A stretch of 64,000 nucleotides of DNA, taken from positions 5,517,501 to 5,581,500 of the forward strand of contig NC_022247.1 in the NCBI RefSeq assembly GCF_000463015.1, given 5' to 3'. Both the position numbers and the translations under genes were made by a program. Origin of the DNA: Variovorax paradoxus B4. Its GTDB lineage: Bacteria; Pseudomonadota; Gammaproteobacteria; Burkholderiales; Burkholderiaceae_C. The notes under the pieces are model-generated. The model searched no databases. It worked only from the letters and a program-made list of their open reading frames with translations, and was not told the DNA's origin. This document shows, piece after piece, positions 1-64,000 of the stretch (positions are counted from its first letter, which is position 1; each line of letters opens with the position of its first letter).

Positions 1-357
1 GCCGGCTTCGCGGGCAGCGTCGGCCAGCGCCTTGACGCGGCCGTGGTACGCGAAACCAGCGCGGTCGAAGGCAACCTTCTCGACACCGGCAGCCTTCGCC
101 TTTTCAGCGATGCGCTTGCCGATGGCCGTTGCAGCGGCGGCATTGCCGCCCTTGCCCGAGCCGCCGAGCGCAGCGCGCACTTCGGCTTCGGCCGTCGATG
201 CGGTGGCGATCACCTTGGTGCCGTCGTCGGAGATGACGGTGGCATAGATGTGCAGGTTGGTGCGGTTCACCGTCAGACGGGCCACGCCCTGCGTCGCGAT
301 GCGAATGCGGGTCTGGCGCGAGCGGCGAAGACGCTGTGCTTTTTTGGTCAACATCAT
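1..357 (-). CDS. rplR: 50S ribosomal protein L18 (3' end outside window)
   Basis: L18 binds 5S rRNA together with L5 and helps place it in the central protuberance of the large subunit. The 119 visible codons show the basic N-terminus ([16 protein letters not shown]) and the conserved C-terminal [20 protein letters not shown] stretch. Only two or three C-terminal residues and the stop are missing beyond base 1. Two adjacent ATG codons (355-357 and 352-354) could start it. An AAGGGG Shine-Dalgarno seven bases before the first favours 357, although related proteins are often annotated from the second. It follows rplF after 11 bases as the last visible gene of the spc operon. Confidence 0.95.
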
Positions 358-368
358 TTTGCTGCCCC

Positions 369-902
369 TTACTTCTTCTTGGTCTCTTTGATCACGATCT
401 TCTCGTCCGAATAACGGATGCCCTTGCCCTTGTAAGGCTCAGGCGGACGAACAGCGCGGATCTCAGCGGCGATTTGACCAACGCGCTGACGGTCAGCACC
501 CTTGATCACGATTTCGGTCGGGGTCGCGGTGGCCACCGTGATGCCTTGCGGCATGTCGATGTTGACCGGGTGCGAATAACCGACTTGCAGGTTCAGCTTG
601 TTGTTGGACGCTGCAGCCTTGTAGCCGACGCCGACCAGGTTGAGCTTCTTCTCGAAGCCCTTGGTCACGCCAACCACCATGTTGTTCACCAGCTGACGGA
701 TCGTGCCGCTCATCGCGTTCGCTTCACGCGACTCGTTGGCGGGCTCGAAATTCAGCTTGCCGTCATTGCTGACGATCTTGACCAGTGCATTGCGTGCCAG
801 GTTGAGCGTGCCGCCCGTACCCTTGACGCTGATCTGGTCTTCCTTGATCGACACATCCACGCCTGCGGGGATGGTGATCGGCATTTTTCCTACTCGGGAC
901 AT
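369..902 (-). CDS. rplF: 50S ribosomal protein L6
   Basis: L6 is a two-domain large-subunit protein near the factor-binding region and the sarcin-ricin loop. The 177-residue product has the expected length and begins [15 protein letters not shown]. The C-terminal domain carries the family signature around [14 protein letters not shown] (about residues 154-167), typical of bacterial L6. It lies 24 bases after rpsH and 11 before rplR, in the standard spc operon order. Co-transcription from the promoter upstream of rplN is inferred. Confidence 0.98.
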
Positions 903-926
903 TTCAGTTACTCCTCGATGTCTCGG

Positions 927-1322
927 TTAGGCGACGTAGCACAGCACTTCGCCACCGACGCCGGTAGCGCGCGCCTTGCGGTCGGTCATCACGCCCTTGG
1001 GGGTCGTGACGATCGCGACGCCGAGGCCGTTCTGGACTTGCGGAATGGAAGCACTGGCCTTGTAGACGCGCAGGCCGGGGCGGCTCACGCGCTCGATGCG
1101 CTCGATGACCGGGCGGCCAGCGTAGTACTTCAGGGTAATGACGAGTTCGGACTTGCCGTCTTCGGTCTTGACCTGGAAACCGTCGATATAGCCCTCGTCC
1201 TTCAGGACCTGCGAGATCGCAATCTTCACCTTGGAAGACGGGACCGACACAGTGGGCTTCGCCACCATCTGCGCGTTACGGATACGCGTCAGCAGGTCGG
1301 CAATGGGATCACTCATGCTCAT
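927..1322 (-). CDS. rpsH: 30S ribosomal protein S8
   Basis: S8 is a primary 16S rRNA binder in the small-subunit platform. In E. coli it also represses the spc operon by binding its mRNA near the L5 start. The 131-residue product beginning [18 protein letters not shown] matches the usual length. A longer in-frame extension to 1460 is rejected because it overlaps rpsN and is not S8-like. The start at 1322 is 20 bases after the rpsN stop, although a second ATG two codons in is possible. The C-terminus [22 protein letters not shown] is partly visible as the conserved RNA-binding end. Whether S8 feedback operates here cannot be judged from sequence alone. Confidence 0.97.
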
Positions 1323-1342
1323 GTTGTTTGCTCCTGCCTGGC

Positions 1343-1648
1343 TTACCAGCTGGCCTTGGTGACACCGGGGATGTCGCCATTGAAGGCCAGTTCGCGGATC
1401 TTGGCGCGTGCCAGACCGAATTGACGGAAGGTGCCACGGGGGCGACCGGTGATTTCGCAACGGTTGCGCTGGCGCGTGGGGTTCGCGTTGCGCGGGAGCT
1501 TTTGCAGGCCCAGGCGGGCAGCAGCGCGCTCTTCGTCGCTCTTCTTCACGTCGTTGGAAATTGCCTTCAGTTCCGCGTGCTTCGCAGCGTACTTGGCGAC
1601 CAGCTTGTCGCGCTTGAGTTCGCGTTGGATCAGGGATTGTTTAGCCAC
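1343..1648 (-). CDS. rpsN: 30S ribosomal protein S14, zinc-independent type
   Basis: S14 assembles late into the 30S head. The 101-residue product ([20 protein letters not shown] at the N-terminus) is the long form. It has a single cysteine and no CxxC pairs, so it is the non-zinc type seen in most proteobacteria. The conserved core [10 protein letters not shown] lies around residues 63-72 and the end is the typical KASW. It sits 8 bases after rplE and 20 before rpsH, in canonical spc order. Confidence 0.98.
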
Positions 1649-1656
1649 GGTTCGCC

Positions 1657-2196
1657 TCAGTTCTTGAACGGGAAACGGAAACCAGCGAGAAGCGCCTTGG
1701 CTTCTTCGTCGGTCTTGGCCGTCGTCGTGATGCTGATGTTGAGACCGCGCAGGGCATCGACCTTGTCGTATTCGATCTCGGGGAAAATGATCTGTTCCTT
1801 GACGCCGATGTTGTAGTTGCCACGGCCGTCGAACGCACGGCCGGAAATGCCGCGGAAGTCGCGAACACGCGGCAGCGCGATGGTCACGAAACGGTCCAGG
1901 AACTCATACATCTGCACGCCACGCAGCGTGACCATGCAGCCGATCGGCTGGTTCTCGCGGATCTTGAAACCGGCGATGGCCTTCTTCGACTTGGTGACCA
2001 CGGGCTTCTGGCCGGCGATCTTGGTCAGGTCGGCAACTGCGTTGTCCAGGACCTTCTTGTCGGCGACAGCTTCACCCACGCCCATGTTGAGCGTGATCTT
2101 GGTGAGGCGGGGGACCTGCATCGGCGACTTGTAGCCGAACTTTTCCGTCAGGTCTTTCGCGATCTTTTCGCGATAGTGTTGTTGGAGACGTGCCAT
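1657..2196 (-). CDS. rplE: 50S ribosomal protein L5
   Basis: L5 binds 5S rRNA and contacts the P-site tRNA from the central protuberance. The 179-residue product starts [16 protein letters not shown] and includes the family signature [13 protein letters not shown] (about residues 30-42) and a [19 protein letters not shown] block (about 67-85). The length is normal for bacteria. It is 11 bases after rplX. In E. coli the S8 repressor site overlaps the start of this gene. I did not attempt to fold that region here. Confidence 0.98.
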
Positions 2197-2207
2197 GTGA
2201 GTACCTC

Positions 2208-2540
2208 TTAGGCGAACTTGATTTCGTCGCCGCTGGACTTGAAGACGCGAACAGCCACGCGCTTGCCGTCAGCACCCTGGGTGATCTTGATGCCCACGCG
2301 ATCGGCCTTGCCGGTCGCGGCATTGAAGATCGCCACGTTGGATTGGTGGATGGGCATGATCTTCTCGACGATGCCGCCGGTCGTACCCTTGAGGGGGTTC
2401 GGCTTGGCGTGCTTCTTGACGATGTTCACGCCCTCGACGACGAGGTGCGAGTCATCCTTGCGCAGCGAGACGGTGCCGCGCTTGCCTTTGTCGCGCCCGG
2501 CCAACACGATGACCTGGTCGCCTTTGCGAATCTTGTTCAT
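2208..2540 (-). CDS. rplX: 50S ribosomal protein L24
   Basis: L24 is an assembly initiator that binds 23S rRNA domain I near the exit tunnel. The 110-residue product opens with [20 protein letters not shown], the KOW motif that defines the family. It is slightly longer than the E. coli protein (about 104 residues). It starts 13 bases after the rplN stop and ends 11 before rplE. Confidence 0.97.
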
Positions 2541-2553
2541 GGCGTTGTTGTCC

Positions 2554-2922
2554 TTAGAGAACTTCGGGGGCCAGCGACACGATCTTCATGAACTTTTCGG
2601 TGCGCAGCTCGCGCGTCACCGGTCCGAAGATGCGGGTGCCGATCGGCTCCAGCTTGGCGTTGAGCAACACGGCTGCGTTGCCATCGAATTTGACGAGCGA
2701 GCCGTCGGCGCGACGGATGCCCTTGGCGGTGCGGACCACCACTGCGCTGTAGATCTCGCCCTTCTTGACGCGACCACGCGGAGCGGCTTCCTTGATGCTC
2801 ACCTTGATGACGTCGCCCACGCTGGCATAACGCCGCTTGGAGCCACCGAGCACCTTGATACACAGGACGGACTTCGCGCCTGTGTTGTCGGCCACTTCGA
2901 GCCGGGATTCAGTTTGGATCAT
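2554..2922 (-). CDS. rplN: 50S ribosomal protein L14
   Basis: L14 forms an intersubunit bridge and contacts the translational GTPase region. The 122-residue product beginning [18 protein letters not shown] is full length, ending [12 protein letters not shown]. An open frame continues far upstream to 4134 but is not L14-like, so the ATG at 2922 is chosen. It is the first gene of this operon. The usual upstream partner rpsQ (S17) is absent and is replaced by a divergent lipoprotein gene. A strong promoter lies about 140 bases upstream, implying that transcription of the spc genes starts here rather than reading through from S10 genes. Confidence 0.98.
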
Positions 2923-3066
2923 TGCTAGTAGTTCCCAACTTGTACCGATGCGCCTCCGGGAGGGAAACGCTGCGGTCAGTCTTGGGCCCGTCGTCCGCAC
3001 CCCGAACCACTCGAGGCACTTCCGCTTTGGGCTGAAAGCTTCGCCTTTTTTGAAGCGAAGCCTGCG

Positions 3067-3095
3067 ATTGTTGCACGCAGGCCAAGGCATGTCAA
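3067..3095 (-). promoter_or_regulatory. Probable sigma70 promoter of the spc ribosomal operon
   Basis: On the minus strand there is a perfect -35 hexamer TTGACA (3090-3095). A 17-base spacer follows, then AACAAT (3067-3072), which matches four of six bases of the -10 consensus. Transcription would begin near 3060 and leave a leader of roughly 140 bases before rplN. This explains how the ribosomal genes are expressed although the S10 genes are not adjacent. Confidence 0.65.
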
Positions 3096-3183
3096 CTGCC
3101 TTCTGAGATCGAAATGGACTGGAACTAGACTTGGCGGCGTGCGCACCCCTGTTCCAGACCCTCGATCCGCCCCCGCATCGCCC

Positions 3184-4326
3184 ATGCGCCGCCGGCTGCT
3201 GGCCGGCACGGCCGCCATTGCGGCGGGCCTGGGAGGATGGGGATTGGGCGGCTGCAGCAGCCCGGCCATTCCGCCGGCGTCGCCGGGACGGCTGCGCCGC
3301 CTGGCCGAGGCGTACTGGCCGCACCGGCTGAATATACAGGGCACCACAGCCGGCGGCCTCTCCGGCATCGAGTACGACGCGGAAAGAAGTGAGTACCTGC
3401 TGCTCAGTGACGATCGATCCGACCTGAATCCTGCGCGTTTCTATGTGGCGCAATGGGCGCCTCCCTGGGTCGAGCCGCCCGAACCGAAGAGTGTCGTGCA
3501 GCTGCAACGTCCGGGCGGCGGCCCCTGGCCCGCACGGCGCCGTGCCGAGCCGGGGACCCCGGTTCCGGACCCCGAATCGCTGCGCCTGCGCCCGGGCGCC
3601 GGTACCCTGCTCTGGACGAGCGAAGGCGACGTGGGACGGGGATTCGGCCCGGCCTTGTCCGAGTCCGCGCGCGACGGCCGCCTGCTGCGCGAGTTCGCCC
3701 TGCCCGCCATGTTCAACCCCGACCCGGCGCAGCGCCGCGGCCCGCGCGACAACCTGGGTTTCGAGGGCCTGGCGCTGACGCCCGACGGCCGCCACGCCTG
3801 GCTCGCCATGGAAAACGCGCTGATCCAGGACGGCCCGGTTCCCACCACGCGTGCGCCGGGCGGCCCCTGCCGGCTGACCCGGGTCGATCTGGAGACCGGC
3901 CAGGCCACGCGCCAGATTGCCTATGTTCCCGATGCGATCCCGCTGCGGCCGCTGATTCCCGGCAGCCATGCGGACAACGGCATCAGCGAGATCCTGATGC
4001 TCGGCGCCGACCGCATGCTGGTGCTGGAGCGCGCCTATGCCACCGGCGCCGGAAACTCGCTGCGCCTCTACGAGATCGATACCCGCAACGCTTCCGACGT
4101 GCTGGCTGTCGACGCGCTCGCCGCGGGCAACCACCGCGCCGCGGCGAAGACCCTGGTCGCCGACTTTGCCTTGCTGGGCCTTTCGCGCCTCGACAACACC
4201 GAAGGCATGTGCTGGGGGCCGCCGCTGCCGGATGGCAAGCGCATGCTGGTGGTCGTGAGCGACGACAATTTCAACCCGCTGCAGACAACCCAGTTCGCGG
4301 CATTCGAATACACCGACCGACCATGA
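3184..4326 (+). CDS. Esterase-like activity of phytase family lipoprotein
   Basis: A predicted exported protein of about 380 residues with the repeated blade signatures of the 'esterase-like activity of phytase' family. These are GGLSGIEYD...[31 protein letters not shown] and [10 protein letters not shown]. The N-terminus [15 protein letters not shown] with an arginine run and GLGGC (Cys24) suggests a lipoprotein signal, possibly Tat-like. Family members are thought to be beta-propellers and no precise substrate can be named. A GTG at 3139 would add 15 residues. I prefer the ATG at 3184 because it puts the arginine-rich signal at the terminus, but neither start has a clear Shine-Dalgarno. It overlaps proC by four bases. 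Confidence 0.8.
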
Positions 4327-5180
4327 CCATCGCCGTCACCTTCCTGCCCCGCACCGCACCGCCGCCGCTCCCTCCGATCGCCTTCATCGGCGGCGGCAAC
4401 ATGGCCAGCGCCATCATCGGCGGCCTTATCAAGCAGGGTACGCCCGCCGGCGCCTTCGAGGTGGTCGAGCCTTTCGAGGAGGCCCGCACCAAGCTCGCGC
4501 AAGCCTTCGGCATTGCCGCCCACGCCGAGGCCAGCGACGCCCTTTCGCGCTGCGCCGTGGTGGTGTGGGCAGTCAAGCCGCAGACTTTCGCGCAAGCCGC
4601 CGGCCCGGTGCGCGCGTTCGCAGCAAACGCACTGCACCTGAGCGTGGCAGCGGGCATTCCGTCGGGCAGCATTGCGCGCTGGCTCGGCAGCGAACGCGTG
4701 GTGCGCGCCATGCCCAACACACCGGCACTGGTGGGCCAGGGCATGACCGGCCTCTATGCGCGATCCGCGGTGGACGCCGCCGACCGCGCCCTGGTCGGGC
4801 AGCTGCTGGCGCCGACCGGCGAACTGCTCTGGGTCGACGACGAAGCCGCGCTCGATGCGGTGACGGCCATGTCCGGCTCCGGCCCCGCCTATGTGTTCTA
4901 TTTCATCGAGGCAATGACCGAAGCCGGCGTCGAGATGGGCCTGCCGCTCGACCAGGCCCAGCGGCTGGCCATCGGCACCTTCACCGGGGCTTCGGCACTC
5001 GCGCACAGCGCCACCGAGCCGCCGTCGGTGCTGCGCGAACGCGTGACGTCGAAGGGCGGAACGACCCATGCGGCCCTCACCTCGCTCGAGGGCGCCGACG
5101 TCAAGGCGAAGTTCAAGGCCGCCATCCGCGCGGCGCAGAAGCGCGCCGCCGAGCTGGGCGACGAATTCGGCAAGGCCTGA
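4323..5180 (+). CDS. proC: Pyrroline-5-carboxylate reductase
   Basis: ProC reduces 1-pyrroline-5-carboxylate to L-proline with NAD(P)H, the last step of proline synthesis, in the cytoplasm. The 285-residue product has an N-terminal Rossmann motif ([16 protein letters not shown], about residues 20-35) and the [13 protein letters not shown] segment. Its C-terminal dimerisation domain has the signature [14 protein letters not shown]. It is about 15 residues longer than typical because of a proline-rich N-terminal extension. The ATG overlaps the stop of the upstream lipoprotein gene (ATGA), so the two are probably co-translated although functionally unrelated. Confidence 0.96.
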
Positions 5181-5202
5181 GCGGCCCCGCCGATCGCCCG
5201 AT

Positions 5203-6063
5203 CTATTTCAGCGCGTAGCCGGCCGCGATGCCGGCAAACACGGTGAAGCCCAGCCAGTGGTTCAGCCGGAAGGCCTTGAAGCAGCCGTCGCGGGTGCGCT
5301 CGCGGATCAGCCGCCAGTGCCAGGCGGCCTGCGCCACGGCGATGCCGATGGCGGCGAAGAACACGGACCCCAGGCCCCGGCTCGCGCCCGCCCACGCCCA
5401 GACGGCCAGGAAGACGCCGTAGCTCGCCATGACGGCCGCCACGTCGAAGCGGCCAAAGGTGATGGCCGAGGTCTTCATGCCGATCTTGAGGTCGTCGTCG
5501 CGGTCGACCATCGCGTACTCGGTGTCGTAGGCCAGCACCCAGAACAGGTTGCCGGCCAGCAGCCAGGCGGCAAACACCGGGACCGTGGCTTGCACCGCGG
5601 CAAAAGCCATCGGAATGCCGAAGCTGAAGGCAATGCCGAGCACCGCCTGCGGAACCGACACGAAGCGCTTGGCGAACGGATAGGCCAGCGTGATGGCCAG
5701 CGCCGCAAACGACCACAGGATGGTGGGCCGGTTGGTCGTGAGCACCAGCCCGAAGGCCAGGAGCGCCAGCACGGCGCCCAGCACCAGCGCCTCCCTGACC
5801 GACACCGCGCCGCGGGTCACCGGCCGCTGCGCGGTCCGCTTCACATGGCGGTCGAAGTCGCGGTCGGCCACGTCGTTGATGCAGCAGCCCGCGCTGCGCA
5901 TCAGGATGGTGCCCAGCACGAACACGGCCAGCAGATGCCAGCCCGGCCAGCCCCCGGCCGCAAACCAGAGTGCGCCCAGCGTGGGCCAGAGCAGCAGCAG
6001 CCAGCCGGCGGGGCGGTTCCAGCGGATCAGGTCGAGATAGAGCGCAAAACGGCGGGCAAGCAT
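5203..6063 (-). CDS. ubiA: 4-hydroxybenzoate polyprenyltransferase
   Basis: This membrane prenyltransferase attaches the polyprenyl tail to 4-hydroxybenzoate, the second step of ubiquinone synthesis. The 286-residue protein is strongly hydrophobic. It carries both Mg-pyrophosphate-binding Asp motifs: NDVADRDFD at about residues 63-71 and [12 protein letters not shown] at about 180-191. The start codon lies only 9 bases beyond the U-tract of the dps terminator and I see no Shine-Dalgarno. Either the message has an unusually short leader or initiation is further in. Confidence 0.95.
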
Positions 6064-6072
6064 GCGGCGGAC

Positions 6073-6099
6073 AAAAAAAGAGCGGCCATTGTGCCGCTC
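6073..6099 (-). terminator. Rho-independent terminator of dps
   Basis: On the minus strand a perfect 7-bp stem GAGCGGC/GCCGCTC (6080-6086 with 6093-6099) with a six-base loop is followed by seven T residues (6073-6079). It lies 22 bases after the dps stop and just before the ubiA start. It should separate the stress gene dps from ubiA. Confidence 0.88.
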
Positions 6100-6121
6100 C
6101 TGGGTTCCCGGGCTCGGGCCC

Positions 6122-6697
6122 TCAGTCCTCGAGCAGCGAACGCAGCATCCAGGCGGTCTGGTCGTGCACGGTGCAGCGCGCGGTCAGCATGTCGGCCGTC
6201 GGGTCGTCCCCGGCCTCTTCGGCCACGGGGATGAATTCGCGCGCGATGCGCGACACGGTTTCGTGGCCCTTGACCAGGATGCGCACCATCTCCATCGCCT
6301 TCGGCGGGGTCTGGGGCACGTCGGGCACGGTGGCGATCTTGCTGAACTCGGCGTAGGAGCCCGGCGCGTAGTGACCAAGGGCGCGAATGCGTTCCGCGAG
6401 CACGTCGGTGGCGCCCCAGAGCTCGGTGTACTGGCCCATGAACATCGCATGCAGCGAGTTGAAGTGCGGCCCCGTCACGTTCCAGTGGAAGTTGTGGGTC
6501 GTGAGGTAGAGCGTGTAGGTGTCGGCCAGCACGCGGCTCAGGCCCTCGGCAATGGCGGCGCGGTCCTGGCGCTCGATGCCGATGTTGATGATGGGCGCAT
6601 TGCGGCTGCCGGATTCTTGCGCCACCAGGGCGCCGCCCTTCTTGGGCACCTTGCCGGGCGAAGAGGACGACGATGTTTTCTTCGATGCTTTGGCCAT
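6122..6697 (-). CDS. dps: Dps-family DNA-binding ferritin
   Basis: Dps dodecamers store iron using hydrogen peroxide as oxidant and protect DNA under stress. The 191-residue product has a lysine/serine-rich N-terminal tail ([12 protein letters not shown]...KVPKK) suited to DNA binding. The intersubunit ferroxidase residues are at His68/His71 (HNFHW) and Asp98/Glu102 (ATDVLAE). The ATG at 6697 is preferred over a TTG seven codons upstream because AGGAAT sits at proper spacing. It is downstream of oxyR on the same strand and ends in a clear terminator. OxyR control is known for E. coli dps and is inferred here from proximity only. Confidence 0.94.
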
Positions 6698-6832
6698 GGC
6701 GGAGAATTCCTTCTTCAAGTTTGCGGGACGCCGTTGATTCTGAAAGCCGACCCGCGGCTTCGCAACAGCGTCACTCTATCCCGGCGATGAATGAATCCGA
6801 ACGGCCGCCGCGCAGACCAAGTGCGCGTATTT

Positions 6833-7798
6833 CTACGACAGCCGTTTGACACCCGGCAGCTCGCACGCATAGATCGCGTTGCGCAAGGCCGCGATCGCCT
6901 CGTAGCGCGTGAAGGTGCGGCGCCAGGCCAGCACCACGCGCCGCGTCGGCGGATCGCGGTCGTGCGCGTCGCGCACCGGCAGGTAGCGCACCATCTGCTC
7001 GGGCTCCTTGCGTCCCTTGACCTTGGGCTTGAGCGCTTCGGCCGGCACCGACAGGCGCGGCACCAGCGTCACGCCCATGCCCGACGCCACCATGTGCTTG
7101 ATGGTCTCGAGCGACGAGCCCTCGAAGCTCTTGCGAATGCCCTCGGCGTTGCTCGAGAAGCGCGCGAACTCGGGGCACACCTCGAGCACGTGGTCGCGAA
7201 AGCAATGGCCGGTGCCGAGCAGCAGCATGGTTTCGTTCTGCAGCTCTTCCGAAGTGATCGACTCGCGGTCGGCGAACTTGTGCTTCGTGGGCAGCGCCGC
7301 CATGAAGGGCTCGTCGTAGAGCGGCGCCATGGCAAGGCCGGTGTCGGGGAAGGGCTCGGCCATGATCGCGCAGTCGATCTCGCCGGCACGCAGCATCTCG
7401 AGCAGCTTGGCGGTGAAGTTCTCCTGCAGCACCAGGGGCATCTGCGGCGTGCGCGCAATCACCTGGCGCACCAGGTCGGGCAGCAGGTACGGGCCAATGG
7501 TGTAGATCACGCCAAGGTTCAGCGGGCCGGCCAGCGGGTCCTTCCCGCGCTTGGCGATTTCCTTGATGCTGGCGGCCTGGTCGAGCACGCTCTGCGCCTG
7601 CTGGACGATCTGCTCGCCGAGCGGCGTGACGGTGACTTCGCCCGCGCTGCGCTCGAAAAGCTTGACCTCGAGTTCGTCCTCGAGCTTCTTGATGGCCACC
7701 GAAAGAGTGGGTTGGGAGACGTAGCAGGCCTCGGCCGCCTTGCCGAAGTGCCGTTCGCGGGCTACTGCGACGATGTATTTGAGTTCGGTAAGAGTCAT
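6833..7798 (-). CDS. oxyR: Hydrogen-peroxide sensor regulator OxyR
   Basis: OxyR is a LysR-family regulator that activates peroxide-defence genes when two cysteines form a disulfide. The 321-residue product has the N-terminal helix-turn-helix (AEACYVSQPTLSVAIKKLE, about residues 23-41). The redox pair falls at Cys199 and Cys208 (GTGHCFRDHVLEVCPEF), the same numbers as in E. coli OxyR, so this is a true sensor. The ATG at 7798 fits family alignment better than a TTG at 7810. Neighbours are dps downstream and recG upstream on the same strand. The oxyR-recG pairing recurs in proteobacteria, but here a LysE gene on the other strand separates them. Confidence 0.96.
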   Translation of the reverse strand: MTLTELKYIVAVARERHFGKAAEACYVSQPTLSVAIKKLEDELEVKLFERSAGEVTVTPLGEQIVQQAQSVLDQAASIKEIAKRGKDPLAGPLNLGVIYTIGPYLLPDLVRQVIARTPQMPLVLQENFTAKLLEMLRAGEIDCAIMAEPFPDTGLAMAPLYDEPFMAALPTKHKFADRESITSEELQNETMLLLGTGHCFRDHVLEVCPEFARFSSNAEGIRKSFEGSSLETIKHMVASGMGVTLVPRLSVPAEALKPKVKGRKEPEQMVRYLPVRDAHDRDPPTRRVVLAWRRTFTRYEAIAALRNAIYACELPGVKRLS

Positions 7799-7890
7799 AG
7801 CTTGCGTCAATTATGCGCAAGCGTCCGTGACCGGGCATTGTCCGGGGTCGGCCTGCGGATAATGGTGGCCCCATCGACACCGGTGCCGCC

Positions 7891-8523
7891 ATGACCTTGT
7901 CCACCTATCTGCTGTTCCTGCCGGCCTGCTTCGCCATCAACATGGCTTTCGGCCCCAACAACCTGCTGTCGGTCACCAACGGCGCGCGCCACGGCGTTTC
8001 GCCGGCGGTCATCGCGGCCGGCGGGCGCCTCGCGGCCTTCGCCATCATGATCGCCATCGCGGGCCTGGGCATGGGCGCGGTGCTGGTCGCGTCGGAGCTG
8101 GCCTTCGACGTCATCAAGTACATCGGCGCCGCCTACCTCGTGTGGATCGGCATCCGCCTGCTGCGCGCCCCGGCGCCGGCGGCCGAGACGCAGGCATCGG
8201 ACGCGGCAGCGCCGCCCTCGATGCGCGCGCTGGTGCGCCAGGAGTTCACCGTGGCGGCGGGCAATCCCAAGGCGATCCTGGTGTTCACGGCCTTCTTTCC
8301 GCAGTTCGTGGTGCCGGGGGCCTATGCCACCAGCTACTTGCTGCTGGGCACGACCTTCCTGTTGCTCGAGGTGGTTGCGATCGCGCTCTACGCGATGCTG
8401 GGCGCGCGCATGCGCCGGCTCGCCAACGGCAGCCGCGCGATGCGCTGGTTCAACAAGGTGAGCGGCGGCATGATGGTCGGCTTCGGGCTGCTGCTGGCCT
8501 TCACGCGCCGCCCCGCCGCCTGA
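7891..8523 (+). CDS. LysE/RhtB-family amino-acid or metabolite exporter
   Basis: A 210-residue inner-membrane protein with about six hydrophobic segments. It has the N-terminal LysE signature (GPNNLLSVTNGARHG, about residues 22-36) and a VAAGNPKAILVFTAFFPQF segment, typical of LysE/RhtB translocators that export amino acids or related metabolites. The substrate cannot be assigned. It sits between oxyR and recG on the opposite strand, diverging from oxyR over a 92-base gap and converging with recG with a 10-base gap. Confidence 0.88.
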   Translation: MTLSTYLLFLPACFAINMAFGPNNLLSVTNGARHGVSPAVIAAGGRLAAFAIMIAIAGLGMGAVLVASELAFDVIKYIGAAYLVWIGIRLLRAPAPAAETQASDAAAPPSMRALVRQEFTVAAGNPKAILVFTAFFPQFVVPGAYATSYLLLGTTFLLLEVVAIALYAMLGARMRRLANGSRAMRWFNKVSGGMMVGFGLLLAFTRRPAA

Positions 8524-8533
8524 GCGAGCGCGT

Positions 8534-10663
8534 TCAGGCTTTCAGGTACTCGGCCTTGGTGCCGAGCCAGCGATCGATGTGGCGCTGGGCCAGGTCCGGG
8601 TGCTTGTCGAGCATCAGCGGCGCCAGTTCGCGCGCCCAGTCGAGCAGCATCACGTCGGTCGTCAGGTCGGCAAAGCGCAGCAGCGGCGCGCCCGACTGGC
8701 GCGCGCCCAGGAATTCGCCCGGGCCGCGGATCTCGAGGTCGCGCCGCGCAATCTCGAAGCCGTCGCCGGTTTCGGCCATGGCCTTGAGCCGGGCCCGGGC
8801 CGCTTCGCCGACCCGGCCGCTGTCGCCCGGCGCGTAGAGCAAGACACAGGCCGAGGCCGCAGCACCGCGCCCCACGCGGCCGCGCAGCTGGTGCAGCTGC
8901 GAGAGCCCGAAGCGCTCGGCATGCTCGATCACCATCAGCGATGCGTTCGGCACGTCCACGCCCACCTCGATGACCGTGGTGCTCACCAGCACCTGGATCT
9001 CGTTGGCCGTGAAGGCGGCCATCACCGCCTGCTTTTCGGCCGTGGGCATGCGCGAATGCAGCAGCCCGACGTTGACGGCCGTACCGAGCGCATCCGCCAG
9101 CTCGTCGCGCGTCTCGGTGGCGTTGCGCAGGTCGACCGCCTCGCTTTCCTCGATCAACGGGCAGACCCAGTAGACCTGCCGGCCCTGGGCGATCTGCGCC
9201 TGGATGCGGTCGATCACCTCGTCGCGCCGGTGGTCGGCCACCAGCCTGGTGACGATGGGCGTGCGGCCCGGCGGCAGCTCGTCGAGCGTGGAAACGTCCA
9301 GGTCGGCGTAGTAGCTCATCGCCAGCGTGCGCGGGATCGGCGTGGCGCTCATCATCAACAGGTGCGGCTCGAGATGGCCCACGGCCTTGCCGCGCAGCGC
9401 AAGGCGCTGCGCCACGCCGAAACGGTGCTGCTCGTCGATGATCGCCAATGCGAGGTTCTTGAAACGCACTTTCTCCGAGATCACGGCATGGGTGCCGATG
9501 ACCAAGGCCGCCTCGCCGCTCTCGACCGCGGCGGACATCGCGTCGCGCTCCTTCTTCTTCTGGCTGCCGGTGAGCCAGGCCACGCGCAGGCCGCGTTCGG
9601 CCAGCAGCGGATCGAGCCAGCCGACCAGCTTGCCGAAGTGCTGGGCCGCGAGGATTTCGGTCGGCGCCATCAGCGCGCACTGAAAGCCCGCGTCGATGCA
9701 GCGCGCCGCCGCGAGCGCCGCCACCACGGTCTTGCCCGAGCCCACGTCGCCCTGCAGCAGGCGGTGCATCGGGATCTCGCGGCGGAGGTCGCGCGTGATT
9801 TCCTCGCCCACGCGCTGCTGCGCGCCGGTCAGGCCGAAGGGCAACACCGCGAGCAACTGCGCATGCAGCGAGCTCGCCTGCGGCTCGGCCGAGGAAGGCA
9901 GCATCGGCGCACGCTGCGCTGCGCGCTCCAGCCGCGCCTGCAACTGCGAGAGCTGCTGTGCGAGCAGTTCCTCCGCCTTGATGCGCTGCCATGCCGGATG
10001 GCTGTGGTCTTCGAGCGTGGCCATGGCCACGTCGGGCGTCGGGTAGTGCAGGAAGGTCAGCGAACTGCGCAGGTCCCAGGCGCCGCGCCATCCGATCTGC
10101 ACGGGAATCGTCTCGTCGAGCACCGCGCGCGCCAGGCCCGAGCGCACCTCGCGCCGGAGCACCGGCTGCGGGAGGCCCGCAATGGTCGAGTAGACCGGCG
10201 TCAGCGCCTGCGGCAATGCCGTGCCGGCCGCCTTGACGGTGGGATGCATCATCTGCCGCCCGACGAAGCCGCCGCGCATCTCGCCCCGCACGCGCACACG
10301 CGCGCCAACGGCCAGCTGCTTCTGCTGCGAGGGATAGAAGTTGAAGAAGCGCAGCTGGCAGGTGTCGCTGCCGTCGTCGATGGTGGCGATCAGCTGCCGG
10401 CGCGGGCGGAACACCACCTCGCATTCGGTCACCAAGCCCTCGACCTGCGCCATGTCGCCGTCGCGCGTGTCGGCCAGGCGCACGATGCGCGTCTCGTCTT
10501 CGTAGCGCATCGGCAGGTAGAGCGCGAAGTCGATGTCGCGCACCAGGCCGAGCTTGCGCAGCGCGCGCTGCACGGCGCTCAGCCCGGCACCGGGCGCGGC
10601 CGGGGCGGCGGCGGGCGGGCTTGTGGTCTTTTCGGGCGGCACGGACTTCACGGAAGCGGGCAT
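8534..10663 (-). CDS. recG: ATP-dependent DNA helicase RecG
   Basis: RecG remodels stalled replication forks and Holliday junctions. The 709-residue product has an N-terminal wedge/OB region, Walker A GDVGSGKT (about residues 305-312), an IIDEQHRFG DEAH-like motif, MMSATPIPRT motif III and the C-terminal QLRGRVGRG motif. The ATG at 10663 is chosen; a GTG at 10690 would add nine residues without homology. An alanine/proline-rich N-terminal extension (about residues 15-28) is unusual but low-complexity. It diverges from queA with 78 bases between starts. Confidence 0.96.
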   Translation of the reverse strand: MPASVKSVPPEKTTSPPAAAPAAPGAGLSAVQRALRKLGLVRDIDFALYLPMRYEDETRIVRLADTRDGDMAQVEGLVTECEVVFRPRRQLIATIDDGSDTCQLRFFNFYPSQQKQLAVGARVRVRGEMRGGFVGRQMMHPTVKAAGTALPQALTPVYSTIAGLPQPVLRREVRSGLARAVLDETIPVQIGWRGAWDLRSSLTFLHYPTPDVAMATLEDHSHPAWQRIKAEELLAQQLSQLQARLERAAQRAPMLPSSAEPQASSLHAQLLAVLPFGLTGAQQRVGEEITRDLRREIPMHRLLQGDVGSGKTVVAALAAARCIDAGFQCALMAPTEILAAQHFGKLVGWLDPLLAERGLRVAWLTGSQKKKERDAMSAAVESGEAALVIGTHAVISEKVRFKNLALAIIDEQHRFGVAQRLALRGKAVGHLEPHLLMMSATPIPRTLAMSYYADLDVSTLDELPPGRTPIVTRLVADHRRDEVIDRIQAQIAQGRQVYWVCPLIEESEAVDLRNATETRDELADALGTAVNVGLLHSRMPTAEKQAVMAAFTANEIQVLVSTTVIEVGVDVPNASLMVIEHAERFGLSQLHQLRGRVGRGAAASACVLLYAPGDSGRVGEAARARLKAMAETGDGFEIARRDLEIRGPGEFLGARQSGAPLLRFADLTTDVMLLDWARELAPLMLDKHPDLAQRHIDRWLGTKAEYLKA

Positions 10664-10741
10664 GGGACAATTCTGCCCGGCTCCGGCCACGTTCTACTTT
10701 CCACGCCTCCTTGGCACGGGCCCGTCCGGCCCTCAAGCACC

Positions 10742-14222
<3,481 letters not shown>

Positions 14223-14237
14223 CGCGGCGGGGCAAGG

Positions 14238-14606
14238 CTATTTCGGCGGCTGGATCGCGAGCGGCGTGGCGTAGGGCTCGATGCGCAGCAGCTCGGTCCT
14301 GAAGACCACGATCTGCCTGAGCGGCGCCTGCACCAGCGCGCCGCTCGCGTCCTTGTGCGAGGCGTATTGCCACAGCGTGAGCTGACCCTTGGCCGCGAGC
14401 TGCGCGGCCAGCCGCTCCACGGCGGGGTTGGAACCCGGGCCCAGCTGCGCCGCATCGGCGCCCACGATCACCTCGTCGCGCGGCGAGACCACCTTGAAGA
14501 GTTGCACGGACGCAGCCGCCTGGGCGCGCACGGAGCGCACCGCCAGAGCGGCGGGAAGAAGCGCGAACCCAAGGAGGGTGCGGCGGGGAAGCGTGTTCGT
14601 CGTCAT
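14238..14606 (-). CDS. Hypothetical exported protein
   Basis: A 122-residue protein I do not recognise. The N-terminus MTTNTLPRRTLLGFALLPAA has a twin-arginine followed by a hydrophobic stretch and an AVRSVRAQA cleavage-like site, so export by Sec or Tat is likely. The mature part (about 90 residues) has no cysteine and no motif I can name. It converges on tgt (15-base gap) and diverges from the SDR gene at 14744. A longer frame to 14951 is rejected because it would overlap the SDR gene. Confidence 0.7.
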   Translation of the reverse strand: MTTNTLPRRTLLGFALLPAALAVRSVRAQAAASVQLFKVVSPRDEVIVGADAAQLGPGSNPAVERLAAQLAAKGQLTLWQYASHKDASGALVQAPLRQIVVFRTELLRIEPYATPLAIQPPK

Positions 14607-14743
14607 GGAGAAGGAGCGTAGCCACGCGCGCCCGCGCCGGCCATTCGCCGTAAGCCATACGCCGGCCGGCGGCCCCGCGCGCGGCAGGGGCACGCCCATC
14701 CGGTACGCTTGCCGCCCATCCCCATCGCAGTTGCCGCATTCAC

Positions 14744-15526
14744 ATGACCAACGCATCACCACTTTCGCCCTACACCGCCCGCTATCCCTCGCTGGCCGGC
14801 CGCACCGTCTTCGTCTCCGGCGGGGCCAGCGGCATCGGCGAGGCACTGGTGCGGGCCTTCCATGCGCAGGGCGCGAAGGTCGGCTTCTGCGACCTCGACA
14901 CGGCCGCCGGCACCGCGCTCGCGGCGCAGCTGCAGGGCGACACGCCCGCACTGTTCATCGCATGCGACGTGACCGACACGGCGGCACTGGCGGCCACCAT
15001 CGCCGCGGTACGCGCGCAGTTCGGCCCGATCGGCGTGCTGCTCAACAATGCCGCCAACGACCGGCGCCACGAGATGGCCAACGTCACGAGCGAGGACTTC
15101 GACCGCCTCGTGGCCGTCAACTTCAAGCACCAGTTCTTTGCCGCGCAGGCGGTGGCGGACGACATGCGCGCACTGGGCGGCGGCTCGATCATCAATTTCG
15201 GCTCGATCAGCTGGATGATCAAGGGCCGGGGCTACCCGGTCTACCAGGCCTGCAAGGCGGCCGCGCGCGGCCTCACGCGCTCGCTGGCGCGCGACCTGGG
15301 CAAGCAGAACATCCGCGTCAATTCGATCGTGCCGGGCTGGGTGATGACCGAGCGGCAGATCAAGCTGTGGGTCAAGCCCGAGTCGGCCGCAGAGATCGAT
15401 GCGGCGCAATGCCTGCCGGGACGCGTGATGGCGGAGGACATTGCCGCGATGGCGCTGTTCCTGGCGGCCGACGATTCGAAGATGTGCACCGCGCAAGATT
15501 ACGTGGTGGATGCGGGTTGGACATAA
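14744..15526 (+). CDS. SDR-family NAD(P)-dependent oxidoreductase
   Basis: A 260-residue classical short-chain dehydrogenase. The cofactor motif is SGGASGIG at about residues 25-32, the NNAA structural motif at 101-104, and the catalytic Ser/Tyr/Lys are at about Ser154, Tyr167 and Lys171 (YQACK). The C-terminal AQDYVVDAGWT resembles sugar or hydroxyacid dehydrogenases of this class. The substrate cannot be assigned. Its stop codon lies three bases before a dispersed structured repeat. Confidence 0.9.
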   Translation: MTNASPLSPYTARYPSLAGRTVFVSGGASGIGEALVRAFHAQGAKVGFCDLDTAAGTALAAQLQGDTPALFIACDVTDTAALAATIAAVRAQFGPIGVLLNNAANDRRHEMANVTSEDFDRLVAVNFKHQFFAAQAVADDMRALGGGSIINFGSISWMIKGRGYPVYQACKAAARGLTRSLARDLGKQNIRVNSIVPGWVMTERQIKLWVKPESAAEIDAAQCLPGRVMAEDIAAMALFLAADDSKMCTAQDYVVDAGWT

Positions 15527-15529
15527 ATA

Positions 15530-15630
15530 GGCTCGCCCCCAGTCTTCGCGCACTTCGTGTCGCTTCGCCCACCCCCTACCGGGGGCAACACCAGCGGCCC
15601 GGCAAAGCCGGTTCCGCGGTGTTTCTGGAA
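15530..15630. repeat. Dispersed structured intergenic repeat, copy A
   Basis: One of four related ~100-bp elements in the window, here inverted relative to the other three. Read on the minus strand it holds an imperfect palindrome whose inner stem is CCGGC/GCCGG. A second hairpin CCCCC-GGTA-GGGGG and the conserved tail GACACGAAGTGCGCGAAG follow. It fills the space between the convergent SDR and DUF3597 genes, beginning 3 bases after the SDR stop. A bidirectional terminator or mRNA 3'-end stabiliser is the simplest reading. Confidence 0.85.
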
Positions 15631-15660
15631 ATGGCCTTTTCCGGCAGAAGCCGTCTTTAG

Positions 15661-16041
15661 CTAGTCGCGCAGTTCTGCCGGCACCTTGCCGCCGTTGGCG
15701 GCCAGCTTGGTCATGACCTGGCGATGCAGCCAGATGTTCATCTTGGCGCTGTCGCTGGTGTCGGCGCCGTAGCTCAGTTCGGCGGCGAGCTGCTTGCGCG
15801 CATCGAGGCTGCTGTCGAGGCCGAGGAGTTTCATCAGGTCGACGATGGACGTGCGCCAGTTCAGGCTGCTCGCGCCGGGCATGCCGTCGAGCAGGGCCTC
15901 GACGTCCACCACCGTGATGGCGGGCGGCGGTGCCGCGGCGGCGGGTGCGCCTGCGGGCGCCGCAGCTGCCGGAGCAGCAGGTGCGGGGGCGGCGTTTGCG
16001 GAAGGGAAAATCTTGGAAAGGATGCTGCCGAAAATGCTCAT
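15661..16041 (-). CDS. DUF3597 family protein
   Basis: A 126-residue protein whose C-terminal half matches the DUF3597 family: VEALLDGMPGASSLNWRTSI, DLMKLLGLDSS and a KMNIWLHRQVMTKLAANGG end. The N-terminus MSIFGSILSKIF is followed by an alanine/proline linker (about residues 15-42). No biochemical role is known to me. The ATG at 16041 is chosen over the frame extending to 16122 because the family starts with MSIFG. It converges on the SDR gene across repeat copy A. Confidence 0.85.
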   Translation of the reverse strand: MSIFGSILSKIFPSANAAPAPAAPAAAAPAGAPAAAAPPPAITVVDVEALLDGMPGASSLNWRTSIVDLMKLLGLDSSLDARKQLAAELSYGADTSDSAKMNIWLHRQVMTKLAANGGKVPAELRD

Positions 16042-16134
16042 GCTTCTGCTCCGTCGAGGTTGATGGCTGAAAACCGCGGCAGCGCGCGTGCGTGCCGCAG
16101 CCGACGGTTGTAGCACGCGCATGCGGCGGCGCCG

Positions 16135-17256
16135 CTACACGGCCGGCTTCAGCGGTCCGCCGGGCGTGAACGAATCCACAGACTCGGAAACCGATCCGCC
16201 AGCCGCCAGCTGCGGCACGTGCGGCGCAGCGGATGTACCGCAGGCATGGCAGAACTTCGAGAACGCGCTCTTGCGCGTCTCGCACTGGCCGCAATGGTCG
16301 AACAGGCCGATGCCGCAGTGCGGGCAGAAGTCGATCTCGTCGTTCTTCAGGTCCACCGGGCGTTCGCAGCCGGGGCACACGCCCTTGCCGAGCCGCGCGA
16401 GCGCGACGTCGTAGCTGAGCTCCTCGCGCCGGACCTGGTCGGGCTGCTGCTCGGCGAGCTTCTGGCGCGCGAGGTAGGCGTTGAGCGCAACGATCGCATA
16501 GCGGCCCACGAGCACCGTGACCAGAATGCCCACCACGTAGCGCACATAGCCGCCGTAGCTCGGCAGGTAGGGCACCAGCTCGACGAAGAAGGCGAACAGC
16601 GCGAAGAAGATGAAGCCCCAGACGAAGGGCCAGTAGGTGCTCTTTCGCTTTTTCGCGAACAGCCAGCCGGCCACGATCAGAAGCGGCAGCGTGAGCGCAA
16701 GGCGGTAGGCGAACACGCGCAGCTCGACCCGGCGGTACTCGGCGTCGAGTTTTTCCCGAGCATCGCGCTCCAGCAGCGACAGCGCCTCGCGGGCGCGCTG
16801 CTCGGCCTGCCGCGCGTCGAGCACGATCTGCTGCTGCGCATTCACCTGGCGCTGGACCTCGTCTTCCTTCTGCTTGAAGGCATCGAGCGCCTTGGTGCGT
16901 GCGATCAGCTCCGTGTCCTGGTCGGGCTGCGCGGTGGCGCGCCGCGTGGCGATCCAGTTGCCGAAGGTCTCGCGGGCGTTGGCGCTCGCCTGCCGCGCGG
17001 CGCTCTGCTGCAGGCGGACCTGCTCCAGCTGCCGTGTCGCCTGCAGCTCGGTAGCCTCCGACGCCTTGATGGTGCTGCGCAGCGGCTCGGCCGCGGGGCG
17101 GTCGATGAAGTCATCGAGCTCGAGCGCCCGTTCGACCTGCGGCAGGTCGTCCACGATGGCGCCGCCGAGCCCGATCAGGAAGCTCGCGAACGCCAGCGCC
17201 ACGAGCCAGAGGCCGCGGCGAAACCATTTTTCGGACAGACGCAATGACTTGCTCAT
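16135..17256 (-). CDS. Membrane protein with coiled coil and C-terminal zinc ribbon
   Basis: A 373-residue protein with one N-terminal transmembrane segment (about residues 15-33). A long charged coiled coil follows (about 55-185, rich in Q, R, E and A), then two or three further membrane segments (about 190-260). A zinc ribbon makes up the rest: CPGCERP, CPHCG, CGQC and CHACG. Similar proteins are annotated only as zinc-ribbon domain proteins, so no function is assigned. It is 28 bases downstream of the DUF2145 gene on the same strand and may be co-transcribed with it. Confidence 0.75.
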   Translation of the reverse strand: MSKSLRLSEKWFRRGLWLVALAFASFLIGLGGAIVDDLPQVERALELDDFIDRPAAEPLRSTIKASEATELQATRQLEQVRLQQSAARQASANARETFGNWIATRRATAQPDQDTELIARTKALDAFKQKEDEVQRQVNAQQQIVLDARQAEQRAREALSLLERDAREKLDAEYRRVELRVFAYRLALTLPLLIVAGWLFAKKRKSTYWPFVWGFIFFALFAFFVELVPYLPSYGGYVRYVVGILVTVLVGRYAIVALNAYLARQKLAEQQPDQVRREELSYDVALARLGKGVCPGCERPVDLKNDEIDFCPHCGIGLFDHCGQCETRKSAFSKFCHACGTSAAPHVPQLAAGGSVSESVDSFTPGGPLKPAV

Positions 17257-17284
17257 TTCATTCTTTCGGTGAGAGAGGGATTTC

Positions 17285-18082
17285 TTATTGCAGCTTGAAT
17301 GCCACCGGCGCCGCGCCGAGCCCCGCGCGCGGCATCCACGCGAACACCGAGTCGACCGTCACCGTCTCGATGCGGTCCGAGAACCGCTTGTCGTTCGGAT
17401 GGTCGTCGAAGGCCACGCTGGCCGAGCCCACGCGGCCGCCCAGGCGAGTGAGCGGGCCGAGCCGCAATGTGGTCGGCTCGTAGCCCTTGAACTGCATCCA
17501 CGCCTGCGCCTGCGCGCGGCTGCCGATGGTGGCGGGCTCCATCGCCGCGGCCAGCGTCTCGACCGCCCACTGGTTCGACTGCTGGTACTTCTGGCCCCAG
17601 GCGTAGCTCACGATGCTGTAGGGCGCGATGTTCAGCCGCACGATGCGCGCAGGCGGCTCGTGGAGCGCGGCCAGCAGCTGCGCCTGCACGGCAGGCGCAG
17701 GCACGACCCAGGCAGCCTCGTAGCGCCACAGGTCGTCGAGGAAGAACTCTCCGAGCCCCTGGCGGTAGACCGCGGCGACGGCGGTGCCGCACCGGTTGAG
17801 CTTGTGCACCACGCGCCATGGCCCCTCGTCGGTCTTGTAGGCGATGCCCAGGTGCGAATAGCGCAGGCCGTACTTGCCCAGGTCCTGCCCGGCGCGCGCC
17901 AGCAGCACGACGCGCGCGCCGCCGGCATCGAGCTGCTGCGAGGTGCGCTCCGCCAGCTGCATGCCCTTGACGATCAGTTCGGCGGTCGGCCTGGCCTGCT
18001 CGCAGGAGCGGCCGGCCAGCGCCTGCAGCGGCAGCGCCACCGCGAGCGCAAGCAGGAGCGCAGGGAAGACCGCGCGCTTCAC
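17285..18082 (-). CDS. DUF2145 family exported protein
   Basis: A 265-residue protein with a clear Sec signal (hydrophobic residues about 5-22, cleavage near LAG-RS) and the DUF2145 segments YSHLGIAYKT, HKLNRCG and YSIVSYAWGQKYQQSNQW. The family is found in proteobacterial envelopes and its activity is unknown to me. The conserved His and Cys could mark a papain-like (NlpC/P60-like) fold, which is speculation. Start is GTG at 18082, overlapping the stop of the upstream small secreted protein (GTGA). Confidence 0.8.
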   Translation of the reverse strand: MKRAVFPALLLALAVALPLQALAGRSCEQARPTAELIVKGMQLAERTSQQLDAGGARVVLLARAGQDLGKYGLRYSHLGIAYKTDEGPWRVVHKLNRCGTAVAAVYRQGLGEFFLDDLWRYEAAWVVPAPAVQAQLLAALHEPPARIVRLNIAPYSIVSYAWGQKYQQSNQWAVETLAAAMEPATIGSRAQAQAWMQFKGYEPTTLRLGPLTRLGGRVGSASVAFDDHPNDKRFSDRIETVTVDSVFAWMPRAGLGAAPVAFKLQ

Positions 18083-18536
18083 GACAGCCTCTCGTTGTGC
18101 AGCAGCGCGCGGCCGATGGCATTGGGCACGAAGGCCAGCACCTCGCCCGCGGCCGACAGCACGACGCCGCTGCCGATCACGCTGACCAGGACGCCCGTGC
18201 CCACCGCCGCCGACACGCCGTTGGCGGCGCGTCCCATCACCTTGACGCTGGCACGCGCACCATCCGACGCGCGCGCCAGCAGGTAGACGGTGCCATCGGC
18301 CGAGGCCTCGACCGCCACCACCGTGAGCATCGAGCCACCCACCGAGAGCGCGGCAGGCAGCGCAACCACGGCCGTGGCAGAGGCGCCCACCGCCGAAGCG
18401 GCACCCACGACCGAGGCCACCGGCAGCAGCGAGAGTGCGGCCGAAGCCTCGCTCTGCGCCTGGGCATGAAGGGGCAGCGCGGCACCCGCGAACGCGGTGC
18501 AGGCGGCGATCAGAAGCGCAGCAACGGATTTTTCAT
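18079..18536 (-). CDS. Small secreted protein with apparent frameshift in its start
   Basis: The long open frame (to codon 18535-18537) encodes a signal-peptide-like run KSVAALLIAACTAFAGAALP, then an LHAQA cleavage-like site and a glycine/alanine/valine-rich mature domain. It lacks any in-frame ATG, GTG or TTG ahead of the signal. The only plausible ATG (18534-18536) opens in another frame and stops after eight codons. One extra A in the five-A tract following the ATG would give a normal MKKSVAALL start. I therefore read it as a one-base deletion (real or sequencing), with the downstream gene coupled by GTGA overlap. Function is unknown. Confidence 0.6.
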
Positions 18537-18577
18537 GACGGTCTTTCGTGGGTTGATGATGAAGAAGAAGGCGGCGC

Positions 18578-19081
18578 TCATTCGGCCGAGCCGGCAGCCG
18601 CGGCTTCCTGGCGGGCGGCGCGGCAGCCTTGCAGCCGCGCTTCGATCAGGTCGGCCTCGTGGCGGTCGCGCAGGGTCTTGGCCAGCGTGAAGGCCGAGCT
18701 GATCAGGAACAGCCAGCTCACGCCCAGGAAGGCCTTGTAGGCGTCGTTGATCTCCATGCGGACCAGCCCCCAGCCGGTCAGGCCCATCGCGGTGAAGAAG
18801 CTGCCCCAGACCACCAGGCGCCACATCGGCACGTCGCGGCCCGCCGTGCCGCCGGCGCCCGCGTGCTGGCTGTCGCGCACGAACTTGGCCAGCATGAAGG
18901 CGGTGCTGAGGCAGAACACATAGCCCATCACCATGAACGCACGGTCCAGCGCCTCGCCCGGCAGCCAGCTCAGGCCGGTGGCGCACAGGAACACGGCGAT
19001 CCCGAAGGAAGCCCAGGCCTGGAACTGCCAGGCCCGCGTATCGCGCTGGATCGAAACGGTGGTGGACGGGAAGGGTTGCAT
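18578..19081 (-). CDS. YiaA/YiaB-family inner membrane protein
   Basis: A 167-residue membrane protein with two repeats of the YiaA/B two-helix domain. One has helices at about residues 19-35 and 45-65, the other at about 88-105 and 115-135. Each repeat has the pattern of a tryptophan-rich first helix followed by an STAFMLAK or SSAFTLAK motif. The family is of unknown function in E. coli. The ATG at 19081 is used because the additional upstream codons are not membrane-like. It lies 41 bases upstream of the frameshifted secreted-protein gene. Confidence 0.8.
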   Translation of the reverse strand: MQPFPSTTVSIQRDTRAWQFQAWASFGIAVFLCATGLSWLPGEALDRAFMVMGYVFCLSTAFMLAKFVRDSQHAGAGGTAGRDVPMWRLVVWGSFFTAMGLTGWGLVRMEINDAYKAFLGVSWLFLISSAFTLAKTLRDRHEADLIEARLQGCRAARQEAAAAGSAE

Positions 19082-19229
19082 GAGTGCCTCGCGGCGTAGT
19101 GAAGGTGAGCGAATGATGGTTCGCTCCCGCACCGCGGGACTCGAATGCTTCGACCAGTTCCGGTTTGAGCCGCTGCGGGTATCTCGAAGAGATACTTTCC
19201 GGCACCTTGCGCGCCGGAAAAGCCGCGCC

Positions 19230-21188
19230 TTACGCGGCCAGCAATCCGCTCACGCGCTGCTGCAGCGCCTCCGGCCGCACCTCGACCGGCGGCACGGCAT
19301 GGCCGACATGGAGCCCCACGCGGCTGAAGAAGCCGCGGCGAAAGGGCTTGGCCATGGCCACGTTCTCGCCGCCGCGCAGCTCGATGCGGCTGAAGTACGA
19401 GCCCCAGAGGTTGGTCAGCGCCATCGGGATCACCGGCGGCTCGATGCCTTCGGCGCGCGCGCTTTCGATGATCTTCATCACGCCGCCCTTGAAGGGCTGC
19501 AGCTGGCCGTCGCGCGTGATGGCACCCTCGGGGAAGATGGCCAGCAGGTCGCCTTCGCGCAGCACGCCCAGCGCCCTGGCAAAGGCCGCTTCGTAGGCCG
19601 CCGGGTCTTCCTTCTGCGGCGCGATGGGAATCGCCTTGGCCAGCCTGAACAGCCAGCCGAGCACCGGCACCTTGAAGATCCGGTGGTCCATGATGAAGCG
19701 GATCGGACGCGGGCTTGCGGCCATCAGCAATATCGCGTCGATGAAACTCACGTGGTTGCACACCAGCACCGCGGCGCCTTCGGTGGGAATGTGCTCGTCG
19801 CCCTTGATCTCGAAGCGGTAGACGAAGTGCGACAGCATCCACGCGATGAAGCGCAGCAGGTATTCCGGCACCAGCATGAAGATGTAGAACGCCACCACGG
19901 CGTTGGCAATGCCGGTGAACAGGAAGATCTGCGGAATCGTGAAGCCGGCGCCGAGCAATGCACCCGCGATGACCGAGCTGCCGATCATGAACAGCGCATT
20001 GAGGATGTTGTTGGCCGCGATGATGCGCGCGCGGTGCGTGGGCTGGCTGCGCAGCTGGATCAGCGCGTACATCGGCACGCTGTAAAGCCCCGCGAAGAGC
20101 GACAGCAGCGCCAGGTCGGCCATCACGCGCCAGTGCGCGGCCTGGCCCACGAAGGCGCCCAGCCCCATGACCGCCACCGGCGGCAGCGCACGCGACGCAA
20201 AGTACAGGTCGATGGCGAACACGCTCATGCCGATGGCGCCCAGCGGCACCAGGCCGATCTCCACCTGCCGGCGGCTCAGCGTCTCGCACAGCAGCGAGCC
20301 CACCCCGATGCCCACCGAGAACACCACCAGCAGCAGCGAGGCCACCTGCTCGTCGCCGTGCAGCACTTCCTTCGCGAAGCTGGGGAACTGGCTCAGGAAC
20401 ACCGCGCCGAAGAACCACATCCACGAGATGCCCAGGAGCGAGCGGAACACCACGATGTTGCCGTGCGCGAGCTGGAGGTTGCGCCAGGTCTCGCTGAACG
20501 GGTTCCAGTTGATCACCAGCCCCGGGTCGGTGGCAGGCGCCCGCGGAATGGCCTGGGCCACGCCGCGCCCGACCAGTGCCAGCAGCACGCAGGCCACCGC
20601 CACCGTGGCGTGGCCGACCTGCGGCAGCGCCACCAGCAGCCCGCCCGCGACCTGCCCGAGCAGGATGGCGACGAAGGTGCCCATCTCGACCATGCCGTTG
20701 CCGCCCGTGAGCTCGCGCGCGTCGAGCACCTGCGGCAGGTAGGCGAACTTGACCGGGCCGAACAGCGTGGAATGCAGGCCCATGAGGAACACGCAGCCCA
20801 GCAGCACCACCGCATCGGCCGTGACGAAACCCCAGGCCGCGAGCAGCATGATCGCGATCTCGAGGTTCTTGACGAAGCGGATCATCTTCGTCTTGTCGAA
20901 CTTGTCGGTGAGCTGCCCCGCCGTGGCGGAGAACAGCAGGAACGGCAGGATGAACAGCGCGCCGATGGCCAGGCCCGCCATGGCCGGCGGCATCCAGCTC
21001 AGCTGGAGCTGGTAGGTCACCATGACGGTGAAGGCGAACTTGAAGAGGTTGTCGTTCGCCGCGCCCGCGAACTGGGTCCAGAAGAAGGGCGCGAAGCGCC
21101 GCTGCTTGAGAAGGGCGAACTGGTTGGCGTGGGCGTTCGCTTCGTGGGGCGCGGTGGCGGCAGTGGCAGCAGCGGCGGGGGTTGTCAT
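19230..21188 (-). CDS. MFS lysophospholipid transporter fused to 1-acyl-glycerol-3-phosphate acyltransferase
   Basis: A 652-residue fusion. Residues about 20-430 form an LplT-like major facilitator with 12 membrane segments (FWTQFAGAANDNLFKFAF at the start). Residues about 470-652 are a PlsC acyltransferase with NHVSFID (about 478-484, the HxxxxD catalytic box) and FPEG (about 552-555). By analogy to LplT plus Aas it would import lysophospholipid and re-acylate it, but the acyl-ACP synthetase domain of Aas is missing. Of two ATGs, 21188 is favoured because AGGAG is nine bases upstream; the ATG at 21197 abuts it. Confidence 0.87.
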   Translation of the reverse strand: MTTPAAAATAATAPHEANAHANQFALLKQRRFAPFFWTQFAGAANDNLFKFAFTVMVTYQLQLSWMPPAMAGLAIGALFILPFLLFSATAGQLTDKFDKTKMIRFVKNLEIAIMLLAAWGFVTADAVVLLGCVFLMGLHSTLFGPVKFAYLPQVLDARELTGGNGMVEMGTFVAILLGQVAGGLLVALPQVGHATVAVACVLLALVGRGVAQAIPRAPATDPGLVINWNPFSETWRNLQLAHGNIVVFRSLLGISWMWFFGAVFLSQFPSFAKEVLHGDEQVASLLLVVFSVGIGVGSLLCETLSRRQVEIGLVPLGAIGMSVFAIDLYFASRALPPVAVMGLGAFVGQAAHWRVMADLALLSLFAGLYSVPMYALIQLRSQPTHRARIIAANNILNALFMIGSSVIAGALLGAGFTIPQIFLFTGIANAVVAFYIFMLVPEYLLRFIAWMLSHFVYRFEIKGDEHIPTEGAAVLVCNHVSFIDAILLMAASPRPIRFIMDHRIFKVPVLGWLFRLAKAIPIAPQKEDPAAYEAAFARALGVLREGDLLAIFPEGAITRDGQLQPFKGGVMKIIESARAEGIEPPVIPMALTNLWGSYFSRIELRGGENVAMAKPFRRGFFSRVGLHVGHAVPPVEVRPEALQQRVSGLLAA

Positions 21189-21230
21189 TCGGAACATCTC
21201 CTCTTGTTATCTACACACACTGTCCCCGCT

Positions 21231-21333
21231 TCTTCGTGGAACACCGCGGAACCGGCTCTGCCGGGCCGCAGGTGTTGCCCCCGGTAGGGGGTTGGCGCAG
21301 CGACACGAAGTGCGCGAAGACGGGGGGCGAGCC
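21231..21333. repeat. Dispersed structured intergenic repeat, copy B
   Basis: Second of four related elements, in plus orientation. It has outer arms AACACC/GGTGTT, middle CGG/CCG, inner CCGGC-TCT-GCCGG, then CCCCC-GGTA-GGGGG and the GACACGAAGTG tail. The opening TTCGTG can also pair with CACGAA near the far end. It ends 10 bases from the stop of the ceramidase-like gene and lies upstream of the MFS-acyltransferase start. Confidence 0.85.
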
Positions 21334-21343
21334 TATGTCATCC

Positions 21344-22201
21344 TCATGCCGTCATTGCGGCTGCGTCGGGATTGTGCCGCAGCAGGGTCGCGCGCCAGTT
21401 CATGTCGAGCTTGCGCAGCGCCGCCAGCACCGGCAGGCCCGCCAGCGATGCGGTCAGGTGCTTGAGGGTGTGTCCGGACACCACCTGCTGCGTCGCCTCG
21501 TAGATCGCGTGGTCCGCCAGCTCGAAGGCCTTGGCCAATGCATAGAAGCAGATCACCCAGCCCAGCTTGAGCCCGACCGCGCCGCGCATCGGCGCGGCCA
21601 GCGCGAGCGTGAGCACCAGCGCCATGCCGCCGAACTGCACGATGGCCCAGGGCAGCACGTTGCCGCTTTCCTGGAACACCTCCGCCGAGAGCAATCCGGC
21701 CATCAGCACGAACCAGGCGGCCGGCCAGCCGGCGCGCTGGCTCACGCGCTCGCAGACCGCAATGCCGATCAGCCCCGCGAAGGCCACCGCCATGCCGGCG
21801 CGGTCGGCCGCGAGCCGGGCGCCGTCGGGCATCAGGTGGAAGAAGGCCGATCCCGCGGCGGTGGCGACCAGCCCCGCGAAGAAGAGCCAGGCGCAGTCGA
21901 GCGTGTTGTCCGGCGGATCGTTGGCCGGCGGCGCCAGCGGGAACTGGGCCAGTGCTTCCTGGTGGGCCCGGTCGATCCGGTTGAGCCGGTACAGGCCCCA
22001 GAAACCGATCAGCACGAAGGGCAGGTTGCTCAGGACGTCCATGGCGTTGGGCAGGCCGTGCCAGCTTCGGTCGTCGGCGAACACCGAGGCAATGGCCACG
22101 TCGGCCGCCGGCAGCGCCGGGCCGAACAGGGCCACCAGCGCGAGCAGCGCGAAGGTGAAGAGCAATCCGCGCTCGCGGCGGCTGAGGGTGGGCAAAGGCA
22201 T
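21344..22201 (-). CDS. Ceramidase-family integral membrane protein
   Basis: A 285-residue protein with about seven membrane segments. It carries the CREST/ceramidase residues: GSAFFHLMPD (Ser, His and Asp of the metal site) and a C-terminal SGHTLKHLTASL with two His. Such proteins are zinc amidohydrolases or related hydrolases of the alkaline-ceramidase family. The substrate in a bacterium is uncertain and ceramidase activity is not implied with confidence. It precedes the MFS-acyltransferase gene on the same strand, separated by repeat copy B, which may limit readthrough. Confidence 0.78.
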   Translation of the reverse strand: MPLPTLSRRERGLLFTFALLALVALFGPALPAADVAIASVFADDRSWHGLPNAMDVLSNLPFVLIGFWGLYRLNRIDRAHQEALAQFPLAPPANDPPDNTLDCAWLFFAGLVATAAGSAFFHLMPDGARLAADRAGMAVAFAGLIGIAVCERVSQRAGWPAAWFVLMAGLLSAEVFQESGNVLPWAIVQFGGMALVLTLALAAPMRGAVGLKLGWVICFYALAKAFELADHAIYEATQQVVSGHTLKHLTASLAGLPVLAALRKLDMNWRATLLRHNPDAAAMTA

Positions 22202-22300
22202 GGCGGTCCTCGGTGGTGGGTGGGTACGAGCCGCGGAATTTAGTTGCCAGTCTCTCTACAGGCATCGAGAATCGATACGAGGCACTAATTCACACCTTTC

Positions 22301-22319
22301 GGTATCCTTTTTTAATACC
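22301..22319. promoter_or_regulatory. Inverted repeat upstream of XRE regulator
   Basis: GGTAT (22301-22305) and ATACC (22315-22319) form inverted arms around a T-rich nine-base spacer, 23 bases before the regulator start codon. This could be an autoregulatory operator of the helix-turn-helix protein. The arms are short, so chance is possible. Confidence 0.3.
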
Positions 22320-22342
22320 TCCTTCCTCACAACCACGCCGCC

Positions 22343-23077
22343 ATGAGTACCACCGTCGACCTCGTCCAAGCCCTCAAGAACGAACTCAAGAGCGCCCGCA
22401 TGACCTACGCCGACCTGGCGCGCTCGCTCGACATGGCCGAATCCAGCGTGAAGCGCATGCTGGCCAAGAGCGACATGCCGCTGTCGCGCGTCGACGCGAT
22501 CTGCCGTGCGCTCAAGATCGACTTCGCCGAGCTGGCGCGCCGCGTCGCCGACGCCCAGCCGCTCCTGAAGGAGCTCACGCAGGAGCAGGAAAAGGCGGTG
22601 GTCAAGGACAAGAAGCTGCTGCTGGTGGCCATCAGCGTGCTGAGCCAGTGGACGCTGGAACAGATCGTGGCGGCCTACCGGATCAGCGAGGCCGAGTGCA
22701 TCGGCTGCCTGGCACAGCTGGACCGCATCGGCATCATCGAGCTGCGCCCGCTGAACCGCTACCGGCTGAAGCTGGCCAAGACCTTCCGCTGGCGGCCGCA
22801 TGGCCCGGTGATGGAGTTCTTCCGCGAGAACGTGGTGCTCGACTACTACGCGGGCGGCTTCGACGGCCCGGCCGAGGGGCTGCTGCTGGTGCACGGGCAG
22901 ATCAGCCGCTCGCTCGCGCCCGCGTTCCTCGAACGCCTGCAGCGCGTGGCGCAGGACTTTGCGCAGCAGCACCAGACCGACCAGAAGCTGGCCGCCAAGG
23001 ACCGCGAGGGCTACACGCTGCTGCTGGGCATGCGCAACTGGGAATTCGAGGCCTTCACCAGGCTGCGCCGCGCCTGA
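22343..23077 (+). CDS. XRE-family helix-turn-helix transcriptional regulator
   Basis: A 244-residue protein with an N-terminal helix-turn-helix (MTYADLARSLDMAESSVKRM, about residues 20-39). A roughly 170-residue C-terminal part of no recognised domain follows, containing LEQIVAAYRISEAECIGCL and a possible second winged-helix (LAQLDRIGIIELRPLNRYRL). Similar architectures are annotated as transcriptional regulators in Burkholderiales. The target is unknown. A GGTAT inverted repeat just upstream is a candidate operator. It converges with pyrF over a 12-base gap. Confidence 0.83.
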   Translation: MSTTVDLVQALKNELKSARMTYADLARSLDMAESSVKRMLAKSDMPLSRVDAICRALKIDFAELARRVADAQPLLKELTQEQEKAVVKDKKLLLVAISVLSQWTLEQIVAAYRISEAECIGCLAQLDRIGIIELRPLNRYRLKLAKTFRWRPHGPVMEFFRENVVLDYYAGGFDGPAEGLLLVHGQISRSLAPAFLERLQRVAQDFAQQHQTDQKLAAKDREGYTLLLGMRNWEFEAFTRLRRA

Positions 23078-23089
23078 CCCACAGGGTTC

Positions 23090-23914
23090 TCAGGGCTTCG
23101 CGGCTTCCAGCGCGTCGCGCGTGGTGCGTGCGGCGTTCTTCGCCGCGGCGGCAAAGTCGTCGCCCGAGGAGGCGTAGATGATGGCGCGGGACGAGTTCAC
23201 GATGATCGGCGCATCGGGGCGCCAGCCGGCGCGCACCGTGGCCACGGCATCGCCGCCCTGGGCCCCGACGCCGGGGATCAGCAGCGGCACCGTCGGCGCG
23301 AGTTCGCGCACGCGCTCGATCTCCGCCGGGTAGGTCGCACCCACCACGAGGCCGAGCTGCCCGTTGAGGTTCCACGGGCCCTGCGCCAGCTTGGCAACGT
23401 GCTCGTAAAGGAAGGGCTGGCCCTCGATGTCCGCCAGGCGCTGGCCCTGCAGGTCGGCGCCGCCGGGGTTGCTGGTGCGGCAGAGCAGGAAGGCGCCCTT
23501 GCCCTGGTGCTTGAGGTAGGGCGCCACCGAGTCGAAGCCCATGAAGGGCGACAGGGTCACGGCATCGGCGCCGTAGCGCTCGAAGGCCTCGATGGCGTAC
23601 TGCTCGGCCGTGGAGCCGATGTCGCCGCGCTTGGCGTCCAGGATCACGGGCACATCGGGCGCGTTGCGGCGCATGTGCTCCATCAGTTGTTCGAGCTGGG
23701 CCTCGGCGCGATGGGCCGCGAAATAGGCGATCTGCGGCTTGAAGGCGATGACCAGGTCGGCCGTCGCGTCGACGATGCGCGCGCAGAAGTCATAGATGCG
23801 GCTTGCGTCGCCCTTGAGCTGCCCCGGAAACTTGGCTGGCTCCGGATCGAGCCCCACGCAGAGCAACGAACCGTTTTTTTGCTGTGCGGTGGCCAGCTTG
23901 TCGAGGAAAGTCAT
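23090..23914 (-). CDS. pyrF: Orotidine 5'-phosphate decarboxylase
   Basis: PyrF decarboxylates OMP to UMP, the final step of de novo pyrimidine synthesis. The 274-residue product is the longer type-2 form, with the catalytic [18 protein letters not shown] motif (about residues 90-107) and the [12 protein letters not shown] phosphate-binding loop near the C-terminus. It begins 32 bases after the stop of the uracil-glycosylase-like gene and may belong to that minus-strand operon. Confidence 0.96.
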
Positions 23915-23946
23915 GGGGTCGATTTTAAGGACCCGCCCGCCGCGCC

Positions 23947-24729
23947 TCAGTTCGGCGGTGTTTGCTGTTCAGCGGCCAGGCAGAGATCGGCCCAGGCACG
24001 GGCCTTGTCGGCCGGGTTTCGCAGCAGGTAGGCCGGATGGTAGGTGGCCACCACCGGCACCCCGTTGGCCGAGGGCAGCGGCACCGCGCGGCCGCGCAGC
24101 TTGCCGAGCGGATCGGTGCTTTGCATCAGGCTTTGGGCGGCCAGCGGCCCCATGGCGAGCACCAGGCTCGGCGCCAGCGCGGCGGCATGTTCCCCGAAAG
24201 CCTCGTCCATGGGACGCGGGCTGCCGGGCTGGCCGGCGCCCACGCCGCGGTGCGTGCGCATCAGGTGCACCGGCGTCTTGCCGTCGTGCAGCTTGAGGGC
24301 GCGCAGCATGTTGTCGAGCAGCTTGCCGGCATCGCCCGCAAAGGGCTCGCCGTGGCGGCCGTCGGCTTCGGGCGGCATGTCGGCCACCACCAGCCAGCCG
24401 CCTTGGGCCGGTTCGGCTGCGGCCTCGGCGTAGAGGCGGCGCGGCGCGTCGACCAGCACGGCGGCGCCCTGCGCGAGCAGCGCGGGCGCGGGGCGCGCCG
24501 CCGGGGCCGGTGCTGCGGCAGGCCTTGCGGCCGGGGCGGGCGCAGCGGCCGGCGCTTCGGCCACGGATTGCTCGCGGGCGGACGGCGGCGGCGCGGCGAC
24601 CGCAGCCGCTGCCGCGGCAACGGGTGCGGCTTCGGCGGTTTCGGGCATCGGCCACCAGACCTTCACGCCCATCTCGTCGAGCATCGCGCGCCGGCGGGCG
24701 TCGAGCTTCAGTGTCTGTACCGCGTTCAT
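23947..24729 (-). CDS. Uracil-DNA glycosylase family protein lacking iron-sulfur cysteines
   Basis: The C-terminal half resembles family-4/5 uracil-DNA glycosylases, with [16 protein letters not shown] (about residues 127-142) and [17 protein letters not shown] near the end. Key differences: the usual GEAPG loop reads VADMPPEA, the cluster-binding cysteines are absent (one Cys in the whole protein), and residues about 35-88 are an alanine/proline linker. It may be inactive, non-cluster or structurally divergent. At 260 residues it is encoded in an operon with rimI (four-base overlap) and tsaB. This tsaB-rimI-glycosylase order is common in betaproteobacteria. Confidence 0.8.
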
Positions 24730-25268
24730 CGCAAGGCTCCCCAGGCAGAGCCTGATTCATTCAATCGCAGGCTCATGACGACCGCGTCTTCACGCTTGCC
24801 TTCATGGGCCGGGTAGTAGCCCTTGCGCACGCCGACGCTGCGGAAACCCTGGCGCATGTAGATGTCGAGCGCACGCCGGTTGCTCTCGCGCACCTCGAGC
24901 CAGAGCCACTGCGCCCCTTGCGCGCGCGACCATCCGGTCAGCGCCTCGAGCATCAGCGGCGCCCAGCCCTGGCGCTGGAAGGCCGGCGCCACGGTGATGT
25001 TGAGCAGGTGCACCTCGTCCACGCCCTTCATGGCGACGAAATAGCCGATCAGCGTTTCCCCGAGGCTGGTCACCGGCGTGGCCAGGTCCGGCACGCAGAC
25101 TGGCGCGAGCAAACACTGGCAGTGGTAGCCGACCGCCATCGAATCGATGAAGTTGGCCCGCGTCCACGGATGGCTGTAGGCCGTCTGCTCGACCGCGCAG
25201 ACGGCATCGAGCCGCTCGACGGTGAGCGGTTCGAGGCGGGCTTCGACGGGCTGAAGGACGGCGCTCAT
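24726..25268 (-). CDS. rimI: Ribosomal-protein-alanine N-acetyltransferase
   Basis: RimI acetylates the N-terminal alanine of ribosomal protein S18. The 180-residue GNAT-fold product carries the substrate-side AVEQTAYSHPWTRANF segment (about residues 26-41). It also has the acetyl-CoA-binding VAPAFQRQGWAPLML region and the LEVRESNRRALDIYMRQGF C-terminal signature. It overlaps tsaB upstream and the glycosylase gene downstream by ATGA junctions. Confidence 0.92.
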   Translation of the reverse strand: MSAVLQPVEARLEPLTVERLDAVCAVEQTAYSHPWTRANFIDSMAVGYHCQCLLAPVCVPDLATPVTSLGETLIGYFVAMKGVDEVHLLNITVAPAFQRQGWAPLMLEALTGWSRAQGAQWLWLEVRESNRRALDIYMRQGFRSVGVRKGYYPAHEGKREDAVVMSLRLNESGSAWGALR

Positions 25269-25987
25269 GGTGTGTTGGCAACAGGTGGAACCGCCAGGGC
25301 GGCCGCCTTGATGGCAGCGCGCTCATCGGTCGTTTGCGCCACTTTATCGCGAACATAGAGCGGCCAGGCATGCGCCGCATCCACCGTGCGCCCCGCGGCC
25401 AGCAGCGCCGGCGCCAGCCGGAGCATGGCGGTGGCCGTCGGCAGCACTTCGTGGCGCGCCGCGGCCGGCGCCAGGCGAGGTCCATAGGCGGCAAAGGCGT
25501 TGCCGGCCAGCGACCATCCGGCGGGCACTTCGAGGGCTTCGGGCGCGAGCAGCAGCGGCTCGTCGGCCAGGCCGCCGCCCAGCGCACCGCCCCCATCGAA
25601 GTCATAGCGCGCGGCATAGAGCTGGTCCATGCGCGCGTCGAGCACCGCCACCACCTGGCGCGCGCCGAAGGCGTGGCGTGCTTCCTCGGCCACGGCCAGC
25701 AGCGTGTCGACCGGCAGCAGCGGCACGCCGGCGCCGAAAGCCAGGCCCTGCGCCACCGAGCAGGCGGTGCGCAGGCCCGTGAAGGAGCCCGGCCCGCGGC
25801 CGAAGGCGATGGCGTCGAGCGCGGCCAGCTCGAGCCCGGCCTCGGCCAGCAGCTGCAGGATGAGCGGGATCAGCGTGCTCGACGCCTGCGCGCCGCCGGC
25901 CCCGCTGTGCGTGAACAGGCGCTCGCCGTGGCGCACCGCCACCGACAGGTGCTCGGTACTGGTGTCGAAAGCCAGGAGCCTAGGCAT
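25265..25987 (-). CDS. tsaB: tRNA t6A biosynthesis protein TsaB
   Basis: TsaB partners TsaD in transferring threonylcarbamoyl to A37 of ANN-decoding tRNAs. The 240-residue product begins MPRLLAFDTSTEHLSVAV and has the AFGRGPGSFTGLRTACSVAQ motif (about residues 70-89). The ATG at 25987 is preferred over a frame extending to 26041 because family members start at this point. It overlaps rimI by four bases and the upstream transporter gene by eight. TsaC, acting earlier in the same pathway, is also in the window at 31769-32770. Confidence 0.94.
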   Translation of the reverse strand: MPRLLAFDTSTEHLSVAVRHGERLFTHSGAGGAQASSTLIPLILQLLAEAGLELAALDAIAFGRGPGSFTGLRTACSVAQGLAFGAGVPLLPVDTLLAVAEEARHAFGARQVVAVLDARMDQLYAARYDFDGGGALGGGLADEPLLLAPEALEVPAGWSLAGNAFAAYGPRLAPAAARHEVLPTATAMLRLAPALLAAGRTVDAAHAWPLYVRDKVAQTTDERAAIKAAALAVPPVANTP

Positions 25988-26996
25988 CGCGGCACCCCGC
26001 GGCGGTGGCCGGCACCGCGGGCCGCGGAGCGGCGCGGCCACCGGCTGTTGCTTTCTGCACGCCGAACAGGATGCCGGCGGTCACCAGCAGCAGGCCGGCA
26101 ATCAGGTTCCAATGGAGCGGCTCGTCGAGCCAGATCACCGCGCCGAAGGCCGAGAGGCCGGGCACGAGCGCGGTGATCATGGTGCTGCGCACCGGCCCGA
26201 AGTACTGGATCATCTTCGTGAAGGTGATGCCCGAGACGACGACCGAGCCGACGCCCTGGAACAGCATCTGGAACGCCACCTCGCCCCAGGGCGCGGAGCC
26301 GATGCGGCTCACGACCGCGCCGCCCGCCACCAGCAGGCTGTAGACGGGCACGTAGGCCAGCAGCGCGAACACGGTGATGGCGATGGTCGCGCGCACGGCG
26401 TCCAGCCCGTGGCGGCGCGCCACCACGCTGTAGCAGGCCCAGCAGAAGGCCGCGGCCATGAAGAGCAGGTCGCCCTTCCAGACCTCGCCGCCGTCGAAGG
26501 CATGCAGCAGGCTGCGCCCGCCGACCACCAGATCGCCGGCCACGATCAGCGCGAGGCCGAAGGCGCGGCCCGGCGTGATGCGGTCGCGCAGCACCAGGGC
26601 GGCCAGCAGCGTGGTCCACAGCGGCAGGCTGCCGGGCATCAGCACCGAGGCATGGCCCGCGGGCGCGAAGAAGAAGCCGCTGTAGGCCAGCAGGGCGTAG
26701 GCCACGCCGCCGAAGATGCCGGCGCTGGCCGTGACGCGCAGCGACAGCGGCGACAGGCCGAACAGCGACGACGCGGTGCCGTCCTTTTGCCGCAGCCCCT
26801 TCATGACCATCCAGGCGCCCCAGGGCACCAGCACCAGGCTGGCACCGCCAATGCGCGCCAGCGCCAGGTCGAACGGGGTGAGCGAGCGTGCGGCCGAAGC
26901 CCGGGCGATCACGATGAAGGCGGTCCAGACCAGCACGGTGACCACGGCCGCGCCGATGCCGAGCGTGCGGGGCGAGAAACGGGGCATGGCGGGCAT
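25980..26996 (-). CDS. EamA/DMT-superfamily transporter
   Basis: A 338-residue membrane protein with about ten hydrophobic segments and two EamA repeats, each ending in the glycine/proline-rich helix typical of drug/metabolite transporters. Substrate is unknown. Two ATGs (26994-26996 and 26985-26987) can start it, and the upstream one is used. Its 3' end overlaps the start of tsaB, so it is likely first in the tsaB operon. The DeoR gene precedes it by 66 bases. Confidence 0.87.
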   Translation of the reverse strand: MPAMPRFSPRTLGIGAAVVTVLVWTAFIVIARASAARSLTPFDLALARIGGASLVLVPWGAWMVMKGLRQKDGTASSLFGLSPLSLRVTASAGIFGGVAYALLAYSGFFFAPAGHASVLMPGSLPLWTTLLAALVLRDRITPGRAFGLALIVAGDLVVGGRSLLHAFDGGEVWKGDLLFMAAAFCWACYSVVARRHGLDAVRATIAITVFALLAYVPVYSLLVAGGAVVSRIGSAPWGEVAFQMLFQGVGSVVVSGITFTKMIQYFGPVRSTMITALVPGLSAFGAVIWLDEPLHWNLIAGLLLVTAGILFGVQKATAGGRAAPRPAVPATAAGCRDA

Positions 26997-27062
26997 CCCC
27001 CGATTATCCAGGGCACTCCGCGGCCGCGCCGGCCAGGGGCGAATGGCCGGCAATGCGGGCGA

Positions 27063-27827
27063 TCAGCCGCCGTCGCTGCGCAGGATGGCAAGCCCGGCCT
27101 TGCGCAGCGGCGCCAATGCGGCGGCCGGCGCTTCCGGCGACACCAGCAGGCTGGTGGCGGCCGAGACAGGGTTGATGACCCAGGCCGAAGCCGCACCGAT
27201 CTTTTCCGACGAGGCCAGCACCACCGTCTCGGCCGCGGCCGCCATGAGCGCGCGCTTGATCGCGGCCTCCTCGACGTCCCCGGTGGTCAGCCCGGCCTCG
27301 GCGTGCACGCCGGTCACGCCCAGGAAGCAGGTGTCGGCGTGGATGCGCGAAATGGCGTCCATGGCCGCGGCGCCCACCGCCACCATCGAATGCCGGAAGA
27401 GGCGCCCGCCGATCAGCACCACCTCGATGCCGGCGTGGCCCGCCAGCTCGACCGCCACCGACGGGCTGTGTGTGACCACGGTGGCGCGCAGGCTGGCCGG
27501 CAGGTGCCGCGCCATCTGGACGGCCGTGGTGCCGCCATCGATGAAGACCACCTGTCCGGGCCGTACCAGCCGTGCCGCGGCGCGGCCGATGGCCACCTTC
27601 TCCGCGGTCGCAAGCTGCAGGCGGCCCGCGAAGTCGGCTTCGGCCCTGGCGATCGGCAGCGCGCCGCCGTGCACGCGCTGCAGCAGCCCCTCGGCGGCCA
27701 GCTCGCGCAGATCGCGCCGGATGGTGTCTTCCGACAGCGCCAGCTCCTCGCTGAGCGACTTGGCGACGACGTTGCCGTCGCGCTGCAGGACCGAAAGGAT
27801 GTGTTGCTTGCGCTGGCGGGTGAGCAT
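27063..27827 (-). CDS. DeoR-family transcriptional regulator
   Basis: A 254-residue repressor-type protein. The N-terminal winged helix carries the DeoR signature (RKQHILSVLQRDGNV to SEDTIRRDLREL, about residues 5-40). A C-terminal sugar-phosphate-binding domain follows (FIDGGTTAVQMARHLP, GVTGVHAEAGLTTGDVEEAA). Members usually sense phosphorylated sugars. The ATG at 27827 fits the family start; a longer frame to 28022 is rejected. It is divergent from the NUDIX gene, and an 11-bp direct repeat in the shared promoter is a candidate operator. Confidence 0.9.
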   Translation of the reverse strand: MLTRQRKQHILSVLQRDGNVVAKSLSEELALSEDTIRRDLRELAAEGLLQRVHGGALPIARAEADFAGRLQLATAEKVAIGRAAARLVRPGQVVFIDGGTTAVQMARHLPASLRATVVTHSPSVAVELAGHAGIEVVLIGGRLFRHSMVAVGAAAMDAISRIHADTCFLGVTGVHAEAGLTTGDVEEAAIKRALMAAAAETVVLASSEKIGAASAWVINPVSAATSLLVSPEAPAAALAPLRKAGLAILRSDGG

Positions 27828-27857
27828 CTGGCGATGGTAGCGGCCAGGACCAAGGAT

Positions 27858-27888
27858 TGCACGAATTTTCTTGTTTATGCACGAATTT
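27858..27888. promoter_or_regulatory. Direct repeats in DeoR/NUDIX divergent promoter
   Basis: TGCACGAATTT occurs at 27858-27868 and again at 27878-27888, exactly 20 bases apart (about two helical turns), between the divergent DeoR and NUDIX starts. Spaced direct repeats of this kind fit DeoR-family operators. Binding is inferred, not shown. Confidence 0.55.
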
Positions 27889-27906
27889 GCGCCTAAGCTG
27901 CGTCCC

Positions 27907-28494
27907 ATGACCCTCCACGACCGCGTCCGGGTGCACGAAGTCACCCTGCTTTCCGACAACTGGTACACGCTCAAGACCACCGCCTTCGACTGGCGGCGCA
28001 ACGACGGCCAGTGGCAGCGCATGCACCGCGAGACCTACGACCGCGGCAACGGCGCCACGCTGCTGCCCTGCAACCTGGCGCAGCGCACGGTGCTGCTGAC
28101 GCGGCAGTTCCGCTATCCGGCCTTCGTCAACGGGCATGACGACCTGCTGATCGAGGCGGCGGCCGGCCTGCTGGACAACGCGGCGCCCGAGGAGCGCATC
28201 CGCGCCGAGGTGGAAGAAGAACTGGGCTTGCGGCTGGGCGCGGTGCAGAAGGTCCTCGAAGCCTTCATGAGCCCGGGTTCGGTGACCGAGAAGCTGCACT
28301 TCTTCGTGGCCGAATACGAGCCGTCGATGCGCATCGGCGACGGCGGCGGCCTGGCCGAGGAGGGCGAAGACATCGAGGTGCTCGAACTCGGCATCGACGA
28401 GGCGCTGGCCATGGTGGCGGACGGGCGCATCGCCGACGCCAAGACGGTGATGCTGCTGTATCACGCGCAACTGCATGTTTTTCCGCCGAGATAA
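27907..28494 (+). CDS. NUDIX hydrolase, NudK-like
   Basis: A 195-residue NUDIX protein. The box reads GLLDN...EEELGL (about residues 85-106) with the core EVEEELGL intact, but Ala replaces the usual Arg or Lys before it and the preceding Glu is also changed. The following MSPGSVTEKLHFF matches the NudK/GDP-mannose pyrophosphatase subgroup. NudK splits GDP-mannose to mannose-1-phosphate and GMP. The substrate here is uncertain. The ATG at 27907 is preferred over an upstream one at 27871 that would overlap the operator repeats. dacB follows 8 bases later. Confidence 0.82.
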   Translation: MTLHDRVRVHEVTLLSDNWYTLKTTAFDWRRNDGQWQRMHRETYDRGNGATLLPCNLAQRTVLLTRQFRYPAFVNGHDDLLIEAAAGLLDNAAPEERIRAEVEEELGLRLGAVQKVLEAFMSPGSVTEKLHFFVAEYEPSMRIGDGGGLAEEGEDIEVLELGIDEALAMVADGRIADAKTVMLLYHAQLHVFPPR

Positions 28495-28502
28495 TCGGCA
28501 CG

Positions 28503-29933
28503 ATGCGTCTTCTTCGTCTCTCCTTCCTTCGCACCGCCTGCGCGCTGTCCTTCACCGCACTGGCCGTTCCGGGCGCCCTTGCACAGCAGGCCTTTCCAGG
28601 CGAAGTGGAGACTGCCCTCGCGCGCGCCAAGGTGCCGCGCGACGCGGTGACGATGCTGGTGGCCGACGCCGACGGCGTGCGCCCGCCGCGCCTGGCCTGG
28701 CGCACGCAGGTGCCGGTGAACCCGGCGTCGATCATGAAGCTGGTCACCACCTACGCCGCGCTCGACCTGCTCGGGCCGGCCTACAGCTGGAACACGCCGG
28801 TCTATGTCGACGGCACCGTGAGCAACGGCGTGCTCAACGGCAACCTCTACATCAAGGGCCAGGGCGATCCCAAGCTGGTGCTGGAACGGGCCTGGCTGCT
28901 GCTGCGGCGCGTGCAGGGCCTGGGCATCACCACCGTGAGCGGCGACATCGTGCTGGACCGCAGCGCCTTCGACGGCGCGATCGAGAACGACCCCGCCGCC
29001 TTCGACGGCGAGCCGCTGCGGCCCTACAACGCCTCGCCCGAGGCGCTGCTGGTCAACTTCAAGTCGGTCAACATGGTCTTCACGCCAGAGCGCGGCGGCC
29101 AGCTGGCGCGCGTGAGCTACGAGCCGCCGCTCGCCAGCGTGTCGATGCAGCCCACGGTGGCGCTCGCGCCCGGCGAATGCGGCGACTGGCGCGCGGCGAT
29201 CAGGCCCGACTTCAGCGACCCGAACCGGATCCGGTTCATGGGCGGCCTGCCGGCTGCCTGCGGCGAGAAGAGCTGGGCCGTGGCTTATGCCGACCCGCGC
29301 ACCTACGGCCTGCGCGCCATTGGCGGCATGTGGGCCGAGATGGGCGGCCGGGTCGGCGGCCAGATGCGCGACGGCCGGGTGCCGGCCGGGCTCAAGCCGG
29401 TGTTCGAGTTCGGCTCGCCGCCGCTTTCGGAGGTGGTGCGCGACATCAACAAGTACAGCAACAACGTGATGGCGCAGCAGCTGTTCCTCACCCTCGGGCT
29501 CACGCAGAAGAACCGCGGCAGCTTCGAGGCCTCGCGCAGCGCGCTGGGCCAGTGGTGGCGCGACCGCATCGGCACCGGCGAGGCGCCGCCGGTGTTCGAC
29601 AACGGCTCGGGCCTGTCGCGCGACGAGCGCATCAGTGCGGCGGCGCTCGGCCGGATGCTGCAGGTGGCCTGGCGTTCGCCGCTGATGCCGGAGCTGGTGT
29701 CGTCGCTGCCCGCCATGGGGGTGGACGGCACGCTCAGGAAGCGCGCGCTGCGCTCGGGCGGCGCGGCCCACCTGAAGACCGGCTCGCTGCGCGATGCGGC
29801 CGGCGTGGCCGGCTATGTGCACGGTGCGAGCGGCCGCCGCTACGTGCTGGTGGCGATTGCCAACGGCGAGAACGCCGGGGCTGCGCGCGCCGCGTTCGAC
29901 GCACTGGTCGACTGGGCGGCGCAGGACAACTGA
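28503..29933 (+). CDS. dacB: D-alanyl-D-alanine carboxypeptidase/endopeptidase (PBP4 type)
   Basis: A 476-residue periplasmic peptidase of family S13 that trims peptidoglycan stems and crosslinks. It has a signal peptide (hydrophobic residues about 8-27). The three penicillin-binding motifs are visible: SIMK (Ser76-Lys79), SNN (Ser319) and KTG (Lys425). This supports an active enzyme of the DacB/PBP4 family. It starts 8 bases after the NUDIX stop and is likely co-transcribed with it. Confidence 0.94.
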   Translation: MRLLRLSFLRTACALSFTALAVPGALAQQAFPGEVETALARAKVPRDAVTMLVADADGVRPPRLAWRTQVPVNPASIMKLVTTYAALDLLGPAYSWNTPVYVDGTVSNGVLNGNLYIKGQGDPKLVLERAWLLLRRVQGLGITTVSGDIVLDRSAFDGAIENDPAAFDGEPLRPYNASPEALLVNFKSVNMVFTPERGGQLARVSYEPPLASVSMQPTVALAPGECGDWRAAIRPDFSDPNRIRFMGGLPAACGEKSWAVAYADPRTYGLRAIGGMWAEMGGRVGGQMRDGRVPAGLKPVFEFGSPPLSEVVRDINKYSNNVMAQQLFLTLGLTQKNRGSFEASRSALGQWWRDRIGTGEAPPVFDNGSGLSRDERISAAALGRMLQVAWRSPLMPELVSSLPAMGVDGTLRKRALRSGGAAHLKTGSLRDAAGVAGYVHGASGRRYVLVAIANGENAGAARAAFDALVDWAAQDN

Positions 29934-30061
29934 CGGCCATCGGCCGCTGCGGGGCGGCCATGTACTGAAAACTTCTCTAGGTATACACGCCGCTTGCGCG
30001 TGGCCATGGCGCTGCACAGAATCGGGCGCCCGTTCGATTCGACAACATCAGGAGCCATGCC

Positions 30062-31645
30062 TTGAAAAAGCCGCAACGACAACTCTCCACTCCGCTGCAC
30101 AAGATTGCGGCACTCGGCGGCGTCACGCTGCTGCTGGCGGCCTGCGGCGGTGGAGGGGGGGGCGGCGGCATCGGCATCGGCTTTCCACCGCCGGCCGGCG
30201 ACACTGGCCGCGGCTCGGTCGTCACGGACCCGCCCGAGCAGACCGCGAAGCTGTCGGCCGACCAGTTCAGGACCACCCTTCAGGCAACCGACCAGGGCAA
30301 GGCCTTGCTGCAGGTGGCCGGCTCGCCCAAGTGCGGGGTCGAAGTGCGCTATCTCGAGTACCGCACCATCGGCGGCAAGAACGAAGCCACCAACGCGACC
30401 GCCGCGGTCATGCTGCCCTCCGGCGCCGACGTGGCCTGCAACGGGCCGCGGCCGGTGGTGCTGTATGCGCACGGCACCAACGTCGCGCGCAACTACAACC
30501 TTGCCAGATGGACCGACTCCACGCAGCCGGCCGCCGGCGAAGGCCTCACGATCGCCGCCATGTTCGCGGCGCAGGGCTACATCGTGGTGGCGCCCAACTA
30601 CGCGGGCTACGACAAGTCGACGCTGGCCTACCACCCGTACCTCAACGGCGACCAGCAGGGCAAGGACATGGTCGACGCGCTCACCGCGGCGCGCAAGACC
30701 TTCGCGGGCATCAACGCCTCGGACGCGGGCTCGCTGCTGATCACCGGCTATTCGCAGGGCGGCTACGTGGCGATGGCGGCGCACCGCGAGATGCAGGCCA
30801 CGGGCAGGGCGGTGACGGCGTCGGCGCCGCTCTCGGCGCCTTCGGCCATCGGCCTGCTGGCGGACTACACCTTCATGGGCTGGCCGGCGCTCGGCAGCAC
30901 GCTCTTCGTGCCGCTGCTCTCGGCCAGCTGGCAGCAGCAGTTCGGCGATGTCTACGGCAGCACCAGCGACATCTACGAATCGCAGTACGCCACCGGCATC
31001 GACACCCTGCTGCCCAGCCTGACGCCCATCGCCACGCTGTATGCCAACGGCAAGCTGCCGCAGCTCGCGCTGTTTCCCGCCGGTGCAACGCCGGGCCCGG
31101 TGAGCCCGGAGCTGTCGATCTTCTACGGCGCGAACAACCTCGTCCGCCAGAGCTACCTGACGCAGGCGGCCGGCGACATCCAGGCGAATCCCTGCCCGGG
31201 CAATGCGCTGCCCGCCACGGCCGCCTCGCTGAGCACAACCTCGCCGCTGGACTGCAGGCCGGCCGTGGGCTTTCGCAAGGCGGCGCGCGCCAACGATCTG
31301 CGCAACTGGCTGCCGACCCGGCCGGTGCTCATGTGCGGCGGCGCCAACGATCCGACCGTGAATTTCCTGAGCACCCGCGCCACCGCCGGCTACTTCCGCG
31401 CCCGGGGCATGCCCGCTGCGGCGCTGACGGTGGTCGACCTCGAGGACTCGGGCACCACCGACGCGTACTCCGCCGCGCGCGCCGGCTTCGCGCAGGCCAA
31501 GAGCACCCTCGCGCAGAACACCCCCGGCAGCGACGCCGACAAGGCGCAGGCCGTCACCCTGGCCTACCACGGCACCCTGGCGCCCCCGTTCTGCCTGGCC
31601 TCCGCCCGAGGATTCTTCCAGGGCGTGCTGGCCGCCGGCGGCTAG
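30062..31645 (+). CDS. Secreted alpha/beta-hydrolase (lipase-like) lipoprotein
   Basis: A 527-residue lipoprotein with a lipobox LLLAAC (Cys28) followed by eight glycines. The catalytic core has GYSQGG (Ser231), the oxyanion region YAHGTN, a likely Asp in GGANDPTVNF and a C-terminal His in AYHGTLAPP. It resembles secretory lipases/prolyl-oligopeptidase-like hydrolases and the substrate is unknown. Start is TTG at 30062 with AGGAG nine bases before it. The nearby ATG at 30057 gives only two codons before a stop. The 3' end runs into repeat copy C. Confidence 0.8.
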   Translation: MKKPQRQLSTPLHKIAALGGVTLLLAACGGGGGGGGIGIGFPPPAGDTGRGSVVTDPPEQTAKLSADQFRTTLQATDQGKALLQVAGSPKCGVEVRYLEYRTIGGKNEATNATAAVMLPSGADVACNGPRPVVLYAHGTNVARNYNLARWTDSTQPAAGEGLTIAAMFAAQGYIVVAPNYAGYDKSTLAYHPYLNGDQQGKDMVDALTAARKTFAGINASDAGSLLITGYSQGGYVAMAAHREMQATGRAVTASAPLSAPSAIGLLADYTFMGWPALGSTLFVPLLSASWQQQFGDVYGSTSDIYESQYATGIDTLLPSLTPIATLYANGKLPQLALFPAGATPGPVSPELSIFYGANNLVRQSYLTQAAGDIQANPCPGNALPATAASLSTTSPLDCRPAVGFRKAARANDLRNWLPTRPVLMCGGANDPTVNFLSTRATAGYFRARGMPAAALTVVDLEDSGTTDAYSAARAGFAQAKSTLAQNTPGSDADKAQAVTLAYHGTLAPPFCLASARGFFQGVLAAGG

Positions 31646-31670
31646 CAGCCAGCGAGGGCCTCGAAGGACC

Positions 31671-31774
31671 TATTCCAGGAATGCCGTGGAACCGGCTACG
31701 CCGGGCCACTGGCACTGTCCCCTGCAAGGGGGTGGGCGAAGCGACACGAAGTGGGCGAAGCCTGGGGGTTAGCC
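31671..31774. repeat. Dispersed structured intergenic repeat, copy C
   Basis: Third copy, plus orientation, and the most diverged. Outer arms are TGCC/GGCA instead of AACACC/GGTGTT, middle TGG/CCA instead of CGG/CCG, the inner stem CCGGC-TAC-GCCGG is kept, and the second hairpin is CCCCT-GCA-AGGGG. These are pairwise compensatory changes relative to the other copies. Its right end supplies the TAA stop of sua5 (31769-31771). It lies between convergent genes. Confidence 0.8.
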
Positions 31775-32770
31775 CATTGAAGCGCGATGAAGGCGGTCGC
31801 GCACGCCTTCCCATTCGGGCGTGTCGGGCGGCGTCTCGACCCAGATCAGCTTGACGCCCTGCGCATCGAACTCGCGCAGCACCGCGAACAGCTGGTGCGC
31901 GCTCGCCACCGCGTCGTCCGGCATGCGCCGCTGCAGCACGCGCTGGGAATGGCTGCGCACCTCGGCGCGCGTCCACACCGCAATGTGGGCCGCACCCGGG
32001 CCGAGCACGTCGAGGCCGGCCTGGATGGCCTTGGCATCCATCAGCCGCAGCTTGGCGTTCGGCGCGTAGTGCGCTTCCAGCGTGCCGGAGGCGCGCGGAT
32101 CGGGCGTTTCGAGCACCTCGCGGTCGCTCAGGCGCTCGCCCGCGGCGGCCTCGATCTGCGCGCGCGTGATCAGGCCCGGACGCAGCAGCACGGGCGCGCC
32201 GCGGCTGCAGTCGACGATGGTCGACTCGATGCCCACCTCGCAGGCGCCGCCGTCGATCACCGGCAGCGCATCGCCGAACTCGTCGTGCACGTGCTGCGCG
32301 GTGGTGGGACTGACGCGGCCGAAACGGTTGGCGCTCGGGCCCGCGAGCCCCGGCACGCCCTGCTCGGCGCAGGCCTCGAGCAGGGCCTGCGCGACCGGAT
32401 GCGAGGGGCAGCGCAGACCGATGGTGTCCTGCCCGCCGGCGGCCGCGGCCGCCACGCCGGGCTGGCGCGTGACGATCAGCGTCAGCGGACCGGGCCAGAA
32501 GGCCTGCACCAGCTTCTGCGCAAAGGGCGGCAACGGCTGCGCGAAGCGCGACAGCGCCTCGGTGCCCTTGATGCCGGCCGCGACGTGGACGATCAGCGGA
32601 TGGTCGGCCGGCCGGCCCTTGGCCTTGAAGATGCCGCCTACCGCCATGTCGCTGGTGGCATCGGCGCCCAGTCCATAGACGGTCTCGGTCGGGAACGCGA
32701 CCAGCCCGCCCGCGCGCAGCACGCGCACGGCCTCGGCAATGGCTTCGGGGGATTGGCCGTCGAGGATCAT
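31769..32770 (-). CDS. tsaC: L-threonylcarbamoyladenylate synthase (Sua5/TsaC)
   Basis: Makes threonylcarbamoyl-AMP from threonine, bicarbonate and ATP, the first step to t6A in tRNA. The 333-residue protein has the YrdC core (VAFPTETVYGLGADA near residues 25-39, GPSANRFGRVSPTTA, IESTIVDCSRG) plus a C-terminal Sua5 domain, so it is the long Sua5 type rather than the short TsaC. The ATG overlaps the purK stop (ATGA). The final codons and stop lie within repeat copy C. Confidence 0.94.
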   Translation of the reverse strand: MILDGQSPEAIAEAVRVLRAGGLVAFPTETVYGLGADATSDMAVGGIFKAKGRPADHPLIVHVAAGIKGTEALSRFAQPLPPFAQKLVQAFWPGPLTLIVTRQPGVAAAAAGGQDTIGLRCPSHPVAQALLEACAEQGVPGLAGPSANRFGRVSPTTAQHVHDEFGDALPVIDGGACEVGIESTIVDCSRGAPVLLRPGLITRAQIEAAAGERLSDREVLETPDPRASGTLEAHYAPNAKLRLMDAKAIQAGLDVLGPGAAHIAVWTRAEVRSHSQRVLQRRMPDDAVASAHQLFAVLREFDAQGVKLIWVETPPDTPEWEGVRDRLHRASMG

Positions 32771-33960
32771 GCGAGATCGGCCGCCGACAGCGCCGGCAGG
32801 CCGAGCACAGTTGCGGCCTGGGAGGCCGTGGTGCGCACGCTTTCCAGCGTGGCGCCGGTGAGGGTCAGGTGGCCCATCTTGCGGCCGCGGCGCGGTTCGA
32901 TCTTGCCGTAGAGGTGCAGATGCACGCCGGGCAGCGCGAGCACTTCGCTCCAGCGCGGCGCCACCGGCTTGTCGCCGCCCGCGGTGAACCACAGGTCGCC
33001 CAGCAGATTCAGCATGATCGCCGGGCTGTGCTGGCGCGGCGCGGCCAGCGGCAGGCCCGCGAGGGTGCGCACCTGCAGCTCGAACTGCGACACGTCGCAG
33101 GCTTCCATGGTGTAGTGGCCGCTGTTGTGCGGCCGGGGCGCCATCTCGTTCACCACCAGCGAGCCGTCGGCCAGCGCGAAGAACTCCACGCACAGCACGC
33201 CCACGTAGTCCAGCCCGGTGGCGATGCTCTTGGCCGAGTTGATGGCCGCCTGCGCCACGGTCTTGGGCATGTTCTGCGGATGCACCTCGGTCACGGCCAG
33301 GATGCCGTCCCGGTGCAGGTTGCGCTGGGGCGGAAAGTGCACCAGCTGCCCGTCGCGGCCGCGCGCGACGATCACCGAGCATTCGAATTCGAGCGGCAGC
33401 AGCTTTTCGAGCACGCAAGGCACGCAGCCCGCGGCCTGCCACGCGTCGACCAGTTCGGCGCGCGTGGACACGCGCTGCTGGCCCTTGCCGTCGTAGCCGA
33501 GGCGCGCGGTCTTGAGGATCCCGGGCAGCAGCACGTCGGGGGCGGCGGCCAGCTGCGCCGCGGTCTCGATGACCGCGTACGGCGCGCAGGCCACGCCGCA
33601 GCGCGTGAAATGGGCCTTTTCGGCGATGCGGTCCTGCGCGATGGCGATGGCGCCCGCATCGGGGGCCACGGGCCGGGCCACCGACAGATTCTCCAGCGAG
33701 GGCGCCGGCACGTTCTCGAACTCGGTCGTGACCGCATCGGCCAGGCCCGCAAGCCGCGCCAGGCCGTCGACGTCGGCGTAGTCGGTGTGGATGTGGTGGT
33801 GGCTCACGCGGCCGGCCGGGCTGTCGGCGTCGGGGTCGAGCACGGCCGTGAAATAGCCCATGCGCTGGGCGGCGTGGACGAACATGCGGCCCAGCTGGCC
33901 GCCGCCGAGCACGCCGAGCGTGGCGCCGGGAAGAATGGGAAGGCCGTTGTTGCCGTTCAC
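32767..33960 (-). CDS. purK: 5-(carboxyamino)imidazole ribonucleotide synthase
   Basis: PurK uses ATP and bicarbonate to convert AIR to N5-CAIR in purine synthesis. The 397-residue ATP-grasp protein has the N-terminal [17 protein letters not shown] motif, the GYDGKGQ ATP-binding loop and the [18 protein letters not shown] signature. Start is GTG at 33960, which overlaps the purE stop. purE-purK-sua5 form a tightly overlapping minus-strand operon. Confidence 0.96.
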
Positions 33961-34505
33961 AGCGCCCCCCCGCCCTGCGGCGAAAAGGGCGACACGGAGC
34001 CGGCATCCGCCACCGGCGGCGGCAGCGTCATGGCCTCGGCCGCGGCGGTTTGCGCGGCACGGAAGGCATCGAGCCGGGTGCGCAGCGCCGGGTCGTTCAC
34101 CGCCAGCATGGCCACCGCGAACAGCGCCGCATTGGCCGCCCCCGCGTTGCCGATGGCAAAGGTGGCCACCGGCACGCCCTTGGGCATCTGCACGATGCTG
34201 TAGAGCGAATCGACACCCTGCAGGTGGCGGCTGGCCACCGGCACGCCGAGCACCGGCACCGTGGTCTTGGCGGCCAGCATGCCCGGCAGATGGGCCGCGC
34301 CCCCCGCCCCCGCGATGATCGCGGCGAGCCCGCGCCCGGCGGCGCTTTCGGCATACGCGAAGAGCGCATCGGGCATCCGGTGGGCCGAGACCACCTTCGC
34401 TTCGTGCTGGATCCCGAATTGCTGGAGAATCTCGACCGCGTTGCGCATCGTCTCCCAATCGGAGTTCGAGCCCATCACTACACCGACCTGAATGGTTTCG
34501 TTCAT
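33957..34505 (-). CDS. purE: N5-carboxyaminoimidazole ribonucleotide mutase
   Basis: PurE class I moves the carboxylate of N5-CAIR to give CAIR. The 182-residue product contains [25 protein letters not shown] and [21 protein letters not shown], all typical of class I PurE. It is slightly longer than usual at the C-terminus. The ATG at 34505 diverges from the thioredoxin gene with 36 bases between starts, so their promoters must overlap. Confidence 0.96.
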
Positions 34506-34541
34506 GGTTCCAATTTTACGTTTCACCCCCAGTTGTTCCCG

Positions 34542-35462
34542 ATGATCGACATCACTCTCGAAAATTTTCAGGCTGAACTGATCGAAGGCTCGGTCGCCAC
34601 GCCGGTGCTGCTCGACATCTGGGCCGAATGGTGCGGGCCGTGCAAGCAGCTCGGCCCGGTGCTCGAAAAGCTCGAAACCGAGTACGCCGGGCGCTTCACG
34701 CTGGCCAAGCTCGACGCCGACAAGGTGCCGCAGATTTCGTCGCAGCTGTCCGAGATGTTCGGCGTGCGCAGCATCCCGTTCTGCGTGATGTTCAAGGACG
34801 GCCAGCCGGTCGACGGCTTCGTCGGCGCCATTCCGGCCGACAAGATCCGCGAATTCCTCGACAAGCACGTGCCCGCCGCCGAGCAGGTCGAAGCCGCCTC
34901 CCAGGAGGCCGCGGCCCAGGAAGCACTGGCCGAAGGCGACACCGAGGGCGCGCTCGAGCGGCTGCAGCATGCGGTGGCCACCGACCCGGCCAACGACGAC
35001 GCGCGCTTCGACTGCGTCAAGCTGCTGCTGCAGATGGGCCGCATCGACGACGCCAAGGTGGCGTTCGCGCCGGTGATCGCCAGGACCACGCTGGTGCGCC
35101 GCTTCGATTCGCTGCAGCGCTGGATGGATGCCATCGATTTTGCGGCGCCGGCCTCGGGCCCCGAGCCCACCCTGGCCGATTTCGACGCCCGCATTGCCGC
35201 CGGCAAGCGCGACTTCGACGCCCGCTTCGGCCGCGCGCAGCTGCTGATGGATGCGCAGCGGTGGACCGATGCCATGGACGAGCTGCTCGAGATCCTGATG
35301 CGCGACAAGAGCTGGAACGAAGAACTCGCGCGCAAGACCTACATCGCGGTCCTCGACCTGATCGAGCCGCCCAAGGTGAAGGTGGCGGACGGGCAGATTC
35401 CGCCGGACGATCCGGTGGTGGCCACCTATCGCCGCCGCCTCAGCAGCGTGGTGCTGAGCTGA
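34542..35462 (+). CDS. Thioredoxin-TPR chaperone (CnoX/YbbN-like)
   Basis: A 306-residue protein with an N-terminal thioredoxin fold holding the active-site CGPC (Cys31, Cys34, in WAEWCGPCK) and C-terminal TPR-like helices (about residues 120-280). CnoX proteins are redox holdases for hypochlorous acid stress. An intact CGPC favours a redox-active chaperone, whereas E. coli YbbN has SQHC. It lies between purE and purC on the opposite strand. Confidence 0.85.
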
Positions 35463-35574
35463 ACTGAGCCTGGCGGCAAATTGCGGGGGAGCGGACACCT
35501 CTTGGCGGGCCGGGGCGGCGTCGCATACGATGGCAACGATTCAACTTGTTGCAATTGAGAAGGACAAACCGGCC

Positions 35575-36027
35575 ATGCGTCTCCCCGCCCGCCACCGCGC
35601 CCGCATCGCGCTCCCCGTTTTCGCGACCGCACTGCTGGCGGCCGCCCTGGCCGGCTGCGGCAGCGGCATCAGCCTCGACGAGCCGATCGAAGGGCCGGTC
35701 TGGCGCCTGGTGCAGTTGGGCGACGAGCCCGTGCCGCCCGGCGGCGAAGCGCAGATCCAGTTCGACCGCAACAGCGGGCGCGTCAGCGGAACGGGCGGCT
35801 GCAACCGCGTGTCGGGGTCGTTCACGCGCAGCGGCATCACGCTGCGCATCGGCCAGCTGGCCTCGACCCGCATGGCCTGTGCGGACCCGGTGCGCGGTGC
35901 CAACGAAGCGCAATTCATCTCGGCGCTGCAGACCACCGCGACCTATCGCCTGGCCGGGCCGGGACGGCTCGCGCTGCTCGATGCAGGCGGACGCACCGTG
36001 GCAACGCTGAACTCGGCGAGCCGCTGA
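35575..36027 (+). CDS. META-domain (HslJ-like) lipoprotein
   Basis: A 150-residue outer-membrane or periplasmic lipoprotein with lipobox LAAALAGC (Cys28). The META-domain core is WRLVQLGDEPV, SGTGGCNRVSGSF and STRMAC, with the conserved GCN. HslJ and other META proteins are linked to heat-shock and novobiocin response in E. coli. Role here is unknown. The ATG at 35575 gives the lipoprotein signal at the terminus. An upstream ATG at 35530 adds a non-signal segment and is disfavoured. AAGGA lies 11 bases before the chosen start. Confidence 0.82.
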   Translation: MRLPARHRARIALPVFATALLAAALAGCGSGISLDEPIEGPVWRLVQLGDEPVPPGGEAQIQFDRNSGRVSGTGGCNRVSGSFTRSGITLRIGQLASTRMACADPVRGANEAQFISALQTTATYRLAGPGRLALLDAGGRTVATLNSASR

Positions 36028-36045
36028 GGCGGCGCGCCCTTTTCC

Positions 36046-36951
36046 TCAGCCGGTGAGCCGCTCCAGCGCTTCGCGGTACTTGGCCGCGGTCTTCTCGATC
36101 ACCTCGGCCGGCAGGCGCGGCGCCGGCGGGGTCTTGTCCCAGGGCTTGCCGTTGATCCTGGTGGCTTCGAGCCAGTCGCGCACGAACTGCTTGTCGTAGC
36201 TCGGCGGATTGGTGCCGGCGGCCAGCGCGGCCTGGTAGCCCTCGACCGGCCAGTAGCGCGAGCTGTCGGGCGTGAGCACCTCGTCCATCAGCACCAGCGT
36301 GCCGGCCTCGTCCAGGCCGAACTCGAACTTGGTGTCGGCAATGATCATTCCCTTGCCCAGCGCGATCTGCGCGGCGGCTTCGTAGATCTCGAGGCTGGTC
36401 TCGCGGATCTGCTGCGCCAGCTTGGGGCCGACGATTTCGACCACGCGGTCGTAGCTGATGTTCTCGTCGTGCTCGCCGGCCGCGGCCTTGGCGGCGGGCG
36501 TGAAGATCGGGCGCGGCAGCTTGCTGGCGTTGGTGAGCCCCTCGGGCAGCGGCACGCCGCAGACCGAGCGGCTTTCCTGGTATTCCTTCCAGCCGCTGCC
36601 GGCCAGGTAGCCGCGCACCACCGCCTCGACCGGGATCGGCCTCAGGCGCTTGACCAGCATCGAGCGGCCGGTGACCTGCGGCACCTCTTCAGGCGTGACC
36701 ACGCTCTCGGGCGCTTCGCCCGTCAGGTGGTTGGGGCACAGCTGGCCGAGCCGGTCGAACCACCACAGCGCCATTTGCGTGAGGATCTCGCCCTTGCCCG
36801 GAATCGGCTCGCCCATGATCACGTCGAAGGCGCTGAGCCGGTCGCTCGCGACCATCAGGATGCGGTCTTCGCCGACGGCGTAGTTGTCGCGCACCTTGCC
36901 GCGCGCAAGCAGGGGCAGGCTCTGGATGGAGGAGGTGTGGACGGTGGTCAT
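36046..36951 (-). CDS. purC: SAICAR synthase
   Basis: PurC couples CAIR and aspartate with ATP to SAICAR. The 301-residue product is the longer form with [20 protein letters not shown] at the start, SDRLSAFDV and the [17 protein letters not shown] segment. It lies 97 bases downstream of fba, separated by a strong terminator, so it may have its own promoter despite sharing the strand. Confidence 0.95.
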
Positions 36952-37003
36952 GGGGCAGTGCTGTGCGGAAACGGGTGACGGGGAAAACGGATTGTGCGCG
37001 CAG

Positions 37004-37027
37004 AAAAAAGCCACCGCGAACGGTGGC
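37004..37027 (-). terminator. Rho-independent terminator of fba
   Basis: On the minus strand GCCACCG-TTCG-CGGTGGC (37010-37027) is a perfect 7-bp hairpin with a UUCG tetraloop, followed by six T (37004-37009). It sits 21 bases after the fba stop and 52 bases before the purC start. Confidence 0.9.
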
Positions 37028-37048
37028 CTGCGAATCGCGAAAAAAGTT

Positions 37049-38113
37049 TCAGACGACTTCTTGCGCGAGCTCGCCCTTGGCGTACTTGGCGGCGACGACC
37101 TGCAGCGTCTCGCCCTTGACCTTCGGGCCCTGGCCTTCGCAGCCGAACTCGATGTAGCGCTGCTTGCAGATCTGCTTGGCGGCCTCGCGCGCGGGCTTGA
37201 GCCATTCGCGGGCGTCGAACTTCTCGGGGTTCTCGGCCAGGAACTGGCGCACCGCGCCGGTCATGGCCAGGCGGATGTCGGTGTCGATGTTGATCTTGCG
37301 CACGCCGAACTTGATGGCTTCCTGGATTTCCTCGACCGGCACGCCGTAGGTTTCCTTCATGTTGCCGCCGTACTTGCGGATGATCTCGAGCAGATCCTGC
37401 GGCACCGACGACGAGCCGTGCATCACCAGGTGGGTGTTGGGCAGGCGGGCGTGGATTTCCTTCACGCGCGAGATCGACAGGATGTCGCCCGTGGGCTTGC
37501 GGGTGAACTTGTAGGCGCCGTGGCTGGTGCCGATGGCAATGGCCAGCGCGTCGAGCTGCGTGGCCTTGACGAACTGGGCGGCTTCCTCGGGATCGGTCAG
37601 GAGCGCCGAGTGGTCGAGCACGCCTTCGGCGCCGATGCCGTCCTCTTCACCGGCCATGCCGGTTTCGAGCGAACCCAGGCAGCCCAGCTCGCCTTCGACG
37701 GTGACGCCGACCTTGTGCGCCAGCTGGACCACCTTGCGGGTCACGTCGACGTTGTAGTCGAAGGAGGCCGGCGTCTTGCCGTCTTCCTTGAGCGAGCCGT
37801 CCATCATCACGGACGAGAAGCCGAGGTCGATGGCGCCCTGGCAGATGGCCGGGCTCTGGCCGTGGTCCTGGTGCATGACCAGCGGAATGTTCGGGTACTG
37901 CTCGATCGCGGCCTGGATCAGGTGCTTGATGAAGGCTTCACCGGCGTATTTGCGGGCACCGGCGCTGGCTTGCAGGATGACGGGCGCGCCGACTTCCTTG
38001 GCGGCCTCCATCACGGCCTGGACCTGTTCGAGGTTGTTGACGTTGAAGGCCGGAATGCCGTAGCCGTTGGCGGCTGCGTGGTCCAGCAGTTCGCGCATCG
38101 AGACGAGTGCCAT
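37049..38113 (-). CDS. fba: Class II fructose-bisphosphate aldolase
   Basis: Class II (metal-dependent) aldolase cleaves fructose-1,6-bisphosphate. The 354-residue product has the zinc-binding VMHQDHG (about residue 80) and [20 protein letters not shown] segments, and GTSHGAYKF near residue 210. It ends at a strong terminator. Together with pyk and pgk on the same strand it belongs to a glycolytic block interrupted by acdR/acdS. Confidence 0.96.
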
Positions 38114-38225
38114 GGGAAATACCTCGCGGAAATAGGGGAAAAAGAAGGCGGAAAGACGAGAGAAAACTGCCGCAATTCTATCGAGCCCCCTTGTGGGACG
38201 GCACTGACACGCGGCGCAGGCGCTC

Positions 38226-38735
38226 CTAGATGGGCAGCTGCGTGGTCGACAGCACCTGCTTGAGCACCACGAAAGTCCGGATCTGCCGCACGCCCGGCAG
38301 ATACAGCAGTTGCTCGGCATGCAGCCGGTTGAAGCTGTCGTTGTCGCGCGTTCGCACGAGCATGAAGTAGTCGAACTCGCCCGTGACCACGTGGCATTCG
38401 AGGCAGCCCGAGACCTTTTGCGCGGCCTTCTCGAAATCGGCGAAGGAGTCGGGCGTCGAGCGGTCGAGCACCACGCCGATCATCACCAGCATGCCGAGCT
38501 CGAGCGCCTGGGCATCGAGCAGCGCCACGATGCCCTTGACGAGGCCCGCGGCCTTGAGCCGCTCCACGCGGCGCAGGCACGCGGGCGCGCTGAGATTGAC
38601 CTTGGCGGCCAGCGCCACGTTCGACACCGAGGCGTCGCGCTGCAGGGCGCGCAGGATGGCGCGATCGGTGCGGTCGAGTTCCGCCGCCGCTTCGGCCGCC
38701 TGTGCCGGCGTGGCACGCAACTTTGTTGTGCTCAT
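38226..38735 (-). CDS. acdR: Lrp/AsnC-family regulator of acdS (AcdR-like)
   Basis: A 169-residue regulator with an N-terminal winged helix ([37 protein letters not shown]) and a C-terminal ligand-binding RAM domain ([16 protein letters not shown]). It is divergent from acdS, the arrangement known for AcdR (AcdS regulator) genes in other proteobacteria, where the regulator activates acdS in response to ACC. Assignment rests on family plus position. The ATG at 38735 is chosen over upstream starts to 38813 that would overlap the putative operators. Confidence 0.85.
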
Positions 38736-38742
38736 TCGTCTC

Positions 38743-38813
38743 TTTGCAAACCAAAAACCTTCGATAGAGCGATCTTGTCTTTTTTTCACTCGCATTTCCA
38801 TCAAAGTTTGCAA
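38743..38813. promoter_or_regulatory. acdR/acdS divergent control region with paired inverted sites
   Basis: TTTGCAAA, itself a perfect palindrome, occurs at 38743-38750. GTTTGCAA occurs at 38806-38813, giving TTGCAAAC and its reverse complement about 55 bases apart. Lrp-type octamers could bind both and bend the DNA. Published Lrp boxes in other acdS promoters support the idea in general, but binding here is inferred. Confidence 0.45.
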
Positions 38814-38872
38814 CCACGTTTCAACGGCTTTTTTCTACGATCGATGGCATCCCCTTCCTGGAGCGCACATCG

Positions 38873-39889
38873 ATGAACCTCAAGAAATTTCCCCGCCACG
38901 CCCTCACCTTCGGCCCCACGCCGATCCATCCGCTCAAGCGCCTGAGTGCGCATCTGGGCGGCGAGGTCCAGCTCTACGCCAAGCGCGAGGACTGCAACAG
39001 CGGCCTGGCCTTCGGCGGCAACAAGACGCGCAAGCTCGAATACCTGATTCCCGAGGCGCTCGAGGGCGGCTACGACACGCTGGTGTCGATCGGCGGCATC
39101 CAGTCGAACCAGACGCGGCAGGTGGCAGCGGTGGCCGCGCACCTGGGCCTGAAGTGCGTGCTGGTGCAGGAGAACTGGGTCAACTATTCCGATGCGGTGT
39201 ACGACCGCGTCGGCAACATCGAGATGTCCCGCATCCTGGGTGCCGACGTGCGGCTCGACAGCGCGGGCTTCGACATCGGCATCCGCAAGAGCTGGGAAGA
39301 GGCCATGGCCGACGTGCGCAAGGCCGGCGGCAAGCCCTTCCCGATTCCGGCCGGCTGCTCGGAGCATCCGCGCGGCGGCCTGGGCTTCGTCGGCTTTGCG
39401 GAAGAAGTGCGGCAGCAGGAGGCCGAGCTGGGCTTCAAGTTCGACTACATCGTGACCTGCTCGGTCACGGGCAGCACGCAGGCCGGCATGGTGGTGGGCT
39501 TCGCGGCTGACGGCCGGGCCGACCGCGTGATCGGCATCGACGCCTCGGCCAAGCCGCAGCAGACCTTCGAGCAGATCGTGCGCATTGCCAAGGGCACGGC
39601 CGAACTGGTCGAGCTGGGCCGCGACATCACCGACAAGGACGTGGTGCTCGACCGCCGCTTCGGCGGCCCCGAATACGGCCTGCCCAACGAAGGCACGCTG
39701 GAAGCGATCCGCCTCTGCGCGCGCCTCGAAGGCATGCTGACCGACCCCGTGTACGAGGGCAAGTCGATGCACGGGATGATCGAGAAGGTGCGCCTGGGCG
39801 AATTCCCGGCCGGCTCGAAGGTGCTCTATGCGCACCTGGGCGGCGTGCCCGCCCTCAACGCCTACAGCTTCCTCTTCCGCAACGGCTGA
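38873..39889 (+). CDS. acdS: 1-aminocyclopropane-1-carboxylate deaminase
   Basis: AcdS opens the cyclopropane ring of ACC, giving 2-oxobutyrate and ammonia, and so lowers plant ethylene. The 338-residue PLP enzyme has the expected Lys51 (NKTRK), Ser78 (GIQSNQ) and Tyr294 (PVYEGKS). The residues that distinguish true ACC deaminase from D-cysteine desulfhydrase, Glu295 and Leu322, are both present at exactly these numbers. It is divergent from the Lrp-type acdR and convergent with pyk (6-base gap). The gene pair is known to move between bacteria. Confidence 0.97.
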
Positions 39890-39895
39890 GCGGGC

Positions 39896-41344
39896 TCAGC
39901 TGGCGCGGCAGATCTTGAGCATGTTGGTGCCGCCGGGGGCGCCCATCGGCTCGCCGCAGGTGATCGCATAGACGTCGCCGGTCTGCACGATGCCGCGCTT
40001 CTTCAGGTGGGCTTCGGCCTGCTCGAGCGCGGTGTCCCGGTCGCTCTCCGAATCCATCAGCAGCGGGCGCACGTTGCGGTAGAGCGCCATCCTGCGCTGC
40101 GTGGCCAGCCGCGAGGTCAGCGCGTACATCGGAATGTGCGCGCGGTGGCGGCTCATCCACAGCGGCGTGGAGCCCGACTCGGTGAGCGCGACGATGGCCT
40201 TGGCGCCCAGATGGTGGGCCGTGAACAGCGCCCCCATGGCAATCGACTGGTCGATGCGGCTGTAGGTCTTGCCGCTGAAGTCGGCATCGAGCATCTTGTC
40301 CTCGGCCGATTCGGCGGCTTCGCAGATGCGGCTCATCTCCTGCACGGTTTCGAGCGGGTAGCGGCCCGAGGCGGTCTCGGCCGAGAGCATCACGGCGTCG
40401 GTGCCGTCGAGCACGGCGTTGGCCACGTCGCTCACCTCGGCACGCGTGGGCACGGGGTTGGTGATCATCGACTCCATCATCTGGGTCGCGGTGATCACCA
40501 CCTTGTCCATGTCGCGCGCCATGCGGATCATCTTTTTCTGCAGCGCCGGCACGGCGGCATTGCCCACCTCCACCGCGAGGTCGCCGCGCGCCACCATGAT
40601 GCCGTCGCTCGCACGCAGGATTTCTTCCAGCTTGGGAATGGCCTCGGCACGCTCGATCTTGGCGATCAGGCCCGGCTTGTGGCCGAATTCGGCCGCGGCC
40701 ACGTTGCACAGCTGCCGCGCCATTTCCATGTCGGTGGCGTTCTTGGGAAAGCTCACCGCCACGTAGTCGGCCTGGAAGCTCATCGCGGTCTTGATGTCTT
40801 CCATGTCCTTGGCCGTGAGCGCCGGCGCTGTGAGGCCGCCGCCCTGCTTGTTGATGCCCTTGTTGTTGGAGAGCTCGCCGCCCAGCTTCACGGTGGTGTG
40901 CACCGCCTCGCCGCGCACCGCGTCGACCGTGAGCACGATGAGGCCGTCGTTCAGCAGCAGCTTGTCGCCGGGGCGCACGTCGCGCGGCAGGTCCTTGTAG
41001 TCGAGGCCGACCGCGTCGGTATCGCCGGGCTCGGTGCGCGAGGCGTCGAGCACGAACTTGGCCCCCGGCTCGAGCCAGACCTTGCCCTGCGCGAACTTGC
41101 CGACGCGGATCTTGGGGCCCTGCAGGTCGGCCATGATCGCCACCTCGCGGCCCGTCTTGCGCGCGGCCTCCCGCACCATGGCGGCACGGTCGATGTGGTC
41201 CTGCGCGGTGCCGTGGCTGAAATTGAGCCGCACCACGCTGACCTTGTTCAGGATCATCTGCTCCAGCAGCTCGGGCGTGTTGGACGCCGGGCCGAGCGTG
41301 GCGACGATCTTGGTGGCGTGGCGGGGAAGGCGATCCGTGATCAT
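39896..41344 (-). CDS. pyk: Pyruvate kinase
   Basis: Transfers phosphate from phosphoenolpyruvate to ADP. The 482-residue product has RRTKIVATLGPAS-like entry (HATKIVATLGPAS), VVARGDLAVEVG and ITATQMMESMI around residue 270, plus the C-terminal regulatory domain. Two ATGs are possible; 41344 is preferred over 41359 because GGAG sits nine bases upstream of the former. It is preceded by pgk across an 84-base gap and converges with acdS. Confidence 0.96.
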   Translation of the reverse strand: MITDRLPRHATKIVATLGPASNTPELLEQMILNKVSVVRLNFSHGTAQDHIDRAAMVREAARKTGREVAIMADLQGPKIRVGKFAQGKVWLEPGAKFVLDASRTEPGDTDAVGLDYKDLPRDVRPGDKLLLNDGLIVLTVDAVRGEAVHTTVKLGGELSNNKGINKQGGGLTAPALTAKDMEDIKTAMSFQADYVAVSFPKNATDMEMARQLCNVAAAEFGHKPGLIAKIERAEAIPKLEEILRASDGIMVARGDLAVEVGNAAVPALQKKMIRMARDMDKVVITATQMMESMITNPVPTRAEVSDVANAVLDGTDAVMLSAETASGRYPLETVQEMSRICEAAESAEDKMLDADFSGKTYSRIDQSIAMGALFTAHHLGAKAIVALTESGSTPLWMSRHRAHIPMYALTSRLATQRRMALYRNVRPLLMDSESDRDTALEQAEAHLKKRGIVQTGDVYAITCGEPMGAPGGTNMLKICRAS

Positions 41345-41428
41345 TGAACTGGTCTCCATTTTGTATCCGCTACTGTATACACTTTGTGTGACTACAGGAA
41401 GCGGACACCGCGGTGCGGGCGCGAAAAA

Positions 41429-42622
41429 TCAGCCCGCGGCACGCTTGGCAAGGATCTCGAAAGCCGGGAGCGTCTTGCCCTCGAGCACTTCGAGGAAGGC
41501 GCCGCCGCCGGTCGAGATGTAGCCGACCTGCTTTTCGATGCCGTACTTGGCGATGGCCGCGAGCGTGTCGCCGCCGCCGGCGATCGAGAAGGCGCTGCTC
41601 TCGGCAATGGCCTGGGCAATCGCCTTGGTGCCGCCCGCGAAGGCGTCGAACTCGAACACGCCCACCGGGCCGTTCCAGACGATGGTGCCGGCTTCGCGCA
41701 ATTGCGCGGCCAGGATCGCGGCCGTCTTGGGGCCGATGTCCAGGATCAGGTCGTCGTCGGCCACATCGTTCGCGGCCTTGACGGTGGCGGGCGCATCGGC
41801 CGCGAAGGTCTTGGCCGTGACCACGTCCACCGGGATCGGCACGTCGGCGCCGCGCGCGCGCATGGATTCGATCACCGCCTTGGCCTGGTCGATCAGGTCG
41901 GGCTCGGCCAGCGACTTGCCGATCTTGAGGCCGGCCGCGAGCATGAAGGTGTTGGCGATGCCGCCGCCGACGATCAGCTGGTCGACGTTGGCCGACAGGC
42001 TCTTGAGGATGGTGAGCTTGGTGCTGACCTTGGAACCGGCCACGATGGCCACCAGCGGGCGCTTGGGATGCGCCAGCGCCTTGGTGATGGCGTCGATCTC
42101 GGCCGCGAGCAGCGGGCCGGCGGCGGCCACCTTGGCGAACTGCGCGATGCCGTAGGTGGTGGCTTCGGCGCGGTGGGCGGTGCCGAAGGCGTCGTTCACG
42201 TAGATGTCGGTGAGCGCGGCGAGCTTGCGGGCGAGCGCCTCGTCGTTCTTCTTCTCGCCCTTGTTGACGCGGCAGTTCTCGAGCAGCACGACCTGGCCCG
42301 GCTTCACGTCGACGCCGTCGACCCAGTTGGCCACCAGCGGAACCTCGCGGCCCAGCAGTTCGCCCAGGCGCCTGGCCACGGGGGCGAGCGAGTCCTCGGG
42401 CTTGAATTCGCCTTCGGTGGGGCGGCCCAGGTGCGAGGTGACCATCACGGCGGCACCGGCGTCGAGCGCCAGCTGGATGCAGGGCACCGAGGCGCGGATG
42501 CGCGTGTCTTCGGTGATGCGGCCGGCATCGTCCTGCGGCACGTTGAGGTCGGCACGGATGAAGACGCGCTGGCCGGCGGCCTTGCCCTGCGCGCAGAGGT
42601 CGGTGAATCGAATGACGTTCAT
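41429..42622 (-). CDS. pgk: Phosphoglycerate kinase
   Basis: Interconverts 1,3-bisphosphoglycerate and 3-phosphoglycerate with ADP/ATP. The 397-residue product carries [11 protein letters not shown] (about residues 20-30), [17 protein letters not shown] and the nucleotide-binding [11 protein letters not shown] near residue 355. It is full length. It leads the pgk-pyk pair on the minus strand. Confidence 0.97.
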
Positions 42623-42713
42623 GGATCTGGAGGTGGTGGAAGACAGGTCGCCTTGCATTGTAGGTTTTGCCCCGGCGCCACCCTATGCGCCTCTTGCGGC
42701 CCGTCGATGCTTT

Positions 42714-43619
42714 TCAGCCCTTTGGCTGCGCCTTGGCAAAGCGCTCGAGGATCTCGACGAAGCTCGCGGCGGCGGGCGACAGGCTGCGCCGCGCCGCGCT
42801 GTAGATGCACACCTCGCGGTGGAAGTCGGGCGATTCGAGCCGCACCATCTGCAGGCCATGGGCGCGCACCAGCGGCGCCGAATAGGTCGGGCACACGGTG
42901 AGCCCGAGCCCCGAGGCCACCATGCCGAGCGCGGTGGTCATGTACGACACCTCCTGGGTGCCGGGGCGCAGCATGTAGTCGCGCTCTGCCGGCGCCAGCT
43001 CGGGCAGCACGCGCTGGCGGAAGTCGCGCGTGGGCGCAATGAAGGTGTAGGGGCCGAGTTCGTGCCAGCGCACCTTGCGCCGTTTCGCAAAGGCGTGGCC
43101 GGGCGGGCAGATCAGCCAGTGCCGGTCGCGAAACAGCGTGCGGCGCTCGACGGCGCCGTCGACGGCCACGTCCTGCCCCACCGCGAGTTCCACGTCGCCG
43201 GCCCTCACGCCGGCCAGCAGGTGCTCGGGCAGCGTGTCGGCCAGGCGCACGTCGACGTCGGGGAACGCTTCGCGGTAGACCGCGATCACGCGCGGCATCA
43301 GCGTGCAGGCCATGAGCTGCGGCGCTGCAAGCCGCAACAGTCCTTTCCTCTTGTCACGCAAATCCGTGACGCCCGCCACCGCGCCCGCGAGGTCGCCAAG
43401 CAGCCGGTGCACCGAAGGCAGGAATTCGCGCCCGGCCTCCGAAAGCTGCACGCGCCGCGTGTGGCGGTCGAGCAGCTGCACGCCCATCTCGCGCTCGAGC
43501 TCGCGCACCAGCACGCTGAGCGCCGACTGCGTGAGGTGCAGCTGCTGCGCCGCCGCGGTGAAGCTGCCGGTCTCGGCCACGGCAGTGAAGGCGCGCAACT
43601 GGCGCAGGGTCAGATTCAT
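42714..43619 (-). CDS. LysR-family transcriptional regulator of the adjacent operon
   Basis: A 301-residue LysR protein with N-terminal helix-turn-helix (GSFTAAAQQLHLTQSALSVL, about residues 18-37) and a periplasmic-binding-like effector domain. It is divergently transcribed from the six-gene 43706-49214 cluster with 86 bases between starts. A perfect 6-bp inverted repeat with LysR-type T-N11-A features begins nine bases upstream of its start. This arrangement implies autorepression and effector-dependent activation of the cluster. The inducer is unknown. Confidence 0.88.
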   Translation of the reverse strand: MNLTLRQLRAFTAVAETGSFTAAAQQLHLTQSALSVLVRELEREMGVQLLDRHTRRVQLSEAGREFLPSVHRLLGDLAGAVAGVTDLRDKRKGLLRLAAPQLMACTLMPRVIAVYREAFPDVDVRLADTLPEHLLAGVRAGDVELAVGQDVAVDGAVERRTLFRDRHWLICPPGHAFAKRRKVRWHELGPYTFIAPTRDFRQRVLPELAPAERDYMLRPGTQEVSYMTTALGMVASGLGLTVCPTYSAPLVRAHGLQMVRLESPDFHREVCIYSAARRSLSPAAASFVEILERFAKAQPKG

Positions 43620-43627
43620 ATGGTTAT

Positions 43628-43643
43628 TTCATCAATCGATGAA
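43628..43643. promoter_or_regulatory. LysR-type operator in the divergent promoter
   Basis: TTCATC-AATC-GATGAA is a perfect inverted repeat with 6-bp arms and a four-base spacer, matching the T-N11-A scheme of LysR binding sites. It is located between the regulator start (43619) and the VOC gene start (43706). Confidence 0.6.
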
Positions 43644-43705
43644 TTAATTTCGATTGCATCATAAGACGCGGCATCGCCCAATAGCGGCTCACCGGAGACA
43701 AAGCC

Positions 43706-44254
43706 ATGCCGACGACTGCCCACGCGGCCCCGCCAGTTCGCGGGCTGCACCATTTCGCCTGGCGCTGCCGCGACAGCGAGGAAACCCGCCGCTTCTACGA
43801 AGACCTGCTGGGCCTGCCGCTCGCGCACGTCATCAAGAGCGACCACGTGCCGAGCACGGGCGAGTACTGCCCCTACGTGCACATCTTCTTCCGGATGCGC
43901 GATGGTTCGTACATCGCCTTCTTCGACCTGGGCGACGGCATCGCCGCGCTGCCTTCGCCCAACACGCCGGCCTGGGTGAACCACATCGCGCTGCGGGTCG
44001 ATTCCGTGGCCGACCTGCTCGCCGCCAAGGCGCGGCTCGAAGGCGCGGGCGTCGAAGTGCTGGGCGTGACCGACCACCACATCATCGAATCGATCTACTT
44101 CTTCGATCCCAACGGCCTTCGCGTGGAGCTGACCACGCCGACGGTGCCGCAGGCCGAGATGGAGGCGCATGCGCTGCGCGCCCGTGCGGACCTCGATGCA
44201 TGGACCGTGCGCAAGGCCGATCTGCACGCAGCGAAGGGCGCGCCGCATGTCTGA
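43706..44254 (+). CDS. VOC-superfamily protein, extradiol-dioxygenase-like
   Basis: A 182-residue vicinal-oxygen-chelate protein with two beta-alpha-beta-beta-beta modules. Metal ligands are His16 (LHHFAW), His93 (VNHIAL) and Glu141 (RVELT), the 2-His-1-Glu set of type I extradiol dioxygenases and glyoxalases. FFDPNGLRVEL is the family C-terminal signature. In this operon a ring-cleaving role on a hydroxylated aromatic is a reasonable guess; glyoxalase- or epimerase-like activity is the alternative. It overlaps the next gene by eight bases. Confidence 0.85.
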   Translation: MPTTAHAAPPVRGLHHFAWRCRDSEETRRFYEDLLGLPLAHVIKSDHVPSTGEYCPYVHIFFRMRDGSYIAFFDLGDGIAALPSPNTPAWVNHIALRVDSVADLLAAKARLEGAGVEVLGVTDHHIIESIYFFDPNGLRVELTTPTVPQAEMEAHALRARADLDAWTVRKADLHAAKGAPHV

Positions 44255-45368
44255 GCTGCAACTCGCCGTCATCGACGTGAAACCCGGCGCGTCGATGGAG
44301 AGCCAGTCGGGCCTGCAGATGCTGCGCCCGCGCATCTTCGGCGCCTTTCGCGCGCCGCAGGGCCCGAAAAGGATCGCGGCCATCGTGATGCATCCGACCA
44401 GCAACTTCATGGGCCACTACCTGATCGGCCCGCTGGCCGAGCGCGGCATCTGCTGCATGGGGCTGAACTCGCGCTACGTGGGCAACGACACCGTGCTGCT
44501 GATGGAGCGCGCGATCCAGGACCTGGGCGCCGGCGTGCAGTACCTGCGCGCGGCCGGCTACGAGAAGGTGTTCCTGGTCGGCAACTCCGGCGGCGCGGCG
44601 CTCGCGAGCTTCTACCAGGCGCAGGCCGAGAAGCTCACCGCCACCCACCTGCCCGACGGCGACCCCACGCACCTGCACCCCAGCGACCTGCCGCCGGTGG
44701 ACGGCATCGCGCTGTGCGCCGCGCACCTGGGCCGCACGCGGCTGATGCGCGACTGGATCGACCCGTCGGTCACCGACGAGCACGACCCCCTCTCGGTGAA
44801 CCCCGAGCTCGACATGTACGACCCGCGCCACCGCGTGCCCTACGACCGCGGCTTTCTCGCGCACTTCGGTGCGGCGCAGAAGGCGCGGCTCGACCGCATC
44901 GAGCAGTGGTGCGTCGATCGCCTCGCGCTGCTGCGCAGCACCCCAGGCGCGCCGCGCGACCAGACCTTCATCGTCTATCGCACGCATGCCGATCCGCGCT
45001 GCGTGGACCTGTCGCTCGACGCCAACGACCGCCTGCCGGGCAGCGTGTGGGGCGACGCGCGCCAGGTGAACTATTCGGCCAACGCGATGGGCCGCACCAC
45101 CTCGCTCACCGCGTTCCTCTCGCAATGGTCTTCGCGCTCGCAGGCCGACGGGCCGGCCAACCTCGCGCGCACCACCTGCCCCACGCTGCTGCTGACCTAC
45201 ACCGGCGACCAGTCGACCTTCCCGAGCACGCGCGATGCGTGGATGGCCGCGGGCGGCGCGCGCATCCGCAACGTCGACATCGTGGGCGGCAACCACTATC
45301 TCGCGGGGCAACCCGAGCTGATTCCCAAGGCGGCCGATGCCATCGCCGAATTCGCCCACGCGCTGTAG
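44247..45368 (+). CDS. Alpha/beta-fold hydrolase
   Basis: A 373-residue cytoplasmic hydrolase with nucleophile elbow GNSGGA (Ser114), an oxyanion region VMHPTSNF and a C-terminal catalytic-type His in VGGNHYLAGQ (about residue 349). A roughly 120-residue insertion between strands (about 130-250) forms a cap. Substrate unknown. In context it could hydrolyse a ring-cleavage product or an ester or lactone intermediate. It overlaps the VOC gene and precedes the monooxygenase by seven bases. Confidence 0.85.
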   Translation: MSELQLAVIDVKPGASMESQSGLQMLRPRIFGAFRAPQGPKRIAAIVMHPTSNFMGHYLIGPLAERGICCMGLNSRYVGNDTVLLMERAIQDLGAGVQYLRAAGYEKVFLVGNSGGAALASFYQAQAEKLTATHLPDGDPTHLHPSDLPPVDGIALCAAHLGRTRLMRDWIDPSVTDEHDPLSVNPELDMYDPRHRVPYDRGFLAHFGAAQKARLDRIEQWCVDRLALLRSTPGAPRDQTFIVYRTHADPRCVDLSLDANDRLPGSVWGDARQVNYSANAMGRTTSLTAFLSQWSSRSQADGPANLARTTCPTLLLTYTGDQSTFPSTRDAWMAAGGARIRNVDIVGGNHYLAGQPELIPKAADAIAEFAHAL

Positions 45369-45375
45369 AAGAGAC

Positions 45376-47028
45376 ATGGAACCCTTTGCATTTGCGCCGG
45401 CCTACGAGTTGCCGGTCTGGCCCTTCACGCCACCGCCGGAACTGGGTAGTACGGGAATCGTTCGCCACCCGATCGTGATCGTCGGCGCGGGACCTTCCGG
45501 CCTCACGCTGGCCTGCGATCTTGCGCAGCGCGGCATCCGCGCGGTGCTGCTCGACGAGGATGACACCGTCGGCGTGCGCGGCGCGTCGTCGCGCGGCATC
45601 TGCTACGCGCAGAAGAGCCTCGAAATATTCGAGCGCCTGGGCATCTACGAGCGCATCGCGGCCAAGGGCATCACCTGGTCGTTCGGGCGCACCTTCTCGG
45701 GCGAACAGGAGGTCTACAACTTCAACCTGCAGGCACAGAGCGTCTCGAGGCAGCCGCCGTTCATCAACCTGCAGCAGTTCTACGTCGAGTGGTTCCTGGT
45801 CGAGCGCATCCTCGAACTCGGGCTCACCGATGTGCGCTGGAAGAGCCGCGTGACGCGCGTCGAGCCCTTGAGCGATGGCGTGCGCATCGACATCGAAACG
45901 CCCGCAGGCAGCTACACGATCGAGGCCGACCGGCTGATCGACGCGACCGGCGCCAACAGCCCGATCCGCACGCAGCTCGGCATCGACGCGCATTCCTCGC
46001 GCAGCACCGACCGCTGGTGCATCAGCGACGTGCGCTTCAAGAAGCCGCTGCCCACCGAGCGCTGGACCTGGGTCGATGCGCCCTTCAACGAAGGCCGCGG
46101 CGTCTGGCAGCATCTGATGGCCGACGGCGTCTGGCGCATCGACTACCAGATGCCCGAGGACTGCGACACCGCCCACATCAGCCGGCCCGAGGTGGCGGGC
46201 GCGCGGCTGCGCGAGCAGCTCGGGCCGGGCGTGGAGTTCGAGTTCGTCTGGATCGGCCCCTACGGCTACCGCGACCACCTGCTCGACAGCTTCCGCCACG
46301 GCCGCGTGTTCTTCATCGGCGACGCCGCGCACGTGGTGAGCCCCTTTGGCGCGCGCGGCGGCAACAGCGGCATCCAGGATGCGGCGAACCTCGGCTGGAA
46401 GCTGGCGCTGGTCGCGCAAGGGCAGGCAAACGATGCGCTGCTCGGCAGCTACGACGCGGAGCGGCAACCCGCCGCGAAGCAGAACCGGCAGGTGACCAGC
46501 CGCTCGGCGCGTTTTCTCGCGCCGCGCTCGCCGGCCGAGCACACGCTGCGCCGCGCGGTGGTGGCGCTGGCGGCGCGCCATCCGTTTGCGCGCGCCCTGG
46601 TCAATACCGGCCGCATGTCGGTCGCCAACGACTATCCGCCCGCGCCGCAGTTGCCGGAAGGCGGCCGTACGGTGCAGAACCTTCCGCTGCGCCGGGCCGA
46701 TGGCCGCGAGACCACGCTGATGCAGCTGCTGGCCGAGGGCACGCAGTGCCTGGGCCTGTGGCTGGCACCCACGCGCGCCGCAGCCAAAGCGGCCATGGAT
46801 GCCACGGCGTCGCTGCCGCTGCGCCTGCTGGCCATCGGCGGCGACAGCGGGCTGCCGGCGCTGCAAGCCGACGAGAAGCTCACGCGCCACCTCGGCCTCC
46901 ACGACGCGGGCAGCTTCGTCCTCGTTCGGCCCGATGCCTACCGCGCCGCGACGCTGCCGCACGCCACGCCTCATGCGATCGCCACGGCGCTGCGCACGGC
47001 GCTCGCCCTCGACCCCCACGCCCCATGA
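45376..47028 (+). CDS. FAD-dependent aromatic monooxygenase (class A, PHBH-like)
   Basis: A 550-residue flavoprotein with the dinucleotide motif VIVGAGPSG (about residues 34-42), the DATGANSPIR motif (189-198, equivalent to DGxxSxxR) and the FAD-binding GDAAHVVSPFGARGGN (315-330). A C-terminal thioredoxin-like extension of MhpA/PgpB type is also present. Such enzymes hydroxylate phenolic rings using NAD(P)H and O2. Substrate unknown. It overlaps the DUF2783 gene by four bases. Confidence 0.9.
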   Translation: MEPFAFAPAYELPVWPFTPPPELGSTGIVRHPIVIVGAGPSGLTLACDLAQRGIRAVLLDEDDTVGVRGASSRGICYAQKSLEIFERLGIYERIAAKGITWSFGRTFSGEQEVYNFNLQAQSVSRQPPFINLQQFYVEWFLVERILELGLTDVRWKSRVTRVEPLSDGVRIDIETPAGSYTIEADRLIDATGANSPIRTQLGIDAHSSRSTDRWCISDVRFKKPLPTERWTWVDAPFNEGRGVWQHLMADGVWRIDYQMPEDCDTAHISRPEVAGARLREQLGPGVEFEFVWIGPYGYRDHLLDSFRHGRVFFIGDAAHVVSPFGARGGNSGIQDAANLGWKLALVAQGQANDALLGSYDAERQPAAKQNRQVTSRSARFLAPRSPAEHTLRRAVVALAARHPFARALVNTGRMSVANDYPPAPQLPEGGRTVQNLPLRRADGRETTLMQLLAEGTQCLGLWLAPTRAAAKAAMDATASLPLRLLAIGGDSGLPALQADEKLTRHLGLHDAGSFVLVRPDAYRAATLPHATPHAIATALRTALALDPHAP

Positions 47029-47228
47029 TCACCGAGCCCCGCATCCCCGACCCCGACGGCTTCTACGCCGCCTTGCTGGCCGCGCACGAAGGCCTGGGCG
47101 AAGCGCAGAGCGCCGACCTCAACGCCCGCCTCGTGCTGCTGCTGGCCAACCAGTGCGGCGACCAGGCCGTGCTGCTCGCCTGCATCCACGCCGCGGCCGA
47201 AGACCCCACGACAACCACCACACCATGA
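47025..47228 (+). CDS. DUF2783 small protein
   Basis: A 67-residue acidic protein, MITEPRIPDPDGFYAALLAA at the N-terminus and SADLNARLVLLLANQCGDQA further in, recognisable as DUF2783. Its ATG overlaps the monooxygenase stop and its own stop overlaps the next gene (ATGA on both sides), so stoichiometric expression with both partners is likely. Function unknown; a flavoprotein accessory subunit would fit its invariable position but is speculation. Confidence 0.8.
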   Translation: MITEPRIPDPDGFYAALLAAHEGLGEAQSADLNARLVLLLANQCGDQAVLLACIHAAAEDPTTTTTP

Positions 47229-48202
47229 CCGCCAACGTCTCCTTTGCCTCGGCCTCCGACACGCGCGAGCAGAAGCCGCAACTGCGCGAACTCGCACCCA
47301 ACGTGTATGGCTACATCAGCGACTTCGATCCGAACTGCGGCTTCGTCGTCGGCGACGAACAGGTGGTGCTGATCGACACGCGTCCCACGCCGCGCATGGC
47401 GCGCGACTTCCTGGCCGCCATCCGCACGGTGACCGACAAGCCCATCAGGACCATCGTGCTCACGCACTACCACGCGGTGCGCGTGATGGGCGCGAGCGCG
47501 TTCGACGAGGTCGAGGCCATCATCGCGAGCAATGGCACGCTGGACTGGATCCGCACGCGCGGCCAGGCCGATTTCGATTCGGAGGTCGGCCGCTTCCCGC
47601 GCCTCTTCGCGGGCGTCGAAGAGATTCCGGGCCTGACCTTTCCGACGCAGAGCTTCCACGGCGAGATGAGCCTTTGGCTCGGCCCCCATCGCGGCCAGAA
47701 CCGCGAGCTTCGCCTGATGGCCCTGGGCCGCGGCCATTCGAGCGGCGACACGGTCGCGTGGCTGCCCGACTGCGGCGTGCTGTTCTCGGGCGACGTGGTG
47801 GAGAACCACTGCGGCGTCTACGCGGGCGACGCCTACATCGGCGACTGGGCCGGCACGCTCGATGCGGTGCTCGCATTGAAGCCGCGCGTGCTGGTGCCGG
47901 GCCGCGGGGCCGTGCTGCAGGGCGAAGCCGAATGCGCCGAGGCCATCGGGCTCACCAAGGCCTTTCTCGGGGCGCTGCTCGACAGCGTGAAGACCGGCAT
48001 CGCCGCGGGCGAAACGCTCAAGGGCTGCTTCGCGCGGACAGAAGCGGCGATGGTGCCGCGGTTCGGCAGCTGGCCCGTGTTCCAGCACGTGCTGCCCTTC
48101 GACGTCTCGCGCGCGTACGACGAACTGCGCGGCATCGAGCACCCCGTGGTGTGGACCGCGGAGCGCGACCGCGAGCTGTGGCAGACGCTGCGCGGCGAAT
48201 GA
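47225..48202 (+). CDS. Metallo-beta-lactamase-fold hydrolase with altered metal site
   Basis: A 325-residue MBL-fold protein. The canonical HxHxDH motif reads H81-Y-H83-A-V-R, so the Asp and His that build the second metal site are replaced. Site-1 residues His81, His83 and His171 (GRGHSSGD) and Asp190 (LFSGDVVEN) are kept. It may be a mononuclear hydrolase. Substrate unknown, but the operon suggests a pathway intermediate such as a lactone or thioester. It overlaps the DUF2783 gene by four bases. Confidence 0.82.
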   Translation: MTANVSFASASDTREQKPQLRELAPNVYGYISDFDPNCGFVVGDEQVVLIDTRPTPRMARDFLAAIRTVTDKPIRTIVLTHYHAVRVMGASAFDEVEAIIASNGTLDWIRTRGQADFDSEVGRFPRLFAGVEEIPGLTFPTQSFHGEMSLWLGPHRGQNRELRLMALGRGHSSGDTVAWLPDCGVLFSGDVVENHCGVYAGDAYIGDWAGTLDAVLALKPRVLVPGRGAVLQGEAECAEAIGLTKAFLGALLDSVKTGIAAGETLKGCFARTEAAMVPRFGSWPVFQHVLPFDVSRAYDELRGIEHPVVWTAERDRELWQTLRGE

Positions 48203-48242
48203 CCTGAACAGATTTCAAAACAAGCAACGGAGACAAGAGACG

Positions 48243-49214
48243 ATGAAGCGAATGATTCCCCTGCTGGCCGCGGCCCTCGCGCTGGCCACCCCCTTCGCAT
48301 CGGCGCAGCCCGCCGCCTACCCGGGCCAGCCGGTCAAATGGATCGTGCCCTACGTGGCCGGCGGCGGCACCGACAACCTGGCGCGCTCGCTGGCCGAGGC
48401 GATGCAGCCGTCGCTCGGGCAGCCGCTCGTCATCGACAACCGGCCCGGCGCGTCGACCAACATCGGCGTCTCGGTGCTGATGCAGGCCAAGCCCGACGGC
48501 TACACCATCATGCAGGCCGAGAACGCGGCACTGCTCTTCAACGAGCACATGTTCGCCAAGCTGCCCTACAAGCCCGCGAGCGACTTCACCTACATCGGCG
48601 CCATCGGCCGCTTTCCCGTGGCGCTGGTGGTGCATCCCGACTTTCCCGCCAAGAACGTGGCCGAGTTCGTGCGCTACGTGAAGGCCAACCCGGAGAAGGT
48701 GAGCTATGCGTCGCCCGGCAACGGCTCGCCGCACCACATGGCGATGGAACTCTTCAAGCAGAAGGCTGGCCTGACCATCACGCACGTGCCGTACAAGGGT
48801 GCCGCGCCCGCCATGACCGACGTGATGGGCGGCCAGGTGCCCACGATGATGCTCGACCTGGCCTCGGGCTTGCCGATCATCAAGGCGGGCAAGGTGCGGG
48901 TGCTGGCCATCGCGCTGCCGCAGCGCGCGAGCGCACTGCCCGAGGTGCCCACGTTCGTCGAAGCCGGCTTCAGCGACGTCAACGCCTATGCGTTCCACGG
49001 CCTGATCGGCCCGGCCGGCATGCCGCCCGAAGCGGTGGCGCGCATCAACGGCGAACTGCACAAGGCGATGAAGGCACCGAAGGTGGTGAAGCTGTTCTCG
49101 GAGTTCGGCTTCGAAGCCCTGCCGGGCACGCCGCAGGATTTCTACAAGCTCTCGCGGGCCGAGAGCGATCGCTGGGGCAAGATCATCGCGGCCGCCGGCG
49201 TCAAGCTGGACTGA
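48243..49214 (+). CDS. Bug-family (tripartite tricarboxylate) substrate-binding protein
   Basis: A 323-residue periplasmic receptor with a signal peptide (hydrophobic residues about 6-21, cleavage SAQ-PA) and Bug signatures YPGQPVKWIVPYVAGGGTDN, GKPLVIDNRPGA-like (GQPLVIDNRPGA), ASPGNGSPHHMA and HVPYKGAAPA. Bug proteins bind carboxylates or aromatic acids, usually without an adjacent transporter. As last gene of the catabolic-type operon it probably senses or delivers the pathway's substrate. Confidence 0.9.
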   Translation: MKRMIPLLAAALALATPFASAQPAAYPGQPVKWIVPYVAGGGTDNLARSLAEAMQPSLGQPLVIDNRPGASTNIGVSVLMQAKPDGYTIMQAENAALLFNEHMFAKLPYKPASDFTYIGAIGRFPVALVVHPDFPAKNVAEFVRYVKANPEKVSYASPGNGSPHHMAMELFKQKAGLTITHVPYKGAAPAMTDVMGGQVPTMMLDLASGLPIIKAGKVRVLAIALPQRASALPEVPTFVEAGFSDVNAYAFHGLIGPAGMPPEAVARINGELHKAMKAPKVVKLFSEFGFEALPGTPQDFYKLSRAESDRWGKIIAAAGVKLD

Positions 49215-49241
49215 AAGGAAAGGTCCGGCGGCAGCCGTCGG

Positions 49242-49580
49242 CTACCAGCCCAGGCCGAGGTGCAGGGGCAGGTACACCGCCATGCCCGCCAGCATCGTGC
49301 CGAGCACGCCGCGCCGCCAGTAGTAATAGGCAGCGCCGACCACGGCCGCATACAGGCGCGCGTCGTGCAGCGTGGTGATCAGGTGGCCCTGGGTCATCAC
49401 GATCTCGGGCGCGATCACGCCCGCCAGCGCGGCGGCCGGCGCATAGTGCAGCGCGCGGTGCGCCCACTCCGGCAGGCCCCAGGGCCGGTCGAGGATGAAG
49501 AAGAAGCAGCGCGTGAGCACCGTGACCGCGGCCAGCCCGACGATCACGCCCATCGTCCACAGATCGGTGATGCCGCTCAT
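49242..49580 (-). CDS. azlD: AzlD-family branched-chain amino-acid exporter subunit
   Basis: A 112-residue inner-membrane protein with three to four hydrophobic segments and the AzlD pattern (VGLAAVTVLTRCFFFILDRP, ending LPLHLGLGW). AzlC and AzlD together export branched-chain or neutral amino acids. It overlaps azlC by four bases. It is convergent with the Bug gene. Confidence 0.87.
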   Translation of the reverse strand: MSGITDLWTMGVIVGLAAVTVLTRCFFFILDRPWGLPEWAHRALHYAPAAALAGVIAPEIVMTQGHLITTLHDARLYAAVVGAAYYYWRRGVLGTMLAGMAVYLPLHLGLGW

Positions 49581-50317
49581 TTGTCGTCCTCCGCGTCGGG
49601 GTCGAGCCCGAACTGCTTCTCGAGCCAGAAGCACAGCAGCACCGCGGCGCCAATGGCCACGACGATGTTGAGCTTGAGCGGCAAGGCATGGGCCGCCACC
49701 GCGGTGGCGCCGGCGATCAGCGCGGCCAGCACGCGCAGCCGCGTGGTGGCCATCGAGCAGACGATCGCCACCAGGCTCAGCACGCCGGCAAAACCCAGGC
49801 CCCAGTTCTGCGGAATGAAATTGGCCAGCGCGATGCCCAGGAGGCTCATGCCCATCCAGGAGCACCAGGTCACGAAGTAGTTGCCGGTGAGGTAGGCCTC
49901 TTGCGACTGCTGCTCGGCGAGGGTGGCCGGCGGTGCCGCGTACTGCCTGGTGAAGAGCGCGTAGCTCAGGTCGGCCGTCAGGTACCCGTGCGTCATGCGG
50001 CGCCAGCGCGGCATGTGCATGAGGTAGGGCCGCAGATGCAGGCTGAAGACCACGAAGCGCAGGTTGACGCAAAAGCCCGTGGCCAGGATCACCCACGCCG
50101 GCGCGCCCGCGAACAGCAGCGGAATGGCCGCGAGCTGGGAGCTGCCGGCGTAGACCAGCAGCGTCATGGCCACCGACTCCAGCACGCTCATGTTCGACTT
50201 GACCATGGCCACGCCGGTCATCAGGCCCCAGGCGCCGATGCCCAGCGCGGCCGAGGACATGTCGCGGATGCCGGCGCGGAATTCGGGGCGGCGGCGGATG
50301 GCCGGGGAAAAGAACAT
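49577..50317 (-). CDS. azlC: AzlC-family branched-chain amino-acid exporter subunit
   Basis: A 246-residue membrane protein with six or seven hydrophobic helices and AzlC signatures (PLLVYAGSSQLAA-like LLVYAGSSQLAAIPLLFAGA, NLRFVVFSLHLRPYL). It pairs with azlD. The ATG at 50317 touches the fmt stop (TGATG), so it is coupled to the def-fmt operon. A longer frame upstream is the fmt gene in another phase. Confidence 0.88.
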   Translation of the reverse strand: MFFSPAIRRRPEFRAGIRDMSSAALGIGAWGLMTGVAMVKSNMSVLESVAMTLLVYAGSSQLAAIPLLFAGAPAWVILATGFCVNLRFVVFSLHLRPYLMHMPRWRRMTHGYLTADLSYALFTRQYAAPPATLAEQQSQEAYLTGNYFVTWCSWMGMSLLGIALANFIPQNWGLGFAGVLSLVAIVCSMATTRLRVLAALIAGATAVAAHALPLKLNIVVAIGAAVLLCFWLEKQFGLDPDAEDDK

Positions 50318-51270
50318 CAGCCGAACAGCTGCCCGGGCTTCAGCTCGAAGCCGCGCAGGAAGTCGGCCACGGCCAGGCGCTTGCCGCCGGGCCGCTGGAG
50401 TTCGGTGAGCATCACCGCCGAGCCGGCCGCCGCCACCGCAATGCCGGCTTCGGTCACGGCCAGCAGGGTGCCCGGCGCGGCCGAGGCCTCGGCCGGCACC
50501 GCGTGCGCGGCCCAGAGCTTGATGGTCTCGCCGTCGAGCGGGCTGTTGGCGCCCGGAAACGGGTCGAAGGCCCGGATCCGCCGCACGATCGCGGCGGCGG
50601 GCTGGTTCCAGTCGACCTGGGCTTCGTGCTTCTCGACCTTGCTGGCGTAGGTGACACCTTCGACCGGTTGCGGCGTACGCGTGAGGCGGCCGATGTCGGC
50701 CAGCGCCTGGACGATCATCCGGCCGCCCAGCTCGGCCAGGCGGTCGTGCAGCCGCGCGGTGTTGTCGCTGCCGATGTCGACGGCTTCGCGCAGCAGCATG
50801 TCGCCGGTGTCGAGGCCGGCGTCCATCTGCATGATGGTGATGCCGGTCTGCGCGTCGCCGGCCTCGATGGCGCGGTGGATGGGCGCCGCGCCGCGCCAGC
50901 GCGGCAGCAGGCTGGCGTGGATGTTGAGGCAGCCGTGCGCCGGCAGGTCGAGCACCCATTGCGGCAGGATGAGGCCGTAGGCCGCCACCACCATCACGTC
51001 GGGCCTGGCCGCCAGCAGCGACTCGCGCGCGGCGGCGGCGTCTTCCGGGTACTTGCCGTCCAGCCGCAGGCTGCGCGGCTGCGCCACCGGCCAGCCGTGG
51101 GCGGCGGCGCATTGCTTGACGGGCGAGGCCTGCAGCTTCATGCCGCGGCCCGCGGGCCGGTCGGGCTGGCTCAGCACCAGCGCGATCTCATGGCCGGCGG
51201 CGGCAATGGCTTCGAGCGCGACGCGCGCGAACTCGGGCGTGCCCGCGAAAACGACCTTCAGCGGGGTCAA
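50317..51270 (-). CDS. fmt: Methionyl-tRNA formyltransferase
   Basis: Fmt formylates initiator Met-tRNA using 10-formyl-tetrahydrofolate. The 317-residue product has [15 protein letters not shown] at the start, [19 protein letters not shown] and DTGDMLL in the catalytic domain, and a C-terminal OB-fold. Start is TTG at 51270, overlapping the upstream stop (TTGA); no in-frame ATG precedes the conserved KVVF. def lies two genes upstream, so formylation and deformylation are co-encoded. Confidence 0.95.
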
Positions 51271-51767
51271 TCGCGGATCCGATCGAGTGCGAGGTCGTCC
51301 CCCGTGTGATAGCGGCGGACCACGCCGGTGGGGTCGATGTAGATATAGAGCATGCGGCGCTCGTTCACCGCCTTGTAGCGCCAGGTCCAGACCACGCCGT
51401 CGAACGAGCTGACGCGGCTGGTTTCAAAAGGCCGGCCATAGAAGGCGAGCACGTCGTTCTGGCGCCACTGGTCGACCTTGATGTCGTGGCCGAAGCGCGC
51501 CTCGCTGAGCACCTGGGTCACGGAAACGACCTTGCCGGAGGCATCGACGTCGATGTCGGTGACCTCGAAGCCCGCCGGCATGCGCGAATACTGGAGGCGT
51601 TCGCCGCCGCCGGTGAGCGGGTAGCGGCCCGTGGGCGCGCCCAGGCGCTGCAGGGTTTCGGCGGCGGTGGTGCCGGGAACGATGCGCGTGGGTTCGCTGG
51701 CGCAGCCCGCCAGCAGCAGCCCGGCGGCAAGACCGAGTGCCCAGGACCGCAGGGAGGGCACTTTCAT
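51267..51767 (-). CDS. SmpA/OmlA-like outer-membrane lipoprotein
   Basis: A 166-residue lipoprotein with lipobox LLLAGC (Cys22) and a SmpA/OmlA-type domain (about residues 35-155) typified by [19 protein letters not shown] and a C-terminal [19 protein letters not shown]. It is BamE-like, but true BamE is usually near 110-120 residues, so another member of the superfamily is as likely. It overlaps def upstream and fmt downstream by four bases. Confidence 0.8.
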
Positions 51768-52285
51768 GCCCGGCCCTCTTTGGCTTCTTCACGCTGCTGC
51801 TTGAGCAGCTTGCTCTTGATGCGGTTGCGCTTGAGCGGCGACAGGTATTCGACGAACACCTTGCCCAGCAGGTGGTCGAGCTCGTGCTGGATGCACACGG
51901 CCAGCAGGCCTTCGGCCTCGATGGTGCGCAGTTCGCCGTTCTCGTCCAGCGCCTGGGCCTTGACCGAGGTGGAGCGCATGACGCCGTCGTAGATGCCGGG
52001 CACCGAGAGGCAGCCCTCTTCGTTCAACACCTTTTCGTCGCTTGCCCAGATAATTTCGGGGTTGATGAGCACCAGCGGCTCGTTGCGCTCCTCGGACACG
52101 TCGATGACGACCAGCCGCTCGTGCACGTCGACCTGGGTCGCGGCCAGGCCGATGCCGCTGGCGTCGTACATGGTCTCGAGCATGTCGGCCACCAGGGCCT
52201 TGATGCGCGCATCGACGCCCTGCACGGGCTTGGCCACCGTGTGCAGGCGCTTGTCCGGGTAACTCAGAATGATTCGTTTGGCCAT
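51764..52285 (-). CDS. def: Peptide deformylase
   Basis: Removes the formyl group from nascent N-terminal methionine. The 173-residue product has all three motifs: GIGLAATQV (about residues 44-52), EGCLSVP (Cys92) and QHELDHLLG with zinc ligands His134 and His138 and catalytic Glu135. It is first in the def-lipoprotein-fmt-azlC-azlD minus-strand series and diverges from the LysM gene. Confidence 0.96.
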
Positions 52286-52445
52286 GAAACAGGGAGAAAG
52301 TTGTGGCTATTTTCGCCAATTCCGCGACGCGGCGAGTCCGGATCGCCTGAAAACGTTGCCCTCCAAAGGGCTTCGGGCGCAGAATTCGTAGCAAATTGTG
52401 AGATTCGTATGTGTGCCGATACGTGGCACGCTCACCCATTCAGAC

Positions 52446-53666
52446 ATGAAAAAGCTCCGAATCACTGTCCGCCAGCGCCCGCATCTTTTCGCCACGTTGG
52501 CAGCCCTTGCGGTGATAAGCGGCGGCACGACCACTGCGGCGTGGGCGCAGAACTATCCCGTCACGCCGCAGCAGCGCGCCACCGCCCAGCAAACCGCCCA
52601 GAACGGCGTTCCGCTGAGCGAACTGGCGCCCAACGCGCCGGACGAATACACGGTCAAGCCCGGCGACACGCTGTGGGCCATCTCGCGCCTCTACCTGCTG
52701 CGCCCCTGGCGCTGGCCGGAACTGTGGGGCATGAACATCAGCGAAATCGCGAATCCGCACCGCATCTACCCGGGCCAGATCCTCTATCTGGACAAGACCG
52801 GCGGCCGTGCGCGCCTGACCATGCGCCGCGGCGCGGGCGGCAGCGCCGACGGCGGCACCATCAAGCTGTCGCCGCGCACGCGCTTCGATTCGCTGGCCGG
52901 CATGGCATTGCCCACGCTCAACCCGAGCCTCATCGAGCCCTTCCTCAGCGAACCGATCGTGGTGGATGCCGACACGCTGCAGGCCGCGCCGCGCATCGTC
53001 GCCGGCAACGACAGCCGGGTCCTGCTGTCGCGCGGCGACCGTGCCTATGCGCGCGGCAATGCGGAGACGCCGCTGCTCGAAACCCCGGGCCCGCTGAAGA
53101 ATTTCCGCGTGTTCCGCAACGCCACGCCGCTGAAGGACCCGGGAACCGGTGAAATCCTCGGCTATGAGGCGCAGTACCTGGGCAAGGCCCAGCTCAAGCG
53201 TGGCGAATCGACCACGGTCGAGACCACGGAAGACAAGGACGTCATCACCGTGGTGCCGGCCAGCATCGACATCATCGCGGCGCGCGAGGAAATCCGCGCC
53301 GGCGACCGCCTGCTGCCCGAACCGCCGCGCCAGCTGCTGAGCTATGTGCCGCGCGCCCCCTCCTCGCAGGTCGAGGGCCGCATCATCTCGGTCTATGGCA
53401 ACGCGGTGCAGTTCGCGGCCCAGAACCAGGTGGTGGCCATCAACAGGGGCACCCGCGACGGCATCGACAGCGGCCACGTGCTGGCCATCCTGAAGAACGG
53501 CGAAACCATTCTCGACCGGACCGGCGCGCGCAAGGAAACCATCAAGCTCCCCAACGAACGCATCGGCCTGCTGATGGTGTTCCGGCCGTTCGAAAAGGTT
53601 TCCTACGCACTGGTGCTCGAGATCACCGACACTCCGCGTGCGGGCGACTTCCTCGTCAATCCCTGA
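52446..53666 (+). CDS. LysM-domain periplasmic protein
   Basis: A 406-residue exported protein with a signal peptide (residues about 1-34, cleavage near AWA-Q). One LysM peptidoglycan-binding domain (about 67-116) opens EYTVKPGDTLWAISRLYLLR. The remaining 290 residues, conserved in Burkholderiales, form a domain I do not recognise beyond 'LysM peptidoglycan-binding protein'. It is 41 bases upstream of dprA on the same strand, as often seen in betaproteobacteria. Confidence 0.88.
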   Translation: MKKLRITVRQRPHLFATLAALAVISGGTTTAAWAQNYPVTPQQRATAQQTAQNGVPLSELAPNAPDEYTVKPGDTLWAISRLYLLRPWRWPELWGMNISEIANPHRIYPGQILYLDKTGGRARLTMRRGAGGSADGGTIKLSPRTRFDSLAGMALPTLNPSLIEPFLSEPIVVDADTLQAAPRIVAGNDSRVLLSRGDRAYARGNAETPLLETPGPLKNFRVFRNATPLKDPGTGEILGYEAQYLGKAQLKRGESTTVETTEDKDVITVVPASIDIIAAREEIRAGDRLLPEPPRQLLSYVPRAPSSQVEGRIISVYGNAVQFAAQNQVVAINRGTRDGIDSGHVLAILKNGETILDRTGARKETIKLPNERIGLLMVFRPFEKVSYALVLEITDTPRAGDFLVNP

Positions 53667-53707
53667 CGCTTTTCCTTTTTTTACCCGCTTTCTTTTTCCG
53701 CTTTCAT

Positions 53708-54856
53708 TTGGAACGAGCAGAACTCGCAGGCTGGCTGCGGCTTTCACTGACGCCGGGCATCGGCGATGGCGCCGCGCGCCGGCTGCTGGCGGCCTTCGGC
53801 CTGCCCGAGAACGTCTTTGCGCAGACGGGCGAGGCGCTGCGGCAGGTGGTGTCGCCGGCGCAGGCCGATGCCTTGCACCAGCCGCCCCAGGGTCTGCAGG
53901 CCCAGGTCGACCAGACCTGGCACTGGCTGCAGCCGGGCCACGGTGACGGCGCCACGCGCCGCCTGGTCACGCTGGGCGATGCGGCCTACCCTGCCTCGCT
54001 GCTCGAAATGGCCGACCCGCCGTTGATGCTCTACGTGCTCGGCGCCGCGGACTTCGACCTGACCCAGCTCGGCCACAGCATCGCGGTGGTGGGCAGCCGC
54101 AACCCCACGCCCCAGGGCGCGGCCAATGCCCGCGCCTTCGCGCGCGCGCTGGGCGACGCGGGCCTGCCGGTGGTGTCGGGGCTCGCGCTCGGCGTCGATG
54201 GCGCCGCGCACCAGGGCGCACTCGATGCGGCCGGCGACACGCCGCGGCTCGCCACGGTGGCCGTGGTGGGCACGGGCCTCGACCGCGTCTATCCCGCGCG
54301 GCACCGCGACCTGGCGCACCGCATCACGCTGCAGGGGCTGATCGTGAGCGAACTGCCGCTCGGCACGCCTCCGCTCACGCAGAATTTCCCGAAGCGCAAC
54401 CGCCTCATTGCCGGCCTGGCGCGCGGCACGCTGGTGGTCGAGGCCGCGCTGGCATCGGGCTCGCTGATCACCGCGCGGCTCACCTCGGAGCAAGGCAAGG
54501 AAGTGTTCGCCATTCCGGGCTCGATCCATTCGCCGCAGTCGCGCGGCTGCCATGCACTGATCCGGCAGGGCGCGAAGCTGGTCGAATCGGTCAACGACAT
54601 CCTCGAGCAGCTGCCGTCGCTGCACACGGGCAGCGCGGCAACGCCGGCTTCCGCGAACGGGAACGCCGGCGGCGCATCCGCTTGCGAAGACCCCTTGCTG
54701 GACGCCCTCGGCTTCGATCCCGTGAGTCTCGACGCCCTGAGCGCGCGCACCGGCTGGAGCGCCGCCGCGCTGCAGGCCAGGCTGCTCGAACTCGAGCTCG
54801 ACGGCCACGTCGCGCGCCTGCCCGGCGGCCTGTTTCAAAGAGCAGCCATCGGCTGA
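53708..54856 (+). CDS. dprA: DNA-processing protein DprA
   Basis: DprA loads RecA on incoming single-stranded DNA during natural transformation. The 382-residue product has an N-terminal SAM-like part, a Rossmann-like core with SIAVVGSRNPTPQGA (about residues 118-132), the GLALGVDGAAH and FPKRNRLIAGLA signatures, and a C-terminal winged helix (about 320-380). Start is TTG at 53708, with no closer ATG preserving the family N-terminus. Its 3' flank carries repeat copy D. Confidence 0.94.
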   Translation: MERAELAGWLRLSLTPGIGDGAARRLLAAFGLPENVFAQTGEALRQVVSPAQADALHQPPQGLQAQVDQTWHWLQPGHGDGATRRLVTLGDAAYPASLLEMADPPLMLYVLGAADFDLTQLGHSIAVVGSRNPTPQGAANARAFARALGDAGLPVVSGLALGVDGAAHQGALDAAGDTPRLATVAVVGTGLDRVYPARHRDLAHRITLQGLIVSELPLGTPPLTQNFPKRNRLIAGLARGTLVVEAALASGSLITARLTSEQGKEVFAIPGSIHSPQSRGCHALIRQGAKLVESVNDILEQLPSLHTGSAATPASANGNAGGASACEDPLLDALGFDPVSLDALSARTGWSAAALQARLLELELDGHVARLPGGLFQRAAIG

Positions 54857-54877
54857 CGCCCGGGCCCGCGCCCGCTT

Positions 54878-54980
54878 TTTCGTGAAACACCGCGGAACCG
54901 GCTTTGCCGGGCCGCGGGTGTTGCCCCCGGTAGGGGGTTGGCGCGCATGACACGAAGTGCACGAAGCCTGGGGGCGAGCC
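54878..54980. repeat. Dispersed structured intergenic repeat, copy D
   Basis: Fourth copy, plus orientation. AACACC/GGTGTT outer, CGG/CCG middle, inner CCGGC-TTT-GCCGG, then CCCCC-GGTA-GGGGG, GACACGAAGTG tail and the GGGGGCGAGCC end. It fills the gap between dprA and smg, starting 21 bases after the dprA stop and ending 26 before the smg start. Here the GAGCC end faces a start codon, unlike copies A-C where it abuts a stop. Confidence 0.85.
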
Positions 54981-55006
54981 ACGGTTTCCTCGGCTATATT
55001 GGGCCC

Positions 55007-55525
55007 ATGTTCGAAGTGCTCGTGTTTGTCTACGAAAACTATTGGCGCGGCGATGCCTGCCCCGAACCCGAACAACTGGGCCGCAAGCTCAGCGCCCACG
55101 GCTTCGAGGCAGAAGAAATCCGCGATGCGCTGCACTGGCTCGACGGCCTGAGCCTTGCAACGCAGGGCATGCAGCTCGAGCGAAGCGCCGACGACGACGC
55201 CGTGGCCACGGTCACGCTGCGGGGCGCGCCCGAAGCGGCCCTGCCCCAATCGGACGACGCCATGCGGGTCTACTCGCAAGCCGAGCAGGAGCACCTGGGT
55301 GCCGACTGCCTCGGCTTCATCGGCTTTCTCGAATCGTCGAACGTGCTGTCCTGCGGTCTGCGCGAGATCGTCATCGAGCGCGCCATGGCGGCGCCGGGCG
55401 ATCCGGTCGCGCTCGACGAGCTCAAGATCATCGTGCTGATGGTGCACTGGAGCACCGGCATCGAGCCCGACGCGCTGGTGCTTGACGAACTCTGCGAAAG
55501 CCGCGAGGGGCGTACAGCGCACTAG
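55007..55525 (+). CDS. smg: Smg (DUF494) family protein
   Basis: A 172-residue protein of the Smg/DUF494 family, N-terminus MFEVLVFVYENYWRGDACPE, with the usual acidic, helical character. The family often lies downstream of dprA, as here. Molecular role is not established, though links to dprA-type functions have been suggested by synteny. The ATG at 55007 is chosen over upstream codons because family members begin MFEVL. A longer frame from 54938 would start inside the repeat. Confidence 0.88.
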   Translation: MFEVLVFVYENYWRGDACPEPEQLGRKLSAHGFEAEEIRDALHWLDGLSLATQGMQLERSADDDAVATVTLRGAPEAALPQSDDAMRVYSQAEQEHLGADCLGFIGFLESSNVLSCGLREIVIERAMAAPGDPVALDELKIIVLMVHWSTGIEPDALVLDELCESREGRTAH

Positions 55526-55536
55526 GCTGCGCGCGC

Positions 55537-57930
55537 CTAGTTCAGCAGGCGCTCCGGGTTGGCGTCGAGCTTGGCCAGCGCCTCGCGCGTGGCGCGCACC
55601 GTGAGCGTTTCTTCCTCGGCCGGCACCAGCAGGCCGGCCTGCAGGTAGCTGGCCAGCCGGCCGACCTGGACCAGGAAGCTGCGGCCGTCGGCCGAGGCGA
55701 ACAGGTGCAGCTGCTTGCGGTCGCTGCGCCAGACGAACTGCACCTGGCTGACGCGGTCGTTGTGGTCGAGCATGAACCAGTTGCCCACCTCCAGTTCGTG
55801 GGCCCACGCCAGCATGTCTTCGGCCGGAACGCCGCCCACGGTGTCGGCCACGACCTCGATCGAGGCGGCATCCACGCCCAGCAGCAGTTCGATGCTGTTT
55901 GCATCGAGCGGCAGGCTGGAGGCGCCGCCGTCGTCGCTGACGAAATCTTCCAGATGCGCCAGGCGCTCGGCCATGGCCTCGATCTTGGCCGCGGGAATGG
56001 CTTCGGTCTTCGACAGGAAGGCGTCGGACAAGGTGGCGCCGATGGCCTTGATGTGGGCTTCCTGCGGCTCGTCGATGATGCCCAGCAGGTTCATGCCCAG
56101 GCGCAGGCGCTGCAGCAGCTGCGGCAGGTCCTGGATCACGCGTGCGCGGTCGGCGCGGTTGGGCTTGGCGCTCGCCGCCCACACCAGTTCGGAGGCCACC
56201 CGCTTGAGCATCACCGTCTGCTCGCCCTGGGCGCCATAGCGCAGCGCGGCAATGGCCAGCACCTCGGCCCAGACCTTGAAGAGGAACTCGCGGATCTCCT
56301 CGCGCACCGGCATGTCGTTGAGCATCTTGCGCAGCTCGATGGTGTACTGGATCGCCATCGTTTCCTTCTGTTCGACCTGCTGCGCCACGCTCATGACGCG
56401 CTGGGTGGCGTCGCTTTGCGTGAGATAGCGGTTCAGGAAGGCCACGAACTCGTCGAACACCAGCTTGAAGACACGCTGGCCGGTTTCGGGATACTGCTCG
56501 ATCACCTGCACCACGCGCCGGATCTCGCCCTCGAGCGCACTGCCCGAGATGGCCGCGGCATCGAAGCCCATCACGCACGAGCCCATGCGGTCGATCAGCA
56601 TGCGCGCCGGGTGCTGCAGCGTGCCGAAGAACTCGGGCTCGGCAATGGCCACGCGCAGCACCGGCATCTGCAGGCGCGCAAACCACACGCGCGCCGAGAA
56701 AGGAATGCGCTCCTCGGCGAGGATGGCCTGGAACATGAGCGCCACGATCTCGACCGTGGCCTTGTCGGCGGTGGTGGGCGCCCTTTTCTTGAGCTCCGTG
56801 CTGCGCCGCCGAAGGTCGACGGCGGTCTGCTGGATGAGGGTGGCCTGATCCGCGGAGCCCGGCACGGACCCCTGCATGTACTGCGAGGCCGCCACCCGGT
56901 AGGCGGCCTCGGCCTCGGCGATCACGCCGGCAAAGGTCCTGGAGGCGGCGCGGGCGGACCCCGCGGCGGCCGCATGGCCGTCCATTCCCGTCGTCGTCAT
57001 CGAAGGCGAAGGCGAAGCCGGCGTTTCCGCGCCGATGCGGGCGGCGACGAAGCGCTTGAGGCTCAGCAGCGCCGTCTGCGCGCGCTGGCGGGCGACCATC
57101 AACGGCGAGCCGCCCGTGGTGAAGGCCGGCGCGGACGGCGCAAAAGCACCTGCCTGCGGGGAGGAAGTGTCGGCGCTGCCCGGCCGCTGCACGGCACCCG
57201 CGGCCTGCGCCGCGCCGCCGGCGTAGGGCGATGCCGGCATCGTCGCCGGTCCGGTGGCACTGCCGCCGCCGCTGCTGCTGCCGGTGCGGCGGACAAAGCT
57301 CTTGAGATCGATTTCGGGCATCACGCCCTGGGAAACCAGGAAGGCGTTGGCGTCTTCATAGGCCTTGACGACCACGCCGACGAGCTGCTGCTGCACGGTG
57401 TCCTGCACCCGCGCCCACAGCGTGCGGCTCAGGCCGGCCGCCAGCCACTGGTCCACCAGCAGCTTGGCCAGGGTTTCGGGCCTGAGCACGTCGTGGGCGT
57501 CGAGCTCGCTGGTGCCCTCCAGAAACTGGATGCGCAGCCGCAGGTCGCTGAGTTCGAAGCTGGCCTTGTCATGAATCAGCTGCGCCAGGCGAGACGAAAG
57601 GATGCTGCTCTCCATCGCATCGTCATCGATGAGTTCGAGCCGCAGCTTCGCGCCGGACGACGCGGCTGGCGCCGCACCCGGGGCGCCCACCGATCTGCGC
57701 CAACCCGCCTGCGCGAGCGACACCCATTGCGAGGCCTGGCCCTGGAACGCCACGAAGTCGTCGCGGCTCTCCTGCATGGCGCGCGCACTGCCGATTTCCG
57801 AAGCCTGTTGCGTCAGGCGGTTCCGTATCGCTTGCGCCAGCGGGACGATGACGCCCTCGGTGGCACGAACGAAACGCTCACGCGTCTCGCGTGCGAGCTG
57901 CAGGGAGGAGGCGGACCGCGCAATGCTCAT
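55537..57930 (-). CDS. DUF1631 family protein
   Basis: A 797-residue, mostly alpha-helical, cytoplasmic protein characteristic of DUF1631, sometimes mis-annotated as thymidine phosphorylase. Recognisable segments are LSSRLAQLIHDKASFELSDL, PVLRVAIAEPEFFGTLQHPA and a C-terminal PilZ-like region GNWFMLDHNDRVSQVQFVWR. A glycine/alanine/proline linker (about residues 220-275) separates two helical halves. The PilZ-like end hints at a cyclic-di-GMP link, as inference only. Confidence 0.82.
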   Translation of the reverse strand: MSIARSASSLQLARETRERFVRATEGVIVPLAQAIRNRLTQQASEIGSARAMQESRDDFVAFQGQASQWVSLAQAGWRRSVGAPGAAPAASSGAKLRLELIDDDAMESSILSSRLAQLIHDKASFELSDLRLRIQFLEGTSELDAHDVLRPETLAKLLVDQWLAAGLSRTLWARVQDTVQQQLVGVVVKAYEDANAFLVSQGVMPEIDLKSFVRRTGSSSGGGSATGPATMPASPYAGGAAQAAGAVQRPGSADTSSPQAGAFAPSAPAFTTGGSPLMVARQRAQTALLSLKRFVAARIGAETPASPSPSMTTTGMDGHAAAAGSARAASRTFAGVIAEAEAAYRVAASQYMQGSVPGSADQATLIQQTAVDLRRRSTELKKRAPTTADKATVEIVALMFQAILAEERIPFSARVWFARLQMPVLRVAIAEPEFFGTLQHPARMLIDRMGSCVMGFDAAAISGSALEGEIRRVVQVIEQYPETGQRVFKLVFDEFVAFLNRYLTQSDATQRVMSVAQQVEQKETMAIQYTIELRKMLNDMPVREEIREFLFKVWAEVLAIAALRYGAQGEQTVMLKRVASELVWAASAKPNRADRARVIQDLPQLLQRLRLGMNLLGIIDEPQEAHIKAIGATLSDAFLSKTEAIPAAKIEAMAERLAHLEDFVSDDGGASSLPLDANSIELLLGVDAASIEVVADTVGGVPAEDMLAWAHELEVGNWFMLDHNDRVSQVQFVWRSDRKQLHLFASADGRSFLVQVGRLASYLQAGLLVPAEEETLTVRATREALAKLDANPERLLN

Positions 57931-58069
57931 TGATGGATCGGGAAGACCAACGGGACTCTATTTTTCGGCGAAAACCGAGAGCTTGCATCGGCAAGCGCAA
58001 CCGCACAAGTGTGCATCACCTGCGGCATGGTTGCGGGCTTGCGCGGTGCGTTCCCCTGATCTGGCGCAA

Positions 58070-59026
58070 TCAGACCACGGCGCCGGCGTTCGGGTCGTCT
58101 TCGGAGCCGCCGTCTCGCTTGGTCGGGCCCTTGACGAGGTCCTCGCGCTTGACGCCCAGCCACATCGCGATGGCCGCCGCCACGAAGGCCGACGAATAGA
58201 TGCCGAACAGGATGCCGATGGTCAGCGCCAGCGCAAAGTAGTGCAGCGTCGGGCCGCCGAAGAAGAACATCGAGAGCACCACCAGCTGCGTCGAGCCGTG
58301 CGTGATGATGGTGCGGCTGATGGTCGAGGTGATCGCGTTGTCGATGATCTCGACCGTGCTCATCTTGCGGTAGCGCCGGAAATTCTCGCGCACCCGGTCG
58401 AAGATCACGACCGACTCGTTGACCGAATAGCCCAGCACCGCCAGCACCGCCGCCAGCACCGCGAGCGAGAACTCCCACTGGAAGAAGGCGAAGAACCCGA
58501 GGATGATGACCACGTCGTGCAGGTTGGCCAGCACGGTGGCCACCGCAAACTTCCATTCGAAGCGGATCGCCAGGTAGATCATGATGCCGACCACCACCAT
58601 GCCGAGCGCCTTGAGCCCGTTGGTGGTGAGCTCCTCGCCGACCTGCGGGCCGACGACCTCGATGCCGCGCTGCGTGGCCGACGGATCGACCGTCTTGAGC
58701 GCCTGCATCACCTGCGCGCTCTGCTGGTCGGAGTTCATGCCCTTTTGCGCCGGCAGGCGGATCTGCACGTCGCGCGAGGTGCCGTAGCTTTGCACCTGCA
58801 CGTCGGGATAGCCGAGCTTGCCGATGGCCTCGCGCACCTTGCCGATGTCGGCGGACTGCTGGTAGGCCACCTCCATCACGGTGCCGCCCGTGAACTCCAC
58901 CGACAGGTGCAGCCCGCGGTGCAGCAGGAAGAACACCGCCAGCGCGAAGGTGACGAAGGAGACGATGTTCAGCACCAGCGCGTGGCGCATGAACGGGATG
59001 GTCTTGTGGATGCGGAAGAATTCCAT
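58070..59026 (-). CDS. secF: Protein-export membrane protein SecF
   Basis: SecF joins SecD to drive the late stages of Sec translocation with the proton-motive force. The 318-residue product has an N-terminal membrane segment (HALVLNIVSFVTFALAVF), a periplasmic domain with VEFTGGTVMEV and five further membrane helices, including GYSVNESVVIFDRVREN. It starts 18 bases after the secD stop. Confidence 0.96.
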   Translation of the reverse strand: MEFFRIHKTIPFMRHALVLNIVSFVTFALAVFFLLHRGLHLSVEFTGGTVMEVAYQQSADIGKVREAIGKLGYPDVQVQSYGTSRDVQIRLPAQKGMNSDQQSAQVMQALKTVDPSATQRGIEVVGPQVGEELTTNGLKALGMVVVGIMIYLAIRFEWKFAVATVLANLHDVVIILGFFAFFQWEFSLAVLAAVLAVLGYSVNESVVIFDRVRENFRRYRKMSTVEIIDNAITSTISRTIITHGSTQLVVLSMFFFGGPTLHYFALALTIGILFGIYSSAFVAAAIAMWLGVKREDLVKGPTKRDGGSEDDPNAGAVV

Positions 59027-59044
59027 GGCGCTTGTCCTTGACCT

Positions 59045-60928
59045 TTACTTGCCTTCAGCCACGGCAGTGCCGTCGGTCTTGGGGCGCCAGACCGTGCCGA
59101 TCGACACCGTCTTGAGCTTCTTCTTCTGGCCGTACCAGAAGTTCACGAGGCCGCGCGAGAAGAACACGGCGGAGAACATCGACGTGACGATGCCGATGCA
59201 GTGCACCACCGCGAAGCCGCGAACCGGACCCGAGCCGAAGGCCAGCAGGGCGATGCCCGCGATCAGCGTGGTCACGTTGGAGTCGAGGATCGTGCCCCAG
59301 GCACGGTCGTACCCGGCATGGATGGCCGCCTGCGGCGCGGCGCCGTTGCGCAGTTCCTCGCGCACGCGTTCGTTGATCAGCACGTTGGAGTCGATGGCCA
59401 CGCCAATGGCCAGCGCCATGGCCGCGATGCCGGGCAGCGTGAGCGTGGCCTGCAGCATCGAGAGAATGGCCACCAGCAGCATCAGGTTGACGGCCAGCGC
59501 GATCGACGAGAACAGGCCGAACAGTGCGTAGTAGGCGCACATGAACACCATGATGGCCAGGAAGCCATACATCACGCTCTTGAAGCCCTTCTCGATGTTG
59601 TCGGCGCCCAGGCTCGGACCGATGGTGCGTTCCTGGATGATTTCCATTGGCGCGGCCAGCGAGCCGGCGCGCAGCAGCAGCGCGAGGTCGGCGGCTTCGG
59701 CCACCGTCATCGAGCCGGAAATCTGGAAGCGGTTGCCGAGCTCGCCGTTGATCGACGGGGCCGTGAGCACTTCGCCCTTGCCCTTCTCGAAGATCAGCAT
59801 GGCCATGCGCTTCTTGTAGTTCTCGCGGCTCACGTCGCGCATGATCCGGCCGCCCTTGGCGTCCATGGTCAGGTCGACCTTGGGCTGGTTGCTTTGCTGG
59901 TCGAAGCCGGGCTGCGCGTCGGTGAGGTTCTCGCCGGTGACGAGCACCTGCTTCTTCACGATCACGGGGCGGCCGTTGCGTTCGAGGAATTTCTCGGAGC
60001 CGAAAGGCACCGGTCCGCCGCTCAGCTCGGCCGCGCGGCCTTCGGCGCTTTCGTCCACCAGGCGCATCTCGAGCGTGGCGGTGCGCCCCAGGATGTCCTT
60101 GGCCTTGGCCGTGTCCTGCACGCCGGGCAGCTGCACCACGATGCGGTCGAGGCCCTGCTGCTGGATCACCGGCTCGGCCACGCCGAGCTCGTTGATCCGG
60201 TTGTGCAGCGTGGTGATGTTCTGCTTCAGCGCCGCGTCCTGGAGCCGGCGCGCGGCTTCGGGCTTGATGGTGGCCACGAGGCGCCAGTTGCTGCCGTCCT
60301 GGCTGTCGGTGGTGGAGAGGTCCTGGAACTGGTCCTGGATCAGCCGCTTGGCCGCTTCCAGCGCGGCCGCATCGCGGAACGAAACCTCGACCGTCTGGCC
60401 GTTGCGGCTCACCGAGGTGCCGCGGATGCCCTTGTCGCGGAAAGTGGTGCGCAGGTCGCTCGCGAAGGACTCGGCCTTCTTGTCGATGGCGCCCTTCATG
60501 TCGACCTGGAGCAGGAAGTCGACGCCGCCGCGCAGGTCGAGACCCAGGTACATCGGGAACGCATGCAGCGCCGTGAGCCAGGCCGGCGAACGCGAGACCA
60601 GGTTCAGCGCCACCACATAGGGCGGATCGGCCGGATCGGGCACCAGCGTGCGCTGCACCGTGTCGCGCGCCTTGAGCTGCTCGTCGGGGGTGGCGAAGCG
60701 CGCGCGCAGCGAACCGCCCTCGAGCGTGAGCAGGTCGGGCGCGAGCCCGGCGGCCTTGAGCGCCTCCTCGACCCGGCTCTGGGTGGCTGCGTCGACCTTG
60801 ACGGTCGACTTGGCCGCGGACACCTGCACGGCAGGCGCCTCGCCGAAGAAATTGGGCAGGGAGTAGATCAACCCCACAAGCAGCACGATCACGATGATCG
60901 CGTACTTCCAGACCGGATAACGGTTCAT
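59045..60928 (-). CDS. secD: Protein-export membrane protein SecD
   Basis: SecD forms the SecDF export motor. The 627-residue product has an N-terminal membrane segment (KYAIIVIVLLVGLIYSLPNF), LGLDLRGGVDFLLQVD (about residue 127), a large periplasmic region and five C-terminal helices with DSNVLINERVREEL. It lies 101 bases downstream of yajC and 18 upstream of secF. Confidence 0.97.
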   Translation of the reverse strand: MNRYPVWKYAIIVIVLLVGLIYSLPNFFGEAPAVQVSAAKSTVKVDAATQSRVEEALKAAGLAPDLLTLEGGSLRARFATPDEQLKARDTVQRTLVPDPADPPYVVALNLVSRSPAWLTALHAFPMYLGLDLRGGVDFLLQVDMKGAIDKKAESFASDLRTTFRDKGIRGTSVSRNGQTVEVSFRDAAALEAAKRLIQDQFQDLSTTDSQDGSNWRLVATIKPEAARRLQDAALKQNITTLHNRINELGVAEPVIQQQGLDRIVVQLPGVQDTAKAKDILGRTATLEMRLVDESAEGRAAELSGGPVPFGSEKFLERNGRPVIVKKQVLVTGENLTDAQPGFDQQSNQPKVDLTMDAKGGRIMRDVSRENYKKRMAMLIFEKGKGEVLTAPSINGELGNRFQISGSMTVAEAADLALLLRAGSLAAPMEIIQERTIGPSLGADNIEKGFKSVMYGFLAIMVFMCAYYALFGLFSSIALAVNLMLLVAILSMLQATLTLPGIAAMALAIGVAIDSNVLINERVREELRNGAAPQAAIHAGYDRAWGTILDSNVTTLIAGIALLAFGSGPVRGFAVVHCIGIVTSMFSAVFFSRGLVNFWYGQKKKLKTVSIGTVWRPKTDGTAVAEGK

Positions 60929-61029
60929 GAGCGCGCGCTTTTCACAAACTTTTTAGAGATGGGACACCGGCGTGACTTGAGGCCATGCGCCACGAAGCGC
61001 AAGGCCGAGCCGCGCGTTGATTGCTTGGC

Positions 61030-61365
61030 TTACTGCTTGACGGCGCCCTTGGGCAGGACCTGGACCACAGCGCTGCGCTGGATCTTGATCTCCACGCCGT
61101 TGGCGATTTCGAGGCCAAGGTACTGGTCGCCGAGCGAGGTGATCTTGCCGAGCACGCCGCCGGCCGTTGCCACCTCATCGCCCTTGGCCAGCGCTTCGAT
61201 CATGGCGCGGGCTTCCTTCTGGCGCTTCATTTGCGGACGGATCATGACGAAATACAGCACCACGAACATCAGCACCAGGGGCAGCATGCTGCCGAGCGAG
61301 GACAACATGTCGCCACCGCCGGAAGCAGCGGGCGCGGTTTGGGCGAAAGCAGAGGAAATGAACAA
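61030..61365 (-). CDS. yajC: Preprotein translocase subunit YajC
   Basis: YajC is an accessory subunit of the SecDF-YajC complex. The 111-residue product has a signal-like N-terminus FISSAFAQTAPAA, one transmembrane helix (LPLVLMFVVLYFVMIRPQ) and the charged QMKRQKEARAMIEALAKGDE motif. Start is TTG at 61365, with GGAG seven bases upstream. A TTG at 61377 would add four residues but has no Shine-Dalgarno. No better ATG exists. Confidence 0.93.
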   Translation of the reverse strand: MFISSAFAQTAPAASGGGDMLSSLGSMLPLVLMFVVLYFVMIRPQMKRQKEARAMIEALAKGDEVATAGGVLGKITSLGDQYLGLEIANGVEIKIQRSAVVQVLPKGAVKQ

Positions 61366-61604
61366 GAGAGTCTCCAACAGAGAGAAGAGGAATGTCAGAA
61401 GCGCGGGCCGGGCCCGCGGTTCCGCGGCCCCGAGGAAAAGGCCGCGAGTCAGCGCTTGAAGCGGCGTGGGCCGCGCACAGCAGCGGGCATTGTATTCGTG
61501 GCAATGCCCCGCGCCGCGCGCTTATCCGGCGCGGGGGGCGGGGCTTTCCAGGGGCGCCAGCCGCGCGTCCTTTGCTCTCTTTTCAGTAGCAACCGCGCGA
61601 GCTG

Positions 61605-61624
61605 GCCGGCCACCGCGGGCCGGC
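61605..61624. other. GC-rich hairpin after the oxidoreductase gene
   Basis: GCCGGCC (61605-61611) and GGCCGGC (61618-61624) form a perfect 7-bp stem with a six-base loop, 15-34 bases beyond the stop of the indolepyruvate oxidoreductase gene on the minus strand. No T-tract follows, so factor-independent termination is unlikely, but it could stabilise the mRNA 3' end. Confidence 0.35.
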
Positions 61625-61638
61625 TTCCTTTCGAAGAA

Positions 61639-64000
61639 TCAGGCGGCGGCGCGCTGCGCCTGCTGCGGATGGCGCCACTTGGCGAGCAGCTCGCTCCAGC
61701 GGGTGCGGGCGGCGGCGAGGTTGCGGTCCTTCACGTGGCCGTAGCCGCGGATCTGCTCGGGCAGGCTCGCAATTTCCAGTGCCAGCGCATGGTTCCCGGC
61801 GGCAAGGCCCGCAACCACCTCCTCGATGCTCGCGCGGTACTCGCCGATGAGCGCGCGCTCGGTCCTGCGCTCTTCGGTGCGCCCGAAGATGTCCAGGGCC
61901 GTGCCGCGCAGGCCCTTGAGCCGGGCCAGCAGCCTGAAGCCGGCGAGCATCCAGGGGCCGAACTTCTGCTTCTGCAGCTCGCCCTTGGCGTTCCTCTTCG
62001 CAATGATGGGCGGCGCGAGGTGGTAGTTGAGCTTGAAATCCTTGCCCATCTGCCCTTCGAACATGCCTTCGACGCGGTCGAGGAAGCTGCGGTCGGTGTG
62101 CAGCCGCGCCACCTCGTACTCGTCCTTGTAGGCCATGAGCTTGAACAGGTAGCGGGCCACCGTTTCGGTCAGGGCGGTCTTGCCCAGCGCCGACTCGGCC
62201 TGCCGGACCTTGTCCACGAACTGCCGGTATTCGCCGGCATAGGCCGCGTTCTGGTAGCCCGTGAGGAACTCGACCCGGCGCGCCACCAGGCTTTCGACGG
62301 TTTCGCGCTTCTTGAACTCGATGACCTGGCCCGGGCGCAGGCGCTTTTGCAGCTCGTCCGGATGGGCGGCCGCCTGGCGGCCCCATGCGAAGGCGGTCTT
62401 GTTGTTCTCGACCGCCACCGCGTTGAGTTCGATGGCGCGCATCAGCGACTCGAGCGCCAGCGGGATCCAGCCCTTTTGCCAGGCAAAGCCCAGCAGCATG
62501 GGGTTGGCATAGAGGCTGTCGCCCATCAGCGTGGTGGCCGCGGCATCGGCATCGAAGGTGCCGAGCGCATCGGCGCCGATGGCGCGCGCGATCTCGTTCG
62601 CGCAGTCGTCCTGCGGATTCACCCAGTTGGCATTGCGCACGAAGGCGGCCGTGGGCGTGCTGTGCGTGTTGAGCGCCACGTGCGTGCGCCCTTCGCGCAT
62701 GCGCGCCAGGGTTTCGGCGTTGACGGCCACCAGCGGATCGGCCGCCAGAATCAGGTCGGCCGCGGCGGTGCCGACGCGCGTGGTGCGGATCGCGTCCTGC
62801 GATTCGCCGATCAGCGCATGGCTCCAGGTGGCGCCGCCCTTTTGCGCGAGGCCGGCCGCGTCCTGCGTGACGATGCCCTTGCCCTCGATGTGCGCCGCCA
62901 TGCCCAGCAGCTGGCCGATGGTGATGACGCCCGTGCCGCCGACGCCGGCCACCACGATGCCCCACACCTGGTCCCGCGCCAGCACCGGCACGGCCGGCTC
63001 GGGCAGCGGGCCCAGTGCGAGCGGCGAATCGGCCTTGTCCCTGGCCTTCTTCTTGAGCTGCCCGCCTTCGACCGTGACGAAGCTGGGGCAGAAGCCCTTG
63101 AGGCAGCTCATGTCCTTGTTGCAGCTGCTCTGGTTGATGGTGCGCTTGCGGCCGAACTCGGTTTCCAGCGGCTCGACCGACAGGCAGTTGCTCTGCACGC
63201 TGCAGTCGCCGCAGCCCTCGCAGACCAGCTCGTTGATGACCACGCGCCTGGCCGGATCGACGGCCGTGCCCCGCTTGCGGCGGCGGCGCTTCTCGGTGGC
63301 GCAGGTCTGGTCGTAGATGATGGCCGTGGTGCCCGAGATCTTGCGGAATTCGAGCTGGACCTCTTCGAGCAGGTCGCGGTGCTTCACCGCCACGTGGTCG
63401 CCGGGGATGTTCACGCCTTCGTACTTCTCGGGCTCGTCGGTGACGACGACGACCTTCTTGGCGCCCTCGGCATGCAGGCTCTCGGCGATCTGCAGCACCG
63501 AGTGGCCCTCGGGCCGCTCGCCGACCTGCTGGCCGCCGGTCATGGCCACGGCGTCGTTGTAGAGGATCTTGTAGGTGATGTTCACGCCGGCCGCGATGCT
63601 CTGCCGGATCGCGAGCAGGCCGCTGTGGAAGTAGGTGCCGTCGCCCAGGTTCGCGAAGATGTGCTGGTCGGTGGTGAAGGGCTGCTGGCCGACCCACGGC
63701 ACACCCTCGCCGCCCATCTGCGTGAAGCCGATGGTGGAGCGGTCCATCCAGGTGGCCATGAAGTGGCAGCCGATGCCGCCCATGGCACGCGAGCCCTCGG
63801 GTACCACGGTGCTGGTGTTGTGCGGGCAGCCCGAGCAGAACCACGGCTGGCGGTCGGCCCCCTGCACGCCGCCCAGCTTGAGCACCTCCATCGAGCGCTC
63901 CTTGGCTTCGAGGATGGCCATCTGGGCGTCGATGCGCGCGCGCATGTCGGCGCCGGCCTGCTCCAGGATGCCGAGCTTGCGCAGGCGCTGCGCAATCGCC
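61639..64000 (-). CDS. Indolepyruvate:ferredoxin oxidoreductase (5' end outside window)
   Basis: The visible 787 codons are the C-terminal two-thirds of a fused pyruvate/indolepyruvate ferredoxin oxidoreductase (full family length about 1150-1190 residues). Present are the thiamine-diphosphate domain (CSGCPHN, ANLGDGTYFHSGLLA), cysteine clusters for 4Fe-4S centres (CEGCGDCSVQSNC, CNKDMSCLKGFCPSF) and a GVGGTGVITIGQLLGM gamma-type domain. The enzyme oxidatively decarboxylates 2-oxo acids from aromatic or branched-chain amino acids to acyl-CoA. The frame stays open to base 64000, so the start is outside. Confidence 0.95.
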   Translation of the reverse strand, partial: AIAQRLRKLGILEQAGADMRARIDAQMAILEAKERSMEVLKLGGVQGADRQPWFCSGCPHNTSTVVPEGSRAMGGIGCHFMATWMDRSTIGFTQMGGEGVPWVGQQPFTTDQHIFANLGDGTYFHSGLLAIRQSIAAGVNITYKILYNDAVAMTGGQQVGERPEGHSVLQIAESLHAEGAKKVVVVTDEPEKYEGVNIPGDHVAVKHRDLLEEVQLEFRKISGTTAIIYDQTCATEKRRRRKRGTAVDPARRVVINELVCEGCGDCSVQSNCLSVEPLETEFGRKRTINQSSCNKDMSCLKGFCPSFVTVEGGQLKKKARDKADSPLALGPLPEPAVPVLARDQVWGIVVAGVGGTGVITIGQLLGMAAHIEGKGIVTQDAAGLAQKGGATWSHALIGESQDAIRTTRVGTAAADLILAADPLVAVNAETLARMREGRTHVALNTHSTPTAAFVRNANWVNPQDDCANEIARAIGADALGTFDADAAATTLMGDSLYANPMLLGFAWQKGWIPLALESLMRAIELNAVAVENNKTAFAWGRQAAAHPDELQKRLRPGQVIEFKKRETVESLVARRVEFLTGYQNAAYAGEYRQFVDKVRQAESALGKTALTETVARYLFKLMAYKDEYEVARLHTDRSFLDRVEGMFEGQMGKDFKLNYHLAPPIIAKRNAKGELQKQKFGPWMLAGFRLLARLKGLRGTALDIFGRTEERRTERALIGEYRASIEEVVAGLAAGNHALALEIASLPEQIRGYGHVKDRNLAAARTRWSELLAKWRHPQQAQRAAA

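Follow-up and report, generated by a model that had tools for sequence, protein, structure and literature searches.

Four copies of a structured repeat of about 100 bp are situated in the window, i.e., the 64,000-nucleotide stretch of the Variovorax paradoxus B4 genome analysed here, and they raise the question of what sort of element this is and what it might do beside the genes at which it stands. The reading that we favour, with moderate confidence, is that of a non-autonomous, REP-like mobile repeat, most likely a Comamonadaceae branch of the Beta-proteobacterial repeat elements (BRE), which acts as an mRNA 3'-end module docked at stop codons.

All four copies lie within about 3 nt of where the earlier note had placed them. 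Copy A (15528..15630, minus strand) turns its CCCCC end towards the stop codon TAA (15524-15526) of the plus-strand gene 14744-15526, the stop-proximal CCCCC run (15536..15540, plus strand) beginning 9 nt past this stop. On the minus strand, it comprises hairpin 1 with the stem AACACC-GCGG-CCGGC (15587..15623; columns 8-44 of alignment A4), hairpin 2, CCCCC-GGTA-GGGGG (15572..15585; columns 46-60), and hairpin 3, GCG-A-CAC-GAA-GTG-CGC (15548..15563; columns 69-84). The other copies lie on the plus strand, and their hairpins were located by alignment A4. In copy B (21233..21335; hairpins 1 to 3 at 21240..21276, 21278..21291 and 21300..21315), the CCCCC end faces a minus-strand gene whose end is at 21344 (TGA) or 21333 (TAG), depending on the frame. 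In copy C (31673..31776; hairpins at 31680..31716, 31718..31732 and 31741..31756), the stop TAA of a minus-strand gene (31769-31771) lies inside the CCCCC end, and in copy D (54879..54982; hairpins at 54886..54922, 54924..54937 and 54947..54962), this end is not at a stop codon.

Concerning the fold, the claim of selection is borne out by covariation: In the alignment of copies, 98.3% of the cells are paired and 41 cells are changed on both sides, against 1-8 such cells when the partners are slid, and none of 500 shuffles reached either the pairing or the number of double changes; covariation is supported in a separate set of distant copies, too. The number of further pair types did not exceed that of shuffles (116/500 in the main set, 358/500 in the distant set). 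As lone copies fold with modest stability only (z of -0.60 to -2.32 for one strand and of -0.85 to -2.07 for the other), the proof of the fold is covariation and not energy. Among the paired changes reported earlier, TGG/CCA and TGCC/GGCA are indeed present in hairpin 1 of copy C; the full outer stem, AATGCC/GGCACT, contains one A-C mismatch. The GACACGAAGTG 'tail' is likewise present and is actually the tip of the third hairpin, in which copy D exhibits a T-A for C-G change (TGACACGAAGTGCA against CGACACGAAGTGCG) that had not been listed before. Across 11 orthologous pairs, stems differ at 22 of 568 positions and loops at 43 of 438, i.e., stems differ 2.5 times less; in one pair, a shifted alignment accounts for part of the loop differences. 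Constraint on the fold is nevertheless partial: Of 18 stem pairs with differences between orthologues, 11 are unpaired in one copy or more. As for the four double changes among orthologues, three occur at copy C, where gene conversion could be their source.

The element is dispersed well beyond the window, such that chance similarity does not account for it: A covariance model (E<=0.1) yields 55 matches in the B4 genome, some of them partial, and the core GGAACCGGCNNNGCCGGGCC occurs there in 47 exact copies, or in 71 with at most 2 mismatches as compared to 34 for the reversed pattern. Copies in this genome are mostly 97-106 nt long and mostly single, with two tandem pairs; tandem arrays exist elsewhere, e.g., at L199 (copies at 1502, 1588 and 1679) and at L216 (four copies about 124 nt apart). 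The element is present in 213 of 299 sampled genomes of the family and in 14 of 24 named genomes, among them Bordetella petrii (38 matches), Achromobacter insolitus (35) and Acidovorax sp. 210-6 (11). The named-genome search gave no match in B. hinzii, a near relative of B. avium. In the searches over 40 genomes, copy numbers are lower bounds, because filters were stricter and no more than 67 or 13 candidates per genome were scored. No match was found among phage records with copy A as query, nor on the elements in Rfam, be it at gathering scores over the whole window or at E<=1 on copy A, L031, L199 and L216; a literature search by sequence words gave, among the matches listed, titles that all appear unrelated to the element.

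The strongest feature of the element is its position at stop codons. As noted earlier, copies A to C lie against a stop codon with their GGCTCGCC end, and so do most copies of the genome, which makes the association with gene 3' ends stronger than had been claimed: An open frame has its stop codon at the CCCCC end in 43 of 53 own copies, as compared to about 4-6% at shifted positions; copy D is one of the 10 off-stop copies. Corresponding values are 24/36 for the genus, 16/18 for syntenic copies, 24/31 for the family and 13/25 for the order search (controls 3-9%, own set included), as well as 18/28 in the named genomes (control 21/459). The stop is found within -11..+8 of the element end at 39 of 46 gene ends, and one stop-docked case was seen in the RefSeq annotation. 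Since genes for the neighbour analysis were called with a home-made caller, the stop-docking test was repeated without it.

Judging from this usual place at the coding end, the element probably shapes the mRNA tail. Retained copies mostly stand straight after the stop codon of a gene and in one orientation, and the 3' UTR would begin, in transcribed order, with the stop, 0-11 nt, CCCCC, hairpin 3, hairpin 2 and the large hairpin 1. Such an RNA hairpin cluster may serve as a module at the mRNA 3' end, stopping exonucleases and separating the gene from the downstream region, roles that have been hypothesised for REP repeats.

The earlier note suggested, among other roles, a bidirectional terminator. 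Such an element, having taken the place of intrinsic terminators, would fit the neighbourhood of the copies, 15 of 55 lying between convergent and 2 between divergent genes (30 and 26, respectively, of 177 sampled gene pairs), and also the site of copy A, at which five relatives carry an ordinary-looking intrinsic terminator (hairpin plus T-run, judged by eye). This explanation is nonetheless improbable: None of 52 copies has at least 5 T within 8 nt past hairpin 1, a terminator-like site ends in the element in only 1 of 52, and a scan of 15400-21500 revealed none at copies A or B. As the T-run is missing, intrinsic termination is rejected; Rho-dependent termination at the element may occur. 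Even less credible is the view that the copies are small RNA genes, for which the transcripts bprJ1 and bprJ2 over a BRE in Bordetella pertussis (PMC3110155) and the altered bprJ in an RNase III mutant (PMC8386462) are the reported precedents, since the position of the element tracks the neighbouring stop codon and the elements compared with Rfam have no match at E<=1; the lack of a promoter-like site in 15400-21500 is a weak argument, chance expectation being 0.2.

Spread in the manner of REPs, as proposed earlier, is supported by presence and absence at orthologous sites. Copy A has an orthologous copy in the relative G020 and is absent from G016 and G004; at the site of copy B, G020 possesses a 14-nt gap without the element; the site of copy C is filled in G011 and holds a remnant in G020; and the locus of copy D exceeds the empty site of G020 by 99 bp, with both flanks kept. 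As copies appear and vanish between close relatives, the element moves or turns over, and given its frequent deletion, individual copies may be dispensable. The one clean empty site, that of copy D, exhibits no clear target duplication, and no terminal inverted repeats were seen by eye. Where genes converge, copies inserted in opposite orientations into the very same gaps of 3-12 nt.

This frequent gain and loss, the remnants left beside stop codons in relatives and the reports of REPs near ORF 3' ends, where they supply the stop codon (PMC3733652, PMC3686654), would equally suit a purely selfish REP-like element without host function, which enters or survives at gene 3' ends where harm is small and keeps its fold because the mobilising enzyme needs it. 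We consider this possible though less likely, as stems that diverge so much less than loops would be of no use to a spent selfish copy, and as the element settles in gaps of at most 15 nt, which account for about 2% of the sampled intergenic length. Random insertion followed by selection is disfavoured as the sole cause of docking by these insertions into tiny gaps, but it may still be that cause, as clearly polarised gains are few (about 7 by our reading of the site comparisons). If the repeat lands repeatedly within a few bases of stops, convergent gaps of a few nucleotides included, then either gene ends are sensed by the machinery that inserts it, or 3' UTR placement is under very strict selection; the two can be told apart here because close relatives provide the same sites with and without the element. 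A bolder version of the former appears unlikely, namely that the element is a portable 3' UTR, mobile and guided on insertion to the end of translation (e.g., by an RNA route or one coupled to the ribosome), where it splits compact operon-like pairs and supplies a stop-proximal RNA module as well as a new leader for the gene that follows.

To return to the preferred 3'-end module, the element is most likely non-autonomous, and no link was found to a dedicated REP-type transposase as considered in the earlier note. Exactly one Y1-type transposase gene (PF01797) exists in 38 of 41 genomes of the genus; neither an element within the 3-10 kb read around it in the own genome and in G025, G010, G029, G001 and G032, nor flanking inverted repeats above shuffles in four genomes tested, link it to the repeat. 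The three genomes without this gene carry the element as well, with at least 19 (G035, 99% complete), 60 (G018, 89%) and 49 (G022, 88%) matches; the Y1 transposase may be a past mobiliser. Concerning two close inverted pairs (L387, L388), candidates for an autonomous composite, no transposase was recognised by eye among the ORFs printed. A plasmid match under a CDS annotated as transposase (HTH_Tnp_1 with 31.6 bits, cut-off 24.1, over a degenerate copy) was taken as annotation overlap.

The element is a known sort of repeat with unusually exact docking at stop codons. Like REPs with GTAG or CGTC tags, i.e., short palindromic repeats dispersed between convergent or tandem genes and near ORF 3' ends (<20 bp in two described families), it hugs gene 3' ends; in the parts of the REP literature consulted, however, REPs are palindromes of 20-40 bp with a tag tetranucleotide, and GTAG REP ends often provide the TAG stop (PMC3733652, PMC3686654), whereas the element consists of three hairpins in about 100 bp, and no RAYT gene was found linked to it. 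The GTAG REP foot, a terminal GT(A/G)G before the palindrome, is absent from the element in alignments A3 and A4. With MITEs and small mobile repeats, among which ERIC, NEMIS, BOX and RUP are listed (PMC3110155), it shares dispersal, gain and loss, and non-autonomy; it appears to differ in that terminal inverted repeats were not seen by eye and the one clean empty site gave no clear target duplication.

The closest resemblance is to the repeats of Bordetella, such that the statement that the element belongs to no named family is probably wrong. According to the portions of the 2011 description consulted here, BRE are about 90 bp long, intergenic and present in several to tens of copies in Alcaligenaceae and Comamonadaceae, some reaching a few bases into ORF ends or forming head-to-tail tandem arrays of varying numbers (PMC3110155). 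Taxa, size, tandem habit and position thus agree with the element, which is probably the Comamonadaceae branch of this family, likened by description and not by letters. If so, BRE would gain a function and a target rule, neither of which their discoverers assigned to them; the section of the description consulted mentions no fold and no stop-codon rule. Differences exist in the greater length and mostly single occurrence of the own-genome copies, and in numbers, with 8 BRE in B. avium against no element in B. hinzii. One BRE copy adjoins lexA in the B. pertussis group (PMC3110155); among 80 lexA loci examined, all from outside this group, none had an element at E<=0.01. The Bordetella units are 75-91 bp long with a GC content of 63.7-78.9% (PMC3110155), and six copies of our Bordetella/Achromobacter-like family f4, with 86-91 nt and 76-78% GC, lie within this range.

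The four copies A-D described for the window are present, and a covariance model built from them, the check proposed in the earlier note, returned 55 matches in the own genome at E≤0.1, including a few partial ones. This genome comprises 7,148,516 bases in two contigs of 1,353,255 and 5,795,261, the window occupying G000:C2:5517501-5581500. Two head-to-tail pairs occur among these matches, and the smaller contig holds only one of the 55 (binomial P 1.3e-4). On the large contig (G000:C2), the element is most frequent towards the two ends, with 10 copies in each terminal 580 kb as against 2-6 in the bins between them, which perhaps reflects an origin-to-terminus gradient.

In its own direction, the element consists of TTC, hairpin 1 (AACACC-GCGG-AA-CCGGC / GCCGG-G-CCGC-T-GGTGTT), hairpin 2 (CCCCC / GGGGG), hairpin 3 (built around CAC-GAA-GTG), GGGGG and GAGCC. 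Three sub-types exist; hairpin 3 reads GCGGCT..AGCCGC in the second and GCGCC-GAA-GGCGC in the third. The latter form, which lacks ACACGAAGTG and is situated at G000:C2:4853651, 1391206, 3286582 and 3939576 (loci L079, L081, L082 and L083), may constitute a separate sub-family. A lone hairpin 1 of 58 bp, with the rest of the element absent, is found at G020:C1:3009203 in a genus mate.

Leaving out four partial or truncated matches of the 55 gave an alignment of 51 rows, and removal of eight others, which were of type 3, had an additional base in hairpin 3 or showed an unusual hairpin 2, one of 43. In these 43 own copies, 98.3% of the pairing cells are paired, and two-sided changes affect 8 of the 26 pairs in 41 cells; none of 500 shuffles matched the paired fraction, the two-sided pairs or the two-sided cells, and slid partners yielded 1-8 two-sided cells. 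For further pair types, 116 of the 500 shuffles attained the observed number. A distant set of 18 copies exhibits 23 two-sided cells in hairpins 1 and 2 (0/500 shuffles; slides 0-10); 29 of 500 shuffles attained its count of changed pairs, and 358 its count of pair types. A double change in hairpin 2 occurs in neither the 43-copy nor the 18-copy set.

Seen from the gene, a stop codon is followed after 0-11 nt by CCCCC (the C run), hairpin 3, hairpin 2 and hairpin 1. According to a simple gene caller, an opposite-strand gene lies on the C-run side in 48 of 55 copies, its stop falling between -11 and +8 relative to the element end in 39 of 46 (two inner copies of the tandem pairs omitted), and the far end lies a median of 30 nt (convergent) or 47 nt (tandem) from the neighbouring gene. 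A caller-free test, asking for a stop at -14 to +4 of the C run that closes an open reading frame 80 or more codons long, found such docking in 43/53 own copies (two of the 55 had no C run), 24/36 genus, 16/18 syntenic, 24/31 family and 13/25 order-search copies, against 3-9% at shifted control positions. In loci of named genomes, the values were 18/28 versus 21/459 for the control, two further copies being without a C run. On a Variovorax plasmid, a RefSeq-annotated gene stops where the element ends. In Bordetella petrii, the element end TGAAGTGAAAG, with TGA in two frames, is found in 11 of the 23 copies examined, and close variants of it in 4 more; in a wider window (-26 to +4), 16/23 pass versus 35/391, a softer count since another palindrome precedes some copies, and three of the 23 also belong to the named-genome count. 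A palindrome TCAGGC..GCCTGA, its middle in either orientation, adjoins the C run at the B. petrii loci L421, L427, L429 and L433. The position at gene 3' ends claimed earlier is thus confirmed for most copies, whereas copy D is not at a stop.

Comparison of eighty-kb syntenic stretches of five genus mates covered 14 sites; the element is missing from at least one alignable genome at 13 of them, and the fourteenth had no anchors. Between two converging genes, the 6-nt gap TGAGCGGGCTCA is identical in the own genome, G011 and G020 and differs by one change in G004, and at this site G009 and G016 carry the element in opposite orientations. Similarly, a gap of 3-12 nt near window position 23,080 contains the element one way in G004 and the other way in G009 and G011. 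In each of these filled gaps between converging genes, the C run points towards the stop codon of the gene preceding it (stops by eye). Relative to G020, copy D adds 99 bp cleanly, and comparison with the empty site there shows no clear duplication of the target. In G011, one copy is situated inside a coding end, and the shortened gene stops at TGA within the element end. In a further alignment of 13 sites, six have, when empty, two closely packed tandem genes separated by 7-15 nt from stop to start (starts by eye); when filled, they retain the stop, followed by the element and about 10-60 nt of new leader. At several aligned sites, either version may be older; deletions occur as well, since short remnants lie beside the stop at some empty sites. 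Orthologous sites in 1.27 Mb of G020 were available for 20 of the 55 own copies (9 shared, 11 not), and four full G020 copies are missing from the own genome. Of 12,560 intergenic nt between 177 own-genome gene pairs, 249 belong to gaps no longer than 15 nt.

Concerning selection on the fold, 11 orthologous pairs differ at 22 of 568 stem versus 43 of 438 loop positions, the loop count being inflated to some extent by one pair that is aligned out of register. Among the 282 stem pairs compared, 18 differ: four are changed on both sides and three on one side with pairing retained, and in 11 at least one copy is unpaired. The selection proposed in the earlier note is therefore favoured by the stem/loop comparison, but not strongly; the fold would be maintained in place, after insertion.

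The bidirectional terminator suggested there is not supported as an intrinsic one: a T-run follows hairpin 1 in 0/52 copies and a terminator-like site ends within the element in 1/52, so the element is not a classical intrinsic terminator. Within 110 nt after the element, terminator-like sites were found in 6/52 copies versus 11/400 random windows; element-free gene ends had them in 4/62 convergent and 5/41 tandem cases. Among 18 orthologues of the copy A locus outside the own genome, G020 shares the element; G016, G017, G004, G018 and G014 possess a canonical terminator in its place (by eye); G009, G010 and G011 combine a terminator with an element, complete or partial, at the other gene; and the remaining nine differ in their downstream sequence. 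Together, the terminator results and this comparison lead us to favour a 3' UTR module, the RNA structure of which would protect or end the mRNA, as hypothesised for REP repeats (short palindromic repeats; PMC3733652).

The element occurs in all 37 genomes of the genus that were searched, own included (16 to at least 67 matches each), and in none of 24 genomes of other families in the same search. In the family it was found in 213/299 genomes and 114/141 genera, in the order in 15/300 genomes; seven of these 15 belong to three other families, where some matches are weak. One of these (f4) is probably the family of Achromobacter and Bordetella, as LexA of its genome G429 is 91% identical to theirs. 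With a model of the f4 branch, 14 of 24 named genomes gave matches, e.g., 38 in Bordetella petrii, 35 in Achromobacter insolitus, 16 in A. xylosoxidans and 11 in Acidovorax sp. 210-6, and none in B. hinzii, Bordetella genomosp. 5 and 7, Bordetella sp. 02P26C-1, and six further named genomes of five other genera. On plasmids the element is rare: copy A matched 8 of 72,556 records, those with the closest copies being from Variovorax, and an f4 copy matched four, two common to both searches. Phage records gave no match to copy A.

The Beta-proteobacterial repeat element (BRE) is described by Hot et al. 2011 (PMC3110155) as about 90 bp long, tandem and intergenic with slight ORF overlaps; copy numbers are 8-22 for Bordetella genomes, 29 for Polaromonas sp. 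JS666 and 13 for Delftia, and no function was assigned. Our element resembles it in host taxa, size, tandem habit and position, as far as descriptions rather than letters are compared, but the lack of copies in B. hinzii is mildly against identity. Stop-hugging as such is already known for REPs: according to PMC3733652 (2013), most REPs of the families described there are no farther than 20 bp from an ORF 3' end, GTAG REP ends often provide the stop codon, and Bordetellae are hosts of untagged REP-like families, a statement for which it cites its reference 64, perhaps Hot et al. In the literature searched on such repeats, exact stop-codon docking of this element, a three-hairpin fold with covariation and a filled/empty comparison were not found.

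A Y1-type (RAYT-like) transposase gene exists once in the own genome (G000:C2:1332950-1333279; L315, L386) and as a single copy in 38 of the 41 genus genomes; downstream of the four such genes inspected (L315-L318) lies similar sequence, a ATATGTCCC..CTGAC-type stretch. Finally, an Rfam match to Bcj11 (Burkholderia RNA 11; 96.7 bits) at window positions 20361-20482 on the minus strand sits within a long minus-strand reading frame (19230-21197).
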